Source of the DNA: Hylemonella sp.
GTDB taxonomy: Bacteria; Pseudomonadota; Gammaproteobacteria; Burkholderiales; Burkholderiaceae_C
Assembly (NCBI GenBank): GCA_030680575.1
Contig: JAUXVI010000046.1
Coordinates: 1-64,000 of the forward strand
DNA: 64,000 nucleotides
Reading direction: 5' to 3'
Shown: piece after piece, positions 1 to 64,000 of the stretch
Layout of the letters: each line of letters begins with the position of its first letter
Position numbering within the stretch: position 1 is the stretch's first letter
Notes under the pieces: generated by a model
What the model was told of the DNA's origin: nothing
Databases searched by the model: none
Seen by the model: the letters and a program-made list of their open reading frames with translations, nothing else
Program-made: the position numbers and the translations under genes

Positions 1-75
1 CTCGGCCACCGTGGTGCGGTCCGCTTCGCGCAGCACCGTGACCATCTGCTCTTCCGTGAATCGACTTTTTCTCAT
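1..75 (-). CDS. IS3-family transposase OrfA, N-terminal fragment
   Basis: The minus-strand frame starts at an ATG at 75-73 and reads MRKSRFTEEQMVTVLREADR, then runs off the window edge after 25 residues. This is the typical opening of the helix-turn-helix OrfA protein of IS3-family elements, which binds the IS ends and is usually fused to the DDE integrase OrfB by a -1 frameshift. A GAGG-type ribosome binding site lies just upstream of the ATG (minus strand GAGGAGCCT at 87-79). Only the beginning is visible, so I cannot say whether the transposase is intact. Confidence 0.75.
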   Translation of the reverse strand, partial: MRKSRFTEEQMVTVLREADRTTVAE

Positions 76-140
76 AGGCTCCTCGTGGGTTGGGAGCCAT
101 CTTCCTAGAAATCATTGGTCCGGAAAAACCGGGCAGGTCA
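1..140 (-). mobile_element. End of an IS3-family insertion sequence (partial)
   Basis: The first 75 bases encode, on the minus strand, the start of an IS3-type transposase OrfA. About 65 bases further out, at 124-140, the minus strand reads TGACCTGCCCGGTTTTT, which resembles the terminal inverted repeat of IS3-family (IS407-like) elements. The rest of the element lies outside the window to the left, so its integrity and target duplication cannot be judged. It sits just beyond the end of tolA. The right boundary is my inference from the repeat-like end. Confidence 0.6.
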
Positions 141-224
141 AGCGAGTTTCTGCGCCTCCCGCTTGACCCGAGCAACGCAGCGTGCCCGGAGCGTCAGCGG
201 AGGGCCGACGAATCCGGCTCGCCT

Positions 225-270
225 TTTCTTTGGTGACTTTCTTTTGGCGAAGCAAAAGAAAGTTACTGCG
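225..270. repeat. Palindromic intergenic spacer motif (11-bp stem)
   Basis: Positions 236-246 (ACTTTCTTTTG) are the exact reverse complement of 253-263, separated by six bases, giving an 11-bp perfect hairpin. I recall near-identical spacer sequences as common intergenic repeats in Comamonadaceae and other betaproteobacteria. They are often mis-annotated as small hypothetical proteins. The hairpin lies between the IS end and the 3' end of tolA and could act as a transcription terminator for the tol operon. The rest of 141-336 shows no convincing gene. Confidence 0.55.
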
Positions 271-336
271 CAGTCGGGCGCACATCCCGACACCCCGGCC
301 CAGCCAGGCACATCAACCCAGAAGAAATGAATCGGG

Positions 337-1209
337 TCAGTCCCGCGGCCGGAACGAAATCACCAGCGCCGGCGGAACCCGCCCGTCGGTGTCGCGCGGC
401 AGCACCTCGGTCTTGTCGATGGCTTTGATCACAGCCTCGTCCCAGGCCTTGACGCCGCTGGACTTGAGGATCTTGCGGCCGACGATGGTGCCATCGGGGG
501 CGGTGCGCACTTCCACTTCCGCCACCGGGTTGCCGACGATGTCGTCGGTGTAGACGATGTTGGGTTTGATGCGCCCGATGATGCGCCCGGCATAGCTGGC
601 CGAAGGGCCGGAGGATTTGAGGGCGGTGCCGGTGGAAGACGGGCCGCCGGTGGCGCCGGCCAGGCCAGCCATGCGCTTGAGGTTTTCCTCACGCATCTTC
701 TTCAGCTTTTCGGCGTCCTGTTGTTCCTTGAGCTTGTCCTTCTTGGCGTCCAGCTCTTTCTGTTTCTTGTCTTCGGCCAGCTTCTTCTCGCGCTCCAGCT
801 TGTCGCGTTCACGTTTTTCCTGCTCGCGCTTGAGCTGGGCGAGTCTTTCCTTTTCGCGTTCTCTTTCGCGTTGTTCCTGTTCCAGCTTTTCCTTGGCCTT
901 GCGTTCTTTTTCGCGCGCCAGGGCGATGTCGGCTTGCGACACCACCGGTTCGGCTTTGGGTGGAGGTGGCGGTGCGGGTTTGTTCTCGGGCTCCGGTGGC
1001 GCTTCGACCAGTTTGGGGGCCGCCTGCTGCGGCACGGCAGACCAGAGTTCGGCCTCGACCGCCGGTGTCTGCGCATCGCGTTTCCAGCTCACGCCCCAGG
1101 TCAGGGCCGCCAGCAGCAGCAGATGGGCCAGCACCGCGAGCGAGAAGGCGCGCATCAGCCCCGGCGGGGGCGGTGGCGCGAACTCGAAGCGGTCGGCGGG
1201 GGCGTGCAT
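337..1209 (-). CDS. tolA: Cell envelope integrity protein TolA
   Basis: TolA is the inner-membrane-anchored arm of the Tol-Pal system. It passes proton-motive force from TolQR to the outer membrane during division. The 290-residue product has a proline-rich cytoplasmic N-terminus and one membrane segment (about residues 20-40, LAVLAHLLLLAALTWGV). A proline-rich stretch follows, then a long charged K/E/R helix (about 90-185), and a C-terminal TonB/TolA-like globular domain (about 205-290, with YAGRIIGRIKPNIVY and a VEVRTAPDGTIV strand). It is the last tol gene visible; tolB and pal, usual next genes, are not seen before the IS element. The ATG at 1209 follows tolR after 14 bases, as expected for an operon. 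Confidence 0.92.
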   Translation of the reverse strand: MHAPADRFEFAPPPPPGLMRAFSLAVLAHLLLLAALTWGVSWKRDAQTPAVEAELWSAVPQQAAPKLVEAPPEPENKPAPPPPPKAEPVVSQADIALAREKERKAKEKLEQEQREREREKERLAQLKREQEKRERDKLEREKKLAEDKKQKELDAKKDKLKEQQDAEKLKKMREENLKRMAGLAGATGGPSSTGTALKSSGPSASYAGRIIGRIKPNIVYTDDIVGNPVAEVEVRTAPDGTIVGRKILKSSGVKAWDEAVIKAIDKTEVLPRDTDGRVPPALVISFRPRD

Positions 1210-1223
1210 GCGAAAGAAAACTT

Positions 1224-1658
1224 CTAGTTGGCGAGCTGGACCGACAGGCCGACGCGCTGGATGCCAGCGCGCTGCAGCGTGTCCATGACCTTGACCACGG
1301 TTTCGTACTTGACGTTCTTGTCGGCGCTGATGACCACGGCCGAGTTGGCAGCGGCTGCGCTGTCGCGCGCACCCTGGGCCTGCTTCACGGCGGCGGCCAG
1401 TTCCTTCAGGTTGAGGGAGCTGGTCTTGTCGTCCACCTTGAGCTCCAGCGTGTCGTTCTTGTTGACCACGATCTGGATGATCTGGTCCGGCTGCTTGGCG
1501 GCCTTGCCGACGCTGGGCAGGTCGATCACGCTGGGCGTGATCAGCGGTGCCGTGACCATGAAGATGATCAGCAGCACGAGCATCACGTCGATGAAGGGCA
1601 CCATGTTGATTTCATTGATGGTGCGGCGGCCGCGACCGCGGCTGGCGACGGAGGGCAT
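1224..1658 (-). CDS. tolR: TolR, ExbD/TolR-family proton-channel subunit
   Basis: TolR is the small stator partner of TolQ in the proton-driven Tol-Pal motor. The 144-residue protein has a short basic N-terminus and one membrane helix beginning INMVPFIDVMLVLLIIFMVT, with the conserved aspartate that carries protons in the ExbD/TolR family. A periplasmic domain follows, ending in the usual AVVISADKNVKYETVVKVMD element. Length and order match the family. It starts 9 bases after the tolQ stop and is followed by tolA. Confidence 0.95.
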   Translation of the reverse strand: MPSVASRGRGRRTINEINMVPFIDVMLVLLIIFMVTAPLITPSVIDLPSVGKAAKQPDQIIQIVVNKNDTLELKVDDKTSSLNLKELAAAVKQAQGARDSAAAANSAVVISADKNVKYETVVKVMDTLQRAGIQRVGLSVQLAN

Positions 1659-1667
1659 ACCTTCTCC

Positions 1668-2365
<698 letters not shown>

Positions 2366-2369
<4 letters not shown>

Positions 2370-2770
2370 TTCAGGACATCCAGTACAGATTGCGGAATTC
2401 TTGCAGGTTTCACGGTGGTCGCCTCCACCCAGCCGATGCGGATGGTGCCCGCACAAAGCAGTTCGGTGCCGGTGGTGGTTTTGCGAAAGGCCTGCTGCTC
2501 GATTGTCAGCGATGCACGGCCGTTTTCCAGCAGGCGGGCTGTAACCAACAGTTCGTCGTCGAGCCGGGCCGGGCGGTGGTACTTGAGTTGCGTTTCGCTC
2601 ACCACGAACATGCCGCCGCTGCTGTCACGCAGCGCCTGCTGATGGATGCCGAGCGAGCGCAGCCATTCGGTGCGGGCGCGTTCGAAGAACTTCAGGTAGT
2701 TGGCATAGAACACGATGCCGCCGGCATCGGTGTCTTCCCAGTAGACGCGGATGGGGAATTCAAAAGTCAT
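2366..2770 (-). CDS. ybgC: YbgC-type acyl-CoA thioesterase of the Tol-Pal operon
   Basis: This 134-residue hot-dog-fold protein carries the 4-hydroxybenzoyl-CoA thioesterase/YbgC signature RVYWEDTDAGGIVFYANYLK, including the catalytic aspartate. YbgC hydrolyses acyl-CoA or acyl-ACP thioesters and is thought to link phospholipid metabolism with the Tol-Pal machinery. It is the first gene of the ybgC-tolQRA operon, as in many proteobacteria, and its stop overlaps the tolQ start. The aminotransferase gene upstream ends 7 bases before it, so both may be on one transcript. Confidence 0.92.
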
Positions 2771-2777
2771 GCGTGCC

Positions 2778-3962
2778 TCACCCCAGCAAGGTCTGCAGCC
2801 GCGCCACCGCTTCCTGCAACTGCGGCAGCGAGTTGGCGGTGGAGAAACGGATGAAACGCCCGGTGTCGGTGTGGCCGAAGTCGCGCCCTGGCGTCACCGC
2901 CACGTGGGCCTGCTGCATCAGTGCGAACGAGAGGTCCCAGCTGTCCTTGACGCCGAGCTTGGCGCAGGCGTCCGTGCAGTCGGCCCAGGCGTAGAAGGCG
3001 CCGTCGGGCATGACCGGTACCGTCAGCCCCATGGCGTTGAGGGCCGGGATGAAGAAGTCGCGCCGTGCCTTGAATTTGGCGCGGCGGCGCTCGTACTCGG
3101 CCAGGCTCTCGGCCTCGAAGCAGGCCAGGGCGGCATGCTGCGCAAGGGTGCTCGGGCAGATGAACAGGTTCTGTGCCAGCCGTTCCACCACCGGCACCAG
3201 CGTCTCGGGCAGCACCAGCCAGCCCAGGCGCCAGCCGGTCATGTTGAAGTATTTGGAAAAGCTGTTGATGCTGATGATGTCGTCACTGATCGCCAGGGCG
3301 GTCTGGCCGTAGCGTTCGTCATAGCTCAGCGGCAGGTAGATCTCGTCGATCAGCGTGATGCCGCCGCGCGCGCTCACCACCTCATGGATGCGGCGCAGCT
3401 CGGCCGGGTCGATCGAGGTACCGGTAGGGTTGGACGGGGAGGCGAGCAGTACGCCGCGGGTCTTGTCGCCCCAGGCTGCTTGCACCTTGTCGGCGCTGAG
3501 CTGGAAGCGCTCGGCCGCCGTGGTGGGCAGCAGCACCGCCGTGCCTTCGGCGGCACTGACGAAATGCCGGTTGCAGGGGTAACTCGGGTCGGGCATCAGG
3601 ACCTCGTCGCCGGCCTCGATCAGGGCCAGGCAGGCCAGCTGCAGCGCGGCCGAGGCGCCGGCGGTGACCACGATGCGGCTGGCGGGCACGTTGACGCCAA
3701 AGCGCTGGCCATACCAGGCGCTGATGCGTTCGCGCAGCGCGGGCAGGCCGGTGGCATCGGTGTACTGGGTGCGGCCGTCGCGTACCGCCTTTTCGGCCGC
3801 CTGCTGCACCAGCGGCGGGGCCGTGAAGTCAGGCTCGCCGATGTTGAGGAAGATCATCGGCGCATCGCTGTGCGCCACCTCACGGGCCAGGGCGGAAGCA
3901 GCCTTGGCCACCTCCATCACGTAAAAGGGTTCGATGCGCTGGGCGCGGCTCGCAATTCTCAT
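2778..3962 (-). CDS. PLP-dependent class I/II aminotransferase
   Basis: A 394-residue fold-type I aminotransferase. The PLP-binding lysine is K237 in SINSFSKYFNMTGWRLGW. The family also shows in NIGEPDFTAPP near the N-terminus, SNPTGT, the DEIY motif, and the C-terminal arginine region RFIRFSTANS. I start at ATG 3962 (MRIASRAQRIEPFYVMEV), 11 bases after the nusB stop; the frame open further upstream overlaps nusB and is not coding. The protein resembles the aspartate/tyrosine/aromatic aminotransferase group, but the amino-acid substrate cannot be read from sequence. It probably shares a transcript with nusB upstream. Confidence 0.88.
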   Translation of the reverse strand: MRIASRAQRIEPFYVMEVAKAASALAREVAHSDAPMIFLNIGEPDFTAPPLVQQAAEKAVRDGRTQYTDATGLPALRERISAWYGQRFGVNVPASRIVVTAGASAALQLACLALIEAGDEVLMPDPSYPCNRHFVSAAEGTAVLLPTTAAERFQLSADKVQAAWGDKTRGVLLASPSNPTGTSIDPAELRRIHEVVSARGGITLIDEIYLPLSYDERYGQTALAISDDIISINSFSKYFNMTGWRLGWLVLPETLVPVVERLAQNLFICPSTLAQHAALACFEAESLAEYERRRAKFKARRDFFIPALNAMGLTVPVMPDGAFYAWADCTDACAKLGVKDSWDLSFALMQQAHVAVTPGRDFGHTDTGRFIRFSTANSLPQLQEAVARLQTLLG

Positions 3963-3973
3963 GCGTGGCGGGG

Positions 3974-4504
3974 TCACGCGCGAGGCTGGCTGGCACGGTC
4001 CGCCGCCACTTCGGCGGCGCGCAGCGTGGGCGCCAGGCCGTTGAGCACGCCATTGACGTACTTGTGGCCGTCGGTGCCACCAAATTCCTTGGCCAGCTCG
4101 ATGCACTCGTTGAGCACCACGCGCCACGGCACGTCCAGGCAATGCTGGAACTCGTAGGTGCCGATCCACATCACGGCGTGTTCGACCGGCGAGATCTCGG
4201 CGATCTTGCGGTCCAGCAGCGGCGTGATCAGGCGGTCCAGTTCCTCGGCAGCGGTCACGCAGCCATGCAGCAGCGCATCGTAATGCGCGGCATCGGCCTT
4301 GTTGAAGCCGGCCAGATCGCGCGTGAAGGTGTCGATGGCGCTGGCCTCGTTCTTGCCGACCAGGTGCTGGTACAGCGCCTGCAGGGCGAATTCGCGGGCG
4401 CGGCTGCGGCCCGACTTGGCGGCGGCCTTGCGCGCGCCGGTACTGGTCAGGCCGGTGCGCGACTGGCGCGGCGGGCGTTTGGAGGCAGGTTGGTTCTCGC
4501 TCAT
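3974..4504 (-). CDS. nusB: Transcription antitermination factor NusB
   Basis: NusB pairs with NusE (S10) to bind boxA RNA and promote antitermination of rRNA operons. The 176-residue product has a basic, disordered N-terminal extension of about 35 residues, then the all-helical NusB domain beginning [13 protein letters not shown] and ending [25 protein letters not shown], the family signature. The ATG overlaps the ribH stop as ATGA. The ribH-nusB arrangement is common in proteobacteria and couples riboflavin synthesis genes with nusB. Confidence 0.96.
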
Positions 4505-4977
4505 TGAATGTCGTCCAGCAGGTTGGCCATTTCGACGGCGACACGGGCGGCATCGCGCCCCTTGTCGGTCTGGCGGGCAATCGCCTGTTCCATGTTTTCG
4601 GTGGTGAGGATGGCGTTGGCCACCGGCAGCTGGTAGTCCAGCGCAACGCGGCTGACGCCGGCGCCGGATTCATTAGCCACCAGCTCGAAATGGTAGGTTT
4701 CGCCGCGGACGATGCAGCCCAGGGCGATCAGCGCGTCGTACTGGTTCTTCTCGGCCAGGGCCTGCAAGGCCACCGGCACTTCGAGCGCGCCGGGCACCAG
4801 CACGTGGTCGATGTGTTTGTCCTGCACCCCCAGGGCCGTGAGTTCGGCTTTGCAGGCTTGCGCCAGGGCGTTGGTGATGGACTCGTTGAAACGCGCCTGC
4901 ACGATGCCGATGTAGAGCTTGCGGCCATCGAGCCGCTGGTCGTTGGAAGCCAGGCTTCCCTTGTCTGCGCCGAACAT
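4501..4977 (-). CDS. ribH: 6,7-dimethyl-8-ribityllumazine synthase (RibH)
   Basis: Lumazine synthase condenses 5-amino-6-ribitylaminouracil with 3,4-dihydroxy-2-butanone-4-phosphate, the penultimate step of riboflavin synthesis, in a large icosahedral or decameric shell. I start at ATG 4977 ([20 protein letters not shown]) because AGGA lies just upstream, giving 158 residues; the frame is open 18 codons further. Family marks are the substrate-binding [25 protein letters not shown] with the catalytic histidine, and the C-terminal helix [11 protein letters not shown]. It lies 19 bases after ribBX and overlaps nusB by 4 bases. Confidence 0.95.
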
Positions 4978-4996
4978 ATGAATTTCCTTTGTGTTT

Positions 4997-6121
4997 TTAT
5001 TTGGTGACGTAGCCGACAACTTCGAGGCCATAACCCATCATGCTGGGCAGGCGACGCGGATTGCCCATCAGGTTCATCTTGTGCACACCACAGTCGCGCA
5101 GGATCTGCGCGCCCACGCCGTAGGTGCGCAGGTCCATGCGGCCGCGCTCTGGTCCGTGGCTGGCGCGTGCCGTGCCTTCGAACTGGGCCAGCAGTTGCTC
5201 GGCGCTTTCGCCGCAGTTGAGCAGCACCACCACGCCGCGGCCTTCGGTGTTGATGCGCGACAGGCAGGCATCCAGGCTCCAGGAGTGCATGGCACGGCCG
5301 ACTTCGAGCGCATCCAGCACCGACAGCGGCTCGTGCACGCGCGCCAGCACGGTGTCGGCCGGGCTCCACTGGCCCTTGACCAGTGCTAGGTGCAGACCCT
5401 GGCTCGGCTTGTCGCGGAAGGCGTGGGCGGTGAACTCGCCGAAGGCGGTGTTGAGGGTACGCGTGCCGACCTTCTCGATCAGCGATTCGTTGTGGCTGCG
5501 GTATTTGATGAGGTCGGCAATGGTGCCGATCTTCAGGCCATGCTCGGCGGCGAAGAGCTGCAAGTCAGGTAGGCGGGCCATGGTGCCGTCGTCTTTCATG
5601 ATCTCGCAGATCACGGCAGACGGCGAGCAGCCGGCCATGGCGGCGAGGTCGCAGCCGGCTTCAGTGTGGCCGGCGCGCATGAGCACGCCGCCGTCCACCG
5701 CCTGCAGCGGGAAGATGTGGCCGGGCTGCACCAGGTCCTGCGGCTTGGCATTCGACGCCACGGCCGCCTGCACGGTGCGCGCGCGGTCAGCGGCCGAGAT
5801 GCCGGTGGTCACGCCGGTGGCGGCTTCGATCGAGACGGTGAAGGCGGTGCTGTAGACGGTGCCGTTGCGCGCGGCCATGGGCGGCAGGCGCAGGTATTCG
5901 CAGCGTTCGCGCGTGAGCGTGAGGCAGATCAGGCCGCGACCGAAGCGCGCCATGAAGTTGATGGCTTCGGGGGTGACGTGGTCGGCGGGGAGGACCAGGT
6001 CGCCTTCGTTCTCGCGGTCTTCCTCATCGACCAGGATGACCATGCGGCCGGCCCGCATCTCGGCGACGATGTCTTCGACCGGGGAAATCGACACAGGTGC
6101 CACTGGGTTGGGGGTGCTCAT
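4997..6121 (-). CDS. ribB: 3,4-dihydroxy-2-butanone-4-phosphate synthase with degenerate GTP-cyclohydrolase-II domain (RibBX type)
   Basis: The N-terminal about 200 residues are an intact DHBP synthase ([14 protein letters not shown] metal/substrate loop, [13 protein letters not shown]), which makes the four-carbon precursor from ribulose-5-phosphate. The C-terminal about 160 residues align with GTP cyclohydrolase II, but the zinc-binding cysteines of the usual SECLTGD...RCDC motif are gone; the region reads [18 protein letters not shown]. The EGRNIGL-type catalytic arginine is also absent. This matches the RibBX variant known in Proteobacteria, so a separate active ribA is expected elsewhere. 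The start overlaps the ribE stop as ATGA. Automatic pipelines would probably call it bifunctional ribBA. Confidence 0.9.
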
Positions 6122-6759
6122 GCGTTGGCTTTCTCGGAGGTGGGGGCGCTGCCGAGCATGCGCTCGACGTAACGCGCGATCAGATCAATTTCAAGGTTGA
6201 CGCTGGAGCCCGCTTGCAGCGAGCCCAGCGCGGTGTTCTGCACCGTGTGCGGGATCAGGTTGATGCTGAGTTCGCAGCCATCGGCCTGGTCCTGGATGCG
6301 GTTGACGGTCAGGCTGGCGCCATTGACGGTGACCGAGCCCTTGTAGGCCAGGTACTTGGCCAGCGCCAGGGGGGCGAGAATGCGCAGCTCCCAGCTTTCG
6401 CCCACCTGGGCAAAGTGGGTGACGCGGCCGATGCCGTCCACATGGCCCGAGACCAGATGGCCGCCCAGGCGGTCGTTGGCGCGCAGGGCTTTTTCCAGGT
6501 TGATGGGGCCGGTCCGGTCCAGGCTGCTGGTCTTGGCCAGCGATTCAGCCGAGATGTCGACTGTGAAGCGGTTGGCGGCGGGATCGAAGGTGGTGACGGT
6601 CATGCAGGCACCGTTCAAGGCGATGCTGTCGCCCAGGCCCACATCGGCCAGGTAGTCGGCAGGGCACTCGATGGTCAGGCGCTTGCCGTGCGTCAAAGAG
6701 CTGCCGAGGTCGTGGACGGCGGCGATGCGCCCCACTGCGGTGATGATTCCGGTGAACAT
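6118..6759 (-). CDS. ribE: Riboflavin synthase, alpha chain
   Basis: Riboflavin synthase dismutates two molecules of dimethyl-ribityllumazine to riboflavin. The 213-residue protein begins with the diagnostic [10 protein letters not shown] and contains two tandem lumazine-binding half-repeats: [14 protein letters not shown] in the first, and the parallel [14 protein letters not shown] in the second. The [13 protein letters not shown] motif joins them. It overlaps ribBX by ATGA and lies downstream of ribD, from which it is separated by a 272-bp inverted-repeat element. The symbol ribC is also used for this enzyme. Confidence 0.95.
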
Positions 6760-6780
6760 CCCCGTATTTTCGCAGGGAAT

Positions 6781-6804
6781 GAGGCCGCCGGCCGGGGCGG
6801 CCTC
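6781..6804. other. Perfect 9-bp GC-rich hairpin upstream of ribE
   Basis: Positions 6781-6789 (GAGGCCGCC) are the reverse complement of 6796-6804, with a six-base loop. On the minus strand this lies in the leader between the large repeat and the ribE start at 6759. There is no T-run, so it is not a clear terminator. It may be a spacer hairpin or affect ribE translation. It does not resemble the FMN riboswitch. Confidence 0.4.
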
Positions 6805-6817
6805 TGAAAACCGGGAA

Positions 6818-7089
6818 TTAGGGCCTGTTCACACTGTTTTTACAAGATGCGTTGCGGATCAAAAAGGCCATGCGCAAGGCGCGAAACGCAGCCGGAGCCT
6901 CCCTCCGGCAAGGCTTCGCAACGCCGCGCATGGCCTTTTTGGCCGCAACCCGAAGGGAACGGGGTAAAAACCGCGCCACTCGTCGTTGCACTCCTAGCCC
7001 AGACGGCCAGTCTGGGCGTCGTCGCGCGCCTAGATTGGCGCGGTTTTTACGCCGTTCGCACTTGCAAAAACAGTGTGAACAGGCCCTAA
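6818..7089. repeat. 272-bp nested inverted-repeat element (MITE-like) between ribE and ribD
   Basis: The ends, 6818-6846 and 7061-7089, form a 29-bp terminal inverted repeat with one mismatch. Inside are two further perfect 15-bp inverted repeats (6861-6875 with 6926-6940; 6964-6978 with 7036-7050), the first extended by TTGCGG/CCGCAA. An 8-bp GCCCAGAC/GTCTGGGC stem sits inside the second. The element codes for nothing convincing. Its tips (GGGCCTGTTCACAC) loosely resemble IS5-family ends, so a non-autonomous transposon is possible, but the flanking TTA and TAA are not direct repeats. Its right tip overlaps the ribD stop codon. Confidence 0.8.
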
Positions 7090-8216
7090 AAGCGGTCTCG
7101 CCCCGAAATCCGGGCCAAGATGCGCAAATCCGGGCCGATCATGGCCGTTTCGCGGAATTCCAGCTCAATCGCTTGCGACAGCTCGGCCAGGGGGCCGATG
7201 TTGACCATGCCACGCCCGGCACCCAGCAGTTTGGGCGCCAAGTAGAGCAGGAACTCATCCACCAGTCCTTCGCGCACCAGGGAGCCGTTGAGCTTGTGGC
7301 CGGCTTCCACGTGGACCTCGTTGATCTCGCGTGTGGCCAGGTCACGCAGCATGGCAGCCAGGTCCACCTTGCCTTCGGTGCCCGGCTGGCGGCCGGGGCA
7401 ATAAACGACGGTGGCGCCGCGTGCTTCTAGCGCCGCTTTTTTGGCGTCGTTTGGCACCGCAGCATAGAAGGTGATTGCGCGGCCTGCTATGAAAAGATGA
7501 GCGTCCAGCGGCGTTTCCAGCCGGCTGTCCACCACCACCAGCTGGGGCTGGCGCGGTGTGTCCACCTCCCGCACGTCCAGCCGCGGGTTGTCTTCCAGCA
7601 CCGTGCCGATGCCGGTCAGCACGGCACAGGCGCGGGCCCGCCAGGCGTGGCCGTCGGCGCGGGCCGGCGCAGAGGTGATCCACTGGCTGGTGCCGTTTTC
7701 CAGCGCCGTCTGGCCGTCCAGCGAGGCGGCCATCTTCATGCGGACCCAGGGTGTGCCGCGCACCATGCGGCTGAAGAAGCCAATGTTGAGTTCGCGCGAT
7801 TCGGTCGCGCCTGGGCCCACTTCGACCTCAATGCCGGCGGCGCGCAGCCGCTCGAAACCCTTGCCGCCAACCTTGGGGTTGGGGTCGGTCAGAGAGGCCA
7901 CCACTTTTTTGATGCCGGCGGCGATCAGGGCGTCGCAGCACGGGCCGGTGCGGCCCTGGTGGGAGCAGGGCTCCAGCGTGACATAGGCGGTGGCACCCGC
8001 CACGTTGTTGCCGCGGGTTTCTGCATCGCGCAAGGCCATGATCTCGGCATGCGGGCCGCCGGTGCGCTGGGTGGAGCCGGTGCCCAGCAACTGGCCTTCG
8101 GCAGAAACAATGACGCAGCCAACACGCGGGTTGGGGGGCGCGAGCATGAGCGCTATACGGGCTGCATCGAGCGCGTCGCGCATGGGGTGGGGCAGGGTGT
8201 GTATCACGTCAGGCAA
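7086..8216 (-). CDS. ribD: Bifunctional diaminohydroxyphosphoribosylaminopyrimidine deaminase / 5-amino-6-(5-phosphoribosylamino)uracil reductase
   Basis: RibD carries out the second and third steps of riboflavin synthesis. The N-terminal deaminase domain (about 1-145) shows the zinc site HAEIMAL and EPCSHQGRTGPC. The C-terminal NADPH-dependent reductase (about 150-376) begins VRMKMAASLDGQTA and includes WITSAPARADGH and the EAGHKLNGSL substrate loop. Length (376) is normal. The last codons GRDRF are followed by a TAG that lies inside the terminal repeat of the adjacent 272-bp element. The reading frame also carries one copy of the 17-nt interspersed core (7486-7502). Confidence 0.95.
   Translation of the reverse strand: MPDVIHTLPHPMRDALDAARIALMLAPPNPRVGCVIVSAEGQLLGTGSTQRTGGPHAEIMALRDAETRGNNVAGATAYVTLEPCSHQGRTGPCCDALIAAGIKKVVASLTDPNPKVGGKGFERLRAAGIEVEVGPGATESRELNIGFFSRMVRGTPWVRMKMAASLDGQTALENGTSQWITSAPARADGHAWRARACAVLTGIGTVLEDNPRLDVREVDTPRQPQLVVVDSRLETPLDAHLFIAGRAITFYAAVPNDAKKAALEARGATVVYCPGRQPGTEGKVDLAAMLRDLATREINEVHVEAGHKLNGSLVREGLVDEFLLYLAPKLLGAGRGMVNIGPLAELSQAIELEFRETAMIGPDLRILARISGRDRF
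7486..7502 (+). repeat. Interspersed 17-nt core repeat, copy 1 (in ribD)
   Basis: GCTATGAAAAGATGAGC fits the shared pattern GCTAY-N7-RKAGC only loosely in its right arm. It lies inside ribD, where the minus strand encodes part of a loop following LETPLDAHLF. It is one of seven copies in the window. Confidence 0.5.
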
Positions 8217-8237
8217 CGCGAAGCAAAGATGGGGAGC

Positions 8238-8804
8238 TTAGCAGCCCGTGGTTCCAACTTTGCAGGAGCGGATGCGCCCAGCGGGGTCGATGATGATCTT
8301 GCTGGATCGAGTCGCGTTTTGCATGACCAGGGTGCCACCACCGAATCCTCCATTGTTCAAGCGAGGGTAGCCGCTGCCGTTGAACAGCAGATAACCGTCA
8401 GCGAGGGAGCTGGCGGTTGGGGTGGTGACAGTAACGTCAGAACTCAATGCCTCATGGCGAACCACCACGTCATCTGTACCGACATCAAAAGACTGGTTCC
8501 AGTTGGTATCGGTGTACACCATCCAGCCCGAACTCCAGCCGGTGCCGGCGGTGTTTGGGACGACGTAGGTGTTGAGCCCGCGTTTCATTGCATTGGCTTT
8601 GGCTGCATTGGCTGCAGCGAGAAAATTGCTGACGGCATCCGACAGATTAGCATTGCGCTGGAATTCGACAAAGCTGGGAACGGCTACCACCATCAGGACA
8701 ACCGCAATGGTGATGGTGACGATCAGCTCGATCAGGGTAAATCCAAGCTGCCGTGCAACGCCAGTCTTGCGCTGAGTCTGACGTGTCCAGTGAAGATGGC
8801 GCAT
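8238..8804 (-). CDS. fimT: FimT/GspH-family type IV pseudopilin
   Basis: The 188-residue protein has a basic leader ending in G, then the prepilin cleavage and helix motif GFTLIELIVTITIAVVLMVV, with the conserved Glu at +5. It is a minor pseudopilin of the GspH/FimT type, expected to be cleaved and methylated by PilD and to help prime pilus assembly. The C-terminal part has a beta-rich domain with two cysteines near the end (SCKVGTTGC), probably a disulfide. It is the last gene of the minor-pilin operon, 6 bases after pilE; in Pseudomonas fimT comes first. Composition is less GC-rich than neighbouring core genes. Confidence 0.82.
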   Translation of the reverse strand: MRHLHWTRQTQRKTGVARQLGFTLIELIVTITIAVVLMVVAVPSFVEFQRNANLSDAVSNFLAAANAAKANAMKRGLNTYVVPNTAGTGWSSGWMVYTDTNWNQSFDVGTDDVVVRHEALSSDVTVTTPTASSLADGYLLFNGSGYPRLNNGGFGGGTLVMQNATRSSKIIIDPAGRIRSCKVGTTGC

Positions 8805-8810
8805 GACAGT

Positions 8811-9302
8811 CTATTTCCAGCAGCGCTCAGTCTGCGTACCGGTACAGGTTCGCCGGCCTTGCGTATCAATTGCCATGGACGTGATCTGCGGGTCGGCAAA
8901 GACCCCGGCCTGCGGTTCAGCAAATACTTCAATGCAGTCCCGTTTTGTCGGGGTCACACCACCGACGGCCTGACAGAGGCGGGCGCCAAGCAGATGACTG
9001 CTTTGAGCTTGCGAGCCATTCGGCGATGAAATCGCTTTGAATGGCAAGGCGCCCGGGGTGCCTGCGCTGAAGGTTTCATAGGTATTCATTTGGGTCAGGT
9101 AGCGCTCTTGCTGTTGCAGTAGGTTCATCAGCGCAGCTCGTGCTTCGGCACGTTTGCCTTTTCTCACTGAATCCGTGTAGGCCGGATAGGCAACGGCGGC
9201 TAGGATGCCAATGATGGCCACAGTGATCATGAGTTCGATCAGCGTGAAACCGGCAAGGTGGCGCCGCGCCATGGGTCGGGAAATAAATGACAGACGGTTC
9301 AT
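8811..9302 (-). CDS. pilE: Type IV minor pilin PilE
   Basis: A 163-residue prepilin: leader MNRLSFISRPMARRHLAG, then FTLIELMITVAIIGILAAVA with the Glu at +5, followed by YPAYTDSVRKGKRAEARAAL, the PilE-type helix extension. Four cysteines occur in the C-terminal globular region, including ERCWK at the end. PilE here is a minor or priming pilin linked to pilY1, not the major pilin. A GAGG ribosome site sits about 8 bases before the chosen ATG; a start at residue 11 (MARRHLAG) is also possible. Confidence 0.85.
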   Translation of the reverse strand: MNRLSFISRPMARRHLAGFTLIELMITVAIIGILAAVAYPAYTDSVRKGKRAEARAALMNLLQQQERYLTQMNTYETFSAGTPGALPFKAISSPNGSQAQSSHLLGARLCQAVGGVTPTKRDCIEVFAEPQAGVFADPQITSMAIDTQGRRTCTGTQTERCWK

Positions 9303-9315
9303 GATCCAGCCTCAG

Positions 9316-12300
9316 CTATTGGTTCTTGATCTCACGGTAGTTGCTGATTTGACGCCAACTCAGTCGTCCAACCTGTTCGTTATAGGTCAGTCCGCCGCCT
9401 CCTGTTGCTGCGACTTTCAAGCCTTTCGAGCCCTGCGTGATGATCGCGATGCGTCGTGTAGCGGCCCTTTGACCAGTGGTGTCGCTTGGGGTCAGCGAGG
9501 CGTTGCCGATCTCAAGAACCAGGGGGGCCGCCAAAATGCCCACCTGCGAAAGTTCGGAAACGCCGTTGCCAGTCAACGCATTGAGTGCATAGAACCTTCC
9601 TCCTCCTTCGCCACATGAACCCTGCGTGGGAAACAAAGAGCCGAAAAAGAGCTGGCCAAACTCTGAGGTGATATCACTGATCTGGCGCTCGGCGATGGTT
9701 TTGTCGAAATCGATGAACCAGCCCATGCGTAGAGAGGAGGTGCCTGTTGCCGGCGGCATGCCGTAGACAAAGTTGGAAACCGAGACGGCTCCGCTCGCCG
9801 ATATGCTGCCTTGTTGCAATTGACTGCGCCCGCTGATGGCCTGTCCATTGTCGAACAGGGTATAGAAGGATGCACCTGTGCTCATCGGGACGGTGGTGTC
9901 TGATGTTTCCAGGTATTTGCCGGTGCCGAAGGAAACCAGCTTGCTGTCGTGAAACGCATTGACGACCACAGGTTCCCCGGTGATGGGTTGCAAGGCGCCG
10001 GTGCTGTCTTTGGCGATGAAAATGGTATTGCTGGTTCCTGTTCTGGCGTTGAATTTTGTCAGATTGGTCGAAGCATTTGTGGTCAGGTTGCTTGTTCCCA
10101 GCAGCGTGAAGTCGAGTTTCCAGACATTGCCTTGCATGTCACCGGTATAAAGGGTGTCGACAGCGCCGGTAAGGAAGTTTTTGACGGTGGTGAATCCGAC
10201 CAGACCTTTGGCCATTGCCGTACTGGTTTGGGGAATCTCAATGCGCCAGAAATTGACGCCTTCCGTCCATGGTGCCTCGGTTGGATAGTCGCTCGGTTTT
10301 CTTGACAGGTCAATGATGAACAAAGAGGGGTTGCCACTGGTGGAGGCGTACCCATCTGCTTTGTAATTGTTGACGCCACTGGCCACCACGGCATACCACT
10401 TGTATGAAGGGGTGCTGCCTGCATCAGTGGTCCGGAACTTCAATATCTGGGGCGTGCCAATCACGTTACCCATGGCGGAATGGTCGCGTTCTGTGAACTC
10501 CCAGAGCACATTGTCCTTGGTGAAGGTTTCGGGGTTGGTGACATCAAGGGCATAAACGCCCTGACCGCCGCCGCCAACGCCGGAAACGAGGACGGTTCGC
10601 CATTGGGTTCCCACATAGGCTTCGGCAACAGCCGGGGTTGCGTCATTGATACTGAAGTGCGTGTAGTCCTGGTCAGTAATCTGATTCAGCCTGCTGGCGA
10701 CGAATCCCGGGATGTAGGCGAACGCTTCCTGACCATTGGTGTCGTAAAAGGCGTGCAGCATGCCGTCGTTGGCATTGGCAAAGATCACGGGCTTTCGGTT
10801 TTTGTAGGTGTTGTAGAAGGTGCTGTAGTCGGTGCCTGGAATACTGCCAGACGGTTTGCCCATGTACACCAAGCCGCTGTTGACGATGTCCCCCATGACG
10901 ATATCGCGTGGGCGGAACGGGCCCAGTGGGGTGGATGGCTTGATTTCCTTGCGTCGGTCACCACGCAAGTAGTTCAGCCTGTCCGAGCCAAGGCTGTCAA
11001 CAACCGCCGGATTGCTGAATGGTTGGGTGTTCAGTGCGTCTTTGTGTGTCTGCGCCAGATCGGCCCAAACAAAAGGCGTAGGGGGCACAGTGGCTTGCTC
11101 GCCGATGGGGGATCCAATCACGATGTTTCTGTCGACACCGTTGTCCGCAAGTGTTCGGGTGGTCAGGACCTGACCGGCTTCCCAGGTCGGGGTGGTGCCA
11201 ATGATCAGGGAGAGGCCGTCGGCTGCAAGCGAGAGCGGGTATTTCAGCAAACGGCCGCTCCAGTAGTTAGCGACTGGGTTGAAACGGGCTTGGAACACCG
11301 CTGCGGCCTGACCGACGGTCAATCGTTGGGTTGAAATGGCGCCGCCGGCAATACTGCCAGTCTCTTCCACAACACGGGAAAATACCTCGGAAATGGAATC
11401 TAGGAATTTTTTGGCATCGCTGACCAGAAAGTAGTTTTGAGCGTCTCCGTCGGTACCTTGCCACAGCGTATTGGTTCCACTTGCATAGGGGTTACCGGTA
11501 TTGCCGGCTGCATGGTCATCGAAGCCGCCATACTTGGCTGCCAGGTAGAGCTGCCGCGTGCGGCGGAAATCAACGTTGTCGCTCGAACGGTTTTCGTTCA
11601 CATCGATGGAGTAGGTCTTGATGCGTCCTTTCGGCAGGTCGGTCCGAAAGCTCTGTGTGTTGGCCCAATAGGCCAGACCAGCCATGTAATAGGAGCCACC
11701 GGTCGCACCGGTATCCATGGTTGCTGCATTGACCAGGGTGGGGTAGAGCGTATTGCTGGAGAGGTTACCGGCAGTTTGGGTTCGTCCTTGGCTGTCGGTG
11801 TAGGTAATGACAGAGGTCGCTGTCGTCTTGCTTTCAAAACTGCCGACTAAGCTGGTCCAGAGCGGCACATTCAAGGCAGGGTTGGTTTCGGCACTGCGGG
11901 CGAAGTCGTTGTTGCTGGTGATGGTATTGCCGGGCAGCGAACGGTCGCTGTGCGTGAAAACATCGCCGATTGCCAAAATGCTGTTGCGCAAGCAGCCCCG
12001 GTCAGTTCCGCCTGTGGTGTCGGTAAAACCGGCAAACGGGTCAGTCCAAGTGCGGTAGGCAGGAAAGTTTTCCTGGATGGCCTTGTCCGTCGCGGTGACT
12101 CCCGTCAGGCCCGAAATCGCCTGTGATGTTGGCTGCTTGCCTTGCAGGTAGCGGACTGCCTCGTAATACAGTTCCCCGAGTGGGTCAAGGGTTTTGTACA
12201 CGCCAACTGCGTCGGGATTGAGTGTGCCGAATTTGTTCACGTACATGATGACGCCGCTGCGGGGATAACCTTGAGCGCCATAGGTGGTGTCGCCACTCTG

Positions 12301-13404
12301 CGGGTTGTCGATGAACACCCCCGTGTTGGCATCCCATTCGGTGCGAGCGTTGGCCGCTGTTTGCAGGTTGAAGCTACTGTCATAGCTCCTGGGGCCGAGG
12401 TATTTGAGTGGGGCGCGCAACACACCGCCGTAGCGAGAACGGCTGTTGTCCTGCAGATAGCCGAAAACAGAAACACGTAGATTGTCTGCATTCATTTGGA
12501 ATTGACCGACTGGCTTGTACTTGCCGTTCGGGTAGCGGAAGCACAGGCCTTTCCATTGCCGAGTGTCCGGGTCATAGGTCATGAGCCGGTTGGAGGCGCT
12601 GTTGGGGTCGCAAACCACATTGCGCACTTCGTAGTAGGTGATGCTGGTGGTCGGACCCACCAACTGTGTACTTTGGGCGTTAGCCACGCCAAACGGGTTG
12701 GTGCAGCCGCCAGTTGTGTCCTTCGCTTTCGCGAAATAAACCCGGTCGCGACAGTTGTAGATATACATGTCGTTCGTGCCGACCTTGTTGGCAACGGAGG
12801 TTTCGATCATTTCCGCAACCAGCGCATTGGGCAGCACCTTTTCTGAGAAATAGGAGCTGCTTCGATAGAAGTCGTCGGGTAGCCAGGCGCGCTCGACAAT
12901 GGTCAGGCCGCTGCCAGTGCTCTCGTCAGTGGTGCGGTTGCCACCAGTGAGGCCGTAACGCATGATATCGATGGCCGAAGAGGTGGCCCAGTTCAGGAAG
13001 TTGCCGTTGAAGCCGCCGCCGCCGCAACTGCCACTGGCGTTGGCAGCACCAGACCAATCGAAATAGGCCCCCTTGCTCCCGCTGCCAGGAACGTGCCTGT
13101 AACAGCTCTTCGAGTCGAAATACCCCACGTATTCCTTGGTCTTGTCAAAAGTGTCTCGGTAAGTCTGTCCCACGGTTGGGAATTCGACTGACAGTGCCAG
13201 CGTCAGGTTGCCTTTGGTCTTGGCGCCGTTCATATACAGCGGCTCAGCCGGTAAGAGCACTTCCGGCGGAAGTGTGACCTGACTGATCACCACACCAACG
13301 GTCAGCACCGACAAGGTTGCCACCGCGCCCAGACGCCAGCCCCATTTCTTCAATGACTTGGCGCTTGAAACCGCAGACTGGATCTTGAAGTACATCGTCA
13401 TCAC
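9316..13404 (-). CDS. pilY1: PilY1-type tip adhesin / PilC beta-propeller protein
   Basis: PilY1 is a large secreted protein at the pilus tip, needed for pilus extension, adhesion and mechanosensing. The 1362-residue product has an N-terminal signal/anchor (about 18-45), a long N-terminal region containing a von-Willebrand-like part and cysteine pairs, and the C-terminal beta-propeller (about 780-1300, with PVIFANANDGMLHAF, VSGVGGGGQGVYALDV, TLYTGDMQGNVWKLD). The Asp/Asn-rich calcium loop usually just before the last motif is replaced by VKNFLTGAVD. The start is a GTG at 13404 overlapping the pilX stop (GTGA), with ATG alternatives at 13401 and 13395. Confidence 0.88.
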   Translation of the reverse strand: MMTMYFKIQSAVSSAKSLKKWGWRLGAVATLSVLTVGVVISQVTLPPEVLLPAEPLYMNGAKTKGNLTLALSVEFPTVGQTYRDTFDKTKEYVGYFDSKSCYRHVPGSGSKGAYFDWSGAANASGSCGGGGFNGNFLNWATSSAIDIMRYGLTGGNRTTDESTGSGLTIVERAWLPDDFYRSSSYFSEKVLPNALVAEMIETSVANKVGTNDMYIYNCRDRVYFAKAKDTTGGCTNPFGVANAQSTQLVGPTTSITYYEVRNVVCDPNSASNRLMTYDPDTRQWKGLCFRYPNGKYKPVGQFQMNADNLRVSVFGYLQDNSRSRYGGVLRAPLKYLGPRSYDSSFNLQTAANARTEWDANTGVFIDNPQSGDTTYGAQGYPRSGVIMYVNKFGTLNPDAVGVYKTLDPLGELYYEAVRYLQGKQPTSQAISGLTGVTATDKAIQENFPAYRTWTDPFAGFTDTTGGTDRGCLRNSILAIGDVFTHSDRSLPGNTITSNNDFARSAETNPALNVPLWTSLVGSFESKTTATSVITYTDSQGRTQTAGNLSSNTLYPTLVNAATMDTGATGGSYYMAGLAYWANTQSFRTDLPKGRIKTYSIDVNENRSSDNVDFRRTRQLYLAAKYGGFDDHAAGNTGNPYASGTNTLWQGTDGDAQNYFLVSDAKKFLDSISEVFSRVVEETGSIAGGAISTQRLTVGQAAAVFQARFNPVANYWSGRLLKYPLSLAADGLSLIIGTTPTWEAGQVLTTRTLADNGVDRNIVIGSPIGEQATVPPTPFVWADLAQTHKDALNTQPFSNPAVVDSLGSDRLNYLRGDRRKEIKPSTPLGPFRPRDIVMGDIVNSGLVYMGKPSGSIPGTDYSTFYNTYKNRKPVIFANANDGMLHAFYDTNGQEAFAYIPGFVASRLNQITDQDYTHFSINDATPAVAEAYVGTQWRTVLVSGVGGGGQGVYALDVTNPETFTKDNVLWEFTERDHSAMGNVIGTPQILKFRTTDAGSTPSYKWYAVVASGVNNYKADGYASTSGNPSLFIIDLSRKPSDYPTEAPWTEGVNFWRIEIPQTSTAMAKGLVGFTTVKNFLTGAVDTLYTGDMQGNVWKLDFTLLGTSNLTTNASTNLTKFNARTGTSNTIFIAKDSTGALQPITGEPVVVNAFHDSKLVSFGTGKYLETSDTTVPMSTGASFYTLFDNGQAISGRSQLQQGSISASGAVSVSNFVYGMPPATGTSSLRMGWFIDFDKTIAERQISDITSEFGQLFFGSLFPTQGSCGEGGGRFYALNALTGNGVSELSQVGILAAPLVLEIGNASLTPSDTTGQRAATRRIAIITQGSKGLKVAATGGGGLTYNEQVGRLSWRQISNYREIKNQ

Positions 13405-14027
13405 TCTTTTCTAAAGATCATTTGCAGGACGACCTGGGTTTCCTTGCGTGGGCCAAAACCCATGGCGGTGACGCGGAACAAGGTTTTGGGTGTGCTGGCG
13501 CTGCGCCCGCCGGCCGTGTCCGGAATCGCTTCGATGATGTAGCGGGGAGGTGTCTCAGGGCGTACGCCGGTACTTCCAGTAGCGAATGTGCGACCGGTGA
13601 AGTCGCCGAATTTGACCGTCTTGGCGCTGGTGGACTCGTCGGTGAAGTCGACGGTGTACCAGACGGGTTTTTGTCCGGCTGCCGCAGGCATGCACAAGCC
13701 CCGCGCAGTGCCAGTGCCGCAACCATCGACAAACCCAAGCCCGCTGGAGGCACTGAAAGTCGAGACACGTTGACTGGCTGACGCATTTGGGCCACGGATG
13801 TCGAACTCTGCGTCCAGCAATGCAGCTTCGGCCGCCTGGAATGCAATCTGCGTATCCCGATCAAACCGGGTAGCACGTTCGGACATCAGCACGATTTGGC
13901 TGGCTCCGATCCCCAGGACTGTCACCACAACGAGCAGGATCAGCGTGGTGATGAGCGAGAACCCGCGCTGCCCATGTGCAACGTTCAACGAAGGACCGGC
14001 GGGAGGGGCTGTGAGGCGTTGTTTCAT
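13401..14027 (-). CDS. pilX: Minor pilin PilX
   Basis: I start at ATG 14027 (MKQRLTAPPAGPSLNVAHGQ), which overlaps the pilW stop as ATGA and gives 208 residues; the longer frame upstream is a shadow over pilW. The prepilin motif is RGFSLITTLILLVVVTVLGI. It lacks the usual Glu at +5 (T in its place), which fits PilX/GspK-like tip pilins that start the assembly complex. A PilX-type C-terminal region (YIIEAIPD, LFRVTAMGFGPRKETQVVLQ) follows. It lies between pilW and pilY1 as in other PilVWXY1 clusters. Confidence 0.85.
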   Translation of the reverse strand: MKQRLTAPPAGPSLNVAHGQRGFSLITTLILLVVVTVLGIGASQIVLMSERATRFDRDTQIAFQAAEAALLDAEFDIRGPNASASQRVSTFSASSGLGFVDGCGTGTARGLCMPAAAGQKPVWYTVDFTDESTSAKTVKFGDFTGRTFATGSTGVRPETPPRYIIEAIPDTAGGRSASTPKTLFRVTAMGFGPRKETQVVLQMIFRKE

Positions 14028-15046
14028 CTGAGCGAGAGATCGTTGCGCAGGTGCACGGTGAATGCGGTTTGCACTCGCAGGCGTCCGTCTGCGGCGACGG
14101 CCAAGCTGCTGCCAGTGTCGTCGGCAGTGACGTACATGCTGCCCAAGGGGGTGTAGGTGGCGGCGATGGCTTGTGGCGCAGAACCAGTCGTCCCGCGAAT
14201 GACCAAGCCTACCCGCACGGCGCGCACCCGGCGCCAGTTTTCGCGAGTGGCGGCCGTATTGCCCGCTACCGTCAGTTGATCGGCTCGCAGCCATCGCTCC
14301 GCAACCGTGTCTCCTGCCGCGCCAGGGGCGGTTGCCGGGGTTACGTTGTCCGTGCCGAACAGCAACTGAAACGATTCAACGCCCTCGACCATTGGCGCTG
14401 GCGAGGTCCAGCTGCCAGTTTTGAAATTGTAGTAGGAGCAAGACAGTGCCGGTTCACCATTGCTTCCCCGTGTAACGTGGAGCATGCTCAATGCGCGGTC
14501 GTTGAGATCGCCGCCAGTGAGTCCTGCTTCGCCTTGCCCCATGCAGTTAATCATGGTGTTATCGGGATTAGCTGCGTTGGTGGGCGAATTCACGCCTTGG
14601 AACCGGACCGCCAGAATGTCACTGCCGTTTTTGCAGGAGGTGTCATTGACAGAGCAGGCACCCGGCCGGTTGCCATCGGTGATCTTGGTGCCGGTACTCA
14701 GCAGAAGGTCGTCAGGTTGCTTGTAGATAGCATTGTTCCAGCCATAGACATCGGGCTCAGGATCGTTGCCAAGAAACTGGGCCGCTGAGCGCAAGGAAAT
14801 GCTGCTGGCTCCGTAATCTTGAAAACCAGCCTGGAGGATGAGACGGGAGATCAGTTCTACGGCGAAACGCTCTCGGTCGCGCAGCTCGGTGGTCGCGTCT
14901 ACGCTGCGAAATCCTTGTTGACTCATCAGAAGTGATGATGTCGCCACCAGCACAACCAGCAGGCCCATGCTGAGCGCGACTAGCAGTTCGACCAGGGTCA
15001 GACCGTGTTGGTTTCGAGCGAAAAAGGCAAGGTGGGGCTGTCTCAT
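14024..15046 (-). CDS. pilW: Minor pilin PilW
   Basis: A 340-residue prepilin. The leader ends ARNQHG and is followed by LTLVELLVALSMGLLVVLVA, with Glu at +5. The C-terminal domain is typical of PilW (DRERFAVELISRLILQAG, GSDILAVRF, RAVRVGLVIRG). It joins PilV and PilX in the minor-pilin priming complex. ATGA overlaps on both sides (pilV stop 15043-15046, pilX start 14024-14027) show a tightly coupled operon. Confidence 0.87.
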   Translation of the reverse strand: MRQPHLAFFARNQHGLTLVELLVALSMGLLVVLVATSSLLMSQQGFRSVDATTELRDRERFAVELISRLILQAGFQDYGASSISLRSAAQFLGNDPEPDVYGWNNAIYKQPDDLLLSTGTKITDGNRPGACSVNDTSCKNGSDILAVRFQGVNSPTNAANPDNTMINCMGQGEAGLTGGDLNDRALSMLHVTRGSNGEPALSCSYYNFKTGSWTSPAPMVEGVESFQLLFGTDNVTPATAPGAAGDTVAERWLRADQLTVAGNTAATRENWRRVRAVRVGLVIRGTTGSAPQAIAATYTPLGSMYVTADDTGSSLAVAADGRLRVQTAFTVHLRNDLSLR

Positions 15047-15663
15047 TGAGAGCTTCCGGCTGTGAGCGGAACCACGATGACGGGCAGACCACTGTTCCCA
15101 GCAAATTCAAGTGTTCCAGCAGTATTGCTTCGGGTCCAGCTCATTTTGAGGACTGCAATGTCACCGTTGTCAGTGCAGTTCCAACGCGGCTTGCCGGCAG
15201 CATCGAAAGGGTCTTGGTCGTAACAGACCTTGACTCGGGGTGTGGGGAGTGCATCTTTCACGCGTGTCTGCCATTCCGCCACATCCCAAGTTGCCGCGTC
15301 CTTGACGATAGGGCAGCCGGTGATGAAACAGTTGACCGCAGGCGCTGTGATGGCGGTGGTGCTTGCCAGTGTTATATCGAAAAGATAGGGGTTGTCCGCG
15401 GCGGTGGTCTTGATGGCCGTTGTGTGATTGCCTCGCATTCTTTCGGCAAGTTCGCGTGCAAAGTTGGTTGCCGTTGCCTGGTTGCGTGCCTCCTTGTTGG
15501 CTTGCATGGCTGAAACTTGCATGCCCACAGCCCCTAAAACGCCGAAGCTCAGGATGACAATCGAAATCAGTACTTCCAGAATGGAAAATCCAGCTTCTCT
15601 TCGCAGCGATAAGCAAGGCGAAGACGGCATCTTCAGGGCTGGGACCGGCAAGTAGGCTTCCAT
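15043..15663 (-). CDS. pilV: Minor pilin PilV
   Basis: A 206-residue prepilin with leader ending RREAG and the helix FSILEVLISIVILSFGVLGA, followed by VGMQVSAMQANKEARNQATA, characteristic of PilV. It is the first gene of the pilV-pilW-pilX-pilY1-pilE-fimT operon. The start at 15663 lacks a strong ribosome site; an in-frame ATG at 15630 (MPSSPCLSLRREAG) is an alternative. The 114 bases upstream, to the end of nrdR, contain the likely operon promoter, but I could not identify one with confidence. Confidence 0.86.
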   Translation of the reverse strand: MEAYLPVPALKMPSSPCLSLRREAGFSILEVLISIVILSFGVLGAVGMQVSAMQANKEARNQATATNFARELAERMRGNHTTAIKTTAADNPYLFDITLASTTAITAPAVNCFITGCPIVKDAATWDVAEWQTRVKDALPTPRVKVCYDQDPFDAAGKPRWNCTDNGDIAVLKMSWTRSNTAGTLEFAGNSGLPVIVVPLTAGSSQ

Positions 15664-15777
15664 GCACTGAGTCTAAAAAAACACAGGCTAAACATCAACG
15701 CGTTTGCTGACCGCGTATCAGTCAGGATCAACCGGCTGTCTTATTCCAGGATAACGAGCAGCTTTGGGCGGTATGGG

Positions 15778-16227
15778 TCAACGCCGGACTTCGTCCACCA
15801 GCATCTTGAACTCGTCGATGTCCTCAAAGCTGCGGTAGACGCTGGCAAAGCGGACATAGGCCACCTTGTCGAGCTTCTTCAGCTCGCGCATCACCAGCTC
15901 GCCGATGCGGGTGGAGGGAACTTCACGCAGACCGAGGTTGAGCAGTTTTTCCTCGATGCGTTCGATGGCGCTGTCGATCTGCTCGGTGCTGACCGGGCGC
16001 TTGCGCAGTGCCAGGTTCATGGAGGCCTGCAACTTGGCGCGTTCATATTCGATGCGCCGGCCGTCCTTCTTGACGATGGACGGGAAGTTCACATCCGGGC
16101 GCTCGTAGGTCGTGAAGCGTTTGTCGCAGGCGCCGCACTGGCGGCGCCTGCGGATGAAATCCCCGTCTTCGGAGATCCGGGTTTCGACCACCTGGGTCTC
16201 GGAATGACCGCAGAACGGACACTTCAT
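15778..16227 (-). CDS. nrdR: Transcriptional repressor NrdR
   Basis: NrdR is a nucleotide-sensing repressor of ribonucleotide reductase operons. I start at ATG 16227, giving 149 residues, the family's usual length; the open frame further upstream is non-coding spacer. The N-terminal zinc ribbon ([17 protein letters not shown] ... [13 protein letters not shown]) is complete, with four cysteines. The ATP-cone domain follows ([20 protein letters not shown] through [24 protein letters not shown]). It lies downstream of glyA on the same strand, an arrangement common in betaproteobacteria. Confidence 0.95.
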
Positions 16228-16308
16228 GGCTTGCAGCCCTGGTATGTGAAAGCCCGGGCCTGATCGCGGGCACCCGTGGAACCGGCTTTGCCGGGCCGCT
16301 GGGTGCGT

Positions 16309-16342
16309 CCCCCCTGCCACCGAAGGGTGGCGTTCAGGGGGG
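16309..16342. repeat. GC-rich palindrome between glyA and nrdR
   Basis: CCCCCCTG at 16309-16316 pairs with CAGGGGGG at 16335-16342, and CCACC/GGTGG pairs inside, around a GAAG tetraloop. It is followed by a spacer containing AAGGCGCGCAGCGCC, of a style seen again before livH. It has no T-run. I read it as a dispersed intergenic palindrome rather than a terminator, though it could stabilise the glyA 3' end. Confidence 0.5.
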
Positions 16343-16369
16343 AAGGCGCGCAGCGCCTCAGGGGGGTGT

Positions 16370-17614
16370 TCACTTGTACACCGGGAAGCGCGCCGTCAGT
16401 GCATTGACCTTGGCACGTACCGCGGCAATGTTGGCCTCGTCGCGCGGATTGTCGAGCACGTCGGCAATCAGGTTGGCGGTGGCACGGGCTTCCTCGTCCT
16501 TGAAGCCGCGGGTGGTCATGGCCGGGGTGCCGATGCGCACGCCGCTGGTGACCATCGGCTTTTCCGGGTCGTTCGGGATGGCGTTCTTGTTGATGGTCAT
16601 GTGGGCGGCGCCCAGCACGGCCTCGGCTTCCTTGCCGGTGATGCCCTTGGAGCGCAGGTCCACCAGCATCACGTGGCTTTGTGTGCCGCCGCTGACGATG
16701 CGCAAGCCGCGCTGGGTCAGCGTCTCGGCCACGATTTGGGCGTTCTTCACCACCTGCTGCTGGTAGGTCTTGAACTCGGGTGCCATGGCTTCCTTGAAAG
16801 CCACGGCTTTGGCCGCGATCACGTGCATCAGCGGGCCGCCTTGCAGGCCAGGGAAAATGGCGCTGTTGATGGCCTTTTCATGCTCGGACTTCATCAAGAT
16901 GATGCCGCCGCGCGGGCCGCGCAGGCTCTTGTGGGTGGTGGAGGTCACCACGTCGGCGAACGGCACCGGGTTGGGGTAGACGCCAGCGGCGATCAGGCCG
17001 GCGTAGTGGGCCATGTCCACCATGAAGATGGCACCCACGTCCTTGGCCACCTTGGCAAAGCGGGCGAAATCGATCTGCAGGCTGTAGGCGGAGGCGCCGG
17101 CGATGATCAGCTTAGGCTTGGTCTCGTGCGCCTTCTTCTCCATGGCGTCATAGTCGATCTCTTCCTTGGCATTCAGACCGTAGGAGACGACGTTGAACCA
17201 CTTGCCGCTCATGTTCAGGGCCATGCCGTGGGTCAGGTGGCCGCCTTCGGCCAGGCTCATGCCCATGATGGTGTCGCCCGGCTTCAGGAAAGCCAGGAAA
17301 ACCGCCTCGTTGGCGGAGGCGCCGCAGTGCGGCTGCACATTGGCGGCCTCCGCACCGAAGATGGCCTTGACGCGGTCAATGGCCAGCTGCTCGGCCACGT
17401 CCACATACTCGCAACCGCCGTAATAGCGCTTGCCGGGATAGCCTTCGGCGTACTTGTTGGTGAGCTGCGAGCCTTGGGCGGCCATGACCGCGGGCGAGGC
17501 GTAGTTTTCGCTGGCAATCAGCTCGATGTGGTGTTCCTGGCGGGCATTTTCGGCCTGGATGGCGGCCCAGAGTTCGGGGTCGGTTTGTTCGACGAGGATG
17601 TTTCGGTTGTACAT
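16370..17614 (-). CDS. glyA: Serine hydroxymethyltransferase
   Basis: GlyA interconverts serine and glycine while charging tetrahydrofolate, supplying one-carbon units for purines, thymidylate and methionine. The start at ATG 17614 ([20 protein letters not shown]) gives 414 residues, the usual length; the longer frame runs into the riboswitch leader. Family marks are [45 protein letters not shown] and the PLP lysine in [14 protein letters not shown]. Expression is probably controlled by the ZTP riboswitch just upstream. nrdR follows downstream. Confidence 0.96.
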
Positions 17615-17636
17615 GGCAGTCGGATAAAACGCTGGT

Positions 17637-17653
17637 CCCCCGTCAAGCGGGGG
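17637..17653 (-). promoter_or_regulatory. Expression-platform hairpin of the glyA riboswitch
   Basis: A 6-bp perfect stem (CCCCCG at 17637-17642 with CGGGGG at 17648-17653) follows the aptamer directly. Four T residues occur about seven bases after it on the minus strand. It could be a weak intrinsic terminator or a stem that controls access to the glyA start. Its first arm touches the 3' end of the aptamer, as expected for a switching helix. The mechanism is inferred. Confidence 0.5.
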
Positions 17654-17777
17654 CTGCCCAGGCGAACGGCTGAACACAGAAACCGTGGAGGTTCTGCGGC
17701 ACGCTCCCTTGTGGTGTCCCACGTCAGCGCTGCCAACCCCGGGAGGGTGGCGCGCCTATCGCCAGTCGCGTGCCCCT
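17652..17777 (-). promoter_or_regulatory. ZTP (pfl) riboswitch upstream of glyA
   Basis: Read on the minus strand, the leader contains the conserved blocks of the pfl/ZTP aptamer in the correct order: GCGACTGGCGATA near the 5' end, then GTGGGACACCACAAGGGAGCG, and finally CGCCTGGGCA at the 3' end. The last is the most diagnostic element, part of the pseudoknot and ligand pocket. ZTP/ZMP accumulate when 10-formyl-tetrahydrofolate is short, and the riboswitch then turns on one-carbon and purine genes such as glyA. The coordinates are approximate. The gene context (directly before glyA, about 40 bases from its ATG) strongly supports the call. Confidence 0.92.
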
Positions 17778-17828
17778 CAAGTGTAGCTGACGGGCGGGGC
17801 TGACGCTGGCAGCCGCCCCTGCAAAGCT

Positions 17829-18629
17829 TCAGCTGAGGGCGACTTTTTCTGTGGAGACGTCGGGTTTTGCGGGGGCCGTGACCGGGATGACCTGTGGTGT
17901 CAGGAACGGCACGGCGCGGCCGCTGGCCACTTGCTGCAGGCGGGCGTGCTCTGCCAGCACCTTGGCGCCATAGCCACTGTCATCGTCCAGGTTGGCGGCG
18001 CCGACATAAAAACGCAGGCCACCTTCGAGCGAGCCGGCGCGGTCAATGCATTCCTGCAGTACCTTGGCGCCCACGCGCAGGTTGGTCAAGGGGTCGAAGG
18101 CGGCGAATTTGCCGCCAAAGCTTTCGTATTTGTCGCTGTGCACCCGGGTCATGACCTGCATCAGGCCTTGAGCGCCCACCGGACTTTGGGCAAACGGATT
18201 GAAGCCGGATTCGACCGCCATCACGGCCAGCAGCAGGGTTGGATCCAGCTGGGTGCGTTTGCCAATTTCATAGGCCTCGGCCACCAGCGCGCTCAGGGGC
18301 TCGGGTGCCACGCGGTATTTCTTGCTCAACCAATAGGCCACAGCAGCCTGCTGCTTGGGCAAGTCTTTGGGATTGGCCGCCGTGGCGCGCTCAATGGCGT
18401 CGACTTCCACCACAAATCCGGTGATGGCAATCTGACGGTTTTGCAGCCAGCTCATCAGCTTGACTTCGCCGGCCTGGCGCAGTTCCGGGCGGGCGACCAG
18501 GGTGATCGTGGCAAACATCACAGCCAGCCCGAGGAGGGCAAAGCCGTTGTGGGTAATTTCAAAAAAGCCCTGGGCAACATCGGCTGCGAAAGTTCGGAGG
18601 CCCAGACCTAATCTTTTGAACGCTGTCAT
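17829..18629 (-). CDS. Lytic transglycosylase, SLT domain
   Basis: This 266-residue protein has an N-terminal membrane segment (about 28-46, FALLGLAVMFATITLVA) and a C-terminal soluble lytic transglycosylase domain. The domain shows AVMAVESGFNPFAQSPVGAQGLMQVM with the catalytic glutamate, and the later NLRVGAKVLQECIDRAGSLEGGLRFYVGAAN. Such enzymes cleave peptidoglycan to 1,6-anhydro-muropeptides during remodelling or machine insertion. It is transcribed toward glyA but is separated from it by the riboswitch leader, so it is probably a separate unit. The in vivo role is not predictable. Confidence 0.88.
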   Translation of the reverse strand: MTAFKRLGLGLRTFAADVAQGFFEITHNGFALLGLAVMFATITLVARPELRQAGEVKLMSWLQNRQIAITGFVVEVDAIERATAANPKDLPKQQAAVAYWLSKKYRVAPEPLSALVAEAYEIGKRTQLDPTLLLAVMAVESGFNPFAQSPVGAQGLMQVMTRVHSDKYESFGGKFAAFDPLTNLRVGAKVLQECIDRAGSLEGGLRFYVGAANLDDDSGYGAKVLAEHARLQQVASGRAVPFLTPQVIPVTAPAKPDVSTEKVALS

Positions 18630-18941
18630 AGCACTTCCTCTTCTCGCGTGGGCCTGTGCCTAGGCACCGCAGAAAAGTCGCAGTGTCAGGAAGCAGGTGT
18701 CACGTCTGGGTTGGTACGTCATCAGAATCCTGCAAGTCGTCTCTGACGAGGGCAGTGATTCGATGTAGCCGGGGTCGGCAGCGGGTTCGGGTTCTCCCTG
18801 ACTTAAGGCAGGGTTGCCCGAATTTTAAGGTCTTCAATATATCAGGTCAATAATAAGAAACGAATTCGTTATTCCTTTAATTCCATGTGTCAAAGCCCGT
18901 TATCGCTCAATCAAGTCGTCCTATTTCATTGAAATTGCGAT
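18630..18941. other. Gene-free spacer, AT-rich toward its end
   Basis: I see no convincing protein gene here. The first 190 bases resemble ordinary intergenic DNA upstream of the transglycosylase. From about 18820 the DNA becomes distinctly AT-rich for this genome. It holds a perfect 12-bp palindrome at 18859-18870 (AACGAATTCGTT), a possible regulator-binding site, and leads into the promoter-like sequence at 18942-18970. Confidence 0.5.
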
Positions 18942-18970
18942 TTGAAATCATGAGAAAGTGGCGCTAAATT
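18942..18970 (+). promoter_or_regulatory. Sigma-70-type promoter of a putative small RNA
   Basis: TTGAAA (18942-18947) and TAAATT (18965-18970) are separated by exactly 17 bases, within an AT-rich stretch. Transcription would begin near 18977. No protein start with a good ribosome site follows for almost 300 bases, and a terminator-like hairpin occurs first. Confidence 0.5.
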
Positions 18971-18976
18971 GGAATG

Positions 18977-19195
18977 GCCTGTCACATCAGGCAATCACTG
19001 TCGGTAGTAAGCAGTCTGTGCCCGGTTGGGTGTTTGGGACTGACAGAACCCGGCGATTTATGGAGGCAATCTCTTGCCTCCTGCGCATGGCGGGACTCGA
19101 CTCTCCCCCTTGCGTCACCCAGACGGCATGGGCCTTGAGCCAGCCGTCAAGCCCGGCGGGCAGGCTTCAGGCCAACCGTCCGGGCTTTCTTGTTT
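18977..19195 (+). ncRNA. Candidate structured small RNA of about 220 nt
   Basis: Between the promoter at 18942-18970 and the terminator ending near 19195 lie several strong hairpins: GCCTG/CAGGC (18977-18992), an 8-bp stem 18998-19005 with 19039-19046 (one G-U), and a perfect 8-bp stem 19062-19069 with 19074-19081 closed by TCTC. I could not match it to 6S RNA, tmRNA, RNase P RNA, SRP RNA or a known riboswitch. It might be a leader of the DUF748 gene rather than an independent RNA. The promoter, the hairpins and the terminator together are suggestive, not proof. Confidence 0.4.
19149..19195 (+). terminator. Intrinsic terminator-like hairpin
   Basis: AAGCCCGG (19149-19156) pairs with CCGGGCTT (19180-19187), and a T-rich tail (TTTCTTGTTTT) follows. 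It lies 68 bases before the ATG of the DUF748 gene, so it would end a transcript coming from the promoter near 18950. The 23-base loop is long for a classical terminator. Confidence 0.6.
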
Positions 19196-19262
19196 TCAGG
19201 GCTGGACAAATTTTTTCAACTTGGGAATTGATCTTGGCGGTATCCGGGGCAAACTTGGCTGC

Positions 19263-22200
19263 ATGACGCTCGATTCGATCAAGAAAAACAAGTGGGTGCG
19301 GCGAGCTTTGATGGTCGCCGCCGGTATCGTGGTGCTGTGGGGACTGGGCTGGGCCATCGTGCCGGGCCTGGTCAAAAATCAGCTGGAAAAGCTGGCTGGC
19401 GAACAACTGGGGCGCCAAGTCAGTCTGGGCGCCGTTCATTTCCGGCCTTGGTCGCTGGAACTGACGGTGGAGGATCTGGTCGTGGCCGGCACCCCCGGCG
19501 CGGCACCACCGTTGCAGATCAAGCGTCTCTATCTGGATGCCGAGCTGCAATCCTTGTTACGGCTGGCGCCTGTGGTGGATGTGTTGCAGCTCGATGGTCT
19601 GGCCTTGCGGCTGACGTACCAGGGCGGCGGTCACTATGACGTGGACGATATCCTGGCGCGACTCATGGCGCCGGCCGATCCGCAGCGCCCCCCGGCAACT
19701 TTGCCCCGGTTTGCCCTCTTCAATATCGCCGTGCAGTCTGGCTCGATCGACTTCGTTGACCAGAGCGTCGGCCGAACGCACGAAGTACGTGAATTGAACC
19801 TCAGCATTCCGTTTCTGAGCAGCCTGGCATCGCGGCGCGATGTCATCACCGAGCCCAGACTGGCTTTCCGCCTGAACGGCAGCCGTTTTGATTCCAGCGC
19901 GCAAAGCACGCCTTTTGCGGCTTCACGCAAGACGGATGCCACGCTCCATCTGGCCAATCTGGACCTGAGGCCCTATCTGCCCTACCTGCCGGCCAGTTTG
20001 CCGGTCAATGTGCTGGCTGGGGTTGCCGGGGCGGATGTGCGGCTGCATTTTGAGCAGGGAGCCAAACCTTCGGTGCGGCTCAGCGGTGCCATTGAAATCA
20101 AAGGCATGCAATTGGCCGATGCCCAAGGGCAGGATCTGCTGGCACTGGAAACCCTGCAGATCGATATGGCCGACGTCCGGCCTCTGGAGCAGATCGTCAA
20201 ACTGGCGTCGGTCGAGCTGACGGGGCCGACATTGGAAGCCCGTCGTGACAAGGCCGGTGCGATCAATCTGCTGAATCTGGCGTTTCCTCAAGACGCGGGT
20301 GGATCCCGGCCCAAGCAGGAGGGCGCAACGGCGCAACCCGCCGCCCCGGCCAAGGCCTGGCAGCTGGCGCTTGCCAAGTTCACGGTCCGTGGTGGCCAGG
20401 TGCGCTGGCGTGATGCTGCGGTGACGCCCGCTGCCCGGATCGATGTGCGAGACCTGACGCTGGATGCAACGACCTTGGCCCTGCCTTTGCGGCAGCCCGC
20501 CAGCTTCACGGGCTCGTTGGCACTGGTGGGGGGTACCCTCCCGAACGGCAACAACCCTCGTGCAGCCAAGACGGACGGGGCTCCTGCCTTGGCGCAGTTG
20601 AGCTTCAAGGGGCAGGCCAGTGAGCAGGCGGCAACGGTCCATGCCGAACTCAAGAACCTGCCGCTTGCGCTGGCGACGCCCTATGCGGCGCAAGTGATCG
20701 AGCCGGCACTGGGCGGGAACCTCAGTGCGCAACTGGCTTTGCAATGGAAGGGGGGGCAGTGGCAACTGCAGGTGCCCCGGCTGGAGGCCAGCAAGTTGAC
20801 CCTGGGCGCCCAGAGCCGGACGGACCGCAACTGGCCGCTGGCGCTCAACCTGCTTGAAGTGCAGGACGCCGAGATCAAGCTTGGCGAACGCAGTGTGACG
20901 TTGGCCAAGCTGGCCATCACGCAGCCCTCGGTGGCGGTGGAGCGTGACCGCGAAGGACGCTGGATGTTCGAGCGCTGGTTGCAGCCGGCCATGCCCCTCC
21001 CGGAGTCGGCCGCCCATGCCACGGCGCAAAAGCCGCAGGGGAGCACCGACGGTGCCAAGCCGTCCCCGGGTGCCACACCCTGGCGGGTGGTGGTGAACGA
21101 GGCGGCCCTGGAAGGCGGGCAGATCCGGTATGCCGATCGCGCCGCAGGCCGGCCCGTGGTATTCGACATTTCAGCCCTGTCGCTGCAGCTGAAGGACTTC
21201 GCCACCGACAGCCGCCAACCCGGTCCGCTCAAGCTCTCGGCCCGTATGCGAGCGCGCCGCGGCGAGCCGGGGCAACTGGCGTTCACGGGGAGTCTGGCCA
21301 TGCAGCCACTGGCTGTGCAGGGCCGTGTCCAGGCCGTTGATCTGCCGGCCCATGCCGTGATGCCCTATCTGACGGATGTGCTCAATCTGCGCTTGGCGCG
21401 GGCGGATGCCGGTTTCCAGGGTGATGTCCGTTATGCGCAAACGCCCCGCGGTCCGGTGTTCAGGCTCCGTGGCGATGCCCTGTTGGAAGACCTGCTGGCC
21501 AATACAGTGCCGACGGCAGAGCAGACGCAGGACGCCTTTCTGAGTGAAGAGCTGCTGAGCTGGAAAGCGCTGAGCCTGCGCGGTCTGCGGGTGGCGCTGG
21601 CACCAGGGCAGGCGACCCGGGTGGCGGTGGCAGAAACCGCGTTGAGCGACTTTTATGCGCGTGTCATCATCAACGAAAACGGGCGCATCAACTTGCAGGA
21701 TGTCGTGAAGCCCACCGCCGCCGCAGCAGCGACCGAGGCAACCGCGTCACCGACAGTCCTTGCTGCGACGCCCGCCGCCACGGCCAAGGCCGAGGCCCAT
21801 GTGGCGCCTGCCGCGTTGGCTCCGCTGATCGAGATGGGGCCGGTCAGCCTGGTCAATGGCCGGGTGCTTTTTTCCGACCGCTTCATCAAGCCCAACTACA
21901 GTGCCAACCTGACCGAGTTGACCGGCCGGCTCAGCGCCTTCTCATCCGTGCCTGCCAGCGGCGAAGCCGGCACGCCAGCGGCCATGGCCGATCTGGAGCT
22001 GCGCGGCCGTGCCGAGGGCACGGCCACGATCGAAATCCTGGGCAAGCTCAACCCGCTGGCCAAGCCGCTGGCGCTGGACATCACCGGCAAGATGCGCGAT
22101 CTCGAGCTGCCGCCCTTGTCGCCCTACAGCGTGAAATATGCCGGGCATGGCATCGAGCGCGGCAAGCTGGCCATGGACGTGGCCTACAAGGTGGAGCCGG

Positions 22201-23033
22201 ACGGGCAACTGGTGGCGCGCAACAAGCTGGTGCTCAACCAGCTGACCTTCGGCGACCCGGTTGAAGGCGCTCCCAACAGCCTGCCGGTGCGGCTGGCGGT
22301 GGCGCTGCTGGCCGACAGCGATGGCGTGATCGACCTCAACCTGCCGATCAGCGGCTCGCTCAACGATCCCGAGTTCCGCCTCGGGTCCCTCATTTTCAAG
22401 ATGATCATGAACCTGATCGCCAAGGCCATCACCTCGCCATTTGCCCTGCTGGCGTCGGCCTTTGATGGCGACGATGACGGTGAGCTCGGGACGGTGCCTT
22501 TTGCACCCGGATCGGCCGTGCTCAGTGCGGAGGCGCAAACCAATCTGGACAAGGTGGTCAAGGCCATGAAGGAGCGTCCGGCGCTGACCATGACGGTGGC
22601 CGGTACCGCCAGCCTGGAAGCCGAACGCGAGGGCTACAAGCGCGAACGCCTGAGCGCGCTGATGCAGGCCGAAAAACGGCGCGCGGCGGTGGTGGCCGGC
22701 AAACCGGCCGACGCCGTTGAAGCGCTGACCCAGGCCGAGCGGCCGGAGTTGCTCAAGGCGGTGTACCGGCGTGCCCAGATCTCCAAACCGCGCAATCTGC
22801 TGGGTTTTGCCAAGGACCTGCCACCGGCCGAGATGGAGGCGCTGTTGTTGGCCAGCATTCCGGTGAGCGAGCAGCAGATGCAGGAACTGGCACTGGCGCG
22901 TGGTGTGGCGGTGAAGGACTATCTGAGCCGCCGCGAACTGCCTCTGGATCGCCTGTTCCTGGGGGCTGCCAAAGCGCAGGCCGCTGACGCCAAATGGGTG
23001 CCCCATGCCGAGCTCTCGCTGACGATGAAATAA
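19263..23033 (+). CDS. DUF748 domain protein, AsmA/YhdP-like envelope protein
   Basis: I start at ATG 19263 (MTLDSIKKNKWVRRALMVAA), giving 1256 residues; the open frame upstream belongs to the leader and terminator. One N-terminal membrane helix (about 14-36) is followed by AsmA-like opening motifs (LEKLAGEQLGRQVSLGAVHF RPWSLELT). A very long beta-rich body then carries repeated WQLALAKFTVRGGQVRWRDA-type and WRVVVNEAALEGGQIRYADR-type segments, typical of the DUF748/AsmA superfamily. Members span the periplasm and are linked to lipid transport and outer-membrane homeostasis. The C-terminus (about 1070-1180) has an OmpA-like PFAPGSAVLSAEAQTNLDKV segment. The substrate is unknown. Confidence 0.82.
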   Translation: MTLDSIKKNKWVRRALMVAAGIVVLWGLGWAIVPGLVKNQLEKLAGEQLGRQVSLGAVHFRPWSLELTVEDLVVAGTPGAAPPLQIKRLYLDAELQSLLRLAPVVDVLQLDGLALRLTYQGGGHYDVDDILARLMAPADPQRPPATLPRFALFNIAVQSGSIDFVDQSVGRTHEVRELNLSIPFLSSLASRRDVITEPRLAFRLNGSRFDSSAQSTPFAASRKTDATLHLANLDLRPYLPYLPASLPVNVLAGVAGADVRLHFEQGAKPSVRLSGAIEIKGMQLADAQGQDLLALETLQIDMADVRPLEQIVKLASVELTGPTLEARRDKAGAINLLNLAFPQDAGGSRPKQEGATAQPAAPAKAWQLALAKFTVRGGQVRWRDAAVTPAARIDVRDLTLDATTLALPLRQPASFTGSLALVGGTLPNGNNPRAAKTDGAPALAQLSFKGQASEQAATVHAELKNLPLALATPYAAQVIEPALGGNLSAQLALQWKGGQWQLQVPRLEASKLTLGAQSRTDRNWPLALNLLEVQDAEIKLGERSVTLAKLAITQPSVAVERDREGRWMFERWLQPAMPLPESAAHATAQKPQGSTDGAKPSPGATPWRVVVNEAALEGGQIRYADRAAGRPVVFDISALSLQLKDFATDSRQPGPLKLSARMRARRGEPGQLAFTGSLAMQPLAVQGRVQAVDLPAHAVMPYLTDVLNLRLARADAGFQGDVRYAQTPRGPVFRLRGDALLEDLLANTVPTAEQTQDAFLSEELLSWKALSLRGLRVALAPGQATRVAVAETALSDFYARVIINENGRINLQDVVKPTAAAAATEATASPTVLAATPAATAKAEAHVAPAALAPLIEMGPVSLVNGRVLFSDRFIKPNYSANLTELTGRLSAFSSVPASGEAGTPAAMADLELRGRAEGTATIEILGKLNPLAKPLALDITGKMRDLELPPLSPYSVKYAGHGIERGKLAMDVAYKVEPDGQLVARNKLVLNQLTFGDPVEGAPNSLPVRLAVALLADSDGVIDLNLPISGSLNDPEFRLGSLIFKMIMNLIAKAITSPFALLASAFDGDDDGELGTVPFAPGSAVLSAEAQTNLDKVVKAMKERPALTMTVAGTASLEAEREGYKRERLSALMQAEKRRAAVVAGKPADAVEALTQAERPELLKAVYRRAQISKPRNLLGFAKDLPPAEMEALLLASIPVSEQQMQELALARGVAVKDYLSRRELPLDRLFLGAAKAQAADAKWVPHAELSLTMK

Positions 23034-23135
23034 GCCCCTGGCGCAAAAACATGCGCCGGGCATGAAGCGCAGCGCCGTTCGGGGCGACAATACGCGGTTG
23101 AACCCCTTCCGATCCACCTTGCTGCCGAGCTCACC

Positions 23136-25757
23136 GTGAACTCCTCCGTGCCTGCCAAACCGAACGACCTCCAACAACTTGACGCCCTCACCGGTGGCGC
23201 ATTCTCTGCGGCCACCTCCGGCGAACGCGCGGCGCGCGTGCGCGAGTGGCTGGCCAGCGAGCCCGAGCCCGAACAGCTGCAGGCGGTTTTCAAGGAACTC
23301 AGCGTGAAGGACAAGGGCGCGGCCAAACTGCTTCGCGAGCGGCTGGACGACATCCGCCGCGCCAAGGGGCAGGAGGCGATGGCGACCGAGTGGGCGGCCA
23401 AGGCGCAGGCGCTGCTTGAGGCCGGCAAGCTCAATATCGCCGACGCCCTGGCCTGGCAGCGCGATGCCGCCAAAGCGGGGGCGCCGCTGAGCCGCGAACC
23501 CTTGGCCGGCCTCAAGGTGCAACTGGCCGAGCGGGTCAAGGTGATCGAAGATTTGCAGCATCGTGTGCAGGTGCAGCGCGAGGCGGCGGTGCTGCTGGCG
23601 CAGCGCATCGAGGTGCTGTCCACCAAGTCGTGGAAGGACGCCCAGGCCGCCGCAGACGCCTTGCGTACCGACGTGACCAACTGGCAGCAGCAGGCGGCGG
23701 CTTTGCCGGGTGATGCCAGCTGGGCCAGCGTCGATGCGCGTTTTCCGCCGCAACTGGAGACCTCACGCGGGCAGCTGACGCTGGTGTGGGAGGCGTTCAG
23801 TGCTGCGCTGGCGCAGGCGGTTTCGGCCGCAGCCGATCCGGCGGTGGCCTTGCCGCAAGTGCCGGTGTGGGCCGATGAGTTGCGCCAGGCACGCGGCCTG
23901 CCCGCCGAAGCGGCGCCGCAGCCGGTCAAACCGAAAGTTGACCCTCAAATCCGTGCCCAGGCCACGTCCGCCGTGCGCGAGGCGCTCTCAAAACTGGAGC
24001 AGGAAGTGGCTGAAGGCCACGGCAAGGCCAGCACCGGTGCGGCCGCCAACCTGCGCCAGGCGCTCAAGGAACATGGCCGCCACATCGACGACGCGCTCGA
24101 CAAGCAGGTCCATGCGGCCCTGGCCGCGGCCGGCGAACTCGAAGGCTGGCAGCGCTGGCGCGCCGACCAGCTGCGCGAGGAACTGGTGGGCAAGGCCGAA
24201 GCCTTGCTGAACCGGCCCGAGGGCCAGGCCCTGGGCGGACGCAAGATGCAGGAAACCCTGCGCGCCCTGCGCGATCAGTGGAAACAGACCGACCAGGGCG
24301 GTGTGCCCAACCACGCGCTGTGGAAACGCTTCGACGAAGCCTGCAACCAGGCGCACAAGGTGGTCGAGGCCTGGCTGGACAAGGTTCGGGCCGAGGCGGC
24401 CGAACACCGGACCCAGCGGCTCGCGCTGGTCGAGGAACTCAAGGCCTGGGCGGCGGCGAACCCGACCGCAGCCGGCGATGACTGGAAGGGCTTCAGCCGC
24501 GCGCTGCATCAGTTCGCCGAGCGCTGGCGCGAAGCCGGCCACCTGAGCGAAAAGGCCTTCTCCGAGCTGCAGCCGTTGTGGAAGTCCGCCATGGCGGCGG
24601 CCAGCGCACCGCTGGAAGCGGTGCAAAAGGCGAGCCAGCAGCGCCGCCAGGCCATGATCGAAGAGGCGGCGGTGCTGGGCGCGGCGCCCGTGTTGCGCAT
24701 CGACGCCGTCAAGGCCTTGCAGCAGCGCTGGCAGGCCGAAGCCCATGCCGTGCCGATGGAGCGCCGTCATGAGCAAAAGCTCTGGGATGCCTTCCGCAAG
24801 CCGATTGACGAAGCCTTCAACCGCAAGACGGCCGAGCGCGAGAAGGTCTCCAGCGCCATGAGCGAGCGCGACCGCCACGTGATGGAAGCGGCCAAGGCGC
24901 TGGAAGCGGCCAATGCCGGTGGTGATGCGCAGACCATCCGGGCTGCCATGAACGCGTTGGAGAGCGCGCTGCGCGCCTCCGAGGGAGCGCCTATTTCAGA
25001 GGAAAAACAGGCTCAAGCCCCCGTGGAATCTGCGCCAGTAGCTACAGAAACAGGAGCGGAGGAGGCCCCGGCCGAAGCCGCTGCGCCTGTTGCTGAGCCG
25101 GCCAAGCCGCGCAAGCCGGTGGTGGCCGTGCGTGGTGACGACCGTCCCGGCATGAAAAAGGCCGAGCCGGCAGCACCGGCCGGCCGAGGCCGGCCCGGCG
25201 AGCGGCGCGAGGGGGGGCGTCGCGATGAGCGTGGAGCCGATCGCGGCGCGGAACGCGGCGGCCGACGCGAACCCTTGCGCGAGTCCTACCGTGATCAGCC
25301 GCGTCTGGGCGATGCGGCTTTCCGTGCCCAGCGCGAGGCGCTGGAACATGCGCAGATGGCGCTGAAGAAGCTGGCGGCTCAGGCCCATGGCGAGTCGTTG
25401 ACGCATCTGCTCTCAGCCTGGGAGCAGCGCGATGCCAGTCAGTTGCCGACAGTACAGGAGTTGGGCAGCCGGGTCACGCCGGCGGTGCGCACCTTGTGGA
25501 GCCAGGCCTTGTCGGCAGCGGCTTCCGGCGAGGCTGCCACCGCCTTGCTGCGGCTGGAGATCGCGGCCGAGGTGCCGACACCGGCGGCGGCGCTGGATGC
25601 ACGCCGTGCCCTGCAACTGCAGTTGCTCACCAAGCGCAATGATCCGACGCCGGTACAGACCTGGGGCCAGGATACGGCGCGCGTGCTGGGCGCGGCCTTC
25701 GAGGCTGAGCAGGCGCGGCGCCTGCAGAATGCCCTGAAGGTCTTGTTGCGTCGCTGA
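23136..25757 (+). CDS. DUF349 domain-containing protein
   Basis: An 873-residue, alanine-rich, mostly helical protein starting at a GTG (23136). Several DUF349 repeats, defined by spaced tryptophan and aromatic residues, are visible: LRDQWKQTDQ...LWKRFDEACNQAHK (about 370-410), then FAERWREAGHLSEKAFSELQ, and LQQRWQAEAHAVPMERRHEQ. A low-complexity Glu/Ala/Pro linker (about 620-690) and an Arg/Gly-rich patch (REGGRRDERGADRGAERGGR) separate these from a C-terminal helical domain. The linker contains one copy of the 17-nt core repeat. DUF349 proteins are poorly characterised, and I do not assign a function. The neighbours are unrelated. Confidence 0.8.
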   Translation: MNSSVPAKPNDLQQLDALTGGAFSAATSGERAARVREWLASEPEPEQLQAVFKELSVKDKGAAKLLRERLDDIRRAKGQEAMATEWAAKAQALLEAGKLNIADALAWQRDAAKAGAPLSREPLAGLKVQLAERVKVIEDLQHRVQVQREAAVLLAQRIEVLSTKSWKDAQAAADALRTDVTNWQQQAAALPGDASWASVDARFPPQLETSRGQLTLVWEAFSAALAQAVSAAADPAVALPQVPVWADELRQARGLPAEAAPQPVKPKVDPQIRAQATSAVREALSKLEQEVAEGHGKASTGAAANLRQALKEHGRHIDDALDKQVHAALAAAGELEGWQRWRADQLREELVGKAEALLNRPEGQALGGRKMQETLRALRDQWKQTDQGGVPNHALWKRFDEACNQAHKVVEAWLDKVRAEAAEHRTQRLALVEELKAWAAANPTAAGDDWKGFSRALHQFAERWREAGHLSEKAFSELQPLWKSAMAAASAPLEAVQKASQQRRQAMIEEAAVLGAAPVLRIDAVKALQQRWQAEAHAVPMERRHEQKLWDAFRKPIDEAFNRKTAEREKVSSAMSERDRHVMEAAKALEAANAGGDAQTIRAAMNALESALRASEGAPISEEKQAQAPVESAPVATETGAEEAPAEAAAPVAEPAKPRKPVVAVRGDDRPGMKKAEPAAPAGRGRPGERREGGRRDERGADRGAERGGRREPLRESYRDQPRLGDAAFRAQREALEHAQMALKKLAAQAHGESLTHLLSAWEQRDASQLPTVQELGSRVTPAVRTLWSQALSAAASGEAATALLRLEIAAEVPTPAAALDARRALQLQLLTKRNDPTPVQTWGQDTARVLGAAFEAEQARRLQNALKVLLRR
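25041..25057 (+). repeat. Interspersed 17-nt core repeat, copy 2 (in DUF349 gene)
   Basis: GCTACAGAAACAGGAGC, preceded by GGAATCTGCGCCAGTA, which closely matches the DNA before the hpnE copy (GGAATATGCGCCAACC on the minus strand). It falls in the low-complexity linker of the protein. Confidence 0.5.
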
Positions 25758-25775
25758 TCTTCACGACCGACGCCT

Positions 25776-26579
25776 TCAGGCGCCGGGCCGGTAAAAGGCG
25801 TCGAACAAGGGCAGCAGTGCGACAAAGTCTTGCGCGAACTGCGGTCGGTTGACGAAATAGGCTTCGCTGGCCACGGCGAAGAACTCGTCGATGGCCTCGG
25901 CCCCATAGGGGTCGAGCCAGGGCGGCGGCGCGCCAAAGAGCTCGGCCCGGATCACCTGTTCGCGGAAATTTTCAAAGCTGGCTTGCAGCGTGGCCCGCCA
26001 GTGGTCGCGTGCCCCGCGTGCGCTGCTCATGCCCAGAAAGCCGGCGGGCAGGGGCGGGCAGCCGTCGGGCTGGCCATCGCGCAGATCGAGCTTGTGGACG
26101 AACTCGTGGATGACCACGTTGTAGCCACTCTCGCTGGAGGCCGCGGTCACATCCTGCCAGCTCAGCATCACCGGGCCCGCCGCCATGGCCTCGCCGGCCA
26201 GTACTTCGTGATAGCGGTGGACCACGCCAGCTTCATCCGTCACTTCGCGTTGCGCCACCACTTCGTCCGGGTGCACCACGATGCCAACGAAATCGTCATA
26301 CCAGTCCAAGGGCTGGTGGCTGGTGCCGAAGTGCAGCACCGGCAGGCAGGCCTGGGCGGCAATCGCCACCGCCATGGCATCCGTAATGACCAGTCCCTGG
26401 GCGCCGTGGAATTCCTTGTCGGCCAGGAAGCGGGCGCTGAGCTCGCGCAGGCGTTGTTGCTCAGCGTGCGTGCAGGCAGCAAGAAACGGGTAGTCGGTCA
26501 GGGTGATTTGCCACAGGACCTCCGGGATGTCGCGGGGCGCCCGGGCGGTGCCGGCCAAGCGCCGCAGCCAGCCCCACAT
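25776..26579 (-). CDS. mtfA: MtfA-type zinc peptidase (M90 family)
   Basis: A 267-residue cytosolic metallopeptidase. The HExxH zinc site is H158-E159-H162 in VVIHEFVHKLDL. A distal EAIDEFFAVASEAYF region probably supplies the third ligand and the general structure of the family. In Escherichia coli, MtfA binds the glucose repressor Mlc and relieves repression of ptsG; whether Mlc exists here is unknown, so the physiological target is uncertain. The start at 26579 lies 2 bases after the lpxH stop, so the two genes are probably co-transcribed. It converges with the DUF349 gene. Confidence 0.85.
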   Translation of the reverse strand: MWGWLRRLAGTARAPRDIPEVLWQITLTDYPFLAACTHAEQQRLRELSARFLADKEFHGAQGLVITDAMAVAIAAQACLPVLHFGTSHQPLDWYDDFVGIVVHPDEVVAQREVTDEAGVVHRYHEVLAGEAMAAGPVMLSWQDVTAASSESGYNVVIHEFVHKLDLRDGQPDGCPPLPAGFLGMSSARGARDHWRATLQASFENFREQVIRAELFGAPPPWLDPYGAEAIDEFFAVASEAYFVNRPQFAQDFVALLPLFDAFYRPGA

Positions 26580-26581
26580 GG

Positions 26582-27385
26582 TCAGACCGCTTGCTGGGTC
26601 GGCAGGCGCTGGACCTGCACGGCCCCGGCGTCCAGCTGCAGGCGCAGCACTTCGGCACGCGGCGGTGTGGCGGCGGCGTCCCAGTCGCTCAGCACGCGTC
26701 GGCGCAGGCCGTCGCCGAAGGCGTGGTCCGCCGGCTTGTGGGTGTGGCCGTGGATCAGTTCACGCGCCTGGGCCGCGTGCAGCCAGCCCGCAGCGGCGGT
26801 GGCATCGACATCGGCGTACACGGCACCGCTGCGCTTGCGGGCCTCGCTTTCGGTGCGTAGGCCGCGTGCGATGGCGCGGCGCTCCGAAAGCGGCTTGGCC
26901 AGAAAGGCCTGTTGCCATTCGGGGCTGCGGACCTGGGCCCGGAATTGCAGGTAGTCGGTGTCGTCCAGGCACAGGGCGTCGCCATGCGAGAGCAGCCAAC
27001 GTTGCGCGCCAAAGGTCAGCACCGTGGGATCGGCCAACAGATGCAGGCCAGCGGCCTGGGCAAACGCGTCCCCGAGCAGGAAGTCGCGGTTGCCGTGCAT
27101 GAGGAAAACGGCACGACGTTGGGCGGTAGTGTGCAGGAGGTGGACGCAGTGGGCCTCGAAACGGGACTCAACGTCTGTGCTGGCCGGTCCGTCATCGCCA
27201 ACCCAGACCTCGAACAGGTCGCCCAGGATGAACACCGCATCGGCGCGGGTGTGCGCCATGTAGTGCGCCCAGGCTTGTACCGTGGCGGGCTCGCTCGCCT
27301 GCAGGTGCAGGTCGGAAATGAAATCGACCACCTGCCAGGCCGCAGGAGCGGTGAGCTCCGCGATCCGGGGGGTGGTCGGGTCCAT
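26582..27385 (-). CDS. lpxH: UDP-2,3-diacylglucosamine diphosphatase
   Basis: LpxH cleaves UDP-2,3-diacylglucosamine to lipid X and UMP in lipid A synthesis, at the inner face of the cytoplasmic membrane. The 267-residue protein contains the calcineurin-like metallophosphatase motifs in order: FISDLHL, GDLFEVWVGDD, GNRDFLLG, SHGDALCLDD and HGHTHKP. A short N-terminal extension (about 16 residues) precedes the core. It lies 20 bases after ppiB on the same strand, with mtfA directly after it. The ppiB-lpxH pairing is common in betaproteobacteria. Confidence 0.95.
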   Translation of the reverse strand: MDPTTPRIAELTAPAAWQVVDFISDLHLQASEPATVQAWAHYMAHTRADAVFILGDLFEVWVGDDGPASTDVESRFEAHCVHLLHTTAQRRAVFLMHGNRDFLLGDAFAQAAGLHLLADPTVLTFGAQRWLLSHGDALCLDDTDYLQFRAQVRSPEWQQAFLAKPLSERRAIARGLRTESEARKRSGAVYADVDATAAAGWLHAAQARELIHGHTHKPADHAFGDGLRRRVLSDWDAAATPPRAEVLRLQLDAGAVQVQRLPTQQAV

Positions 27386-27405
27386 GCGAGTGGGAGATCA
27401 GGCCA

Positions 27406-27915
27406 TCAGGCCAGAGCGGTGGCCTTCTCGATCACCACGTCCTCTTTCGGCACATCGCCGTGGTAGCCCTTCTGGCCCGTCTTGACGGCGGCGATCTTGT
27501 CGACCACGTCGGTGCCGGCGACCACCTTGCCGAACACGGCATAACCCCAGCCCTGGGCGGACGGTGCTGTGTGGTTGAGGAAGCCGTTGTCAGCCACGTT
27601 GATGAAGAACTGTGACGAGGCCGAGTGCGGGTCGTTGGTACGGGCCATGGCAATGGTGTACTTGTCGTTCTTCAGGCCGTTGTTGGCCTCGTTCTCGATC
27701 GGCTTGTCGGTCGGCTTCTGGTTCATGCCGGGCTCGAAGCCGCCGCACTGGATCATGAAGCCGGGGATGACGCGGTGGAAGATGGTGTTGTCATAGTGGC
27801 CCTTGTTGACATAGGCCAGGAAGTTTTCCACCGACTTCGGCGCCTTGGCGGCGTCGAGTTCGAGCGTGATGGTGCCGAGGCCGGCGATCTGGAGTTCGAC
27901 TTGGGGATTGCTCAT
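27406..27915 (-). CDS. ppiB: Cytoplasmic cyclophilin-type peptidyl-prolyl isomerase
   Basis: A 169-residue cyclophilin without a signal peptide. Active-site elements are visible: [16 protein letters not shown] (with the catalytic arginine), [19 protein letters not shown], and the tryptophan-containing [12 protein letters not shown]. It catalyses cis-trans proline isomerisation during protein folding. It follows a second, exported cyclophilin (ppiA) after only 12 bases, and the two are clearly paralogous. Confidence 0.95.
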
Positions 27916-27927
27916 GATGATGCTTTC

Positions 27928-28512
27928 TTATTTCAGCAGGGTCGCCGACTTGATGAGGATGGGGGTAAGCGGTACGTTCTGGTGCATGCCCTTGTTGCCG
28001 GTGGGGCTGGTGCGAATCTTGTCGACCACGTCCATGCCGGAGACGACCTTGCCGAACACGGCGTAGCCATAGCCGTCGGGCATGGGGGCATTGAGGCCGC
28101 GGTTGTCGACCACGTTGATGAAAAACTGCGCCGTGGCGGAATTCGGGTTGCCGGTGCGCGCCATGGCGATGGTGCCGCGATCGTTCTTCAGGCCGTTGTT
28201 GGCCTCCAGTGGGATCGGGTCACGCGTGGGCTTTTGCTGCATGTCGGGGGTGAAGCCGCCGCCCTGGATCATGAAGCCGTCCATCACGCGGTGGAAGATG
28301 GTGCCTTCATACTGGCGCTCGGCCACGTACTGCAGGAAGTTGGCCACGGTCTTGGGGGCCTTGTCCGGGTAGAGCTCCAGCACGATGTCACCCGCGCTGG
28401 TGGCAAGCGCAACGCGCGGCGCCGACTGGGCGATGGCCGTGCCGTGCAGCAACACAGCCGCGGCGCCAGCCAGAAAAATACGGCGCAGGAGGGAGGAGGG
28501 CTGGGAGGTCAT
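27928..28512 (-). CDS. ppiA: Periplasmic cyclophilin-type peptidyl-prolyl isomerase
   Basis: I start at ATG 28512 (MTSQPSSLLRRIFLAGAAAV), overlapping the stop of the L,D-transpeptidase gene as ATGA; this gives 194 residues. The N-terminus is a clear Sec signal peptide ending AIAQS, so the enzyme is exported. The cyclophilin core carries IFHRVMDGFMIQGGGF, AMARTGNPNSATAQFFINVV and [16 protein letters not shown]. The tryptophan of PpiB is replaced by tyrosine at the equivalent site. It probably assists folding of periplasmic or outer-membrane proteins. Confidence 0.92.
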   Translation of the reverse strand: MTSQPSSLLRRIFLAGAAAVLLHGTAIAQSAPRVALATSAGDIVLELYPDKAPKTVANFLQYVAERQYEGTIFHRVMDGFMIQGGGFTPDMQQKPTRDPIPLEANNGLKNDRGTIAMARTGNPNSATAQFFINVVDNRGLNAPMPDGYGYAVFGKVVSGMDVVDKIRTSPTGNKGMHQNVPLTPILIKSATLLK

Positions 28513-29747
28513 CCGAGGTTGCCTTCGTAAAAAATCTTCCACTGGCTGCCTTCGCGAATCCAGTACTGTCGTTTGGTCGGGCCGGTGCGCGTGCCGTCGG
28601 GCACTTCGCCAAAGGTCACGACCATGGTGTCGGCGGCATCGGTCCAGCGCAGGTAGGACAGGTCCTTCAGCTGGATCGGCCGGCCCTTGACGCGATCGAC
28701 TTCGCTGCGCAGGGACGGTGCCCACTCGCGCAGGGTCTTGCCGTTGCTGTTGAAGTCGGCCGTGTAGAAGCTCAGCAGCTGATCGATGTTGCCGCTGGAC
28801 TTGGCGTTGCGCCAGGCGGTCAGGGCCTCTTCGAAGGGTTTGCTCTGGGCGCGGGTGCTGTGCGGAGCCACCCAGTCCAGCTTGTGCGAAATCACCACCG
28901 GCGTGGTGCGGACTTCGACGGTGCGGATGAGGCGGTCCAGATCGGGGTTGGCCAGCACGACACAGCCATCCGAGGCCAGCGGCGGGCGAGAAAACTGGTT
29001 GGGCGGCGTGCCGTGCAGCCAGATGCCGCGGCCGGTCTTGCCGCGCTTGCTGTCCAGCACGTTGGGGTAGTTGATCGGCAGGGCGCCCGTGCCGTAGAAG
29101 TCGCGCAGCGACTTGGGATCGAGGTTGCTGGTGATGAAGTACACGCCCAGCGGCGTGCGTGCATCGCCTTCGACCGCCTTCTCGATGCCGGACTTGCCCA
29201 CCGAGATGTAATAGTCGGCCACCAGGTTCAGACCGCGCTCGCTGTTTTCGAACAGGTACAGGCGCGAACGCGAGGCATCCACCGCAATGGCGTGCTTATT
29301 GCGCGGCGACAAGGCCAGGAACTGCGAAGGGATGGTGCCGGCTGGCGGCCGCTCGCGCAGGGCCTTGAGCCGCATCTGCGATTCGTCACGCAACTCGGCC
29401 AAGCCGGCGCTGTGGGCCAGAATTTCGGGCACATCACCGAACTTGCGCAGCGCACGCGTGCGCGAGGTCAGCAGATCGCCATAGACCAGCTGGGCCAGCT
29501 GGAAGTTGGGGTAGTCACGCACCAGGCTCTCGGCCCGTGCCAGTGCTTCGCGCGTCTTGCCATGGCCGGTCAGGCGGTAGACCTCGATCAGCCGGGCTTC
29601 GGCCACGCCATCGTTGGTGGTGGTGTTGCGGGCAGCGGGGGCGGCAGCGTTGGGTTTCTGGCTTTTTTTGCCGTTGTCGGCGCTTGCCGGCGCTGTGAAC
29701 AGGCCGGTGGCAGCAATGAGCAAAAACGCTAAAAATCCTTGGGTCAT
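28509..29747 (-). CDS. L,D-transpeptidase (YkuD) with C-terminal NTF2-like domain
   Basis: A 412-residue exported protein: signal peptide (about 1-23, ending PASADN), a helical TPR-like region (about 45-130), and the YkuD catalytic domain (about 150-290) with IWLHGTP and SDGCVVLANP, where C262 is the nucleophile. The C-terminal about 110 residues form a SnoaL/NTF2-like (Cds6-like) domain. The enzyme is expected to make 3-3 peptidoglycan crosslinks or attach proteins to peptidoglycan. It is followed by ppiA with an ATGA overlap, and preceded 61 bases upstream by a TPR protein with a related C-terminal domain. Confidence 0.88.
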   Translation of the reverse strand: MTQGFLAFLLIAATGLFTAPASADNGKKSQKPNAAAPAARNTTTNDGVAEARLIEVYRLTGHGKTREALARAESLVRDYPNFQLAQLVYGDLLTSRTRALRKFGDVPEILAHSAGLAELRDESQMRLKALRERPPAGTIPSQFLALSPRNKHAIAVDASRSRLYLFENSERGLNLVADYYISVGKSGIEKAVEGDARTPLGVYFITSNLDPKSLRDFYGTGALPINYPNVLDSKRGKTGRGIWLHGTPPNQFSRPPLASDGCVVLANPDLDRLIRTVEVRTTPVVISHKLDWVAPHSTRAQSKPFEEALTAWRNAKSSGNIDQLLSFYTADFNSNGKTLREWAPSLRSEVDRVKGRPIQLKDLSYLRWTDAADTMVVTFGEVPDGTRTGPTKRQYWIREGSQWKIFYEGNLG

Positions 29748-29808
29748 GTCAGTTCAAAAGCAATGTGGGGAGTCCCGCCGGCATTCCTGTGGGACACGGA
29801 TCATGGCT

Positions 29809-30840
29809 TCAGGTTCCCGTCGATTCTCTGACGATCAGCCAGCGATCGCCTGATTTGACCAGATCAAGCGTCTTGCGGCTGGAAACCGCCAGTGCGTCAG
29901 CCTTGTAGTCCTGGCGGAATTTTGCCACTGCCTTGGTGCCGTTGACACTCACGCTCAGGTTTTCCAGCTTGACGCTGATGGCCGATTTGCCGGTGATGCG
30001 CTGGCGCCGCTCGCTTTCCCAGCTGCTGCGCGACAGCTTGCCCGGCGGATCGAATTCCTTGCCGTAGGCGCCGAGGTAGGCGTTCATGTCCTTGTTGGCC
30101 CAGGCCTTGGCCCAGGCGCGCACAGTGGCTTCCACATCCTTGGCGGCGTGGTCGGCCGTCACTGGCTTGGCCGCCGTGACCGGGGCTGCTGGTGCGGCGG
30201 GGGCGGTTGCCACCACGGCCGGTTTGGCTGCGGGGACGGCGGCCGGCGCCGGGGCGACGGGTGCCGCTGGCGTAACCTGGGGGGCTGCCGGCGCCGGGGT
30301 GGCGGGGCGCTGGCCCTTGGCGGCGGGGTCGAACAGTTCGCGGATCAGGGCCAGTTTGGGCTGGGCGGTGGCGCCGCTGTCGAGTTGCAGGGCCTTGTTG
30401 TAGGCCTGGCTGGCGAGCTTGGCGTAGACATCGCCCAGGTTCTCGTGCGCCGTCGAGTAGCTGGGGTTGGTGCGGATCGCCATCTCCAGCGCGGCGCGCG
30501 CCTTGTCGAACTGGCCCTGGCCGGCATAAAGCACGGCCAGGTTGTTGTAGGGCTCGGGCAGCTCGGGGTAGTCCTCGGTCAGCTTGGTGAAGGTGGCGAT
30601 GGCGTCATTGGTCTTGCCGGTCTCGCGCTGGATCACGCCCTTGATGAAGCGCATCTGCGGGTCGCGCGGCTTGGTGGCGAGGTACTGGTCGGCCTTGCTC
30701 TGGGCGTCGGCCAGCTTGCCGGCGGCGACCAGCTTGTTGACGTCACTGTACTCATCAGCATGAACGGACGGGAGGGCCAAACTGCCTGCCAATGCAAGCA
30801 GCCGGAGAAGGTGAGAAATTTTGGCGCTACCGTGCTTCAT
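29809..30840 (-). CDS. Exported TPR protein with C-terminal NTF2-like domain
   Basis: A 343-residue protein with a signal peptide (about 1-28, ending SVHADE), three to four tetratricopeptide repeats (about 30-165), a Pro/Ala-rich linker (about 175-230), and a C-terminal SnoaL/NTF2-like domain (about 235-343, with VRAWAKAWANKDMNAYLGAY and SGDRWLIVRES). It is likely a periplasmic partner or scaffold for the adjacent L,D-transpeptidase, whose C-terminal domain is related. Their operon arrangement supports a joint role in peptidoglycan. The exact function is unknown. Confidence 0.78.
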   Translation of the reverse strand: MKHGSAKISHLLRLLALAGSLALPSVHADEYSDVNKLVAAGKLADAQSKADQYLATKPRDPQMRFIKGVIQRETGKTNDAIATFTKLTEDYPELPEPYNNLAVLYAGQGQFDKARAALEMAIRTNPSYSTAHENLGDVYAKLASQAYNKALQLDSGATAQPKLALIRELFDPAAKGQRPATPAPAAPQVTPAAPVAPAPAAVPAAKPAVVATAPAAPAAPVTAAKPVTADHAAKDVEATVRAWAKAWANKDMNAYLGAYGKEFDPPGKLSRSSWESERRQRITGKSAISVKLENLSVSVNGTKAVAKFRQDYKADALAVSSRKTLDLVKSGDRWLIVRESTGT

Positions 30841-30966
30841 AAATCGTAGATGGGTGCAAGCCCGTGTCGGATGACAAATCGCGGGGCTTTATACTGCGTT
30901 GGATTGTAGCCTCGCCAACGTTTCCGACCGGTCGCGCCGGTCGTTTGGCCCGCTTTAGAAATATTC

Positions 30967-32343
<1,377 letters not shown>

Positions 32344-32388
32344 CGAGGTGCATGATGACTGGGGCCGCGAGCTCCCGAAAGGCGTGAT

Positions 32389-33039
32389 GTGCCCGCGACC
32401 AAAAGCATAGCGCCCAAGATCTTCACGCCGGACTACTGGGACGAGGCCTGCAAGCACCTGATGAAGAAGGATCGGGTGATGAAGCGGCTCATTCCGCAGC
32501 ATGGCGACGCCTGCCTGCAGACCCGGGGGGACGCCTTCACCACGCTGGCGCGCAGCATCGTGGGCCAGCAGATCTCGGTCAAGGCGGCACAGACGGTGTG
32601 GGAGCGCTTTGTCGCGTTGCCGAAAAAGATGACGCCGGCCAATGTGCTCAAACTCAAGGTCGACGACATGCGCGCGGCCGGCTTGAGCGTGCGCAAGGTC
32701 GAGTACCTGGTGGACCTGGCGCTGCACTTCGACAACGATCTGGTGCAGGTGGCCGCCTGGGAAGGCATGGACGACGAAGCCATCATCGCCGAGCTGGTGG
32801 ACATCCGCGGCATTGGCCGCTGGACGGCCGAGATGTTCCTGATCTTCCACCTGATGCGGCCCAACGTGCTGCCGCTGGACGATGTGGGCCTGATCAACGG
32901 CATCAGCCGCAACTATTTTTCCGGTGAATCCGTCAGCCGCAGCGATGCGCGCGAAGTGGCCGCCGCCTGGGCGCCTTATTGCAGCGTGGCAACTTGGTAT
33001 ATTTGGCGCTCCCTCGACCCCGTGCCGGTGGAGTATTAG
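32389..33039 (+). CDS. DNA-3-methyladenine glycosylase (HhH-GPD family)
   Basis: A 216-residue base-excision repair protein with the helix-hairpin-helix motif VDIRGIGRWTAEMFLIFHL, followed by the catalytic aspartate region RPNVLPLDDVGLINGI. SIVGQQISVKAAQTVWERF is the usual GQQ-S pattern of AlkA-like enzymes. It excises alkylated purines. The start is a GTG at 32389, 45 bases after cysS. It is shorter than E. coli AlkA and lacks that protein's N-terminal domain, as in many betaproteobacterial members. Confidence 0.88.
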   Translation: MPATKSIAPKIFTPDYWDEACKHLMKKDRVMKRLIPQHGDACLQTRGDAFTTLARSIVGQQISVKAAQTVWERFVALPKKMTPANVLKLKVDDMRAAGLSVRKVEYLVDLALHFDNDLVQVAAWEGMDDEAIIAELVDIRGIGRWTAEMFLIFHLMRPNVLPLDDVGLINGISRNYFSGESVSRSDAREVAAAWAPYCSVATWYIWRSLDPVPVEY

Positions 33040-33116
33040 CCGTTGGCCTGACCGGCGTCTGCCCCGTGGCAGGCGAGCCGCCTGAGGTGCCAACGCAGAG
33101 AACAAGGAGTTAGTCG

Positions 33117-34094
33117 ATGGCGAAAAAAACATTCCTCGATTTCGAGCAACCGATTGCCGAACTCGAAGCCAAGATTGAAGAACTGCGCTACGTGCAGAAC
33201 GAGTCGGCGGTGGACATCACCGAAGAAATCGACCAGCTGAGCAAGAAGAGCCAGCAGCTGACCAAGGATGTCTACAGCAACCTGACGCCGTGGCAGATCA
33301 CCAAGATCGCACGCCACCCTGAGCGTCCCTACACGCTGGATTACGTCAATGAACTGTTCACCGATTTCGTCGAGCTGCACGGCGACCGCCACTTTGCCGA
33401 CGACCTGAGCATCGTCGGCGGCCTGGCCCGCTTCAACGGCAACGCCTGCATGGTGCTCGGCCAGCAAAAGGGGCGCGACACCAAGGAGCGCGGCATGCGC
33501 AACTTCGGCATGAGCAAGCCGGAGGGCTACCGCAAGGCGCTGCGCCTGATGAAGACAGCCGAGAAATTCAAGCTGCCGGTGTTCACCTTTGTCGACACCC
33601 CTGGCGCCTACCCCGGCATTGACGCCGAGGAGCGCGGCCAATCGGAAGCCATTGGCCGCAACATCTTCGAGATGGCGCAGCTGGAAGTGCCGATCATCAC
33701 CACCATCATCGGTGAAGGCGGCTCTGGCGGTGCGCTGGCCATTTCGGTGGCCGACCAGGTGCTGATGTTGCAGTACTCGGTCTATTCCGTCATCAGCCCC
33801 GAGGGCTGTGCCTCCATCCTGTGGAAGACCGCGGACAAGGCGCAGGAAGCCGCCGAAGCCCTGGGCATCACTGCCCACCGCCTCAAGGCCATGGGACTGA
33901 TCGACAAGATCGTCAACGAGCCGGTCGGCGGTGCACACCGCGATCACAAGCAGATGGCGGCTTTCCTCAAGCGCGCCCTGGGCGAGGCCTACCGTCAGGT
34001 CGCCGACCTCAAGGTCAAGGAACTGCTGGAGCGTCGTTATGAGCGCCTGCAGAGCTATGGCCGTTTCACCGACACCAAGACCAGCGGCAAGTAA
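33117..34094 (+). CDS. accA: Acetyl-CoA carboxylase carboxyltransferase subunit alpha
   Basis: AccA pairs with AccD to transfer CO2 from biotin to acetyl-CoA, giving malonyl-CoA for fatty-acid synthesis. The 325-residue protein begins with the [18 protein letters not shown] coiled segment and contains the crotonase-fold motifs [20 protein letters not shown] and [19 protein letters not shown]-type sequence (ACAAGGAG) precedes the ATG. It lies between a DNA glycosylase and tilS; accA-tilS adjacency is common in Burkholderiales. Confidence 0.96.
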
Positions 34095-34142
34095 GACGGC
34101 TGGCCTGTCGCGCACCACGGTGCACGGGGCGGAGTTCATCCC

Positions 34143-35093
34143 ATGAGCAAGACGCTGGCGCAAGCTATGGGCGAGTTCGAGCCCGGTTTGCCGCTGGCGG
34201 TGGCCTACAGCGGCGGTGCCGACTCCACCGCGCTGCTGCTGGCCTGTGCCGAAAAGTGGCCGGGCCAGGTCTGCGCCTTCCACGTCCACCACGGGCTGCA
34301 GGCGGCAGCCGACACCTTCGAGCAGCACGGCCGCGAGTTCTGCGCGCGCCTGGGCGTGCCGTTGCGGGTGAGCCGGGTCGATGCGCGCCATGCCCCAGGG
34401 GAGAGCCCGGAGGCGGCCGCGCGCCATGCGCGTTACGAGGCTTTTCGGGTCCTAGCCCAGGAAGATATTGCGCCAGGCGCTATCAAAAACATAGCGGTTG
34501 CGCAGCAGGCGGATGACCAGGTCGAGACCCTGCTGCTGGCGCTGAGCCGCGGCGCCGGCCTGCCGGGCCTGAGTGCCATGCCGGCCGAGTGGGTGCGTGA
34601 TGGCCTTCACTATTTCCGGCCACTGCTCGATGTGCCCGGGGCCGAGCTGCGCCACTGGCTGCGCGAGCGTGGCGTGGCCTGGGTCGAGGACCCGACCAAT
34701 GTCGACGAAAAGTTCACACGCAACCGCATCCGCGCGCGCCTGCTGCCGGCCCTGGCTGACACCTTTCCCCAGTTCCGCGACACCTTGGCCCGCAGTGCGG
34801 CCCATGCCGCCGAAGCACAACGGCTGCTGAACGAGGTGGCGCTCGACGACCTGACACACACCGGCCTGCCACCGCAGATCGCCCGCCTGCAGGCCTTGAG
34901 CCGGGCGCGCCAGGCCAATGTGCTGCGTCACTGGTTGCGCAGCGCGCACGGCACGGTACCCAGTGCCGCCCAGCTGCAGGAGCTGCTGGACCAGGTGGCC
35001 GCCTGCACCACGCGCGGCCACCGCATCCGCCTTAAGGTCGGTGCCGGCTTTGTCGAGCGGCAGGGCGCAGTGCTGACTTGGTACAATCCCTAG
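34143..35093 (+). CDS. tilS: tRNA(Ile)-lysidine synthase
   Basis: TilS modifies C34 of the tRNA-Ile CAU anticodon to lysidine so that AUA codons are read as isoleucine. The 316-residue product holds the N-terminal ATP-pyrophosphatase domain (PP-loop SGGADS at residues 23-28) and a short linker domain with EDPTNVDEKFTRNRIR. The C-terminal domains of longer orthologues are missing. The second ATPase motif, usually HxxDD, reads AQQADDQ at 120-126, with glutamine replacing histidine. A 17-nt interspersed core repeat (34479-34495) is inserted immediately before this motif. The gene is probably essential, so I assume it is active. Confidence 0.9.
   Translation: MSKTLAQAMGEFEPGLPLAVAYSGGADSTALLLACAEKWPGQVCAFHVHHGLQAAADTFEQHGREFCARLGVPLRVSRVDARHAPGESPEAAARHARYEAFRVLAQEDIAPGAIKNIAVAQQADDQVETLLLALSRGAGLPGLSAMPAEWVRDGLHYFRPLLDVPGAELRHWLRERGVAWVEDPTNVDEKFTRNRIRARLLPALADTFPQFRDTLARSAAHAAEAQRLLNEVALDDLTHTGLPPQIARLQALSRARQANVLRHWLRSAHGTVPSAAQLQELLDQVAACTTRGHRIRLKVGAGFVERQGAVLTWYNP
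34479..34495 (+). repeat. Interspersed 17-nt core repeat, copy 3 (in tilS)
   Basis: GCTATCAAAAACATAGC is the most symmetrical copy: GCTAT and ATAGC are inverted repeats around seven bases. It is preceded by GGAAGATATTGCGCCAGGC, matching the upstream segment of the DUF349 and hpnE copies. In tilS it encodes AIKNIA, just before the AQQADDQ motif. Confidence 0.6.
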
Positions 35094-35195
35094 GTTTTGC
35101 TCGCAGGTGCGTCACCGGGGCAGGGCACACACTTGTGTTGACACCGGCGAGCCACAGCGCGCTGCGCAGGCCAAGCCACCAATCCGACTAATTCA

Positions 35196-36464
35196 ATGGC
35201 ATTGATCGTTCACAAATACGGCGGCACGTCGATGGGCTCTACCGAGCGCATTCGCAATGTCGCCAAACGCGTCGCCAAATGGGCGCGCGCCGGCCACCAG
35301 ATGGTGGTGGTGCCCTCGGCCATGAGTGGCGAGACCAACCGTCTGCTGGGCCTGGCCAAGGAGCTGGCGCCTGCCAAGGCGTCTGATGCCACCAACCGCG
35401 AACTCGACATGCTGGCCGCCACCGGCGAGCAGGCCTCGAGCGCCTTGCTGGCGATTGCCTTGCAGGCTGAAGGCATGGAGTCGGTCAGCTACGCCGGCTG
35501 GCAGGTGCCGATCCTGACCAACAGCGCCTACACCAAGGCACGCATCGAATCGATCGACGACAAGCGCGTGCGGGCCGATCTGGCCGCCGGACGAGTGGTG
35601 ATCGTGACCGGTTTCCAGGGGCTGGATGAGCAGGGCAACATCACCACGCTGGGGCGGGGTGGCTCCGACACCTCGGCGGTGGCAGTCGCCGCGGCCATGA
35701 AGGCCGACGAGTGTCTGATCTACACCGACGTTGACGGCGTCTACACCACCGACCCGCGCGTGGTGCCGGAAGCGCGCCGCCTGCAGACCGTGAGCTTCGA
35801 GGAGATGCTGGAGATGGCCTCCATGGGCTCCAAGGTGCTGCAGATCCGCTCGGTCGAGTTCGCCGGCAAATACAAGGTGCCGCTGCGTGTGCTCTCCAGC
35901 TTCACGCCCTGGGATATTGACCTCGCTGAGGAAGCCAAGTCTGGCACGTTGATCACTTTTGAGGAAGACGAAAAAATGGAACAAGCCATTGTTTCCGGCA
36001 TTGCATTCAACCGCGACGAAGCCAAGATTTCCGTGGTCGGCGTGCCCGACAAGCCGGGCATCGCGTACCAGATCCTGGGCGCCGTGGCCGATGCCAACAT
36101 CGAAGTCGACATGATCATCCAGAACATCAGCAAGGATGGCAAGACCGACTTCAGCTTCACCGTCAACCGCAACGACTATGCGCGTGCGATCGACCTGCTC
36201 AAGGACAAAGTGGTGCCGAGTCTTGGCGCACAGGACGTCCTGGGCGACACCAAGATCTGCAAGGTGTCGATCGTCGGCATCGGCATGCGCAGTCATGTCG
36301 GCATTGCCAGCAAGATGTTCCGTTCCTTGAGCGAAGAAGGCATCAACATCCAGATGATTTCCACCAGCGAAATCAAGACCTCCGTCGTGATCGACGAGAA
36401 GTACATGGAGCTGGCCGTGCGCGCGCTGCACAAGGCGTTCGATCTGGATCAGCCGAAGGCGTGA
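35196..36464 (+). CDS. lysC: Aspartate kinase
   Basis: LysC phosphorylates aspartate, the first step toward lysine, threonine and methionine. The 422-residue monofunctional enzyme begins with the KYGGTSMGS signature, carries [24 protein letters not shown] and [13 protein letters not shown] in the catalytic domain, and ends with two ACT regulatory domains (about 265-420, including [13 protein letters not shown] and [19 protein letters not shown]). Feedback control by lysine and/or threonine is likely. No lysine riboswitch is visible in the 102-base spacer after tilS. tRNA-Ser follows 39 bases downstream. Confidence 0.95.
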
Positions 36465-36483
36465 AATTGCATTGAAGTCGTGC

Positions 36484-36489
36484 GATAAT
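36484..36489 (+). promoter_or_regulatory. Possible -10 element of the tRNA-Ser promoter
   Basis: GATAAT at 36484-36489 ends 14 bases before the mature tRNA-Ser 5' end and is followed by a GC-rich discriminator (CTCGCC), as in stringently controlled stable-RNA promoters. The -35 region is weak, so the call is tentative. Confidence 0.4.
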
Positions 36490-36503
36490 CTCGCCTGACT
36501 TTA

Positions 36504-36596
36504 GGAAACGTGACCGAGTGGCCGAAGGTGCTCCCCTGCTAAGGGAGTATGGGGTGTAGAGCCTCATCGAGGGTTCGAATCCCTCCGTTTCCGCCA
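36504..36596 (+). tRNA. tRNA-Ser, anticodon GCT
   Basis: A complete class II tRNA: the 7-bp acceptor stem pairs GGAAACG (36504-36510) with CGTTTCC (36586-36592), with G discriminator and an encoded CCA (36594-36596). The anticodon loop is CTGCTAA, flanked by CTCCC/GGGAG, giving GCT at 36538-36540, which reads AGC/AGU serine codons. A long variable arm and a GGTTCGAATCC T-loop are present. Confidence 0.97.
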
Positions 36597-36602
36597 ATAA
36601 CA

Positions 36603-36630
36603 AGCCCCGCCTCGTGCGGGGCTTTGTTTT
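36603..36630 (+). terminator. Intrinsic terminator after tRNA-Ser
   Basis: AGCCCCGC (36603-36610) pairs perfectly with GCGGGGCT (36616-36623) around CTCGT, followed by TTGTTTTT. It is a strong rho-independent terminator 6 bases after the tRNA CCA end. Confidence 0.9.
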
Positions 36631-36765
36631 TGGCGCTGCACCGTGAAATTTGTGCCAGACGAATTCCGAGTCATCCCTTGCCACCGACAGAAAGAGCCAG
36701 TAGTCCCCCAATATGGCTGTATTTCTCGTGCTCAATCTGTACACCCCCCCCGGTAGAATCGAGCC

Positions 36766-37821
36766 GTGACATCACCCGCCACTCCCACGCCCAGACCTTT
36801 GTACAGCCCGTCGGCCCAGGCTGCGATCGCCTCTTCCATGGCGCGCGTGGCCTTGCTGGCCGCTGGGGTCGACTGCATCTATTTCCTGTTCTTTCTGGTC
36901 GTGGATTCGCCCTGGCTGGCCTGGATCAACGTGCTGAGCGTGGCCATGTATGCCGCCGCCTACCGGCTGGCACAACAGCAGAAGCTGCGCGCTGGTGCCT
37001 TGCTGATCTGGCTGGAGGCGTTTGTGCATGCCGTGATCGGCACGCTGATGACTGGTTGGGACAGCGGTTTCCACTACCTGCTGCTGATGTTCATCCCATC
37101 GGTCATCCTGACCAACTCACGCCGGCAGTCGCTCGCTTTTGTCGTGGCCCTGCTGGTGTTTCTGGGGACACTGGATTTTCTGTCGCGCAGCCTGGGGCCG
37201 CTGGCACCGCTGTCGGACAGCGCCCTGGTGGCGCTGAAGTGGCTGAACATCACGATCTTCATCTCGATGTTCTCCTCGCTGTCGATCTATTACCGGCGCA
37301 AGATCTTTCAGGCCGAGCGCTCCCTGCATGCCCAGGCCACGCAGGATGCCCTGACCGGCCTGTACAACCGGCGCCATTTCCAGCTGGTGGCCGACCAGGA
37401 GCTGGTCCGCTGCCAGCGCACCGGTAGCCGTGCCTGCCTGCTCATGATGGACATCGATTTTTTCAAGACGATCAATGACACCTATGGTCATGAGACCGGG
37501 GACCAGGTGCTGATCTCGGTGGCCCGCACGCTCAAGCAAGGCGCGCGCGCGATGGACACGCTGGCGCGCTGGGGCGGCGAGGAGTTCATCCTGCTGATGC
37601 CGGACGTCGATGCCGCGGAAGCCTTGGTCGTGGCCGAGCGCTTCCGCCAGGCGGTGGAGCGCAACCCCATCGTCTTCTCTTCCGGCGAGATCTTCTGCAC
37701 CTTGTCGTTCGGCGTGACGCAATTGGAACGCGGTGAGCCGCTGAGTACGGCCGTTGGCCGCGCCGACCGCGCGCTCTACCGCAGCAAGGTGGACGGCAAG
37801 AACCGCGTCAGCCACGAGTGA
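36766..37821 (+). CDS. Membrane-bound diguanylate cyclase (GGDEF)
   Basis: A 351-residue protein starting at GTG 36766. Six or so hydrophobic segments fill residues 25-185 (MASE-like sensor region, e.g. VDCIYFLFFLVV and YLLLMFIPSVIL). A short linker leads to a GGDEF domain (about 195-351): DALTGLYNRRHFQ, DIDFFKTINDTYGHETGD, and the active site WGGEEF. An RxxD product-inhibition site (RAMD) lies five residues before it. The protein should synthesise cyclic di-GMP in response to an unknown membrane signal. It lies alone between tRNA-Ser and hslR. Confidence 0.9.
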   Translation: MTSPATPTPRPLYSPSAQAAIASSMARVALLAAGVDCIYFLFFLVVDSPWLAWINVLSVAMYAAAYRLAQQQKLRAGALLIWLEAFVHAVIGTLMTGWDSGFHYLLLMFIPSVILTNSRRQSLAFVVALLVFLGTLDFLSRSLGPLAPLSDSALVALKWLNITIFISMFSSLSIYYRRKIFQAERSLHAQATQDALTGLYNRRHFQLVADQELVRCQRTGSRACLLMMDIDFFKTINDTYGHETGDQVLISVARTLKQGARAMDTLARWGGEEFILLMPDVDAAEALVVAERFRQAVERNPIVFSSGEIFCTLSFGVTQLERGEPLSTAVGRADRALYRSKVDGKNRVSHE

Positions 37822-37854
37822 GTGGCGGGGCGATCAAGCCCGCTCAGGCCACCA

Positions 37855-38283
37855 TCATTCGATGGAGGCACTCCAGCGCGCGTCCCAGGTGTTTTCCATC
37901 TGGCGTCGGTCGCGCTTGGTGGGGCGGCCGTGTTCGATGCTCAGTGCCGGCTCGGCGGCGACGCGTCGCTGCTCCGCCGCCGCGGTCCGCGCCAGCCGGC
38001 TGGCTTCGGTTTCCTCATAGAGTTGTTGCGCTGCAGGTGCCGGGCCCCGCTGGTTGCTGATGCCCAAGACCCGCACCGTGCGTGTGACAGGGCCCTGGCG
38101 CATGGCAACGAGATCACCAGCACGGACCTCGCGTGACGGCTTGGCCACCTGCTCATTTACCAGCACGCGGCCTTTGCCGATTTCCTCGCTGGCCAGCGAA
38201 CGCGTCTTGTAGAAGCGGGCGGCCCAGAGCCATTTGTCGATGCGCAGTTGTTCCATGTCGGTTTGCGGTGGTGAATCCAACAT
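37855..38283 (-). CDS. hslR: Hsp15-type ribosome-associated S4 RNA-binding protein
   Basis: The protein carries an S4 RNA-binding domain beginning RIDKWLWAARFYKTRSLASE and ending VRAGDLVAMRQGPVTRTVRV, then a basic tail, as in Hsp15. Hsp15 binds stalled 50S subunits carrying nascent chains after heat shock. I choose ATG 38283 (MLDSPPQTDMEQLRIDKWLW; 142 residues) because GGAG lies 8 bases upstream; ATG 38256 (133 residues) is the alternative. The frame open far upstream overlaps the sigma-54 activator and is a shadow. It is divergent from that activator, with 34 bases between the starts. Confidence 0.88.
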   Translation of the reverse strand: MLDSPPQTDMEQLRIDKWLWAARFYKTRSLASEEIGKGRVLVNEQVAKPSREVRAGDLVAMRQGPVTRTVRVLGISNQRGPAPAAQQLYEETEASRLARTAAAEQRRVAAEPALSIEHGRPTKRDRRQMENTWDARWSASIE

Positions 38284-38317
38284 GTGATCCACTCCGGGGC
38301 CACTGTACCATTGGCGC

Positions 38318-39781
38318 ATGGAAAAAACGGACACCTTGCCGCGCGATGCCCAGAGCATTCTGGAACTGGCGGCGCGCTCCATGTTCGACCTGTTTGCCAA
38401 TGCCAGCGAAGGCATGCTGCTGGTGGACCGGCAGGGCAAGGTGGTCTGGATCAACGAGCAGTACAAACGCTTTCTGCCAGCGCTGGGCTTCGAGCGGGTG
38501 GAGGATTTTGTCGGCCACCCCGTGGCCAGCGTGGTGCACAACACGCAGATGCACCATGTGCTGGAGACGGGCAAGCCGATCCTGATTGATCTGCTGAGCA
38601 ACCGCGCCGGTACCTTCGGCGTCAGCCGCATTCCGCTGCGCGACAGCTCGGGCGAGGTCATCGGGGCCCTGGGCATCGTGCTGTTCGACCACCCCGAAAC
38701 CAATCTGCAACCGCTGATCACCAAGTTCGCCGCTTTGCAGCGCGAGCTGGATGATGCCCGCCGTGAGTTGGCCAGCCAGCGCAGCGGGCAGCGCCAGGCC
38801 AAGTACACCTTCGCCAGTTTCGTCGGCGCCAGTCCGGCGGTGGTGGAGGTCAAGCGGCTGGCACGCCGCGCGGCGCAGTCCAACAGCACTGTGCTCTTGT
38901 TGGGTGAAACCGGTACCGGCAAGGAGCTGCTGGCGCATGCCATCCATGCGGTGTCGGCACGTGCGGCGCGTTCTTTCGTCAGCGTCAACATCGCCGCGGT
39001 GCCCGACACCCTGCTGGAGGCGGAGTTCTTCGGCGTGGCGCCCGGTGCCTACACCGGCGCCGAACGCAAGGGGCGCGACGGCAAGCTCAAGCTGGCCGAC
39101 GGCGGCACGCTGTTTCTGGATGAAATCGGCGACATGCCGTTGGGGCTGCAGTCCAAGCTGTTGCGCGCGCTGCAGGAGGGCGAGTTCGAGCCCTTGGGCT
39201 CCAACCAGCTGATGCGTTTCGATGCCAAGGTGATTGCCGCTACCTCGCGCGACCTCGGTCGTCTGGTGCGTGAGGGCAAGTTCCGCGAGGACCTGTACTA
39301 CCGTTTGAATGTGCTGCCGATCCGGGTGCCGCCGCTGCGCGAACGCCGCGCCGACATCCCGGCGCTGGCCGAGGCGCTGGGGGAGGACATTGCCTTGCGC
39401 AGTGGTTTGCCGCAGCCCGAGCTGACGCTGGATGCCATGGACCTGCTGTCGGCCCAGGTCTGGCGCGGCAATGTGCGTGAGCTGCGCAATGTGCTGGAGC
39501 AGGCCGCCATGCTGGGTGACTCCAGTCGCATCGACCGGGTGCAGATCGAGATGGTCTTGCGCGAGACCGGTATCGAACAGTTGGAGCCGGCGCTGGCCGA
39601 AAGCGCACCGCTGCCATCGGCGTCGGCACCGATCCGTCCGCTGGCCGAGCAGGTCGCCGAGTTGGAACGTGCCGCCATTGCGGCCGCGATGGCGGCCAGT
39701 GGCGGCAACAAGGTGGCGGCGGCCAAACTGCTGGGGATCTCCCGCGCCACCTTGTATGGGCGGCTTGATTCGTCTGTCTGA
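38318..39781 (+). CDS. Sigma-54-dependent Fis-family activator with PAS domain
   Basis: A 487-residue bacterial enhancer-binding protein. The N-terminal PAS sensor (about 20-135, FANASEGMLLVDRQGKVVWI) is followed by a short coiled linker and the AAA+ domain. Walker A is GETGTGKE (about 195-203), the sigma-54-contacting loop is GAYTGA (243-248, Tyr in place of the usual Phe), and Walker B is GGTLFLDEIGD. The C-terminal Fis-type helix-turn-helix ends NKVAAAKLLGISRATLYGRL. Downstream are a perfect 13-bp palindrome and a -24/-12 promoter in front of an ABC transporter operon, which is its likely target. The inducer is unknown. Confidence 0.92.
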   Translation: MEKTDTLPRDAQSILELAARSMFDLFANASEGMLLVDRQGKVVWINEQYKRFLPALGFERVEDFVGHPVASVVHNTQMHHVLETGKPILIDLLSNRAGTFGVSRIPLRDSSGEVIGALGIVLFDHPETNLQPLITKFAALQRELDDARRELASQRSGQRQAKYTFASFVGASPAVVEVKRLARRAAQSNSTVLLLGETGTGKELLAHAIHAVSARAARSFVSVNIAAVPDTLLEAEFFGVAPGAYTGAERKGRDGKLKLADGGTLFLDEIGDMPLGLQSKLLRALQEGEFEPLGSNQLMRFDAKVIAATSRDLGRLVREGKFREDLYYRLNVLPIRVPPLRERRADIPALAEALGEDIALRSGLPQPELTLDAMDLLSAQVWRGNVRELRNVLEQAAMLGDSSRIDRVQIEMVLRETGIEQLEPALAESAPLPSASAPIRPLAEQVAELERAAIAAAMAASGGNKVAAAKLLGISRATLYGRLDSSV

Positions 39782-39797
39782 AAAATAATCACTTGAC

Positions 39798-39829
39798 TGA
39801 AATAAATACATCTATTTGTATTTATTTCA
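39798..39829. promoter_or_regulatory. 13-bp perfect palindrome, probable enhancer site for the sigma-54 activator
   Basis: TGAAATAAATACA (39798-39810) is the exact reverse complement of 39817-39829, with six bases between. It is strikingly AT-rich, starts 16 bases after the activator's stop codon, and lies about 55 bases before the -24 element. This fits an upstream activating sequence for the adjacent Fis-type regulator. It could also act as a terminator hairpin for the regulator gene, but no T-run follows. Confidence 0.7.
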
Positions 39830-39882
39830 GACGTTTGGTGGACTGGTCACAGGAATTCCCAATCAAATCAAGCACTTGCCGC

Positions 39883-39899
39883 TTGGCACGATCCCTGCT
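39883..39899 (+). promoter_or_regulatory. Sigma-54 (-24/-12) promoter of the ABC transporter operon
   Basis: TTGGCACGATCCCTGCT matches the consensus (YTGGCACG-N4-TTGCW) closely. The invariant GG (39885-39886) and GC (39897-39898) are exactly 10 bases apart. It lies 38 bases before the binding-protein ATG and downstream of the activator's presumed enhancer site. Confidence 0.88.
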
Positions 39900-39936
39900 G
39901 TCATGCCATGTTCGCATTCATAACAAGGAGACATCC

Positions 39937-41136
39937 ATGCAACGACGCACCTGGGTCGCCCGCGCCAGCCTGCTGGCCACCGCCATTGCCGCCACCGTGT
40001 TCAGTGCCGGCGTTTACGCGCAGGGCAAGGACATCCGTATCGCCCACATCTACAGCAAGACCGGTCCGCTGGAAGCCTACGGCAAGCAGACCCAGACCGG
40101 GTTCATGATGGGCCTGGACTACGCCACCGGCGGCACCATGACGGTGGCCGGTCGCAAGATCGTGGTGATGGAAAAGGACGACCAGGGCAAGCCCGACCTG
40201 GGCAAGAGCCTGCTGGCTGCCGCCTACGGCGACGACAAGGTCGATCTGGCCGTCGGTCCCACCGCTTCGCCGGTGGCGCTGGCCATGCTGCCGGTGGCCG
40301 AAGAGTACAAGAAGGTGCTGCTGGTGGAGCCGGCCGTGGCTGACTCCATCACCGGCGACAAGTGGAACAAGTACATCTTCCGCACCGGCCGCAACAGCAG
40401 CCAGGACGCGATTGCCAACGCGGTGGCGCTGGACAAGGAAGGCATCAGCGTCGTGACCATGGCGCAGGACTCGGCCTTCGGTCGCGACGGCGTCAAGGCC
40501 TTCAAGGAAGCGCTGAAGAAAGCCAAGCTGGTGCACGAGGAGTACCTGCCGCCGGCCACCACCGACTTCACCGCCGGCGGCCAGCGCATGATCGACAAGC
40601 TCAAGGGACTGCCGGGCCGCAAGGTGATCTTCATCATCTGGGCCGGCGGCAACCCGTTCAAGATCGCCGACATGGACTTGAAGCGCCACGGCATCGAGAT
40701 CGCCACCGGTGGCAACATCCTGCCGGCCATGACGGCCTACAAGCAGTTCCCCGGCATGGAAGGCGCGGCCTACTATTACTTCGGCATTCCGAAGAACCCG
40801 GTCAACGAGGCCATGGTGTCCCAGCACTACAAGCAGTTCAAGGCCCCGCCGGACTTCTTCACCGCCGGCGGTTTCAGCGCCGCCATGGCCGTGGTCACGG
40901 CACTGAAGAAGACCAATGGCGAAACCGCCAGCAACAAGCTGATTGCCGCCATGGAAGGCATGAGCTTCGACACCCCCAAGGGCCGGATGACCTTCCGCAA
41001 GGAAGACCACCAGGCCATGCAGAGCATGTACCACTTCAAGATCAAGGTCGATCCGGCCTTTGCCTGGGGCGTGCCGGAGCTGGTGCGCGAGATCAAGGCG
41101 GAAGAGATGAATATCCCCATCCGCAACAAACGCTAA
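39937..41136 (+). CDS. Branched-chain-type ABC transporter substrate-binding protein
   Basis: The start at ATG 39937 follows a good ribosome site (AAGGAG at 39925-39930) and gives 399 residues. The frame open further upstream crosses the promoter and is not used. The N-terminus is a signal peptide ending VYAQG, without a lipobox cysteine. The mature protein is a periplasmic binding protein of the HAAT/Leu-Ile-Val group (IRIAHIYSKTGPLEAYGKQT, VDLAVGPTASPVALAMLPVA, SAFGRDGVKAFKEALKK). Such proteins in Burkholderiales bind amino acids, amides or aromatic acids. The sigma-54 control hints at a catabolic substrate, but this is inference. Confidence 0.88.
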   Translation: MQRRTWVARASLLATAIAATVFSAGVYAQGKDIRIAHIYSKTGPLEAYGKQTQTGFMMGLDYATGGTMTVAGRKIVVMEKDDQGKPDLGKSLLAAAYGDDKVDLAVGPTASPVALAMLPVAEEYKKVLLVEPAVADSITGDKWNKYIFRTGRNSSQDAIANAVALDKEGISVVTMAQDSAFGRDGVKAFKEALKKAKLVHEEYLPPATTDFTAGGQRMIDKLKGLPGRKVIFIIWAGGNPFKIADMDLKRHGIEIATGGNILPAMTAYKQFPGMEGAAYYYFGIPKNPVNEAMVSQHYKQFKAPPDFFTAGGFSAAMAVVTALKKTNGETASNKLIAAMEGMSFDTPKGRMTFRKEDHQAMQSMYHFKIKVDPAFAWGVPELVREIKAEEMNIPIRNKR

Positions 41137-41138
41137 TT

Positions 41139-41276
41139 GAATGGGTGCTCGGCTACTGCGCGGGCACGCTGCGTCGTCGGGCGGTGCTCGCCATCCTCAC
41201 GTACCGCAAGTACGTTCCGGTGGCTGTGCTCCGTCCGCCTAGCCGCGTACCCGCTCGCTACGCCGCTCCCCCATTC
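41139..41276. repeat. 138-bp imperfect-palindrome repeat within the transporter operon
   Basis: The segment is bounded by GAATGGG (41139-41145) and CCCATTC (41270-41276). It contains an ACGTAC/GTACGT hairpin (41199-41204 with 41210-41215) at the centre of a longer imperfect palindrome. I recall similar spacers (GGTGCTCGCCATCCTCACGT type) as dispersed repeats in Comamonadaceae. It begins 3 bases after the binding-protein stop codon. It may stabilise the binding-protein mRNA, giving excess binding protein over the ATPases. Confidence 0.65.
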
Positions 41277-41293
41277 ACCGGGGCTCTGCTTTC

Positions 41294-42058
41294 ATGCTTC
41301 AAACAAAAGACTTAACGATCCGCTTCGGCGGGCACGTGGCGGTCAATGCCGTCTCGTGTGCCTTTGCGCCGGGCACGCTGACGGCCATCGTCGGCCCGAA
41401 CGGGGCCGGCAAGACCACTTACTTCAACCTGATCTCGGGGCAGCTCCAGGCCACGGCCGGGACGGTGTCGCTCAACGGGCGCGATCTCTCTGGTCTGCCA
41501 GCCTCGGCGCGCACACGTGCCGGTCTGGGGCGGGCTTTCCAGCTGACCAACCTGTTCCCCAACCTGAGTGTGCTGGAGAACATCCGACTGGCCGTGCAGG
41601 CCTCGCTGGAGGGGCCGCACCGTCGCGGCCTGAACCTGTGGAGCATCTGGAGTGATCACGCGCGCCTGACCGAGCGGGCACACGAAATTCTGGCGTCGGT
41701 GGCCATGGCGCGCCAGCAGGATGCGCCGGTGGCCAGCCTGCCGCACGGCGACCAGCGCAAGCTGGAAGTGGCGCTGCTGATGGCGCTCGACCCGCAGGTC
41801 TACATGTTCGATGAGCCCACGGCTGGCATGAGCCACGACGAGGCGCCGGTGATCCTGAACCTGATCCGCGCGCTCAAACAGGACAAGTCCAAGACCATTC
41901 TGCTGGTGGAACACAAGATGGACGTGGTGCGCGAGCTGGCCGACCGCATCATCGTGCTGCACAACGGCACGCTGGTGGCGGATGGTGAGCCGGCCGAAGT
42001 GATTGCCTCACCAGTGGTGCAGGAAGCCTATCTGGGCGTCACGAAGGAGCCGGCATGA
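41294..42058 (+). CDS. livG: ABC transporter ATP-binding protein, LivG type
   Basis: A 254-residue ATPase with Walker A GPNGAGKTT, Q-loop in RAFQLTNLFPNLSVLENIRL, and Walker B VYMFDEPTAGMSHDE. The signature region reads SLPHGDQRKLEVAL, with HGDQ in place of SGGQ, as is common in LivG proteins. It energises branched-chain-type uptake together with the next gene. Its stop overlaps the following ATG (ATGA). The symbol indicates family, not proven substrate. Confidence 0.9.
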   Translation: MLQTKDLTIRFGGHVAVNAVSCAFAPGTLTAIVGPNGAGKTTYFNLISGQLQATAGTVSLNGRDLSGLPASARTRAGLGRAFQLTNLFPNLSVLENIRLAVQASLEGPHRRGLNLWSIWSDHARLTERAHEILASVAMARQQDAPVASLPHGDQRKLEVALLMALDPQVYMFDEPTAGMSHDEAPVILNLIRALKQDKSKTILLVEHKMDVVRELADRIIVLHNGTLVADGEPAEVIASPVVQEAYLGVTKEPA

Positions 42059-42780
42059 GCGATATGTTGTTGACGCTCGAAGGCGTGCATACCCACATTG
42101 GCGCGTACCACATCCTGCACGGCGTGGACCTGCAGGTGCCGCGCGGCCAGCTCACCATGCTGCTGGGCCGCAACGGTGCCGGCAAGACCACCACGCTGCG
42201 CACCATCATGGGCCTGTGGCAGGCCTCGCAGGGCCGCATCACCTTCAACGGCCAGGACATCACACGCCTGCACACGCCGGCCATCGCCGCGCTGGACATC
42301 GCCTACGTGCCGGAGAACATGGGCATCTTCGCCGACCTCACGGTGAAAGAGAACATGCTGCTGGCCGCCCGCCAGGCAAAGCATGCCCGCGACATGGACG
42401 AGGAACGCCTGCAGTGGATCTTCAAGCTCTTTCCGGCGGTGGAGAAGTTCTGGAACCACCCCGCCGGCAAGCTGTCGGGCGGGCAGAAGCAGATGCTGGC
42501 GGTGTCGCGCGCCATCGTCGAGCCGCGCCGCCTGCTGATCGTTGACGAGCCGAGCAAGGGCCTGGCGCCGGTGATGATCGACAACATGATCACCGCCTTT
42601 CAGCAGCTCAAGGCCAGCGGCGTGACCATCCTGCTGGTAGAGCAGAACATCAATTTCGCCAAGCGCCTCGGTGACAGTGTGGCTGTGATGGACGACGGCC
42701 GCGTGGTGCATGCCGGCGCCATGCAGGCGCTGGCCGAAGACGAGGTATTGCAGCAGTCGCTGCTGGGGTTGGCGTTATGA
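42055..42780 (+). CDS. livF: ABC transporter ATP-binding protein, LivF type
   Basis: A 241-residue second ATPase with Walker A GRNGAGKTTTLRTIMG, the canonical signature KLSGGQKQMLAVSRAI, and Walker B LLIVDEPSKGLAP. It starts in the ATGA overlap with livG. Together they form the heterodimeric motor of the HAAT transporter. 85 bases, mostly a dispersed repeat, separate it from the permease gene. Confidence 0.9.
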   Translation: MSDMLLTLEGVHTHIGAYHILHGVDLQVPRGQLTMLLGRNGAGKTTTLRTIMGLWQASQGRITFNGQDITRLHTPAIAALDIAYVPENMGIFADLTVKENMLLAARQAKHARDMDEERLQWIFKLFPAVEKFWNHPAGKLSGGQKQMLAVSRAIVEPRRLLIVDEPSKGLAPVMIDNMITAFQQLKASGVTILLVEQNINFAKRLGDSVAVMDDGRVVHAGAMQALAEDEVLQQSLLGLAL

Positions 42781-42796
42781 CGATGAGCGCCGCAGG

Positions 42797-42863
42797 GCCG
42801 TCCCAAGGCGCGAGCGCCCCCTCGGGGGGCAGCGCAGTACACGCAGTGACAAGCGTGGGGGTA
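42797..42863 (+). repeat. Dispersed GC-rich spacer repeat before livH
   Basis: The spacer contains CCCCCTCGGGGGGC-type dyads and ends ACGCAGTG (42841-42848) ... CGTGGGGGT (42854-42862). The same terminal pattern recurs at 52386-52409 between hpnE and hpnD (CACGCAGTG ... CGTGGGGGT). I recall it as a common spacer in Comamonadaceae. It ends 3-4 bases before the livH ATG and replaces a normal ribosome site. Confidence 0.6.
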
Positions 42864-42865
42864 CT

Positions 42866-43843
42866 ATGAAAAATTTCGACTACAAGCCGCTGCTGCTGGT
42901 GCCCTTGCTGGCGCTGGCCGCTTTGCCGTTGATCGGCTCGGGCTCGACCTGGCTCACGCTCACCGTGGCCGGCCTGGCCATGGGCATGATCGTTTTCATC
43001 ATCGCCTCTGGCCTGACGCTGGTGTTCGGCCTGATGGACGTGCTCAACTTCGGCCACGGTGTCTTCATTGCGCTCGGTGCCTTCGTGGCCACCAGCGTGT
43101 TGGGTGTCATGGGCGACTGGACTGGCTCGACCGAGCTGTGGCGCAATCTGGTGGCGGTGCTGCCGGCCATGCTGGTGGCGATGGCGGTGGCCGGTGCGCT
43201 GGGTCTGGCGTTCGAGCGCTTTATCGTGCGGCCGGTCTACGGCCAGCACCTCAAGCAGATTCTCATCACCATGGGCGGCATGATCATTGGTGAAGAGTTG
43301 ATCAAGGTGATCTGGGGTCCGCTGCAGATCCCGCTGCCGCTGCCCGAGGGCATGCGCGGCGCATTGGCGCTGGGCGAGGCCTCGATCGAGAAATACCGCG
43401 TGATCGCGGTGGTGGTGGGGCTGGTGGTGTTTGCTGTGCAGGCCTGGACGCTGTCGCGTACCAAGATCGGCCTGCTGATCCGCGCCGGCGTGCAGGACCG
43501 CGAGATGGTCGAGGCACTGGGTTACCGCATCCGCCGCCTGTTTGTCGGCGTGTTCGTCATGGGCAGCGCGCTGGCCGGCCTGGGCGGCGTGATGTGGGGC
43601 CTGTACCAACAGAACGTGGTGCCGCAGATGGGGGCGCAGGTCAACGTGCTGATCTTCATCGTCATCATCATCGGCGGCCTGGGTTCCACCGGCGGCGCGC
43701 TGATCGGCTCGCTGCTGGTCGGGCTGATGGCCAACTACACCGGCTTCCTGCTGCCGAAGGTGGCGCTGTTTTCCAACATCGCGCTGATGGTCGCCATCCT
43801 GTTGTGGCGGCCGCAAGGGGTCTACCCCGTGGCGAATCGTTAA
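42866..43843 (+). CDS. livH: Branched-chain-type ABC transporter permease, LivH type
   Basis: I start at ATG 42866 (MKNFDYKPLLLVPLLALAAL), giving 325 residues; the frame open upstream overlaps livF and the spacer repeat. The protein is almost entirely hydrophobic, with about eight membrane segments, and carries the LivH signature SGLTLVFGLMDVLNFGHGVF. The cytoplasmic coupling region for the ATPases is DREMVEALGYRIRRLFVGVF. It pairs with LivM to form the membrane channel. Confidence 0.9.
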   Translation: MKNFDYKPLLLVPLLALAALPLIGSGSTWLTLTVAGLAMGMIVFIIASGLTLVFGLMDVLNFGHGVFIALGAFVATSVLGVMGDWTGSTELWRNLVAVLPAMLVAMAVAGALGLAFERFIVRPVYGQHLKQILITMGGMIIGEELIKVIWGPLQIPLPLPEGMRGALALGEASIEKYRVIAVVVGLVVFAVQAWTLSRTKIGLLIRAGVQDREMVEALGYRIRRLFVGVFVMGSALAGLGGVMWGLYQQNVVPQMGAQVNVLIFIVIIIGGLGSTGGALIGSLLVGLMANYTGFLLPKVALFSNIALMVAILLWRPQGVYPVANR

Positions 43844-43855
43844 GGAGCGTCAAGC

Positions 43856-44932
43856 ATGTTCGCTCGTCTCATTTCCAACGACCTGCCGCGCAGCCGCGTG
43901 CTGGCGGTGCTGCTGGTCCTGCTGCTGCTCGCGCTGGCCTTTGCGCCTTTCATCGCGCCAGGCGTGAAGGCGCTCAACGTCGCGGCCAAGGTGCTGATCT
44001 TCGTCGTGCTGGTGGCCAGCTTCGACCTGCTGCTGGGCTACACCGGCATCGTCAGCTTCGCGCACACCATGTTCTTCGGCATCGGCGCCTACGGCATTGC
44101 GATTGCCAGCACCCTGCTGGGGCCCACCTGGGGCGCGCTGGGCGTGGGGCTGGCGGCGGCATTGCTGCTGTCGCTGCTGCTGGCGCTGGCCATCGGCCTG
44201 TTTTCGCTGCGCGTGCGTGCCATCTTTTTCGCCATGATCACGCTGGCGGTGGCCTCGGCCTTCCAGACCCTGGCCTCGCAGCTGTCGGAATTCACTGGCG
44301 GTGAGGACGGCCTGAGCTTCAAGCTGCCGGAGTGGTTGTCGCCCAGCTTCGAGCTGTTCGAGGAGCCGGTGCTGGGCGTCGTGCTCGACGGCCGGCTGAT
44401 CTGCTACTACCTGCTGTTTATCGTGGCGCTGGTGCTGTTGCTGGCGCTGCTGCGCATCGTCAACTCGCCGTTCGGCCGTGTGCTGCAGGCCATCCGCGAA
44501 AACGAGTTCCGTGCAGAGGCCATCGGCTACCGCGTGGTGGTGTACCGCACGCTCTCCAGCGTGCTGTCGGCGCTGTTCGCCTGCCTGGCCGGTGCCATGC
44601 TGGCGCTCTGGCTGCGCTACAACGGGCCCGATACGTCGCTCTCGTTCGAGATCATGATGGACGTGCTGCTGATCGTGGTCATCGGCGGCATGGGCACGAT
44701 TTACGGCTCGGCCATCGGCGCGGCGCTGTTCGTGGTGGCGCAAAGTTATTTGCAGGACCTGCTGCGCCTGGCCAGCGAGGCCGCATCCGCCGTGCCGCAA
44801 CTGTCAGCCCTGCTGTCGCCCGACCGCTGGCTGCTCTGGCTCGGTCTGCTGTTCGTGTTGTCGGTTTATTACTTTCCCACCGGGGTGGTCGGGCGCCTGC
44901 GCGCGGCAGCCGCCACAGGAGGCCCACGATGA
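43856..44932 (+). CDS. livM: Branched-chain-type ABC transporter permease, LivM type
   Basis: A 358-residue permease with the LivM signature LLLGYTGIVSFAHTMFFGIG and the EAA-like coupling loop NEFRAEAIGYRVVVYRTLSS. About nine to ten hydrophobic segments span the sequence. It lies 12 bases after livH, and its stop overlaps the hydrolase start (ATGA), so the hydrolase belongs to the same transcript. Confidence 0.9.
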   Translation: MFARLISNDLPRSRVLAVLLVLLLLALAFAPFIAPGVKALNVAAKVLIFVVLVASFDLLLGYTGIVSFAHTMFFGIGAYGIAIASTLLGPTWGALGVGLAAALLLSLLLALAIGLFSLRVRAIFFAMITLAVASAFQTLASQLSEFTGGEDGLSFKLPEWLSPSFELFEEPVLGVVLDGRLICYYLLFIVALVLLLALLRIVNSPFGRVLQAIRENEFRAEAIGYRVVVYRTLSSVLSALFACLAGAMLALWLRYNGPDTSLSFEIMMDVLLIVVIGGMGTIYGSAIGAALFVVAQSYLQDLLRLASEAASAVPQLSALLSPDRWLLWLGLLFVLSVYYFPTGVVGRLRAAAATGGPR

Positions 44933-45798
44933 ACCCCACTTCGAATTACCTAACGCTGGCCGGCCGCGAGATCCACTACATGGCGTGGGGCGCACCGGAT
45001 GCCGAGCCGGTGATCGCCTGGCATGGCCTGGCGCGCACCGGGCGCGACATGGACGAACTGGCCGAACACCTCAGTGCCCAAGGCTACCGCGTGATCTGCC
45101 CCGACACGCTGGGCCGCGGCTTGAGCCAGTGGAGCCCGTTGCCGCAGCAGGAGTATTGCCTGGCGTTTTATGCGCGCCTGGCGGCCGCGTTGTTCGAGCA
45201 GTTGAAGATCGAGCGCGCGCACTGGGTCGGCACCTCCATGGGCGGTGCCATCGGCACGGTGTGCGCCTCGGGCCTGTTCCAGCCGCAGCTCAAGGCACGC
45301 ATCCGCAGCCTGGTGCTCAACGACAACGCGCCCGAGCTGGCCGCAGCGGCTATCCACCGCATCCGTGCTTATGCCGGCAACCCGCCGGCGTTCGAGACGG
45401 TGTGCGAGCTGGAGGCCTTCTTCCGCCAGGCCTACAAACCCTACGGCTGGCTCAGCGACGCGCAGTGGCGCCGCCTGACCGAAACCTCCACCCGCCGCCT
45501 GCCCAATGGCCGTGTCACGCCGCATTACGACCCGGCCATGGTGCAGCAGTTCGAACACCACCCCGACGACTACCTGATCTGGGACCATTACGAGCAGGTC
45601 GATATCCCGGTGCTGCTGCTGCGCGGTGTCGAGTCCGATCTGGTGTTGCCCGAGACGGCTGCGAAGATGCAGACCTGCGGCCCGGGCCGACGCGGGCAGT
45701 TGCAGGCGATCGAGGTGCCTGGCTGCGGCCACGCGCCGGCGCTTAATGTGCCGGCCCAACTCGACGCCGTACTGGACTTCATCCGCCGCGCCGACTGA
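44929..45798 (+). CDS. Alpha/beta-fold hydrolase in the transporter operon
   Basis: I start at ATG 44929 in the ATGA overlap with livM, preceded by CAGGAGG; the product has 289 residues. The catalytic triad is visible: nucleophile in WVGTSMGGAIG, aspartate in LLRGVESDLVLP, and histidine in VPGCGHAPAL. The oxyanion region is WHGLARTGRDMDEL. The tight coupling to the transporter suggests that it hydrolyses an ester, amide or ring-cleavage product derived from the imported compound. The substrate cannot be inferred. Confidence 0.85.
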   Translation: MNPTSNYLTLAGREIHYMAWGAPDAEPVIAWHGLARTGRDMDELAEHLSAQGYRVICPDTLGRGLSQWSPLPQQEYCLAFYARLAAALFEQLKIERAHWVGTSMGGAIGTVCASGLFQPQLKARIRSLVLNDNAPELAAAAIHRIRAYAGNPPAFETVCELEAFFRQAYKPYGWLSDAQWRRLTETSTRRLPNGRVTPHYDPAMVQQFEHHPDDYLIWDHYEQVDIPVLLLRGVESDLVLPETAAKMQTCGPGRRGQLQAIEVPGCGHAPALNVPAQLDAVLDFIRRAD

Positions 45799-45895
45799 CG
45801 CTGCGGTGACAGGCCTCGCGGCGGGCCGCCGCGGTGATGCGATCTTGGCTTGGCACAATGCAGGCTCGATTCATGAAGAACAACGAGGAGCAGGC

Positions 45896-46534
45896 ATGGC
45901 CTTGACGATCTACGGCATCATCGCATCGCGCGCGTTGCGTCCCCTGTGGGCGGCGACCGAACTGGGGCTCGATTTCGAGCATGTGCAGACCGACTACAAG
46001 CTCGGCACCACGCGCGCGCCGGAGTTCCTGGCGATCAACCCCAACGGCCACATTCCGGTCCTCGTCGACCACCGGCCCGAAGGCGACGTGACGGTGTGGG
46101 AGAGCATGGCGTGCGCGCTCTACATCGCGCGCCACCACGGCCAAGCTGACGGGGTGAGCCTGGTGCCGGCCACGCCGCGCGAGGATGCCGAGGCGCTGCG
46201 CTGGAGCTTCTGGACCGTGACCGAGTTGGAAAAGGACGCGCTCACCGTGTTGATGCACCGCTTGGCCATGCCGGCCGAGGAGCGCAAGCATGATCTGGCC
46301 GAAGCGGCCGAACGGCGCCTGAAGGTCCCGCTGCGCGTGCTGGAGCAGCATCTGGCGCGCGGCGAGGGCTTCATCGCGGCCGCGCGTTTCACGGTGGCCG
46401 ACCTGTGCGTGGCCAGCGTCATGCTGTGGGTGAAGCCGGCACGCGAACTGCTGGCGCAGCACCCGTTGGTCAGTGCCTGGCTGGCGCAGTGCCTGGGGCG
46501 GCCAGCTTATGAAGCGCTGCGGCGCCATCGCTAG
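45896..46534 (+). CDS. Glutathione S-transferase family protein
   Basis: I start at ATG 45896, with GAGGAG just upstream (212 residues); the longer open frame overlaps the hydrolase. The N-terminal thioredoxin-like domain has the cis-proline element NPNGHIPVL and the glutathione-binding VWESMACALYIA. The C-terminal helical domain ends with FTVADLCVASVMLWVKPARE. It follows the hydrolase after about 100 bases on the same strand and may belong to the same catabolic unit, though a separate promoter is possible. The reaction is unknown. Confidence 0.85.
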   Translation: MALTIYGIIASRALRPLWAATELGLDFEHVQTDYKLGTTRAPEFLAINPNGHIPVLVDHRPEGDVTVWESMACALYIARHHGQADGVSLVPATPREDAEALRWSFWTVTELEKDALTVLMHRLAMPAEERKHDLAEAAERRLKVPLRVLEQHLARGEGFIAAARFTVADLCVASVMLWVKPARELLAQHPLVSAWLAQCLGRPAYEALRRHR

Positions 46535-46583
46535 AAAGCTCAAGCCAAATTGGCCTGAAGTCCTTGCTGCTTATGCGTCAGCA

Positions 46584-46600
46584 GCTACTGAAATAATAGC
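46584..46600 (+). repeat. Interspersed 17-nt core repeat, copy 4 (intergenic)
   Basis: GCTACTGAAATAATAGC lies in the 76-base convergent spacer between the GST gene and hemH. This copy is intergenic and includes a longer upstream part (GCTCAAGCCAAATTGGCC ... TTATGCGTCAGCA) that matches segments near other copies, so the whole unit is probably about 60 bases. Confidence 0.6.
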
Positions 46601-46610
46601 GTTCCGGGCT

Positions 46611-47702
46611 TCAGTTGCGGGCGCCCAGGGCCAGCGCGGCAGCACGTGAAGCCGCCAGTGCCTGGGCGTCGGGTGCGCTGTGCGTCGGCCAGCCGGCCAG
46701 GTGCTGCAATGCAATGCCGCCCAGCGCAGCGATGGCCTCGGCGCTGTCGTTCAGACAGGGGATGTATTGGAATTCCTGGCCGCCAGCGGTCAGGAAAGCC
46801 TGCTTCGCCTCCTGCGCAATTTCTTCCAACGTTTCCAGGCAGTCACTGGTGAAGCCGGGGCACACCACGTCGACGCGCTTCACCCCGACCTGGCCCATCT
46901 TGATCAGTGTCGGTTCGGTATAGGGCTCCAGCCACTTGGCCTTGCCGAAGCGCGACTGGAAGGTCAGCTGGTAGTGTTCGCGGCTCAGCCCCAGTTGTTC
47001 AGCCAGCAGGCGCGCGGTCTTGTGGCATTCGCAGTGGTAGGGGTCGCCGAGGTGCAGCGTGCGCTCGGGTACACCGTGGAAACTCATCACCAGCTTGTCC
47101 GGCCGACCGTGGTCCTGCCAGTAGGTGCGGATGCGCTGCGCCAAGGCGTTGATGTAGCCCGCATCGTCGTGGTAGCGGTTGATGAAACGCAGCTCGGGCA
47201 GGCTGCGCACCTGCGCGGCCCAGTGGTAGATGGCGTCGAACACGCTGGCGGTGGTGGTGCCGGAGTACTGCGGGTAGGCCGGCAGCACCAGCACGCGCGT
47301 GGCGCCTTCGGCCTTGAGCGCATCGAGTTGCGCGGCGATCGACGGGTTGCCGTAGCGCATGGCGTAGCGCACGGTGACGTGGTGGCCTTGGCCTTGCAGC
47401 CAGGCTTGCAGCCCTTGCGCCTGCTTGTCGGTCCAGACCTTCAGCGGTGAGCCTTCCGGTGTCCAGATGCTGGCGTACTTGGCGGCCGACTTGGCCGGGC
47501 GCACGCGCAGGATGATGCCGTGCAGGATCAGCCACCAGATCGGCCTGGGGATTTCCACCACGCGGTGGTCGCCCAGGAACTCGGCCAGGTAACGGCGCAG
47601 TGCCGCCGGCGTGGGCGCATCGGGCGTGCCCAGGTTGCACAGCAGAATGGCCGTAGACGGTGCCTGGCCATGGGTGTACGCGGGTTCTTGTTTGAATGCC
47701 AT
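46611..47702 (-). CDS. hemH: Ferrochelatase
   Basis: HemH inserts ferrous iron into protoporphyrin IX, the last step of protoheme synthesis. The start at ATG 47702 ([20 protein letters not shown]) gives 363 residues. Marks are [24 protein letters not shown], the metal-binding histidine in [11 protein letters not shown], and the conserved [19 protein letters not shown]. The longer upstream frame overlaps the divergent HAD gene and is not coding. The two starts are only 19 bases apart, so their promoters must overlap the genes or lie within this spacer. Confidence 0.95.
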
Positions 47703-47721
47703 GCGGTATTCTCGCCCAGCT

Positions 47722-48435
47722 ATGCCTACTCTGCTTGACACGGCCCGCATCAAGGCCATTTCCCTCGACCTCGACGACACGCTGTGGCCGATCTGGCCGG
47801 TGATCGGGCGGGCCGAGCAGGCGCTGCAGGACTGGCTGCGGCCGCTGGCGCCGCAGACGGCCGACCTGCTGGCCGATGCCGAGCAGCGCCTGGCGCTGCG
47901 GCGCGAAGTACAGCAGCAGCGGCCCGACATCGGCCACGACCTGCGCCGGTTGCGGCAGGAACTCATCCGCCTCGGGCTGCAGCGCCATGGCGAAGACACC
48001 GCGCTGGTGGAGCCCGCCTACGAGGTGTTCATCGCCGAGCGCATGCGCGTTGATCTGTTCGAGGATGCGCGCCCGGCGCTGGCCTGGCTGGCGGCGCGTT
48101 ATCCGCTGGTGGCGGTGTCCAACGGCAATGCTGATCTGCACCGCGTTGGCCTTGGCGACTATTTTCACGCCGGTCTGAGCGCGCAGGACTTCGGTGTCGG
48201 CAAGCCCGATCCACGCATCTTCCACGCCGCCGCCCAGGCCGCCGGCGTGTTGCCGCACGAGGTGCTGCATGTGGGCGATGACGCGGCGCTCGATGTGCTT
48301 GGCGGCCTGGGAGCCGGCATGCAGACGGTCTGGGTCAACCGGGCCCGTCACGACTGGGCGCACGAGACGCTGCGCCCGCACGCCACGGTGGACGACATGG
48401 CGCAGCTCTGCGCTTTGCTGCAGGCGCAGGGCTGA
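47722..48435 (+). CDS. HAD-superfamily hydrolase
   Basis: A 237-residue haloacid-dehalogenase-like phosphatase. Motif I is [14 protein letters not shown], motif [11 protein letters not shown], motif III in [14 protein letters not shown], and motif [13 protein letters not shown] helical cap (about 25-105) suggests a small phosphorylated metabolite as substrate. I start at ATG 47722 ([20 protein letters not shown]); the frame open upstream overlaps hemH. The physiological substrate is unknown. Confidence 0.88.
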
Positions 48436-48441
48436 GCCGCG

Positions 48442-50892
48442 TCAGCGCTGCGGTTGCAGTACCAGCGTGCTGCGCGTGTTGGCCGCCACATCGGCCGGGC
48501 TCAGGTGCATGGGCTGGTAGCGGCCGGCCACATAGGCCTCGGCCTGGTCGTGGTGGTGCGGATCGAGCAGCACGCCGCTCTGGCCCACCGGGTTGATGCC
48601 CAGTCCTTTGCCGGCGTCGGCGAAGTCGATCAGGCGTCGGGTGGACGGACCGTAGCCGACGGCCCAGGGGGCTGGACCCACCGGGAAGGACAGGTTGTTG
48701 ATCACCTCACGGCCGCCCGGCGCACCAAAGGGGCCGATGTTGAACAGCAGATCGAGCGGCTTTTGCTGGCCCAGCGGGTGGGGGTGGGTCAGGGTGTGGG
48801 CCTTGCTCCAGACCCAGCTGGCCGGCGTCTTGCCCAGCGTGCTTTCGAGATGGGTGATGGCGGCACGCCAGGCCAGTTGCAGGATGTCGCGCCGTTTTTC
48901 CACCGCGGGGGTGCCGCGCTGATCCCACCAGGGGGAGTTGGCATCGGCGGTCAGGCGCGGCAGGGCATAGTCGAGCGCGCGCGTGCGCAGCAGGTTGCGA
49001 AACGGCACCTCGCCCAGTTCATCCTGCATAGCCGCCTTGATCAGCTCGTAGATGAACTGGTTGAAGAGGGTCGGCGCGATGCTGGTGGTGCTGTGGCTGC
49101 CGTCCCACTCGGCCAGTTGACCCAGCAGCGCGCGCTCAGCGCCGTCCACCACCACGGTGTTCAACTCCAGCAACAGGGGCCTGAGCACGCGCGGTCCGTA
49201 GTTGGTGCGGCTGTCGAGTTGCAAGGCCTTGTTGTTGTCCAGGTTCCATTTGACGCCCGGTTCACGCAGCAATTGGTCGATCCGTTGCGCTCGTTCGTAC
49301 AGGTTGTAGTAACCCGGCACCGGCAGACCGCTGCTGGGCGCTGGCTGGTGGTTGGCCGAGACGATGTAGCCGCGCGCCGGGTTCTCCTCCTGCGGGTTGT
49401 CCTGGAAGCGATAGAAGCCCAGTTTGTCGGCCTCGCCGCGGCTGGCGTCCAGGATGAAGGTCGGGTTCACGTTCTCGGGGCGCTGCGGCAGCCGGGCGGC
49501 GGCCCACCAGCCGATGTCGCCGGCCGCATTGGCCCAGACGATGTTGAGGCCGGGGGCGTGGATCTTGCTGGAGGCCTCACGGGCTTTCTCACGCGTGTCG
49601 GCGCGGTTGAGTGCGTAGAAGGCGTCGATGGTCAGGTTCTCGGTCTCTCGCCAGGCCCACCACATGGCCATCGGCGTGGTGCCCAGGCTGTCGGCAAAAG
49701 CGTCATTGACGAGCGGGCCGTGCGGCGAGCGGCGCAGCGTGAGCGGCACCGGCGCGGCCCCCTTGACGGCGATGGTTTCGCTCCGGCTTTGCAGGTCGAC
49801 CCACTGGCCCTGGTACCAGACCTGGTTCGGGTTGGCCGGGTTGACCTTCTCGGCCACCAGGTCCAGGTCGTCGTTCTGGAACATGGTCAGGCTCCAGCCG
49901 AACTGCGGGTTGTGGCCGAGCAGGGCCACCGGGTTGAGCGCCTGGTGATGACCGTAGAGCTCGAAACCTGGCGCCTTCAGGTGTGCCTCGTACCAGACGG
50001 CGGGGGCGGCAAAGCTGATGTGCGGGTCGCCGGCCAGCAGGGGCTTGCCGCTGGCGGTGAGGCGTCCCGAGATCACCCAGGCATTGCTGCCTTCGAACTG
50101 GGGCACGCCGGCCAGCGTCAGCGCCTCGTGACTGAGCTCGGCCAGGCGGTTCAGGCCCTGCCAGTCGGCCGGCGTCAGGCGTGGCGACCGTTCTGCCATC
50201 AGCGCAGCCTCCGCCATCGGGCCCACCACGCCCAGCGGGTGCCATTCGAGGTCGAATGTTTTCAGGTAGGAGGGCCCAAGTCGGTCGCGCACAAAGGTCA
50301 GTACCGGCTCGGCGCGAAAGGCAGCGGCGAAGCTGTAGGCCAGATAGCCTGAGACGGCAATGGTGTCGACCGGCGTGAACGGACGCGGTGTGATGCCGAG
50401 AATCTCGAATTCCATCGGCAGCGGCCGGCTGGCCTGGTACTGGTTGATGCCGTCGAGGTAGGCGGCCAGCGCCTGCCAGGCCGGGCTGTTGTGGTCGGCG
50501 CGCGCCACCACGGTTTCGGCGTGGGCGCGCAGGCCAAGGGTACGGAACAGGCGGTCGGTGTCGAGCAGCTTGGGGCCGATGATCTCGGCCAGCTCACCGC
50601 GTGCCAGCCGGCGCACCATTTCCATCTGGAACAGGCGATCCTGCGCATGCACATAACCCAGGGTGCGGTAGAGGTCGGCCTCGTTCTGGGCGTTGATGTG
50701 GGGGACGCCGCGCTCGTCATACGCCACGCTGACCGGTGCCTTGAGTTTTTGCAGGCCCACGGTGCCGTGGCGCTGCGGCAACTTGGAGCGGGCGTGCCAG
50801 GCGAAAGCGCCTGCCGCAGCGATCACGACGACCGTCAACAGCACGATCAGGGAGGTGAAAGAGATCTTGAGGAGGCGTTTCATCGGCGGCAC
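48442..50892 (-). CDS. Penicillin-acylase family protein (Ntn hydrolase)
   Basis: An 816-residue exported precursor. A signal/anchor helix (about 10-30) is followed by the alpha-subunit region (VAYDERGVPHINAQNEADLY RTLGYVHAQDRLFQMEM). The beta-chain nucleophile serine is in FEGSNAWVISG (about 270), where autocatalytic cleavage would occur. Downstream, GDPHISFAAPAVWYEAHL and NVVWA-type motifs fit the family. Such enzymes deacylate penicillins, acyl-homoserine lactones or other amides; the substrate is not predictable. It follows hpnE by 66 bases on the same strand, so it may be part of that operon. Confidence 0.88.
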   Translation of the reverse strand: MPPMKRLLKISFTSLIVLLTVVVIAAAGAFAWHARSKLPQRHGTVGLQKLKAPVSVAYDERGVPHINAQNEADLYRTLGYVHAQDRLFQMEMVRRLARGELAEIIGPKLLDTDRLFRTLGLRAHAETVVARADHNSPAWQALAAYLDGINQYQASRPLPMEFEILGITPRPFTPVDTIAVSGYLAYSFAAAFRAEPVLTFVRDRLGPSYLKTFDLEWHPLGVVGPMAEAALMAERSPRLTPADWQGLNRLAELSHEALTLAGVPQFEGSNAWVISGRLTASGKPLLAGDPHISFAAPAVWYEAHLKAPGFELYGHHQALNPVALLGHNPQFGWSLTMFQNDDLDLVAEKVNPANPNQVWYQGQWVDLQSRSETIAVKGAAPVPLTLRRSPHGPLVNDAFADSLGTTPMAMWWAWRETENLTIDAFYALNRADTREKAREASSKIHAPGLNIVWANAAGDIGWWAAARLPQRPENVNPTFILDASRGEADKLGFYRFQDNPQEENPARGYIVSANHQPAPSSGLPVPGYYNLYERAQRIDQLLREPGVKWNLDNNKALQLDSRTNYGPRVLRPLLLELNTVVVDGAERALLGQLAEWDGSHSTTSIAPTLFNQFIYELIKAAMQDELGEVPFRNLLRTRALDYALPRLTADANSPWWDQRGTPAVEKRRDILQLAWRAAITHLESTLGKTPASWVWSKAHTLTHPHPLGQQKPLDLLFNIGPFGAPGGREVINNLSFPVGPAPWAVGYGPSTRRLIDFADAGKGLGINPVGQSGVLLDPHHHDQAEAYVAGRYQPMHLSPADVAANTRSTLVLQPQR

Positions 50893-50958
50893 TTGCAGAC
50901 GGTTATGACGTGGTGGAACTCAGGCGATTGTGCGTGACTTGTGCGGGGGCGTCCATGG

Positions 50959-52266
50959 TCAGCGTTGGGGGTGCTGCAGGCCCGCGACTGCCTGCAGGCC
51001 GCTGCGCACTGCGCCCTCCAGTGTGGCCGGGTAGGGCCCGGCCACATAGTCGCCGCAGGCCAGCAGGCCGGGGGCGATGTCCTGCCGTGGTCGTTGCAGG
51101 CCCGGCGTGCAGGCGAAGGTGGCGCGTTTTTCCACCACGGTCTGCACCGGTTGCAAGGTCAGACCCAATTGCGCGCCGGCCTGGACCAGCACCTGGTCTT
51201 GCAGCACATCGCGTTCCGCGTCGCTGGCGCTGACGACAAAGGCCAGCAGGCCTGCGGGGCCGCCGAGCTGGCCGCGGTCGAACACGAACTGCGCCGGGGC
51301 TGCTGTGCTGCTGCGCAAAGTCAGCATGGGGGCTGCCAGGCGAGCGTTGTCGCCCCAGGCGTAGACGGTGGTGATGGCTTCATAACGCAGTGCTTGGGCC
51401 GTGGCAGCCCAGCGGGTCATGCTGTTTGCTATCGAATCAGGAGCGGTTGGCGCATATTCCATAAGGAGACGGGCCGATTCTGATGCCGAAGCGGCGAGCA
51501 GGACGGCATCGAAAGGTTCGCCGTTGACATGCCACTGGGGGCTTTGCGCCTGAATCTGTGTGACGCGAGTCCCCGGTCGCACCGCACCGCCGTGCTGCTG
51601 CAGCCAGCTTGCGGCAGCGGCGGGGAACAGGGCCGAGAGATCCTGCCGCGGCAGCAGCAGGTGCGAGCCGCCCGGGATGCCGAACAGCGCGTCCTGCAGC
51701 ACGCGCAGGAACACCTGGGCGCTGGCCTGCGCGGCCGGCGTGTTGAGGGCTGAGACGCACAGTGGTTCGATCAACTCCTGCAGCACCGGCGGTGCCAGGC
51801 GCTGGCACAGCTGCGCCACCGACAGCGCGGGGGCGCACTGGAAACCGGCCATCTGCCAGCGCAAGGCTTCGCGCAGCAGGCCCCCGCGTGCGCCCAGCGG
51901 CCAGCCGCGTGCCCGCGCAATGCCAACGAAGGCATCCAACGGTGTCGGCAGCCATGCGGCGTGCGGGAATTGCAGGCCGGCGCCGTCGGGAAAACGCAGC
52001 GTCAGCGGCAGACGTAGCAAGGCTAGGTCTGGGTCGACGCCCACAAGGCGCATCAGGCGCAGCGAATCGGTGTAGGCGCCGATCAGGATGTGCTGGCCGT
52101 TGTCGAGGGTGACTTCGCGTCCGTCGGGCAGCGTGCCCGGCACGGCGCGAGCGCGTCCACCCAAGGTGCGGGCGGCTTCGAACACCGTGACCTGGTGGCC
52201 GTCGCGCGTGGCTTGCACCGCGGCGGCCATGCCGGCCCAGCCGGCGCCGATGACGGCCAGTTTCAT
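50959..52266 (-). CDS. hpnE: Hydroxysqualene dehydroxylase HpnE
   Basis: HpnE reduces hydroxysqualene to squalene in the three-enzyme bacterial squalene pathway. The start at ATG 52266 gives 435 residues. The N-terminal FAD-binding motif is MKLAVIGAGWAGMAAAVQAT, followed by FEAARTLGGRARA. The C-terminal flavin motif is GLLACGDYVAGPYPATLEGAVRSG. The amine-oxidase/phytoene-desaturase-like body carries LIEPLCVSALNTPAAQAS. Gene order hpnC-hpnD-hpnE supports the call. A 17-nt core repeat (51428-51444) lies inside the frame. Confidence 0.92.
   Translation of the reverse strand: MKLAVIGAGWAGMAAAVQATRDGHQVTVFEAARTLGGRARAVPGTLPDGREVTLDNGQHILIGAYTDSLRLMRLVGVDPDLALLRLPLTLRFPDGAGLQFPHAAWLPTPLDAFVGIARARGWPLGARGGLLREALRWQMAGFQCAPALSVAQLCQRLAPPVLQELIEPLCVSALNTPAAQASAQVFLRVLQDALFGIPGGSHLLLPRQDLSALFPAAAASWLQQHGGAVRPGTRVTQIQAQSPQWHVNGEPFDAVLLAASASESARLLMEYAPTAPDSIANSMTRWAATAQALRYEAITTVYAWGDNARLAAPMLTLRSSTAAPAQFVFDRGQLGGPAGLLAFVVSASDAERDVLQDQVLVQAGAQLGLTLQPVQTVVEKRATFACTPGLQRPRQDIAPGLLACGDYVAGPYPATLEGAVRSGLQAVAGLQHPQR
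51428..51444 (-). repeat. Interspersed 17-nt core repeat, copy 5 (in hpnE)
   Basis: The plus strand reads GCTATCGAATCAGGAGC. By its flank it is oriented on the minus strand: GGAATATGCGCCAACC precedes the core there, closely matching the flank of the DUF349 copy. It encodes part of MEYAPTAPDSIANS. Confidence 0.55.
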
Positions 52267-52339
52267 CACGGTTTCGCCGCCGGGCCGCCAGCGCGGTGAA
52301 ATCCGCGCTTCGCACGGACGGGCGAAATGCGGCCCCAAG

Positions 52340-52411
52340 CCCAAGCAAAGCGCAGGGCAAGCCTGCGCCTGGGGGCAGGGAGCCACACGCAGTGGGCGAC
52401 CGTGGGGGTCA
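52340..52411 (+). repeat. Dispersed GC-rich spacer repeat between hpnE and hpnD
   Basis: The spacer ends CACGCAGTG (52386-52394) ... CGTGGGGGT (52401-52409), the same pattern as before livH. Its right tip overlaps the hpnD stop codon (TGA on the minus strand, 52411-52409). The 142-base spacer holds no other recognisable feature. Confidence 0.55.
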
Positions 52412-53248
52412 TAACCTGCCTAAAGCCTGCACGCGCCAAGCCAGCCAGAGCTTGCGCAGCGGTGTGAGGCTGATGCGCTGGTGCAGCACCTGGAAGTTGT
52501 CGCGCTCGATCTCGCGCAGCAGGGTGCGGTAGATGCTGGCCATCATCAGGCCGGGTTTTTGCGCGCGCCGATCGCTCTCGGGCAGCAGGGCCAGCGCTTC
52601 GTCGTACAGGCGGTGGGCGCGCTCGGCCTGGAACTTCATCAGGGCAGTGAAGCGTTCAGAATACTGGCGTTTCAACAGCTCGTGCGCCTTGACGTCGAAC
52701 TGCTGCAGCTCGCTCACCGGCAGATAGATGCGACCGCGCAATGCGTCCTCGCCGACGTCGCGGATGATGTTGGTGAGCTGGAAGGCCTGGCCCAGCGTGT
52801 GGGCGTACTCGGTGGTCTGTGCCTGTGTCTGGCCGAAGATGCGCGCGGCGACTTCGCCCACCACGCCGGCCACCAGATGGCAGTAGCGCTGCAGGGCCGG
52901 GTAGTCGAGGTAACGCGTCTGCTGCAGGTCCATCTGGCAGCCTTCGATGACAGCCAGCAGGTGGCGCGACTCGATGCCGTGGTCGGCGGCCAGCGGCATC
53001 AGCGCCTGCGTCACCGGGTGGGTGGACGCGCCGGCGTAGGCGCGTGCCACCTCGGCCTGCCACCAGGCCAGCTTGGTCTGTGCCACGCCGGGGTCCGTTA
53101 CCTCGTCCACCACGTCGTCGACCTCGCGGCAGAAGGCATAAAAGGCGGTGATGGCGGCGCGCCGCGGTTTGGGGAGAAAGAGAAAGGCGTAATAGAAGCT
53201 GCTGCCCGAGGCGGCGGCTTTTTGCTGAACGTACTGCTCTGGCGTCAT
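52409..53248 (-). CDS. hpnD: Presqualene diphosphate synthase HpnD
   Basis: HpnD condenses two farnesyl diphosphates to presqualene diphosphate. I start at ATG 53248 (MTPEQYVQQKAAASGSSFYY), giving 279 residues; the 17 codons of open frame upstream belong to the spacer. Both aspartate-rich motifs of the squalene/phytoene synthase family are present: FCREVDDVVDEV and QLTNIIRDVGEDALRGRIYL. The FYYAFLFLPKPRRAAITAFY opening is typical. It lies 34 bases after hpnC. Confidence 0.93.
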   Translation of the reverse strand: MTPEQYVQQKAAASGSSFYYAFLFLPKPRRAAITAFYAFCREVDDVVDEVTDPGVAQTKLAWWQAEVARAYAGASTHPVTQALMPLAADHGIESRHLLAVIEGCQMDLQQTRYLDYPALQRYCHLVAGVVGEVAARIFGQTQAQTTEYAHTLGQAFQLTNIIRDVGEDALRGRIYLPVSELQQFDVKAHELLKRQYSERFTALMKFQAERAHRLYDEALALLPESDRRAQKPGLMMASIYRTLLREIERDNFQVLHQRISLTPLRKLWLAWRVQALGRL

Positions 53249-53282
53249 GGGCTTGATTGTCGCTGCATCATGGGGGTCTGCT

Positions 53283-54161
53283 TTACATCCAGATCGCACG
53301 CCACAGCATCACGGCCCCATCCCAGGGTTTCAAGGTGGGCCGGGTCTGCAGCGTGGCGTAGTTCAGCGCCTCGATCTTGTCCAGGATGCGCAGGCCGCCT
53401 TGCACCACCAGGCGCAACTCCCAGCCGGCGCGGCCTGGCAGGTGGTGCACGAGTTCGGTGCCTTTTTGCATCATGGCCCTTGCTATCTGTGCCTGAGATG
53501 CTATCAATTGGGTAGCGTTGGGCGTCTGCTGCAAGGCCTGCAACTTGGCGCGTGTGACGCCGAACGCCAGGCAGTCGGCATCGGGCAGGTAGTGGCGGCC
53601 GCGCGGGATGTCGCGGCTCAGGTCCTGCCAGAAGTTGATCAGCTGCAGCGCGGTGCAGATGGCGTCGCTCTGACGCAGCGCAGCCTCGTCCTGAACACCG
53701 TAGAGGTGCAGCAGCAGGCGGCCCACCGGGTTGGCCGAACGGCGGCAGTAGTCCAGCAGTTCGGTCTGGTCGGCATAACTGGTCTGGGCGCTTGTTTTGC
53801 GCACGTCCTGCGTGAAGGCGTCGAGCAGGTCGGCCAGCAGCGGCACCGGTAGATGAAAGGCCTGCAGCATGGCCCGCAGCGGGTCGAACACCTGCGGCCA
53901 GCGGCCGCTGTGCGGCAGACCGGTAGCCAGGGCTTGCAGATCGGCGTGGTAGGCGGCCAGGTCATCCAGCCGCTGTTGCGCCGGGGCATCACCTTCGTCG
54001 GCAATGTCATCGGCGGTGCGGGCGTAGTGGTAGATGGCGGCAATCGGCGCGCGCAGCCGGGGCGGGCAGAGCCAGGAGGCCACGGGAAAGTTCTCGTAGT
54101 GCTCGATCGGCTGGGGAGCGGGGAGGGTGTTCACGCCGGGGATTGTCGCCCAGGCATGCAA
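53283..54161 (-). CDS. hpnC: Hydroxysqualene synthase HpnC
   Basis: HpnC converts presqualene diphosphate to hydroxysqualene. The 292-residue product shows the synthase motifs YHYARTADDIADEGD and QLINFWQDLSRDIPRGRHYL, and opens ENFPVASWLCPPRLRAPIAA, typical of HpnC. The start at 54161 (MHAWATIPGV) is one option; a GTG ten codons in (VNTLPAPQPIEHYENF) is another. It heads the hpnC-hpnD-hpnE operon. A 17-nt core repeat (53500-53516) lies within the frame, encoding part of NATQLIASQ. The squalene-hopene cyclase gene is not in the window. Confidence 0.92.
   Translation of the reverse strand: MHAWATIPGVNTLPAPQPIEHYENFPVASWLCPPRLRAPIAAIYHYARTADDIADEGDAPAQQRLDDLAAYHADLQALATGLPHSGRWPQVFDPLRAMLQAFHLPVPLLADLLDAFTQDVRKTSAQTSYADQTELLDYCRRSANPVGRLLLHLYGVQDEAALRQSDAICTALQLINFWQDLSRDIPRGRHYLPDADCLAFGVTRAKLQALQQTPNATQLIASQAQIARAMMQKGTELVHHLPGRAGWELRLVVQGGLRILDKIEALNYATLQTRPTLKPWDGAVMLWRAIWM
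53500..53516 (+). repeat. Interspersed 17-nt core repeat, copy 6 (in hpnC)
   Basis: GCTATCAATTGGGTAGC, with CTTGCTATCTGTGCCTGAGAT upstream on the same strand. It sits on the strand opposite to the hpnC coding direction, inside the C-terminal third of the gene. Confidence 0.55.
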
Positions 54162-54181
54162 TGAATCTCCCCAACTCTGGC

Positions 54182-54210
54182 TTGACAGGAAAATGCCTTT
54201 GTTCTAGATT
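54182..54210 (+). promoter_or_regulatory. Strong sigma-70 promoter of the RND efflux operon
   Basis: A consensus -35 TTGACA (54182-54187) is separated by 17 bases from TAGATT (54205-54210). Transcription would start near 54217, within the palindrome that follows. This is the best sigma-70 match I found in the window. Confidence 0.85.
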
Positions 54211-54228
54211 ACTAACCAATTGGTCATT
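54211..54228. promoter_or_regulatory. Palindromic operator, probably for a TetR/AcrR-type repressor
   Basis: ACTAACCAATTGGTCATT is a near-perfect palindrome (7 of 9 half-site matches, with a perfect ACCAATTGGT core). It lies directly after the -10 element and over the presumed start site, an ideal position for repression. RND pump operons are often controlled by TetR-family repressors with such sites. No tetR gene is adjacent, so the regulator is unlinked. Confidence 0.7.
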
Positions 54229-54254
54229 AATTATTGATTTACATCAGGTCGCCC

Positions 54255-55463
54255 ATGTTTTCTTCCCATTTTTCCGGACCCCAGACCCCGCGCTTGGCCT
54301 TGCTGCTGGCCGTTGCTGCTGCCTCCACCGCCTTGCTGGCGGGCTGCTCCCGTCCGGCGCCGGCCGAAGAGCCGGTGCGCTCGGTCAAGGTGCTGACGGT
54401 GGGCGCCGGCAATATGCAGTCGGCGCTGGAGTTCTCGGGTGACGTGCGGCCGCGTATCGAGTCGCGCCTGGGCTTTCGCGTGGCCGGCAAATTGACCAGG
54501 CGTTATGTGGAACTGGGCCAGCGGGTCAAGGCCGGTCAGGTGCTGGCGCAGCTCGACCCGCAGGATTACCAACTGGCCGCCGATGCGGCGCAAGCGCAAC
54601 TGGGCGCCGCCGTGACCAACCGCGACCTGGCGGCAGCCGACTTCAAGCGCTTCAAGGAATTGAAGGAACAGAACTTCATCAGCGGTGCCGAGCTGGAGCG
54701 GCGCGAGGCCACACTCAAGGCGGCGCAGGCCCAGGTTGACCAGGCCAGGGCTCAGCTGTCCACGCAACGCAACCAGGGGGCTTACACCACACTGGTGGCC
54801 GACGCAGCGGGTGTGGTCACGGCCGTCGAGGCCGAACCCGGCCAGGTGGTGAGCGCCGGTTTGCCAGTGGTGCGGGTGGCGCAGGACGGACCGCGTGATG
54901 CCGTGTTCTCGGTGCCGGAAGACAAGGTGGTCGCCGTGCGGCCGGGGTCGGCGGTTGCCGTGCGCGTCTGGCCCGGCCAGACGCTGCTGGACGGCAAGGT
55001 GCGCGAAGTGTCGGCCAGTGCCGATCCGGTGACGCGGACCTACCAGGTCAAAGTGGGGCTGGAGGTGAAGGACGCGAAGGAAGTGCCGCCGCTGGGCGCC
55101 ACCGTGACGGTGCTGCCACAGGCGCAGGACGTGCAAAGCGCGCCAGTGATCAAGCTGCCCACCAGCGCGCTGCGCCAGGAGGGGCAGACCACGGCGGTCT
55201 GGGTGCTCGACCCCGCCAGCATGACGGTGAAGTCGCAGCCGGTGCAGATTGCCACGGCCGACGGCAACGAAGCCGTGGTGGCCAGCGGCCTGCAGCCCGG
55301 CACGCTGGTGGTGGCTGCTGGTGTGCATGTGCTGTCACCCGGTCAGAAGGTCATGATTTACCAGGAAAAAACGGTCAAATCCCTTGCCAGTACGGCGCAA
55401 ACAGCTATCAATTCAGTAGCATCCCCGGCGCCGATGCAGGCCGCTTCCGCAAATGGCAAGTGA
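54255..55463 (+). CDS. RND efflux transporter periplasmic adaptor (MFP) lipoprotein
   Basis: I start at ATG 54255 (MFSSHFSGPQTPRLALLLAV; 402 residues) rather than at a TTG at 54234. The signal peptide ends in the lipobox LLAGC, so the protein is anchored to the membrane by lipid. The adaptor architecture is clear: lipoyl halves (FRVAGKLTRRYVELGQRVKA and AGVVTAVEAEPGQVV), an alpha-helical hairpin (about 95-170), and a beta-barrel/membrane-proximal domain. It links the inner-membrane pump to an outer-membrane channel. The C-terminal tail holds a 17-nt core repeat. The stop overlaps the pump gene by 11 bases. Confidence 0.92.
   Translation: MFSSHFSGPQTPRLALLLAVAAASTALLAGCSRPAPAEEPVRSVKVLTVGAGNMQSALEFSGDVRPRIESRLGFRVAGKLTRRYVELGQRVKAGQVLAQLDPQDYQLAADAAQAQLGAAVTNRDLAAADFKRFKELKEQNFISGAELERREATLKAAQAQVDQARAQLSTQRNQGAYTTLVADAAGVVTAVEAEPGQVVSAGLPVVRVAQDGPRDAVFSVPEDKVVAVRPGSAVAVRVWPGQTLLDGKVREVSASADPVTRTYQVKVGLEVKDAKEVPPLGATVTVLPQAQDVQSAPVIKLPTSALRQEGQTTAVWVLDPASMTVKSQPVQIATADGNEAVVASGLQPGTLVVAAGVHVLSPGQKVMIYQEKTVKSLASTAQTAINSVASPAPMQAASANGK
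55404..55420 (+). repeat. Interspersed 17-nt core repeat, copy 7 (3' end of adaptor gene)
   Basis: GCTATCAATTCAGTAGC encodes AINSVA in the last 20 residues of the adaptor, beyond the conserved domains. The tail from VKSLASTAQ onward looks like inserted, non-conserved sequence. Confidence 0.6.
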
Positions 55464-58400
55464 GGCCGGCATGACGCAGACATCCAAACAAGACGAGAAG
55501 CCCCGCTTCAACCTGTCGCGCTGGGCGCTGGAGCACCCGGCGCTGACGCGCTACCTGATGCTGGTCCTGATGCTGCTGGGTTTTGTTTCCTATTTCCAGC
55601 TCGGGCAGGACGAGGACCCGCCGTTCACCTTCCGTGCCATGGTGGTGCGCACCTACTGGCCCGGCGCCACGGCGCAGCAGGTGGCGGAGCAGGTGACCGA
55701 CAAGATCGAGCGCACGCTGCAAGAGGTGCCGCACGCCGACAAGATCCGCAGCTATTCCAAGCCGGGCGAGTCGCAGATCATCTTCCAGGTGAAAGACTCG
55801 ACCAAGCCGGGTGAAGTGGCTGACCTCTGGTACACGGTGCGCAAGAAGGTGGGCGACATGCGCTACACGCTGCCCGCCGGCACCCAGGGCCCGTTCTTCA
55901 ACGACGAGTTCGGTGATGTCTACGGCGTGATCTACGCGCTGGAAGCCGACGGCTTCAGCAACGCCGAAGTCAAGCGCTTTGCCGATGACGCGCGCCAGCA
56001 ACTGCTGCGTGTGCCCGACGTGGCCAAGGTCGAATTGTTCGGCGTACAGGACGAGAAGCTCTACATCGAGATTTCGCAAAAGCGCCTGGCGCAGCTGGGG
56101 CTGGACATGAACCAGGTGCTGGCCCAACTGGGTCAGCAGAACGCGGTGGAAAGCGCCGGTGCGGTGCAGACACCGCTGGACGTGGTGCAGGTCCGGGTGG
56201 CCGGCCAGTTCGAGGCGATTGATCAGTTGCGCGCCATGCCAATCCGCGGCAGCTCGGGCAGCCAGCTGCGCCTGGGTGACATTGCCGAGATCAAGCGCGG
56301 TTATGTCGATCCGGCTTCCATCAAGGTGCGCCACCAGGGTAAGCAGGTGATTGCCTTGGGCATTTCCATGGCCAAGGGTGGCGACATCATCCATCTGGGC
56401 AAATCGCTGAAAACTGCGACGGCCCAGATCGCGGCCACGCTGCCGGCCGGTGTGCAGCTGGTGCAGCTGCAGGACCAGCCGCAGGCCGTGGCGCGTTCGG
56501 TCAACGAATTCGTCGGCGTATTGATCGAGGCGGTGGTGATCGTGCTGCTGGTGAGCTTCGTCAGCCTGGGCTTTCACAAACGCGACGGCGAACGCCGGCT
56601 GTGGAGGCGCTACTACGTGGATATTCGTCCCGGGCTGGTGGTGGGTATCACGATTCCGCTGGTGCTGGCGCTGACGTTTCTGGGCATGCAGTACTGGGGC
56701 ATCGGCCTGCACAAGATCTCGCTCGGCTCGCTCATCATCGCGCTGGGCTTGCTGGTGGACGACGCCATCATCGCGGTGGAGATGATGGTGCACAAGATCG
56801 AGGAAGGTTACGACAAGGTGCGCGCCGCCACCTTCGCCTACGAGATCACCGCCATGCCCATGCTGACCGGCACGCTCATCACGGCCGCCGGTTTCCTGCC
56901 TATCGGCATGGCCAAGTCGGGCGTGGGCGAGTACACCTTTGCCATCTTCGGCGTCACCACACTGGCCCTGGTGCTGAGTTGGCTGGTGTCGGTCTACTTC
57001 GTGCCCTACCTGGGCAACATCCTGCTGCGGGCCAAGCCGCCGAAGCAGGAGCATCCGCACGAGCTGTTCGATGGCCCGTTTTATGTCTATTTCCGCCGGC
57101 TGCTCAACTGGTGCGTGGAGCACCGCTGGTTGACCATTGGCATCACGCTGCTGACCTTCGTGCTGGGCATCGTGGGCATGGGCCGGGTGCAGCAGCAGTT
57201 CTTCCCCGATTCGAGCCGTCCGGAGATCCTGGTTGAACTCTGGTCGCCGGAAGGCACCTCGTTTGCCGCCAATGAAGAGGTGACCCAGCGCGCCGAGCGG
57301 CGCCTTATGGCGGAGGCCGGTGTGGCATCCGTCAGCACCTGGGTCGGCTCGGGCGTGCCGCGCTTTTATCTGCCGCTGGACCAGGTGTTCCCGCAGAGCA
57401 ACGTGTCGCAGCTGATCGTCATGCCGGTCGATCTGAAGACGCGCGAGGCGCTGCGCATCAAGCTGCCGGCCTTGCTGGCGCAGGAGTTCCCCGAGGTGCG
57501 TGGCCGCGTCAAGTTGCTGCCCAACGGGCCACCGGTGCCGTACCCGGTGCAGTTCCGCGTGGTGGGAAGCGACCCGGCGGTGCTGCGCGAGCGTGCCGAC
57601 GAGGTGAAGGCTGTGTTGCGCGATAGCCCCAACACGCGCGGTGTCAACGACAACTGGAACGAATCGGTCAAGGTGCTGCGCCTGGAGATCGACCAGGCCA
57701 AGGCGCGCGCCTTGGGTGTGAGCAGCCAGGCCATTGCCCAGGCCTCGCGCACCATCCTGTCGGGCATGACGGTCGGCCAGTACCGCGAGGGCGACAAGCT
57801 GATCGACATCGTGCTGCGCCAACCGCTGGACGAGCGCGACGCCATCACCGACCTTGGCAATGCCTATCTGTCCACCACCACCGGGCGCTCGATCCCGCTG
57901 ACACAGATCGCCAAGCCGGTGTTCACCTGGGAGCCGGGCGTGATGTGGCGCGAGAACCGCGACTACGGCATCACGGTACAAAGCGATGTGGTCGAAGGCC
58001 TGCAGGGCGCGACCGTCACAGCCGAGCTGTTGCCCAGCTTGCGTGCGCTGGAGGCCAAGTGGAAGGCTGCTGGCTTGAGCAGCTACCGCATTGACGTGGC
58101 GGGGGCGGTGGAGGAGAGCAGCAAGGGCCAGGGCTCGATTGCGGCCGGCATTCCCGTCATGCTGTTCATCACCTTCACCTTGCTGATGCTGCAGCTGCAG
58201 AGCTTCAGCCGCGCCATGCTGGTGTTCCTGACCGGCCCGCTGGGCATGGCGGGCGTGGCGGGGGCGCTGCTGGCGCTGGGGCGGCCGTTTGGCTTCGTTG
58301 CCTTGCTGGGGGTGATCGCGCTGATGGGCATGATCCAGCGCAACTCGGTGATCCTGATCGATCAGATCGAGCAGGACCGCGCCAACGGCGTGCCGGCCTG

Positions 58401-58635
58401 GGATGCGATCGTGGAGAGTGCGGTGCGCCGCATGCGTCCGATCGTGCTGACCGCCGCTGCGGCCGTGCTGGCCATGATCCCGCTGTCACGCTCGGTGTTC
58501 TGGGGCCCGATGGCCGTGGCCATCATGGGTGGCCTGATCGTGGCCACCCTGTTGACCTTGTTGGCGTTGCCGGCTATGTACGCGGCGTGGTTCCGCGTGA
58601 AGCGCGAAACGCCAGGGGTTCTGCCAGCAGGTTAA
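55453..58635 (+). CDS. RND-family efflux pump, inner-membrane permease
   Basis: A 1060-residue proton-driven exporter of the AcrB/HAE-1 superfamily. Twelve membrane segments fall in the usual 1+5+1+5 pattern around two large periplasmic loops. TM1 is LTRYLMLVLMLLGFVSYFQL; the TM4 proton-relay aspartates are in LLVDDAIIAVEMMVHKI; LIGMIQRNSVILIDQIEQ-type sequence marks TM10-11. It resembles pumps of multidrug, dye or solvent efflux; the substrate range is unknown. ATG 55453 or 55471 (MTQTSKQDEKPRFNLSRWAL) may be used. No outer-membrane channel gene follows; a terminator does. Confidence 0.92.
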   Translation: MASEAGMTQTSKQDEKPRFNLSRWALEHPALTRYLMLVLMLLGFVSYFQLGQDEDPPFTFRAMVVRTYWPGATAQQVAEQVTDKIERTLQEVPHADKIRSYSKPGESQIIFQVKDSTKPGEVADLWYTVRKKVGDMRYTLPAGTQGPFFNDEFGDVYGVIYALEADGFSNAEVKRFADDARQQLLRVPDVAKVELFGVQDEKLYIEISQKRLAQLGLDMNQVLAQLGQQNAVESAGAVQTPLDVVQVRVAGQFEAIDQLRAMPIRGSSGSQLRLGDIAEIKRGYVDPASIKVRHQGKQVIALGISMAKGGDIIHLGKSLKTATAQIAATLPAGVQLVQLQDQPQAVARSVNEFVGVLIEAVVIVLLVSFVSLGFHKRDGERRLWRRYYVDIRPGLVVGITIPLVLALTFLGMQYWGIGLHKISLGSLIIALGLLVDDAIIAVEMMVHKIEEGYDKVRAATFAYEITAMPMLTGTLITAAGFLPIGMAKSGVGEYTFAIFGVTTLALVLSWLVSVYFVPYLGNILLRAKPPKQEHPHELFDGPFYVYFRRLLNWCVEHRWLTIGITLLTFVLGIVGMGRVQQQFFPDSSRPEILVELWSPEGTSFAANEEVTQRAERRLMAEAGVASVSTWVGSGVPRFYLPLDQVFPQSNVSQLIVMPVDLKTREALRIKLPALLAQEFPEVRGRVKLLPNGPPVPYPVQFRVVGSDPAVLRERADEVKAVLRDSPNTRGVNDNWNESVKVLRLEIDQAKARALGVSSQAIAQASRTILSGMTVGQYREGDKLIDIVLRQPLDERDAITDLGNAYLSTTTGRSIPLTQIAKPVFTWEPGVMWRENRDYGITVQSDVVEGLQGATVTAELLPSLRALEAKWKAAGLSSYRIDVAGAVEESSKGQGSIAAGIPVMLFITFTLLMLQLQSFSRAMLVFLTGPLGMAGVAGALLALGRPFGFVALLGVIALMGMIQRNSVILIDQIEQDRANGVPAWDAIVESAVRRMRPIVLTAAAAVLAMIPLSRSVFWGPMAVAIMGGLIVATLLTLLALPAMYAAWFRVKRETPGVLPAG

Positions 58636-58658
58636 AATAGAAAGTTGACCGATTTCGT

Positions 58659-58693
58659 GGGGAGGTCTGTCCAGACCTCCCCATTTTGTTTTG
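58659..58693 (+). terminator. Rho-independent terminator directly before tRNA-Leu
   Basis: GGGGAGGTCT (58659-58668) pairs perfectly with AGACCTCCCC (58673-58682) around GTCC, followed by ATTTTGTTTTG. It is a textbook terminator for the efflux operon. Its T-run ends only 2 bases before the mature tRNA-Leu 5' end. Confidence 0.9.
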
Positions 58694-58695
58694 TC

Positions 58696-58782
58696 GCGCG
58701 GGTGGCGAAATTGGTAGACGCACCAGGTTTAGGTCCTGACGCCAGCAATGGTGTGGGGGTTCGAGTCCCCCCCCGCGCACCA
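58696..58782 (+). tRNA. tRNA-Leu, anticodon TAG
   Basis: A complete class II tRNA: the acceptor stem pairs GCGCGGG (58696-58702) with CCCGCGC (58772-58778), with A discriminator and encoded CCA (58780-58782). The anticodon loop TTTAGGT gives TAG, which reads CUA/CUN leucine codons. The D-arm (GTGGCGAAATTGGTAGACGC) and long variable arm are typical of tRNA-Leu. It lies 81 bases before tig, an association seen in many betaproteobacteria. Confidence 0.97.
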
Positions 58783-58863
58783 CACAAGGCGGCACCGGCG
58801 GCGAAAAAGCTGCCATGTCGATGGCGCAAGCCGATTTTTTGAATTTTTTGGAGTGAGTCAATC

Positions 58864-60174
58864 ATGGCCGTTACTGTTGAAACCCTTGAGAAGCTGGAAC
58901 GCAAGATCACGTTGAGCCTGCCCATGGCTGCCATCCAGTCCGAAGTCGAGACGCGCCTCAAAAAGCTGGCCCGTACCGTGAAGATGGACGGCTTCCGTCC
59001 CGGCAAGGTGCCGATGAACGTGGTGACCCAGCGTTATGGCTATTCCGTGCACTACGAAGTGCTGAACGACAAGGTCGGCGAGGCGTTCTCCCAGGCTGCC
59101 AACGAAGCCAAGCTGCGCGTGGCCGGCCAGCCGCGCATCACCGAAAAAGAAGGTGCGACCGAGGGCGAAGTGGCTTTTGATGCCGTGTTCGAGGTGTACC
59201 CGGAAGTCAAGATCGGCGACCTGAGCAGCGCCGAAATCGAAAAGCTCAGCGCTGAAGTGGATGAGGCGGCCATCGACAAGACGGTCGAGATCCTGCGCAA
59301 GCAGCGTCGTACCTTCGCCCAGCGCGCTGTGGATGCCCCCGCCCAGGACGGCGACCGCGTGACGGTGGACTTCGAAGGAAAGATCGACGGCGAACCCTTT
59401 GCCGGCGGCAAGGCTGAAGGCTTCCAGTTCCTGGTCGGCGAAGGCCAGATGCTCAAGGAATTCGAAGACGCCGTGCGCGGCATGAAGTCCGGCGAAAGCA
59501 AGACTTTCCCGCTGGCTTTCCCGGCGGACTACCATGGCAAGGAAGTGGCCGGCAAGACGGCTGACTTCATGGTCACGCTCAACAAGATCGAAGCGGCCCA
59601 CCTGCCGGAAGTCAACGAAGCACTGGCCAAGTCGCTCGGCATTGCCGAAGGCACGGTCGAAGCGCTGCGCGCCGACATCAAGAAAAACCTGGAGCGTGAA
59701 GTCAAGTCGCGCCTGCTGGGTCGCAACAAGCAGGCCGTGATGGATGCGCTGGTGGCCAAGGCCGAACTGGATTTGCCCAAGTCCGTGGTGCAGGCCGAAG
59801 TGGATCGCCTGATCGAAGGCGCCCGTGCCGACCTGAAACAGCGCGGCATCAAGGACGCCGACAAGGCGCCGATCCCGGCCGAAATCTTCCAGCCGCAAGC
59901 CGAACAGCGCGTGCGCCTGGGCCTGGTGGTGGCTGAGCTGGTGCGTGCCAACAACCTGCATGCCACGCCCGAGTCGCTCAAGGCGCATGTGGAAGAGCTG
60001 GCAGCCAGCTACGAGAAGCCGGAAGACGTGGTGCGTTGGTACTTCGGTGACAACCGTCGTCTGGCCGAAGTCGAGGCCGTGGTGATCGAGAACAACGTGA
60101 CCAACTTCGTGTTGTCCAAAGCCAAGGTGTCCGAGAAGGCCATTTCCTTCGACGAACTGATGGGTCAGGCCTGA
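58864..60174 (+). CDS. tig: Trigger factor (ribosome-associated chaperone)
   Basis: A 436-residue protein with the three trigger-factor parts: the N-terminal ribosome-binding domain ([20 protein letters not shown], related to the GFRxGxxP signature loop), the FKBP-type prolyl isomerase domain (about 150-245, [17 protein letters not shown] and [13 protein letters not shown]), and the long C-terminal helical chaperone domain. It binds nascent chains at the ribosome exit. GGAG lies upstream of the ATG. It is the first gene of tig-clpP-clpX-lon, a conserved proteostasis cluster. Confidence 0.96.
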
Positions 60175-60199
60175 TTTCGGTCTGAGTTTTCATGCAGGG

Positions 60200-60240
60200 T
60201 GGGGCTTGTGCCGGGCTTGCAGTCCGGTGGACAAGCCCCA
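60200..60240 (+). terminator. Terminator-like inverted repeat after tig
   Basis: TGGGGCTTGT (60200-60209) pairs exactly with ACAAGCCCCA (60231-60240), enclosing a 21-base loop that contains its own CCGG pair. TTTGCTTT follows. It could end most tig transcripts. Its right arm overlaps a heat-shock -10-like sequence, so its role is ambiguous. Confidence 0.55.
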
Positions 60241-60243
60241 TTT
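60216..60243 (+). promoter_or_regulatory. Sigma-32 (heat-shock) promoter candidate for clpP
   Basis: CTTGCA (60216-60221) and CCCCATTT (60236-60243) are separated by 14 bases. The -10 element matches the sigma-32 consensus CCCCATNT perfectly; the -35 has one mismatch from CTTGAA. clpP is a known sigma-32 target in other proteobacteria. The start site would be about 50 bases before the clpP ATG. Confidence 0.6.
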
Positions 60244-60298
60244 GCTTTGTGGCCCATAATCTTCGCTAAATTACGTCAATTCTCTGGAGTCGATAGTC

Positions 60299-60931
60299 AT
60301 GAATCTGCGCAACAGCGCCTATAACGGTGCCCTGGATACCCAGGCCCTCGGCATGATCCCGATGGTGATCGAGCAGTCCGGTCGCGGCGAGCGCTCGTAC
60401 GACATTTACTCGCGCCTGCTCAAGGAACGCGTGATCTTCCTGGTCGGCCCGGTCAATGACCAGACCGCCAATCTGGTGGTGGCGCAGCTGCTGTTCCTGG
60501 AGAGCGAGAACCCGGACAAGGACATCTCGTTCTACATCAATTCGCCCGGCGGCTCGGTGAGCGCCGGCATGGCGATTTTTGACACCATGAATTTCATCAA
60601 GGCGGATGTGTCCACGTTGTGCGTGGGCATGGCAGCCAGCATGGGCGCCTTCCTGCTGGCGGCTGGCGCCAAGGGCAAGCGCTTCTCGCTGCCCAACTCC
60701 AAGGTCATGATCCACCAGCCGCTGGGCGGCACCCAGGGCCAGGCCACCGAGATCGAGATCCATGCCCGCGAGATCCTGAAGACGCGCGAGCAGCTCAACA
60801 AGATCCTGGCCGAGCGCACCGGCCAGCCGCTGGACAAGATCGAGCGCGACACCGAGCGGGACTACTACCTTTCGGCGGACGAGGCGAAAGACTACGGCCT
60901 GGTCGATCAGGTCATTGCCAAGCGGCCCTGA
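60299..60931 (+). CDS. clpP: ATP-dependent Clp protease proteolytic subunit
   Basis: A 210-residue serine protease that forms the tetradecameric barrel of ClpXP/ClpAP. The catalytic triad is S114 ([11 protein letters not shown]), H139 ([10 protein letters not shown]) and D188 ([13 protein letters not shown]). The short N-terminal propeptide ahead of [20 protein letters not shown] is probably removed. It is followed by clpX 121 bases downstream, and preceded by a heat-shock-like promoter. Confidence 0.97.
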
Positions 60932-61052
60932 GTTTTCAGTCTGACGGTTTGTTGGCGGCAACCGCCCCTTGCGCTGTGGCGCTGGGGCGTGCCGGCCATT
61001 TCGGTATCATTTGGTAAATATTCGGTAATTTCCCGCAAAAGGCATCCCTCAC

Positions 61053-62318
<1,266 letters not shown>

Positions 62319-62398
62319 CCCGAAGGCTCGATTCAGCCGGTATTCCAGCTGTTCCTTCATGGTTTTGAAACACCCGCCCGATCCATAATCGGTTGCGG

Positions 62399-62427
62399 GT
62401 TGAAAATTCGCACTTGCAGTCCATATT
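62399..62427 (+). promoter_or_regulatory. Sigma-32-like promoter upstream of lon
   Basis: GTTGAAA (62399-62405) and CCATATT (62421-62427) are separated by 15 bases, close to the heat-shock consensus CTTGAAA-N13-17-CCCCATNT. A second similar pair occurs just upstream (TTTTGAAA near 62363-62370 and CCATAAT near 62383-62389). lon is a classical heat-shock gene. The ATG is at 62453. Confidence 0.5.
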
Positions 62428-62452
62428 CAACAGGTAACGAAAAGGTTTTCCC

Positions 62453-64000
62453 ATGTCCGGTCATACCCCTCTGCCTGCTACCCCGATCGAATTGCCGCTG
62501 TTGCCTTTGCGCGATGTGGTGATCTTCCCCCACATGGTGATCCCATTGTTTGTGGGACGCCCCAAGAGCATCAAGGCGCTCGAAGCCGCGATGGAGGCCG
62601 AGCGTCGCATCATGCTGGTGGCGCAGAAAGCTGCCGCCAAGGACGAGCCACAGGTGTCCGACATGTTCGACGTCGGCTGCGTCTCCACCATTCTGCAGAT
62701 GCTGAAATTGCCCGATGGCACGGTCAAGGTCCTGGTCGAAGGCCAGCAGCGCGCTCTGGTGAACAAGATTGTTGAAGGCGAGTCGCATTTCACGGCCGAC
62801 GTCACGCCGGTGGAGCAGCCCGCCGAAGCCGATCCGGCAGCCGCTGCCCAGACCAGTGAAATCGAAGCACTGCGCCGCGCCGTGATGCAACAGTTTGACC
62901 AGTACGTCAAACTCAACAAGAAACTTCCGCCCGAGATTCTGACCTCGATCGCCAGCATCGATGACCCGGGCCGTCTGGCGGACACCATCGCCGCCCATCT
63001 GCCACTCAAGCTGGACAACAAGCAGGCGGTGCTGAGCTTGTCTCAGGTGCGCGACCGCTTGGAGAATCTGTTCGAGCAGCTCGAACGTGAGGTCGACATT
63101 TTGAATGTCGACAAGAAGATCCGCGGCCGTGTCAAACGCCAGATGGAGAAGAACCAGCGCGACTTCTACCTGAACGAGCAGGTCAAGGCCATCCAGAAAG
63201 AACTGGGCGAAGGCGAAGACGGCGCTGACATCGAAGAGATCGAGAAGAAGATCAAGGCGGCCAAGATGCCGGCCGAGGCGCGCAAGAAAGCCGATGCCGA
63301 ACTGAAGAAGCTCAAGCTGATGTCGCCCATGTCGGCCGAAGCCACCGTGGTGCGGAACTACATCGACACGCTGATCAGCCTGCCGTGGAGCAAGAAGACC
63401 AAGATCAAGCATGATCTGGCTCTGGCCGAGGAAGTGCTCAACGAAGACCACTACGGCCTGGACAAGGTCAAGGACCGCATTCTTGAGTACCTTGCTGTGC
63501 AGCAACGTGTGGACAAGGTGAAGGCGCCGATCCTTTGCCTGGTTGGCCCGCCGGGCGTGGGCAAGACGTCGCTGGGGCAGTCGGTGGCCAAGGCCACTGG
63601 CCGCAAGTACGTGCGCATGGCGCTGGGCGGCATGCGCGACGAAGCCGAGATCCGCGGTCACCGCCGTACCTACATCGGCGCCATGCCGGGCAAGGTGCTG
63701 CAAAGCCTGTCCAAGGCCGGCACACGCAACCCGCTGTTCCTGCTCGACGAGATCGACAAGCTGGGCACCGATTTTCGTGGCGACCCTTCCAGTGCCCTGC
63801 TGGAGGTGCTGGACCCGGAGCAAAACAACAAGTTTGGCGATCACTACGTCGAGGTCGATTTCGACTTGAGCGATGTGATGTTTGTGGCGACCTCGAACTC
63901 CATGAACATCCCGCCCGCCTTGCTGGACCGGATGGAAGTGATTCGCCTGTCGGGTTACACCGAAGACGAAAAGGTCAGCATTGCCCAGCGCTACTTGCTG
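62453..64000 (+). CDS. lon: ATP-dependent Lon protease, N-terminal 516 residues (runs off window)
   Basis: The frame starts at ATG 62453 ([20 protein letters not shown]) with AAAAGG upstream and is open to the window end. The N-terminal LonN substrate-binding domain (about 10-205, [23 protein letters not shown]) is followed by a long coiled-coil region (about 205-310). The AAA+ domain then shows Walker [15 protein letters not shown] near 364, [20 protein letters not shown], and Walker [14 protein letters not shown]. The proteolytic Ser-Lys domain lies beyond the window. Lon degrades misfolded and regulatory proteins. No frameshift is seen. Confidence 0.96.

Follow-up and report, generated by a model that had tools for sequence, protein, structure and literature searches.

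A 64-bp motif of Hylemonella and other Comamonadaceae, probably a DNA recognition sequence that accumulates in place within core genes

Introduction

The USS of Pasteurellaceae and the DUS of Neisseriaceae have cores of 9–10 bp and occur at a density of about one per kb. The accessible portions of two studies state that USS arise by substitution, not by insertion (PMC1626085, PMC7811141), and one of them describes a strong USS consensus (PMC1626085). Scattered palindromic sequences of another kind are represented by the palindromic elements of Rickettsia, which are ~150 bp in length and are described as integrated in the available part of the report (PMC10969869), and by VeiPR1 of Verminephrobacter eiseniae, a genus near Acidovorax, which makes up 2.3% of the genome and is called species-unique in the available text (PMC3975124). 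Excerpts of a 2017 study list two further patterns, both left unexplained there: GCTTAT(N)5AAGCG in Acidovorax ebreus (114 copies, 94% intergenic) and ATAGCT(N)22CAAAAG in Polaromonas naphthalenivorans (125 copies, 81% intergenic). Section 13 of that study, in the portion available, treats them as separate motif pairs, without the whole unit or its evolution inside genes (PMC5217627).

The motif considered here lies in a stretch of 64,000 nucleotides from Hylemonella sp. (GCA_030680575.1, contig JAUXVI010000046.1, positions 1 to 64,000), hereafter the window. Like USS and DUS, it is scattered, lies in both orientations and often within genes, and is unevenly distributed among relatives; like USS, it contains A/T tracts and sits in place rather than inserted at most coding copies. 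It differs from both in its length of 64 bp, its relaxed consensus and its 13–25 times lower density. The Rickettsia elements resemble it in being palindromic, open in frame and situated inside unrelated genes, but they are integrated, whereas most coding copies of the 64-nt motif are not insertions. VeiPR1 is likewise an abundant palindromic repeat and is set beside the motif by description only. Among 31 named loci in two genera, the pair patterns of 2017 fell inside copies of the 64-nt repeat in 4 of 4 Acidovorax matches and 1 of 1 Polaromonas matches, and judged by these overlaps both pairs very likely belong to this family.

Form of the Motif

The preliminary description listed seven copies of a 17-nt palindromic core, GCTAY-N7-RKAGC, and put the whole unit at 50–60 bases. 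This estimate was nearly right: across 41 copies, the core is the end of a sharp-edged motif of about 64 nt that opens with a WTT block and closes with the final TAGC. A or T occupies four fixed positions in all 55 full-length copies of the same genome, and the half-sites of the core (GCTAY and RTAGC), which vary independently, are fixed, as is a GCGC. Covariation was absent from the 29 tested stem pairs of a possible hairpin in the genome's own copies (none below p 0.05, lowest 0.053), while 202 copies from other genera gave four of 29 pairs at p 0.006–0.037, with small effects and none in the core stem, a result that pooled dialects could produce. A hairpin with compensating stem changes is not favoured by these alignments. 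The A/T content of the motif had no clear peak of helical periodicity (0.043 at 10.5, 0.064 at 11 and 0.072 at 8). Counts of k-mers reveal its parts weakly (TAGCTA, 28 vs. 10.5; TATCAA, 58 vs. 29.1), and no longer k-mer stood out in them.

Copies in the Window

GCTAYN7RKAGC matches the window 10 times when palindromes are counted on both strands, against 0.26 expected, and at least 10 matches were reached in none of 100 shuffles of the window. Copies were scored with two profiles. Profile 1 represents the whole unit, and its seed includes the listed sites 25041, 34479, 46584, 51428 and 55404; profile 2 was built from 22 copies that overlap genes little or not at all and, of the five clear copies, includes only that at 46584. 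The best reversed-sequence controls reached 8.7 and 7.3 bits, respectively. Genes in the stretches were called by a codon-usage script rather than a standard annotator; at least one copy of the same genome that was scripted as intergenic (L250 4335) sits in an apparent signal peptide.

Five clear copies, with 34.7–44.8 bits by profile 1, occur in the window, four in genes (all sense, phase 1) and one intergenic; scores are given below for profiles 1 and 2 in that order. The copy at 24994..25057 (+; 39.5 and 29.8 bits) lies in the gene for a DUF349 protein (23136-25757; Pfam PF03993), at a site where five relatives are 36–48 nt shorter and two more distant ones 57–69 nt longer. That at 34432..34495 (+; 38.8 and 29.1 bits) lies in tilS (34143-35093) and overlaps the stretch RY..F..A....I.VA..ADDQ, with 6 nt fewer in five relatives and 12 nt fewer in two. 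The copy at 51428..51491 (−; 34.7 and 23.8 bits) belongs to an amine-oxidoreductase gene (50959-52386; Pfam PF01593), where relatives are 6 or 33 nt shorter. The names ribD, hpnC and hpnE in the window are those of the preliminary description, hpnE being this last gene. The RND adaptor gene at 54234-55463 (TIGR01730) carries its copy close to the end, at 55357..55420 (+; 41.3 and 28.2 bits); five relatives are 6–27 nt shorter across the whole tail, with no gap columns inside the 64 nt against the majority of those five. The intergenic copy, 46537..46600 (+; 44.8 and 45.7 bits), is in the seeds of both profiles and directly follows the gene at 45626-46534; two relatives (G015 and G018) are 58 nt and one (G012) is 74 nt shorter there and two (G009 and G013) are rearranged, and by these lengths it may be an insertion.

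A weak further site in the DUF349-protein gene, at 23937..24000 (+, phase 0; 16.5 and 7.2 bits), is doubtful, and its length is equal in five relatives. The core look-alike listed as 53500 (53450..53517, +; 6.9–7.3 bits by profile 1 and 9.5–12.6 by profile 2) is kept as doubtful and uncounted, not excluded, because the controls reach 8.7 and 7.3 bits; its core is retained in G002. Site 7486 reads GCTATGAAAAGATGAGC, falls outside GCTAYN7RKAGC and, at 2.8 and 4.7 bits, is no copy. The pattern fits six of the seven sites first listed, five of which are clear copies, and the open frames proposed at first were borne out.

Coding Copies Compared With Homologues

Origin by insertion was tested by aligning the flanks of coding copies to genomes of the same genus. 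Set against most of the element-poor relatives, ten of 15 coding copies are free of gap columns (the largest value was 27 of 64). On these alignments, a general origin by insertion was discarded for the majority of coding copies, contrary to the initial idea of a small element entering genes. At the mutL copy, the 64-nt length is kept in four element-poor relatives, the closest of which spells the same AINSIADCAILSR with other codons, and PDB 7p8v, presumably E. coli MutL, aligns through AINSIADCAILSRAEGQNNAY with 0 residues missing. PDB 5x9w, which we take to be from Neisseria, aligns across the mutS copy with one gap residue, and PDB 1ni5 lacks 6 residues at the tilS site. At the LolB lipobox copy, the length in relatives ranges from 9 nt shorter to 3 nt longer. 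The DUF349 and dnaX linker copies are 36–56 nt longer than single relatives and, on these lengths, may be insertions. The comparison of orthologues proposed at the outset gave a divided answer, most coding copies being without an insert and these two, together with 46537, being compatible with insertion.

In other genera, a solved homologue of pyruvate dehydrogenase E1 lacks 13 residues about the copy and 8 are missing in the homologue alignment of an HI0933-like flavoprotein; the polA copy falls outside the aligned part, a methyltransferase-like protein is unaligned at the copy, and one protein gave no match. Residual cores occur in element-poor relatives, e.g., in mutS; relatives may hold decayed copies, so that change at a given site may have run in either direction.

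The sequence of 16 coding copies was compared base by base with the consensus. Of 163 silent positions, 111 had stepped to the consensus base, as had 123 of 296 protein-changing ones, against 226 of 2273 and 314 of 5743 in unselected shifted controls, although the coding copies had been picked for a high G000 score, which alone lifts their consensus share over such controls. The share of positions that retained the native base was 17% where a change would be silent and 43% where it would alter the protein, and native and consensus bases are interleaved within copies; the silent to protein-changing ratio of 68:42 is no steeper than the 10:5 of controls. By a profile built without them, 31 of 33 in-gene copies score 17.6–50.1 bits (control 7.3). 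Identity to relatives falls inside the copy at L248 3814, to 0.42 from 0.78 in the flanks.

Copy Number, Distribution and Orientation

When up to two mismatches are allowed, the 3.42 Mb contain 69 + 69 occurrences of the oriented core pattern (19 perfect copies, 50 with one mismatch and 69 with two), while its backward control occurs 0 + 0 times, so that the abundance above chance and the occurrence in both orientations that had been proposed, the latter also seen in clear window copies on both strands, were confirmed. Density ranges from about one per 13 kb in the window to one per 25 kb by the core pattern. At least 150 copies are present in four of 26 genomes of the genus and none in 14, and the similar repeats suggested for Comamonadaceae were found there among the matches listed. 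By scripted gene calls, 20 of 57 copies in stretches of the same genome are intergenic. Sense copies favour phase 1 (15 of 18) and antisense copies phase 0 (9 of 12), in which the consensus frames are open. Orientation is coherent within the genome's own contigs (p 0.004 and 0.0002; 99 of 138 copies, one palindromic duplicate dropped), and no clear polarity was found in the complete genomes G101 (p 0.09; 109 of 148 copies) and G128 (p 0.40; 41 of 142). Spacing in G101 is slightly regular (CV 0.84 vs. 0.99; 109 of 148 copies).

A Recognition Motif and Its Possible Readers

The lack of insertion in conserved genes, the interleaved bases and the patchy distribution were counted for a recognition motif in place, and the unit is probably a ~64-bp recognition motif of double-stranded DNA, of which copies build up in place on the chromosome. 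Base changes, filtered by the needs of the protein, would drive sequence that was already there, core-gene codons included, towards the consensus. From the fixed, independent half-sites, the fixed GCGC and the constant A/T positions, we infer that a protein reads it.

In our judgement, which stops somewhat short of even confidence, the likeliest reader would be a putative DNA-uptake machinery, with copies accumulating by biased uptake and recombination, as for DUS and USS. The genome has an open comEC gene, which is among the copy bearers. Five of 27 copy-bearing genes (addA/recB-like, dnaX, mutL, mutS and comEC) compare with one of 30 control genes (one-sided Fisher ~0.07, not significant), and the excess in genome-maintenance genes reported for USS and DUS is suggestive at most for the 64-bp motif. 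Counting against uptake are the spread of perfect and mismatched copies, given that USS have a strong consensus and that perfect USS or DUS should outnumber one-mismatch copies, here 19 vs. 50; the density, given about one USS or DUS per kb; and the orientation coherence in the genome's own contigs, which uptake would not lead one to expect. No report of a Comamonadaceae uptake sequence was found in the openly accessible literature. Only tentatively, part of the Comamonadaceae may possess a putative self-DNA signal that evolved independently of DUS and USS: an uptake motif of 64 bp, studded with A-tracts, that would rewrite codons of core genes (mutL, mutS, dnaX and comEC) and be recognised in some sister species but not in others. 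With such a signal, sequence-specific transformation would have arisen once more, in a family widespread in water and soil, and the old question of why some bacteria mark their own DNA could be put to the test by comparing motif-bearing with motif-free sister species.

It is somewhat unlikely that the motif is instead a chromosome-wide predicted binding site, maintained by selection, for an intracellular protein of chromosome upkeep or packing with a nucleoid, segregation or repair function. The no-insertion form and relaxed consensus, the A/T positions fixed in place beside independent half-sites, the coherent orientation in the genome's own contigs and the slightly regular spacing in G101 are consistent with such a site, but G101 and G128 have no clear polarity, presence in some and absence from other genomes of a single genus would be strange for an upkeep site, and this reading is without a candidate protein. 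As a chromosomal binding site, the motif would be a code of unusual length superimposed on protein genes, whose codons show it.

A mobile palindromic repeat resembling REP/RAYT, MITE or Rickettsia palindromic elements, inserted in an ancestor and retained where the frame stayed open while the copies of relatives decayed, is distinctly unlikely. It would account for the sharp edges, the intergenic share, the extra 58–74 nt at 46537 relative to three relatives and 36–56 nt at the DUF349 and dnaX linker copies, the phase bias with open consensus frames, and the residual cores, but not for the ten coding copies without a gap column or for the 0, 1 and 6 residues missing at the mutL, mutS and tilS copies, and it is refuted for mutL and mutS. 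The transposase with matching ends that had been proposed was sought in one candidate family (PF01797, Y1_Tnp), and none was found: the single Y1_Tnp locus of the genome (3.3 kb), whose gene we labelled as RAYT, is without a copy (best 4.3 bits), and a PF01797 gene is present in 25 of 26 genomes of the genus whatever their copy number. Membership in REP/RAYT was rejected on these two grounds. Target duplication was not evident by eye in 18 intergenic copies, and a search with one consensus, which is insensitive, matched only 3 of 72,556 plasmid records and, doubtfully, 1 of 50,697 phage records; 32 viral contigs contain the core. In-frame palindromic repeats within genes need not be mobile, whichever reading holds.

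Short-patch replacement, presumably SPDIR-like, in which single-stranded motif copies would overwrite a stretch of similar length by illegitimate or ectopic gene conversion, is very unlikely: it fits the mostly conserved length of changed 64-nt patches, the fall in identity at L248 3814, the 42% of protein-changing steps taken to the consensus and the recombination origin, rather than point mutation, argued for many Neisseria DUS in the available part of one study (PMC2397512), but not the interleaved native bases kept at protein-changing positions or the AINSIADCAILSR of mutL, which a foreign patch is unlikely to spell. For SPDIR, no paper was found in the openly accessible literature.

Rfam Matches

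No Rfam family fell on motif copies in the window or in three further stretches of the same genome (L250, L253 and L259). At E up to 1, a single tRNA and two matches below threshold, distant from the copies, came from these three stretches, and the window at gathering level holds two tRNAs and one ZMP/ZTP riboswitch.

Form and Genomic Abundance of the Repeat

The 17-nt core first described from the window, GCTAY-N7-RKAGC, is the terminal part of a longer unit of ~64 nt. Alignment of 41 copies from the same genome revealed sharp edges, flat composition outside, and a unit containing a WTT block, an AAA/TTT run, GGCC, AGCCCTTG, a fixed GCGC and the core AGCTAY-N7-RTAGC. Six of the seven sites in the preliminary description carry the core pattern as stated, for which shuffled sequences predict 0.26 matches in the window. 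The site at 7486 fits neither this pattern nor the profiles and is withdrawn as a copy, and 53500, at 6.9 and 12.6 bits with two profiles, is a doubtful one. The expectation that the repeat exceeds chance genome-wide was borne out: GCGC plus core, allowing up to two mismatches, matched 138 times (69 per strand), and the same pattern read backwards 0 times. A profile search of the 64-kb window and 357 kb of further DNA from this genome, picked for carrying copies, found 57 copies of at least 16 bits (best reversed control, 8.7 bits), of which 20 are intergenic, 7 partly overlap a gene and 30 lie wholly within genes by our gene calls, in both orientations and both coding senses. As a guard against circularity, a profile was built from the 22 copies with little or no overlap with genes; it scored 31 of the 33 other full-length copies at 17.6–50.1 bits (control, 7.3), the remaining two (L248, one of the further stretches, 5511; window 23937) reaching 9.2 and 7.2 bits.

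Copies on these contigs tend to share orientation (adjacency p = 0.004; heterogeneity p = 0.0002). Such coherence was not clear in two complete genomes of other genera, and spacing in one complete genome was slightly regular (CV 0.84 for 109 of 148 copies; 2.9% of random sets were that low). On another stretch, L253 (243–4969), near-identical hairpin-plus-T segments, each followed by a motif copy, occur three times within 5 kb.

Origin of Copies Within Genes

The repeat was initially proposed to be a small element that enters genes in frame. Coding copies were compared with three motif-free relatives of the same genus (G012, G015, G018) and two copy-poor ones (G013, 13 copies; G009, 5), and insertion was not upheld for most of them: 10 of 15 coding copies have zero gap columns against the relatives' majority, the worst having 27. 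On the further stretches, relatives show no length difference at mutS or at one mutL copy (9460), and differences of 3–45 nt at the second mutL copy, 0, 0–3 and 9–21 at the addA/recB-like copies, 9–39 at an efflux adaptor linker, 3 and 9 (one relative each) at a histidine kinase and a response regulator, −9 to +3 at LolB, and 16–50, spread over a long variable stretch, at a signal-peptide region. In the window, the five relatives are 6 nt shorter at tilS and 6–27 nt shorter at the RND adaptor tail; at 51428 they are 6 or 33 nt shorter. Because structural homologs align across the motif without a gap (MutL, PDB 7p8v) or with one (MutS, 5x9w) or six (TilS, 1ni5) residues missing, these copies must have formed in pre-existing sequence, and the three conserved proteins provide the strongest cases against insertion. 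Three copies are compatible with it: the DUF349 linker (five relatives 36–48 nt shorter; the more distant G003 and G007 57–69 nt longer), the dnaX linker (39–56) and intergenic 46537 (three relatives 58 or 74 nt shorter, two rearranged).

Base changes were examined in 16 coding copies, the nearest relative poor in the repeat being taken to represent the native state. Wherever the consensus departs from that state, the repeat-bearing genome carries the consensus base at 111/163 silent and 123/296 protein-changing positions, compared with 226/2273 and 314/5743 when the same consensus was slid over flanking codons, an excess that is partly built in, as the copies were selected for high score in this genome. 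The native base is retained at 17% of silent vs. 43% of protein-changing positions. Consensus and native bases are thus interleaved, with protein-changing native bases frequently retained, which argues against whole-patch copying, since this would not leave such a mixture. A double-stranded-DNA recognition motif building up in place on the chromosome is the reading we consider fairly probable, with confidence slightly reduced by the selection bias and by a silent-to-protein-changing ratio no steeper than in the slid controls. For some copies the polarity is likely the reverse, the motif having been present in the genus ancestor and lost in relatives; the mutS core is almost identical across the five genomes compared, yet this polarity still requires a non-insertional origin for mutL and mutS.

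Possible Recognition of the Motif

The motif matched no Rfam family, and 0 of 29 tested stem pairs covaried above shuffles (p < 0.05) in copies from this genome. Among 202 copies from other genera, 4 of 29 pairs did so, with small effects that pooled dialects could explain and none in the core stem. Variation at core bases four and five is independent between the two sides, which fits protein half-sites better than a hairpin. Four positions are A or T in all 55 full-length copies from this genome, mostly as AAA or TTT runs, which suggests minor-groove or bend recognition.

Comparison with the uptake sequences of Pasteurellaceae (USS) and Neisseriaceae (DUS) favors DNA-uptake machinery, tentatively, as the reader; an intracellular protein is a somewhat less likely one, and class membership is claimed for neither. 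Sections of PMC1626085 judge USS to be non-insertions by the same gap argument, which most coding copies of the repeat satisfy, and portions of PMC7811141 describe narrow-groove A/T tracts in USS. According to parts of PMC2397512, DUS are present in the core genome, are enriched in genome maintenance genes and in many cases are argued to come from recombination rather than point mutation. Unlike USS and DUS, the repeat has a relaxed consensus and low density. Maintenance or uptake functions account for 5 of 27 bearing genes (addA/recB-like, dnaX, mutL, mutS, comEC; together carrying 8 of the 30 copies that fall entirely inside genes) and 1 (recR) of 30 randomly chosen genes that lack a copy, an excess that is suggestive only, as the libraries and cutoffs used to name the two sets differed in part.

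Distribution and Earlier Reports

Exact-pattern matches occur in at least 119 stretches of named genomes, the 80 titles listed including Polaromonas, Rhodoferax, Acidovorax, Simplicispira, Giesbergeria, Curvibacter, Xenophilus, a Rubrivivax bin and bins labeled just Comamonadaceae, Burkholderiales, Burkholderiaceae or Proteobacteria phylum or class. A covariance model matched 47 of 120 family genomes (46 of 119 genera), many with at least 42 matches. Among 26 genomes of the genus, four carry at least 150 copies, eight carry 29, 13, 11, 5, 4, 3, 1 and 1, and 14 carry none. The middle of the unit varies by genus (consensus AGCGCTTG in 10 Acidovorax copies, AGCCC in 21 Polaromonas copies) in what may be a somewhat dialect-like manner. 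Insensitive searches with one consensus matched 3 of 72,556 plasmid records and, doubtfully, 1 of 50,697 phage records; the core was found in 32 viral contigs (25 at 18 bits or more by profile), and some of these contigs may derive from the host.

Two potentially new motifs with no assigned role, GCTTAT(N)5AAGCG of A. ebreus and ATAGCT(N)22CAAAAG of P. naphthalenivorans, are listed in PMC5217627, which also places Rhodoferax ferrireducens first among all analyzed genomes in motif pairs. All five matches to these two patterns in 46 named Acidovorax, Polaromonas and Rhodoferax loci lie inside repeat copies. No account of the whole unit, its in-place form within genes or its on/off distribution was found in the literature searched.

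Neighboring Features

A second intergenic repeat of ~146 bp occupies window 52266–52413, parts of which match many same-genus sites and one other site in this genome. At 6818–7089, two 29-nt arms (97% complementary, 214 nt apart) end at the 3′ end of the reading frame 7086–8216 and resemble a 272-bp miniature inverted-repeat element. Two adjoining reading frames at 27406–28725 have blocks of 74–76% identity in common, like tandem duplicates, and a ZMP/ZTP riboswitch (54 bits) lies at 17649–17779 on the minus strand. On L248, a Cas1 gene at 10968–11897 indicates that there may be a CRISPR locus near the addA/recB-like and dnaX genes.
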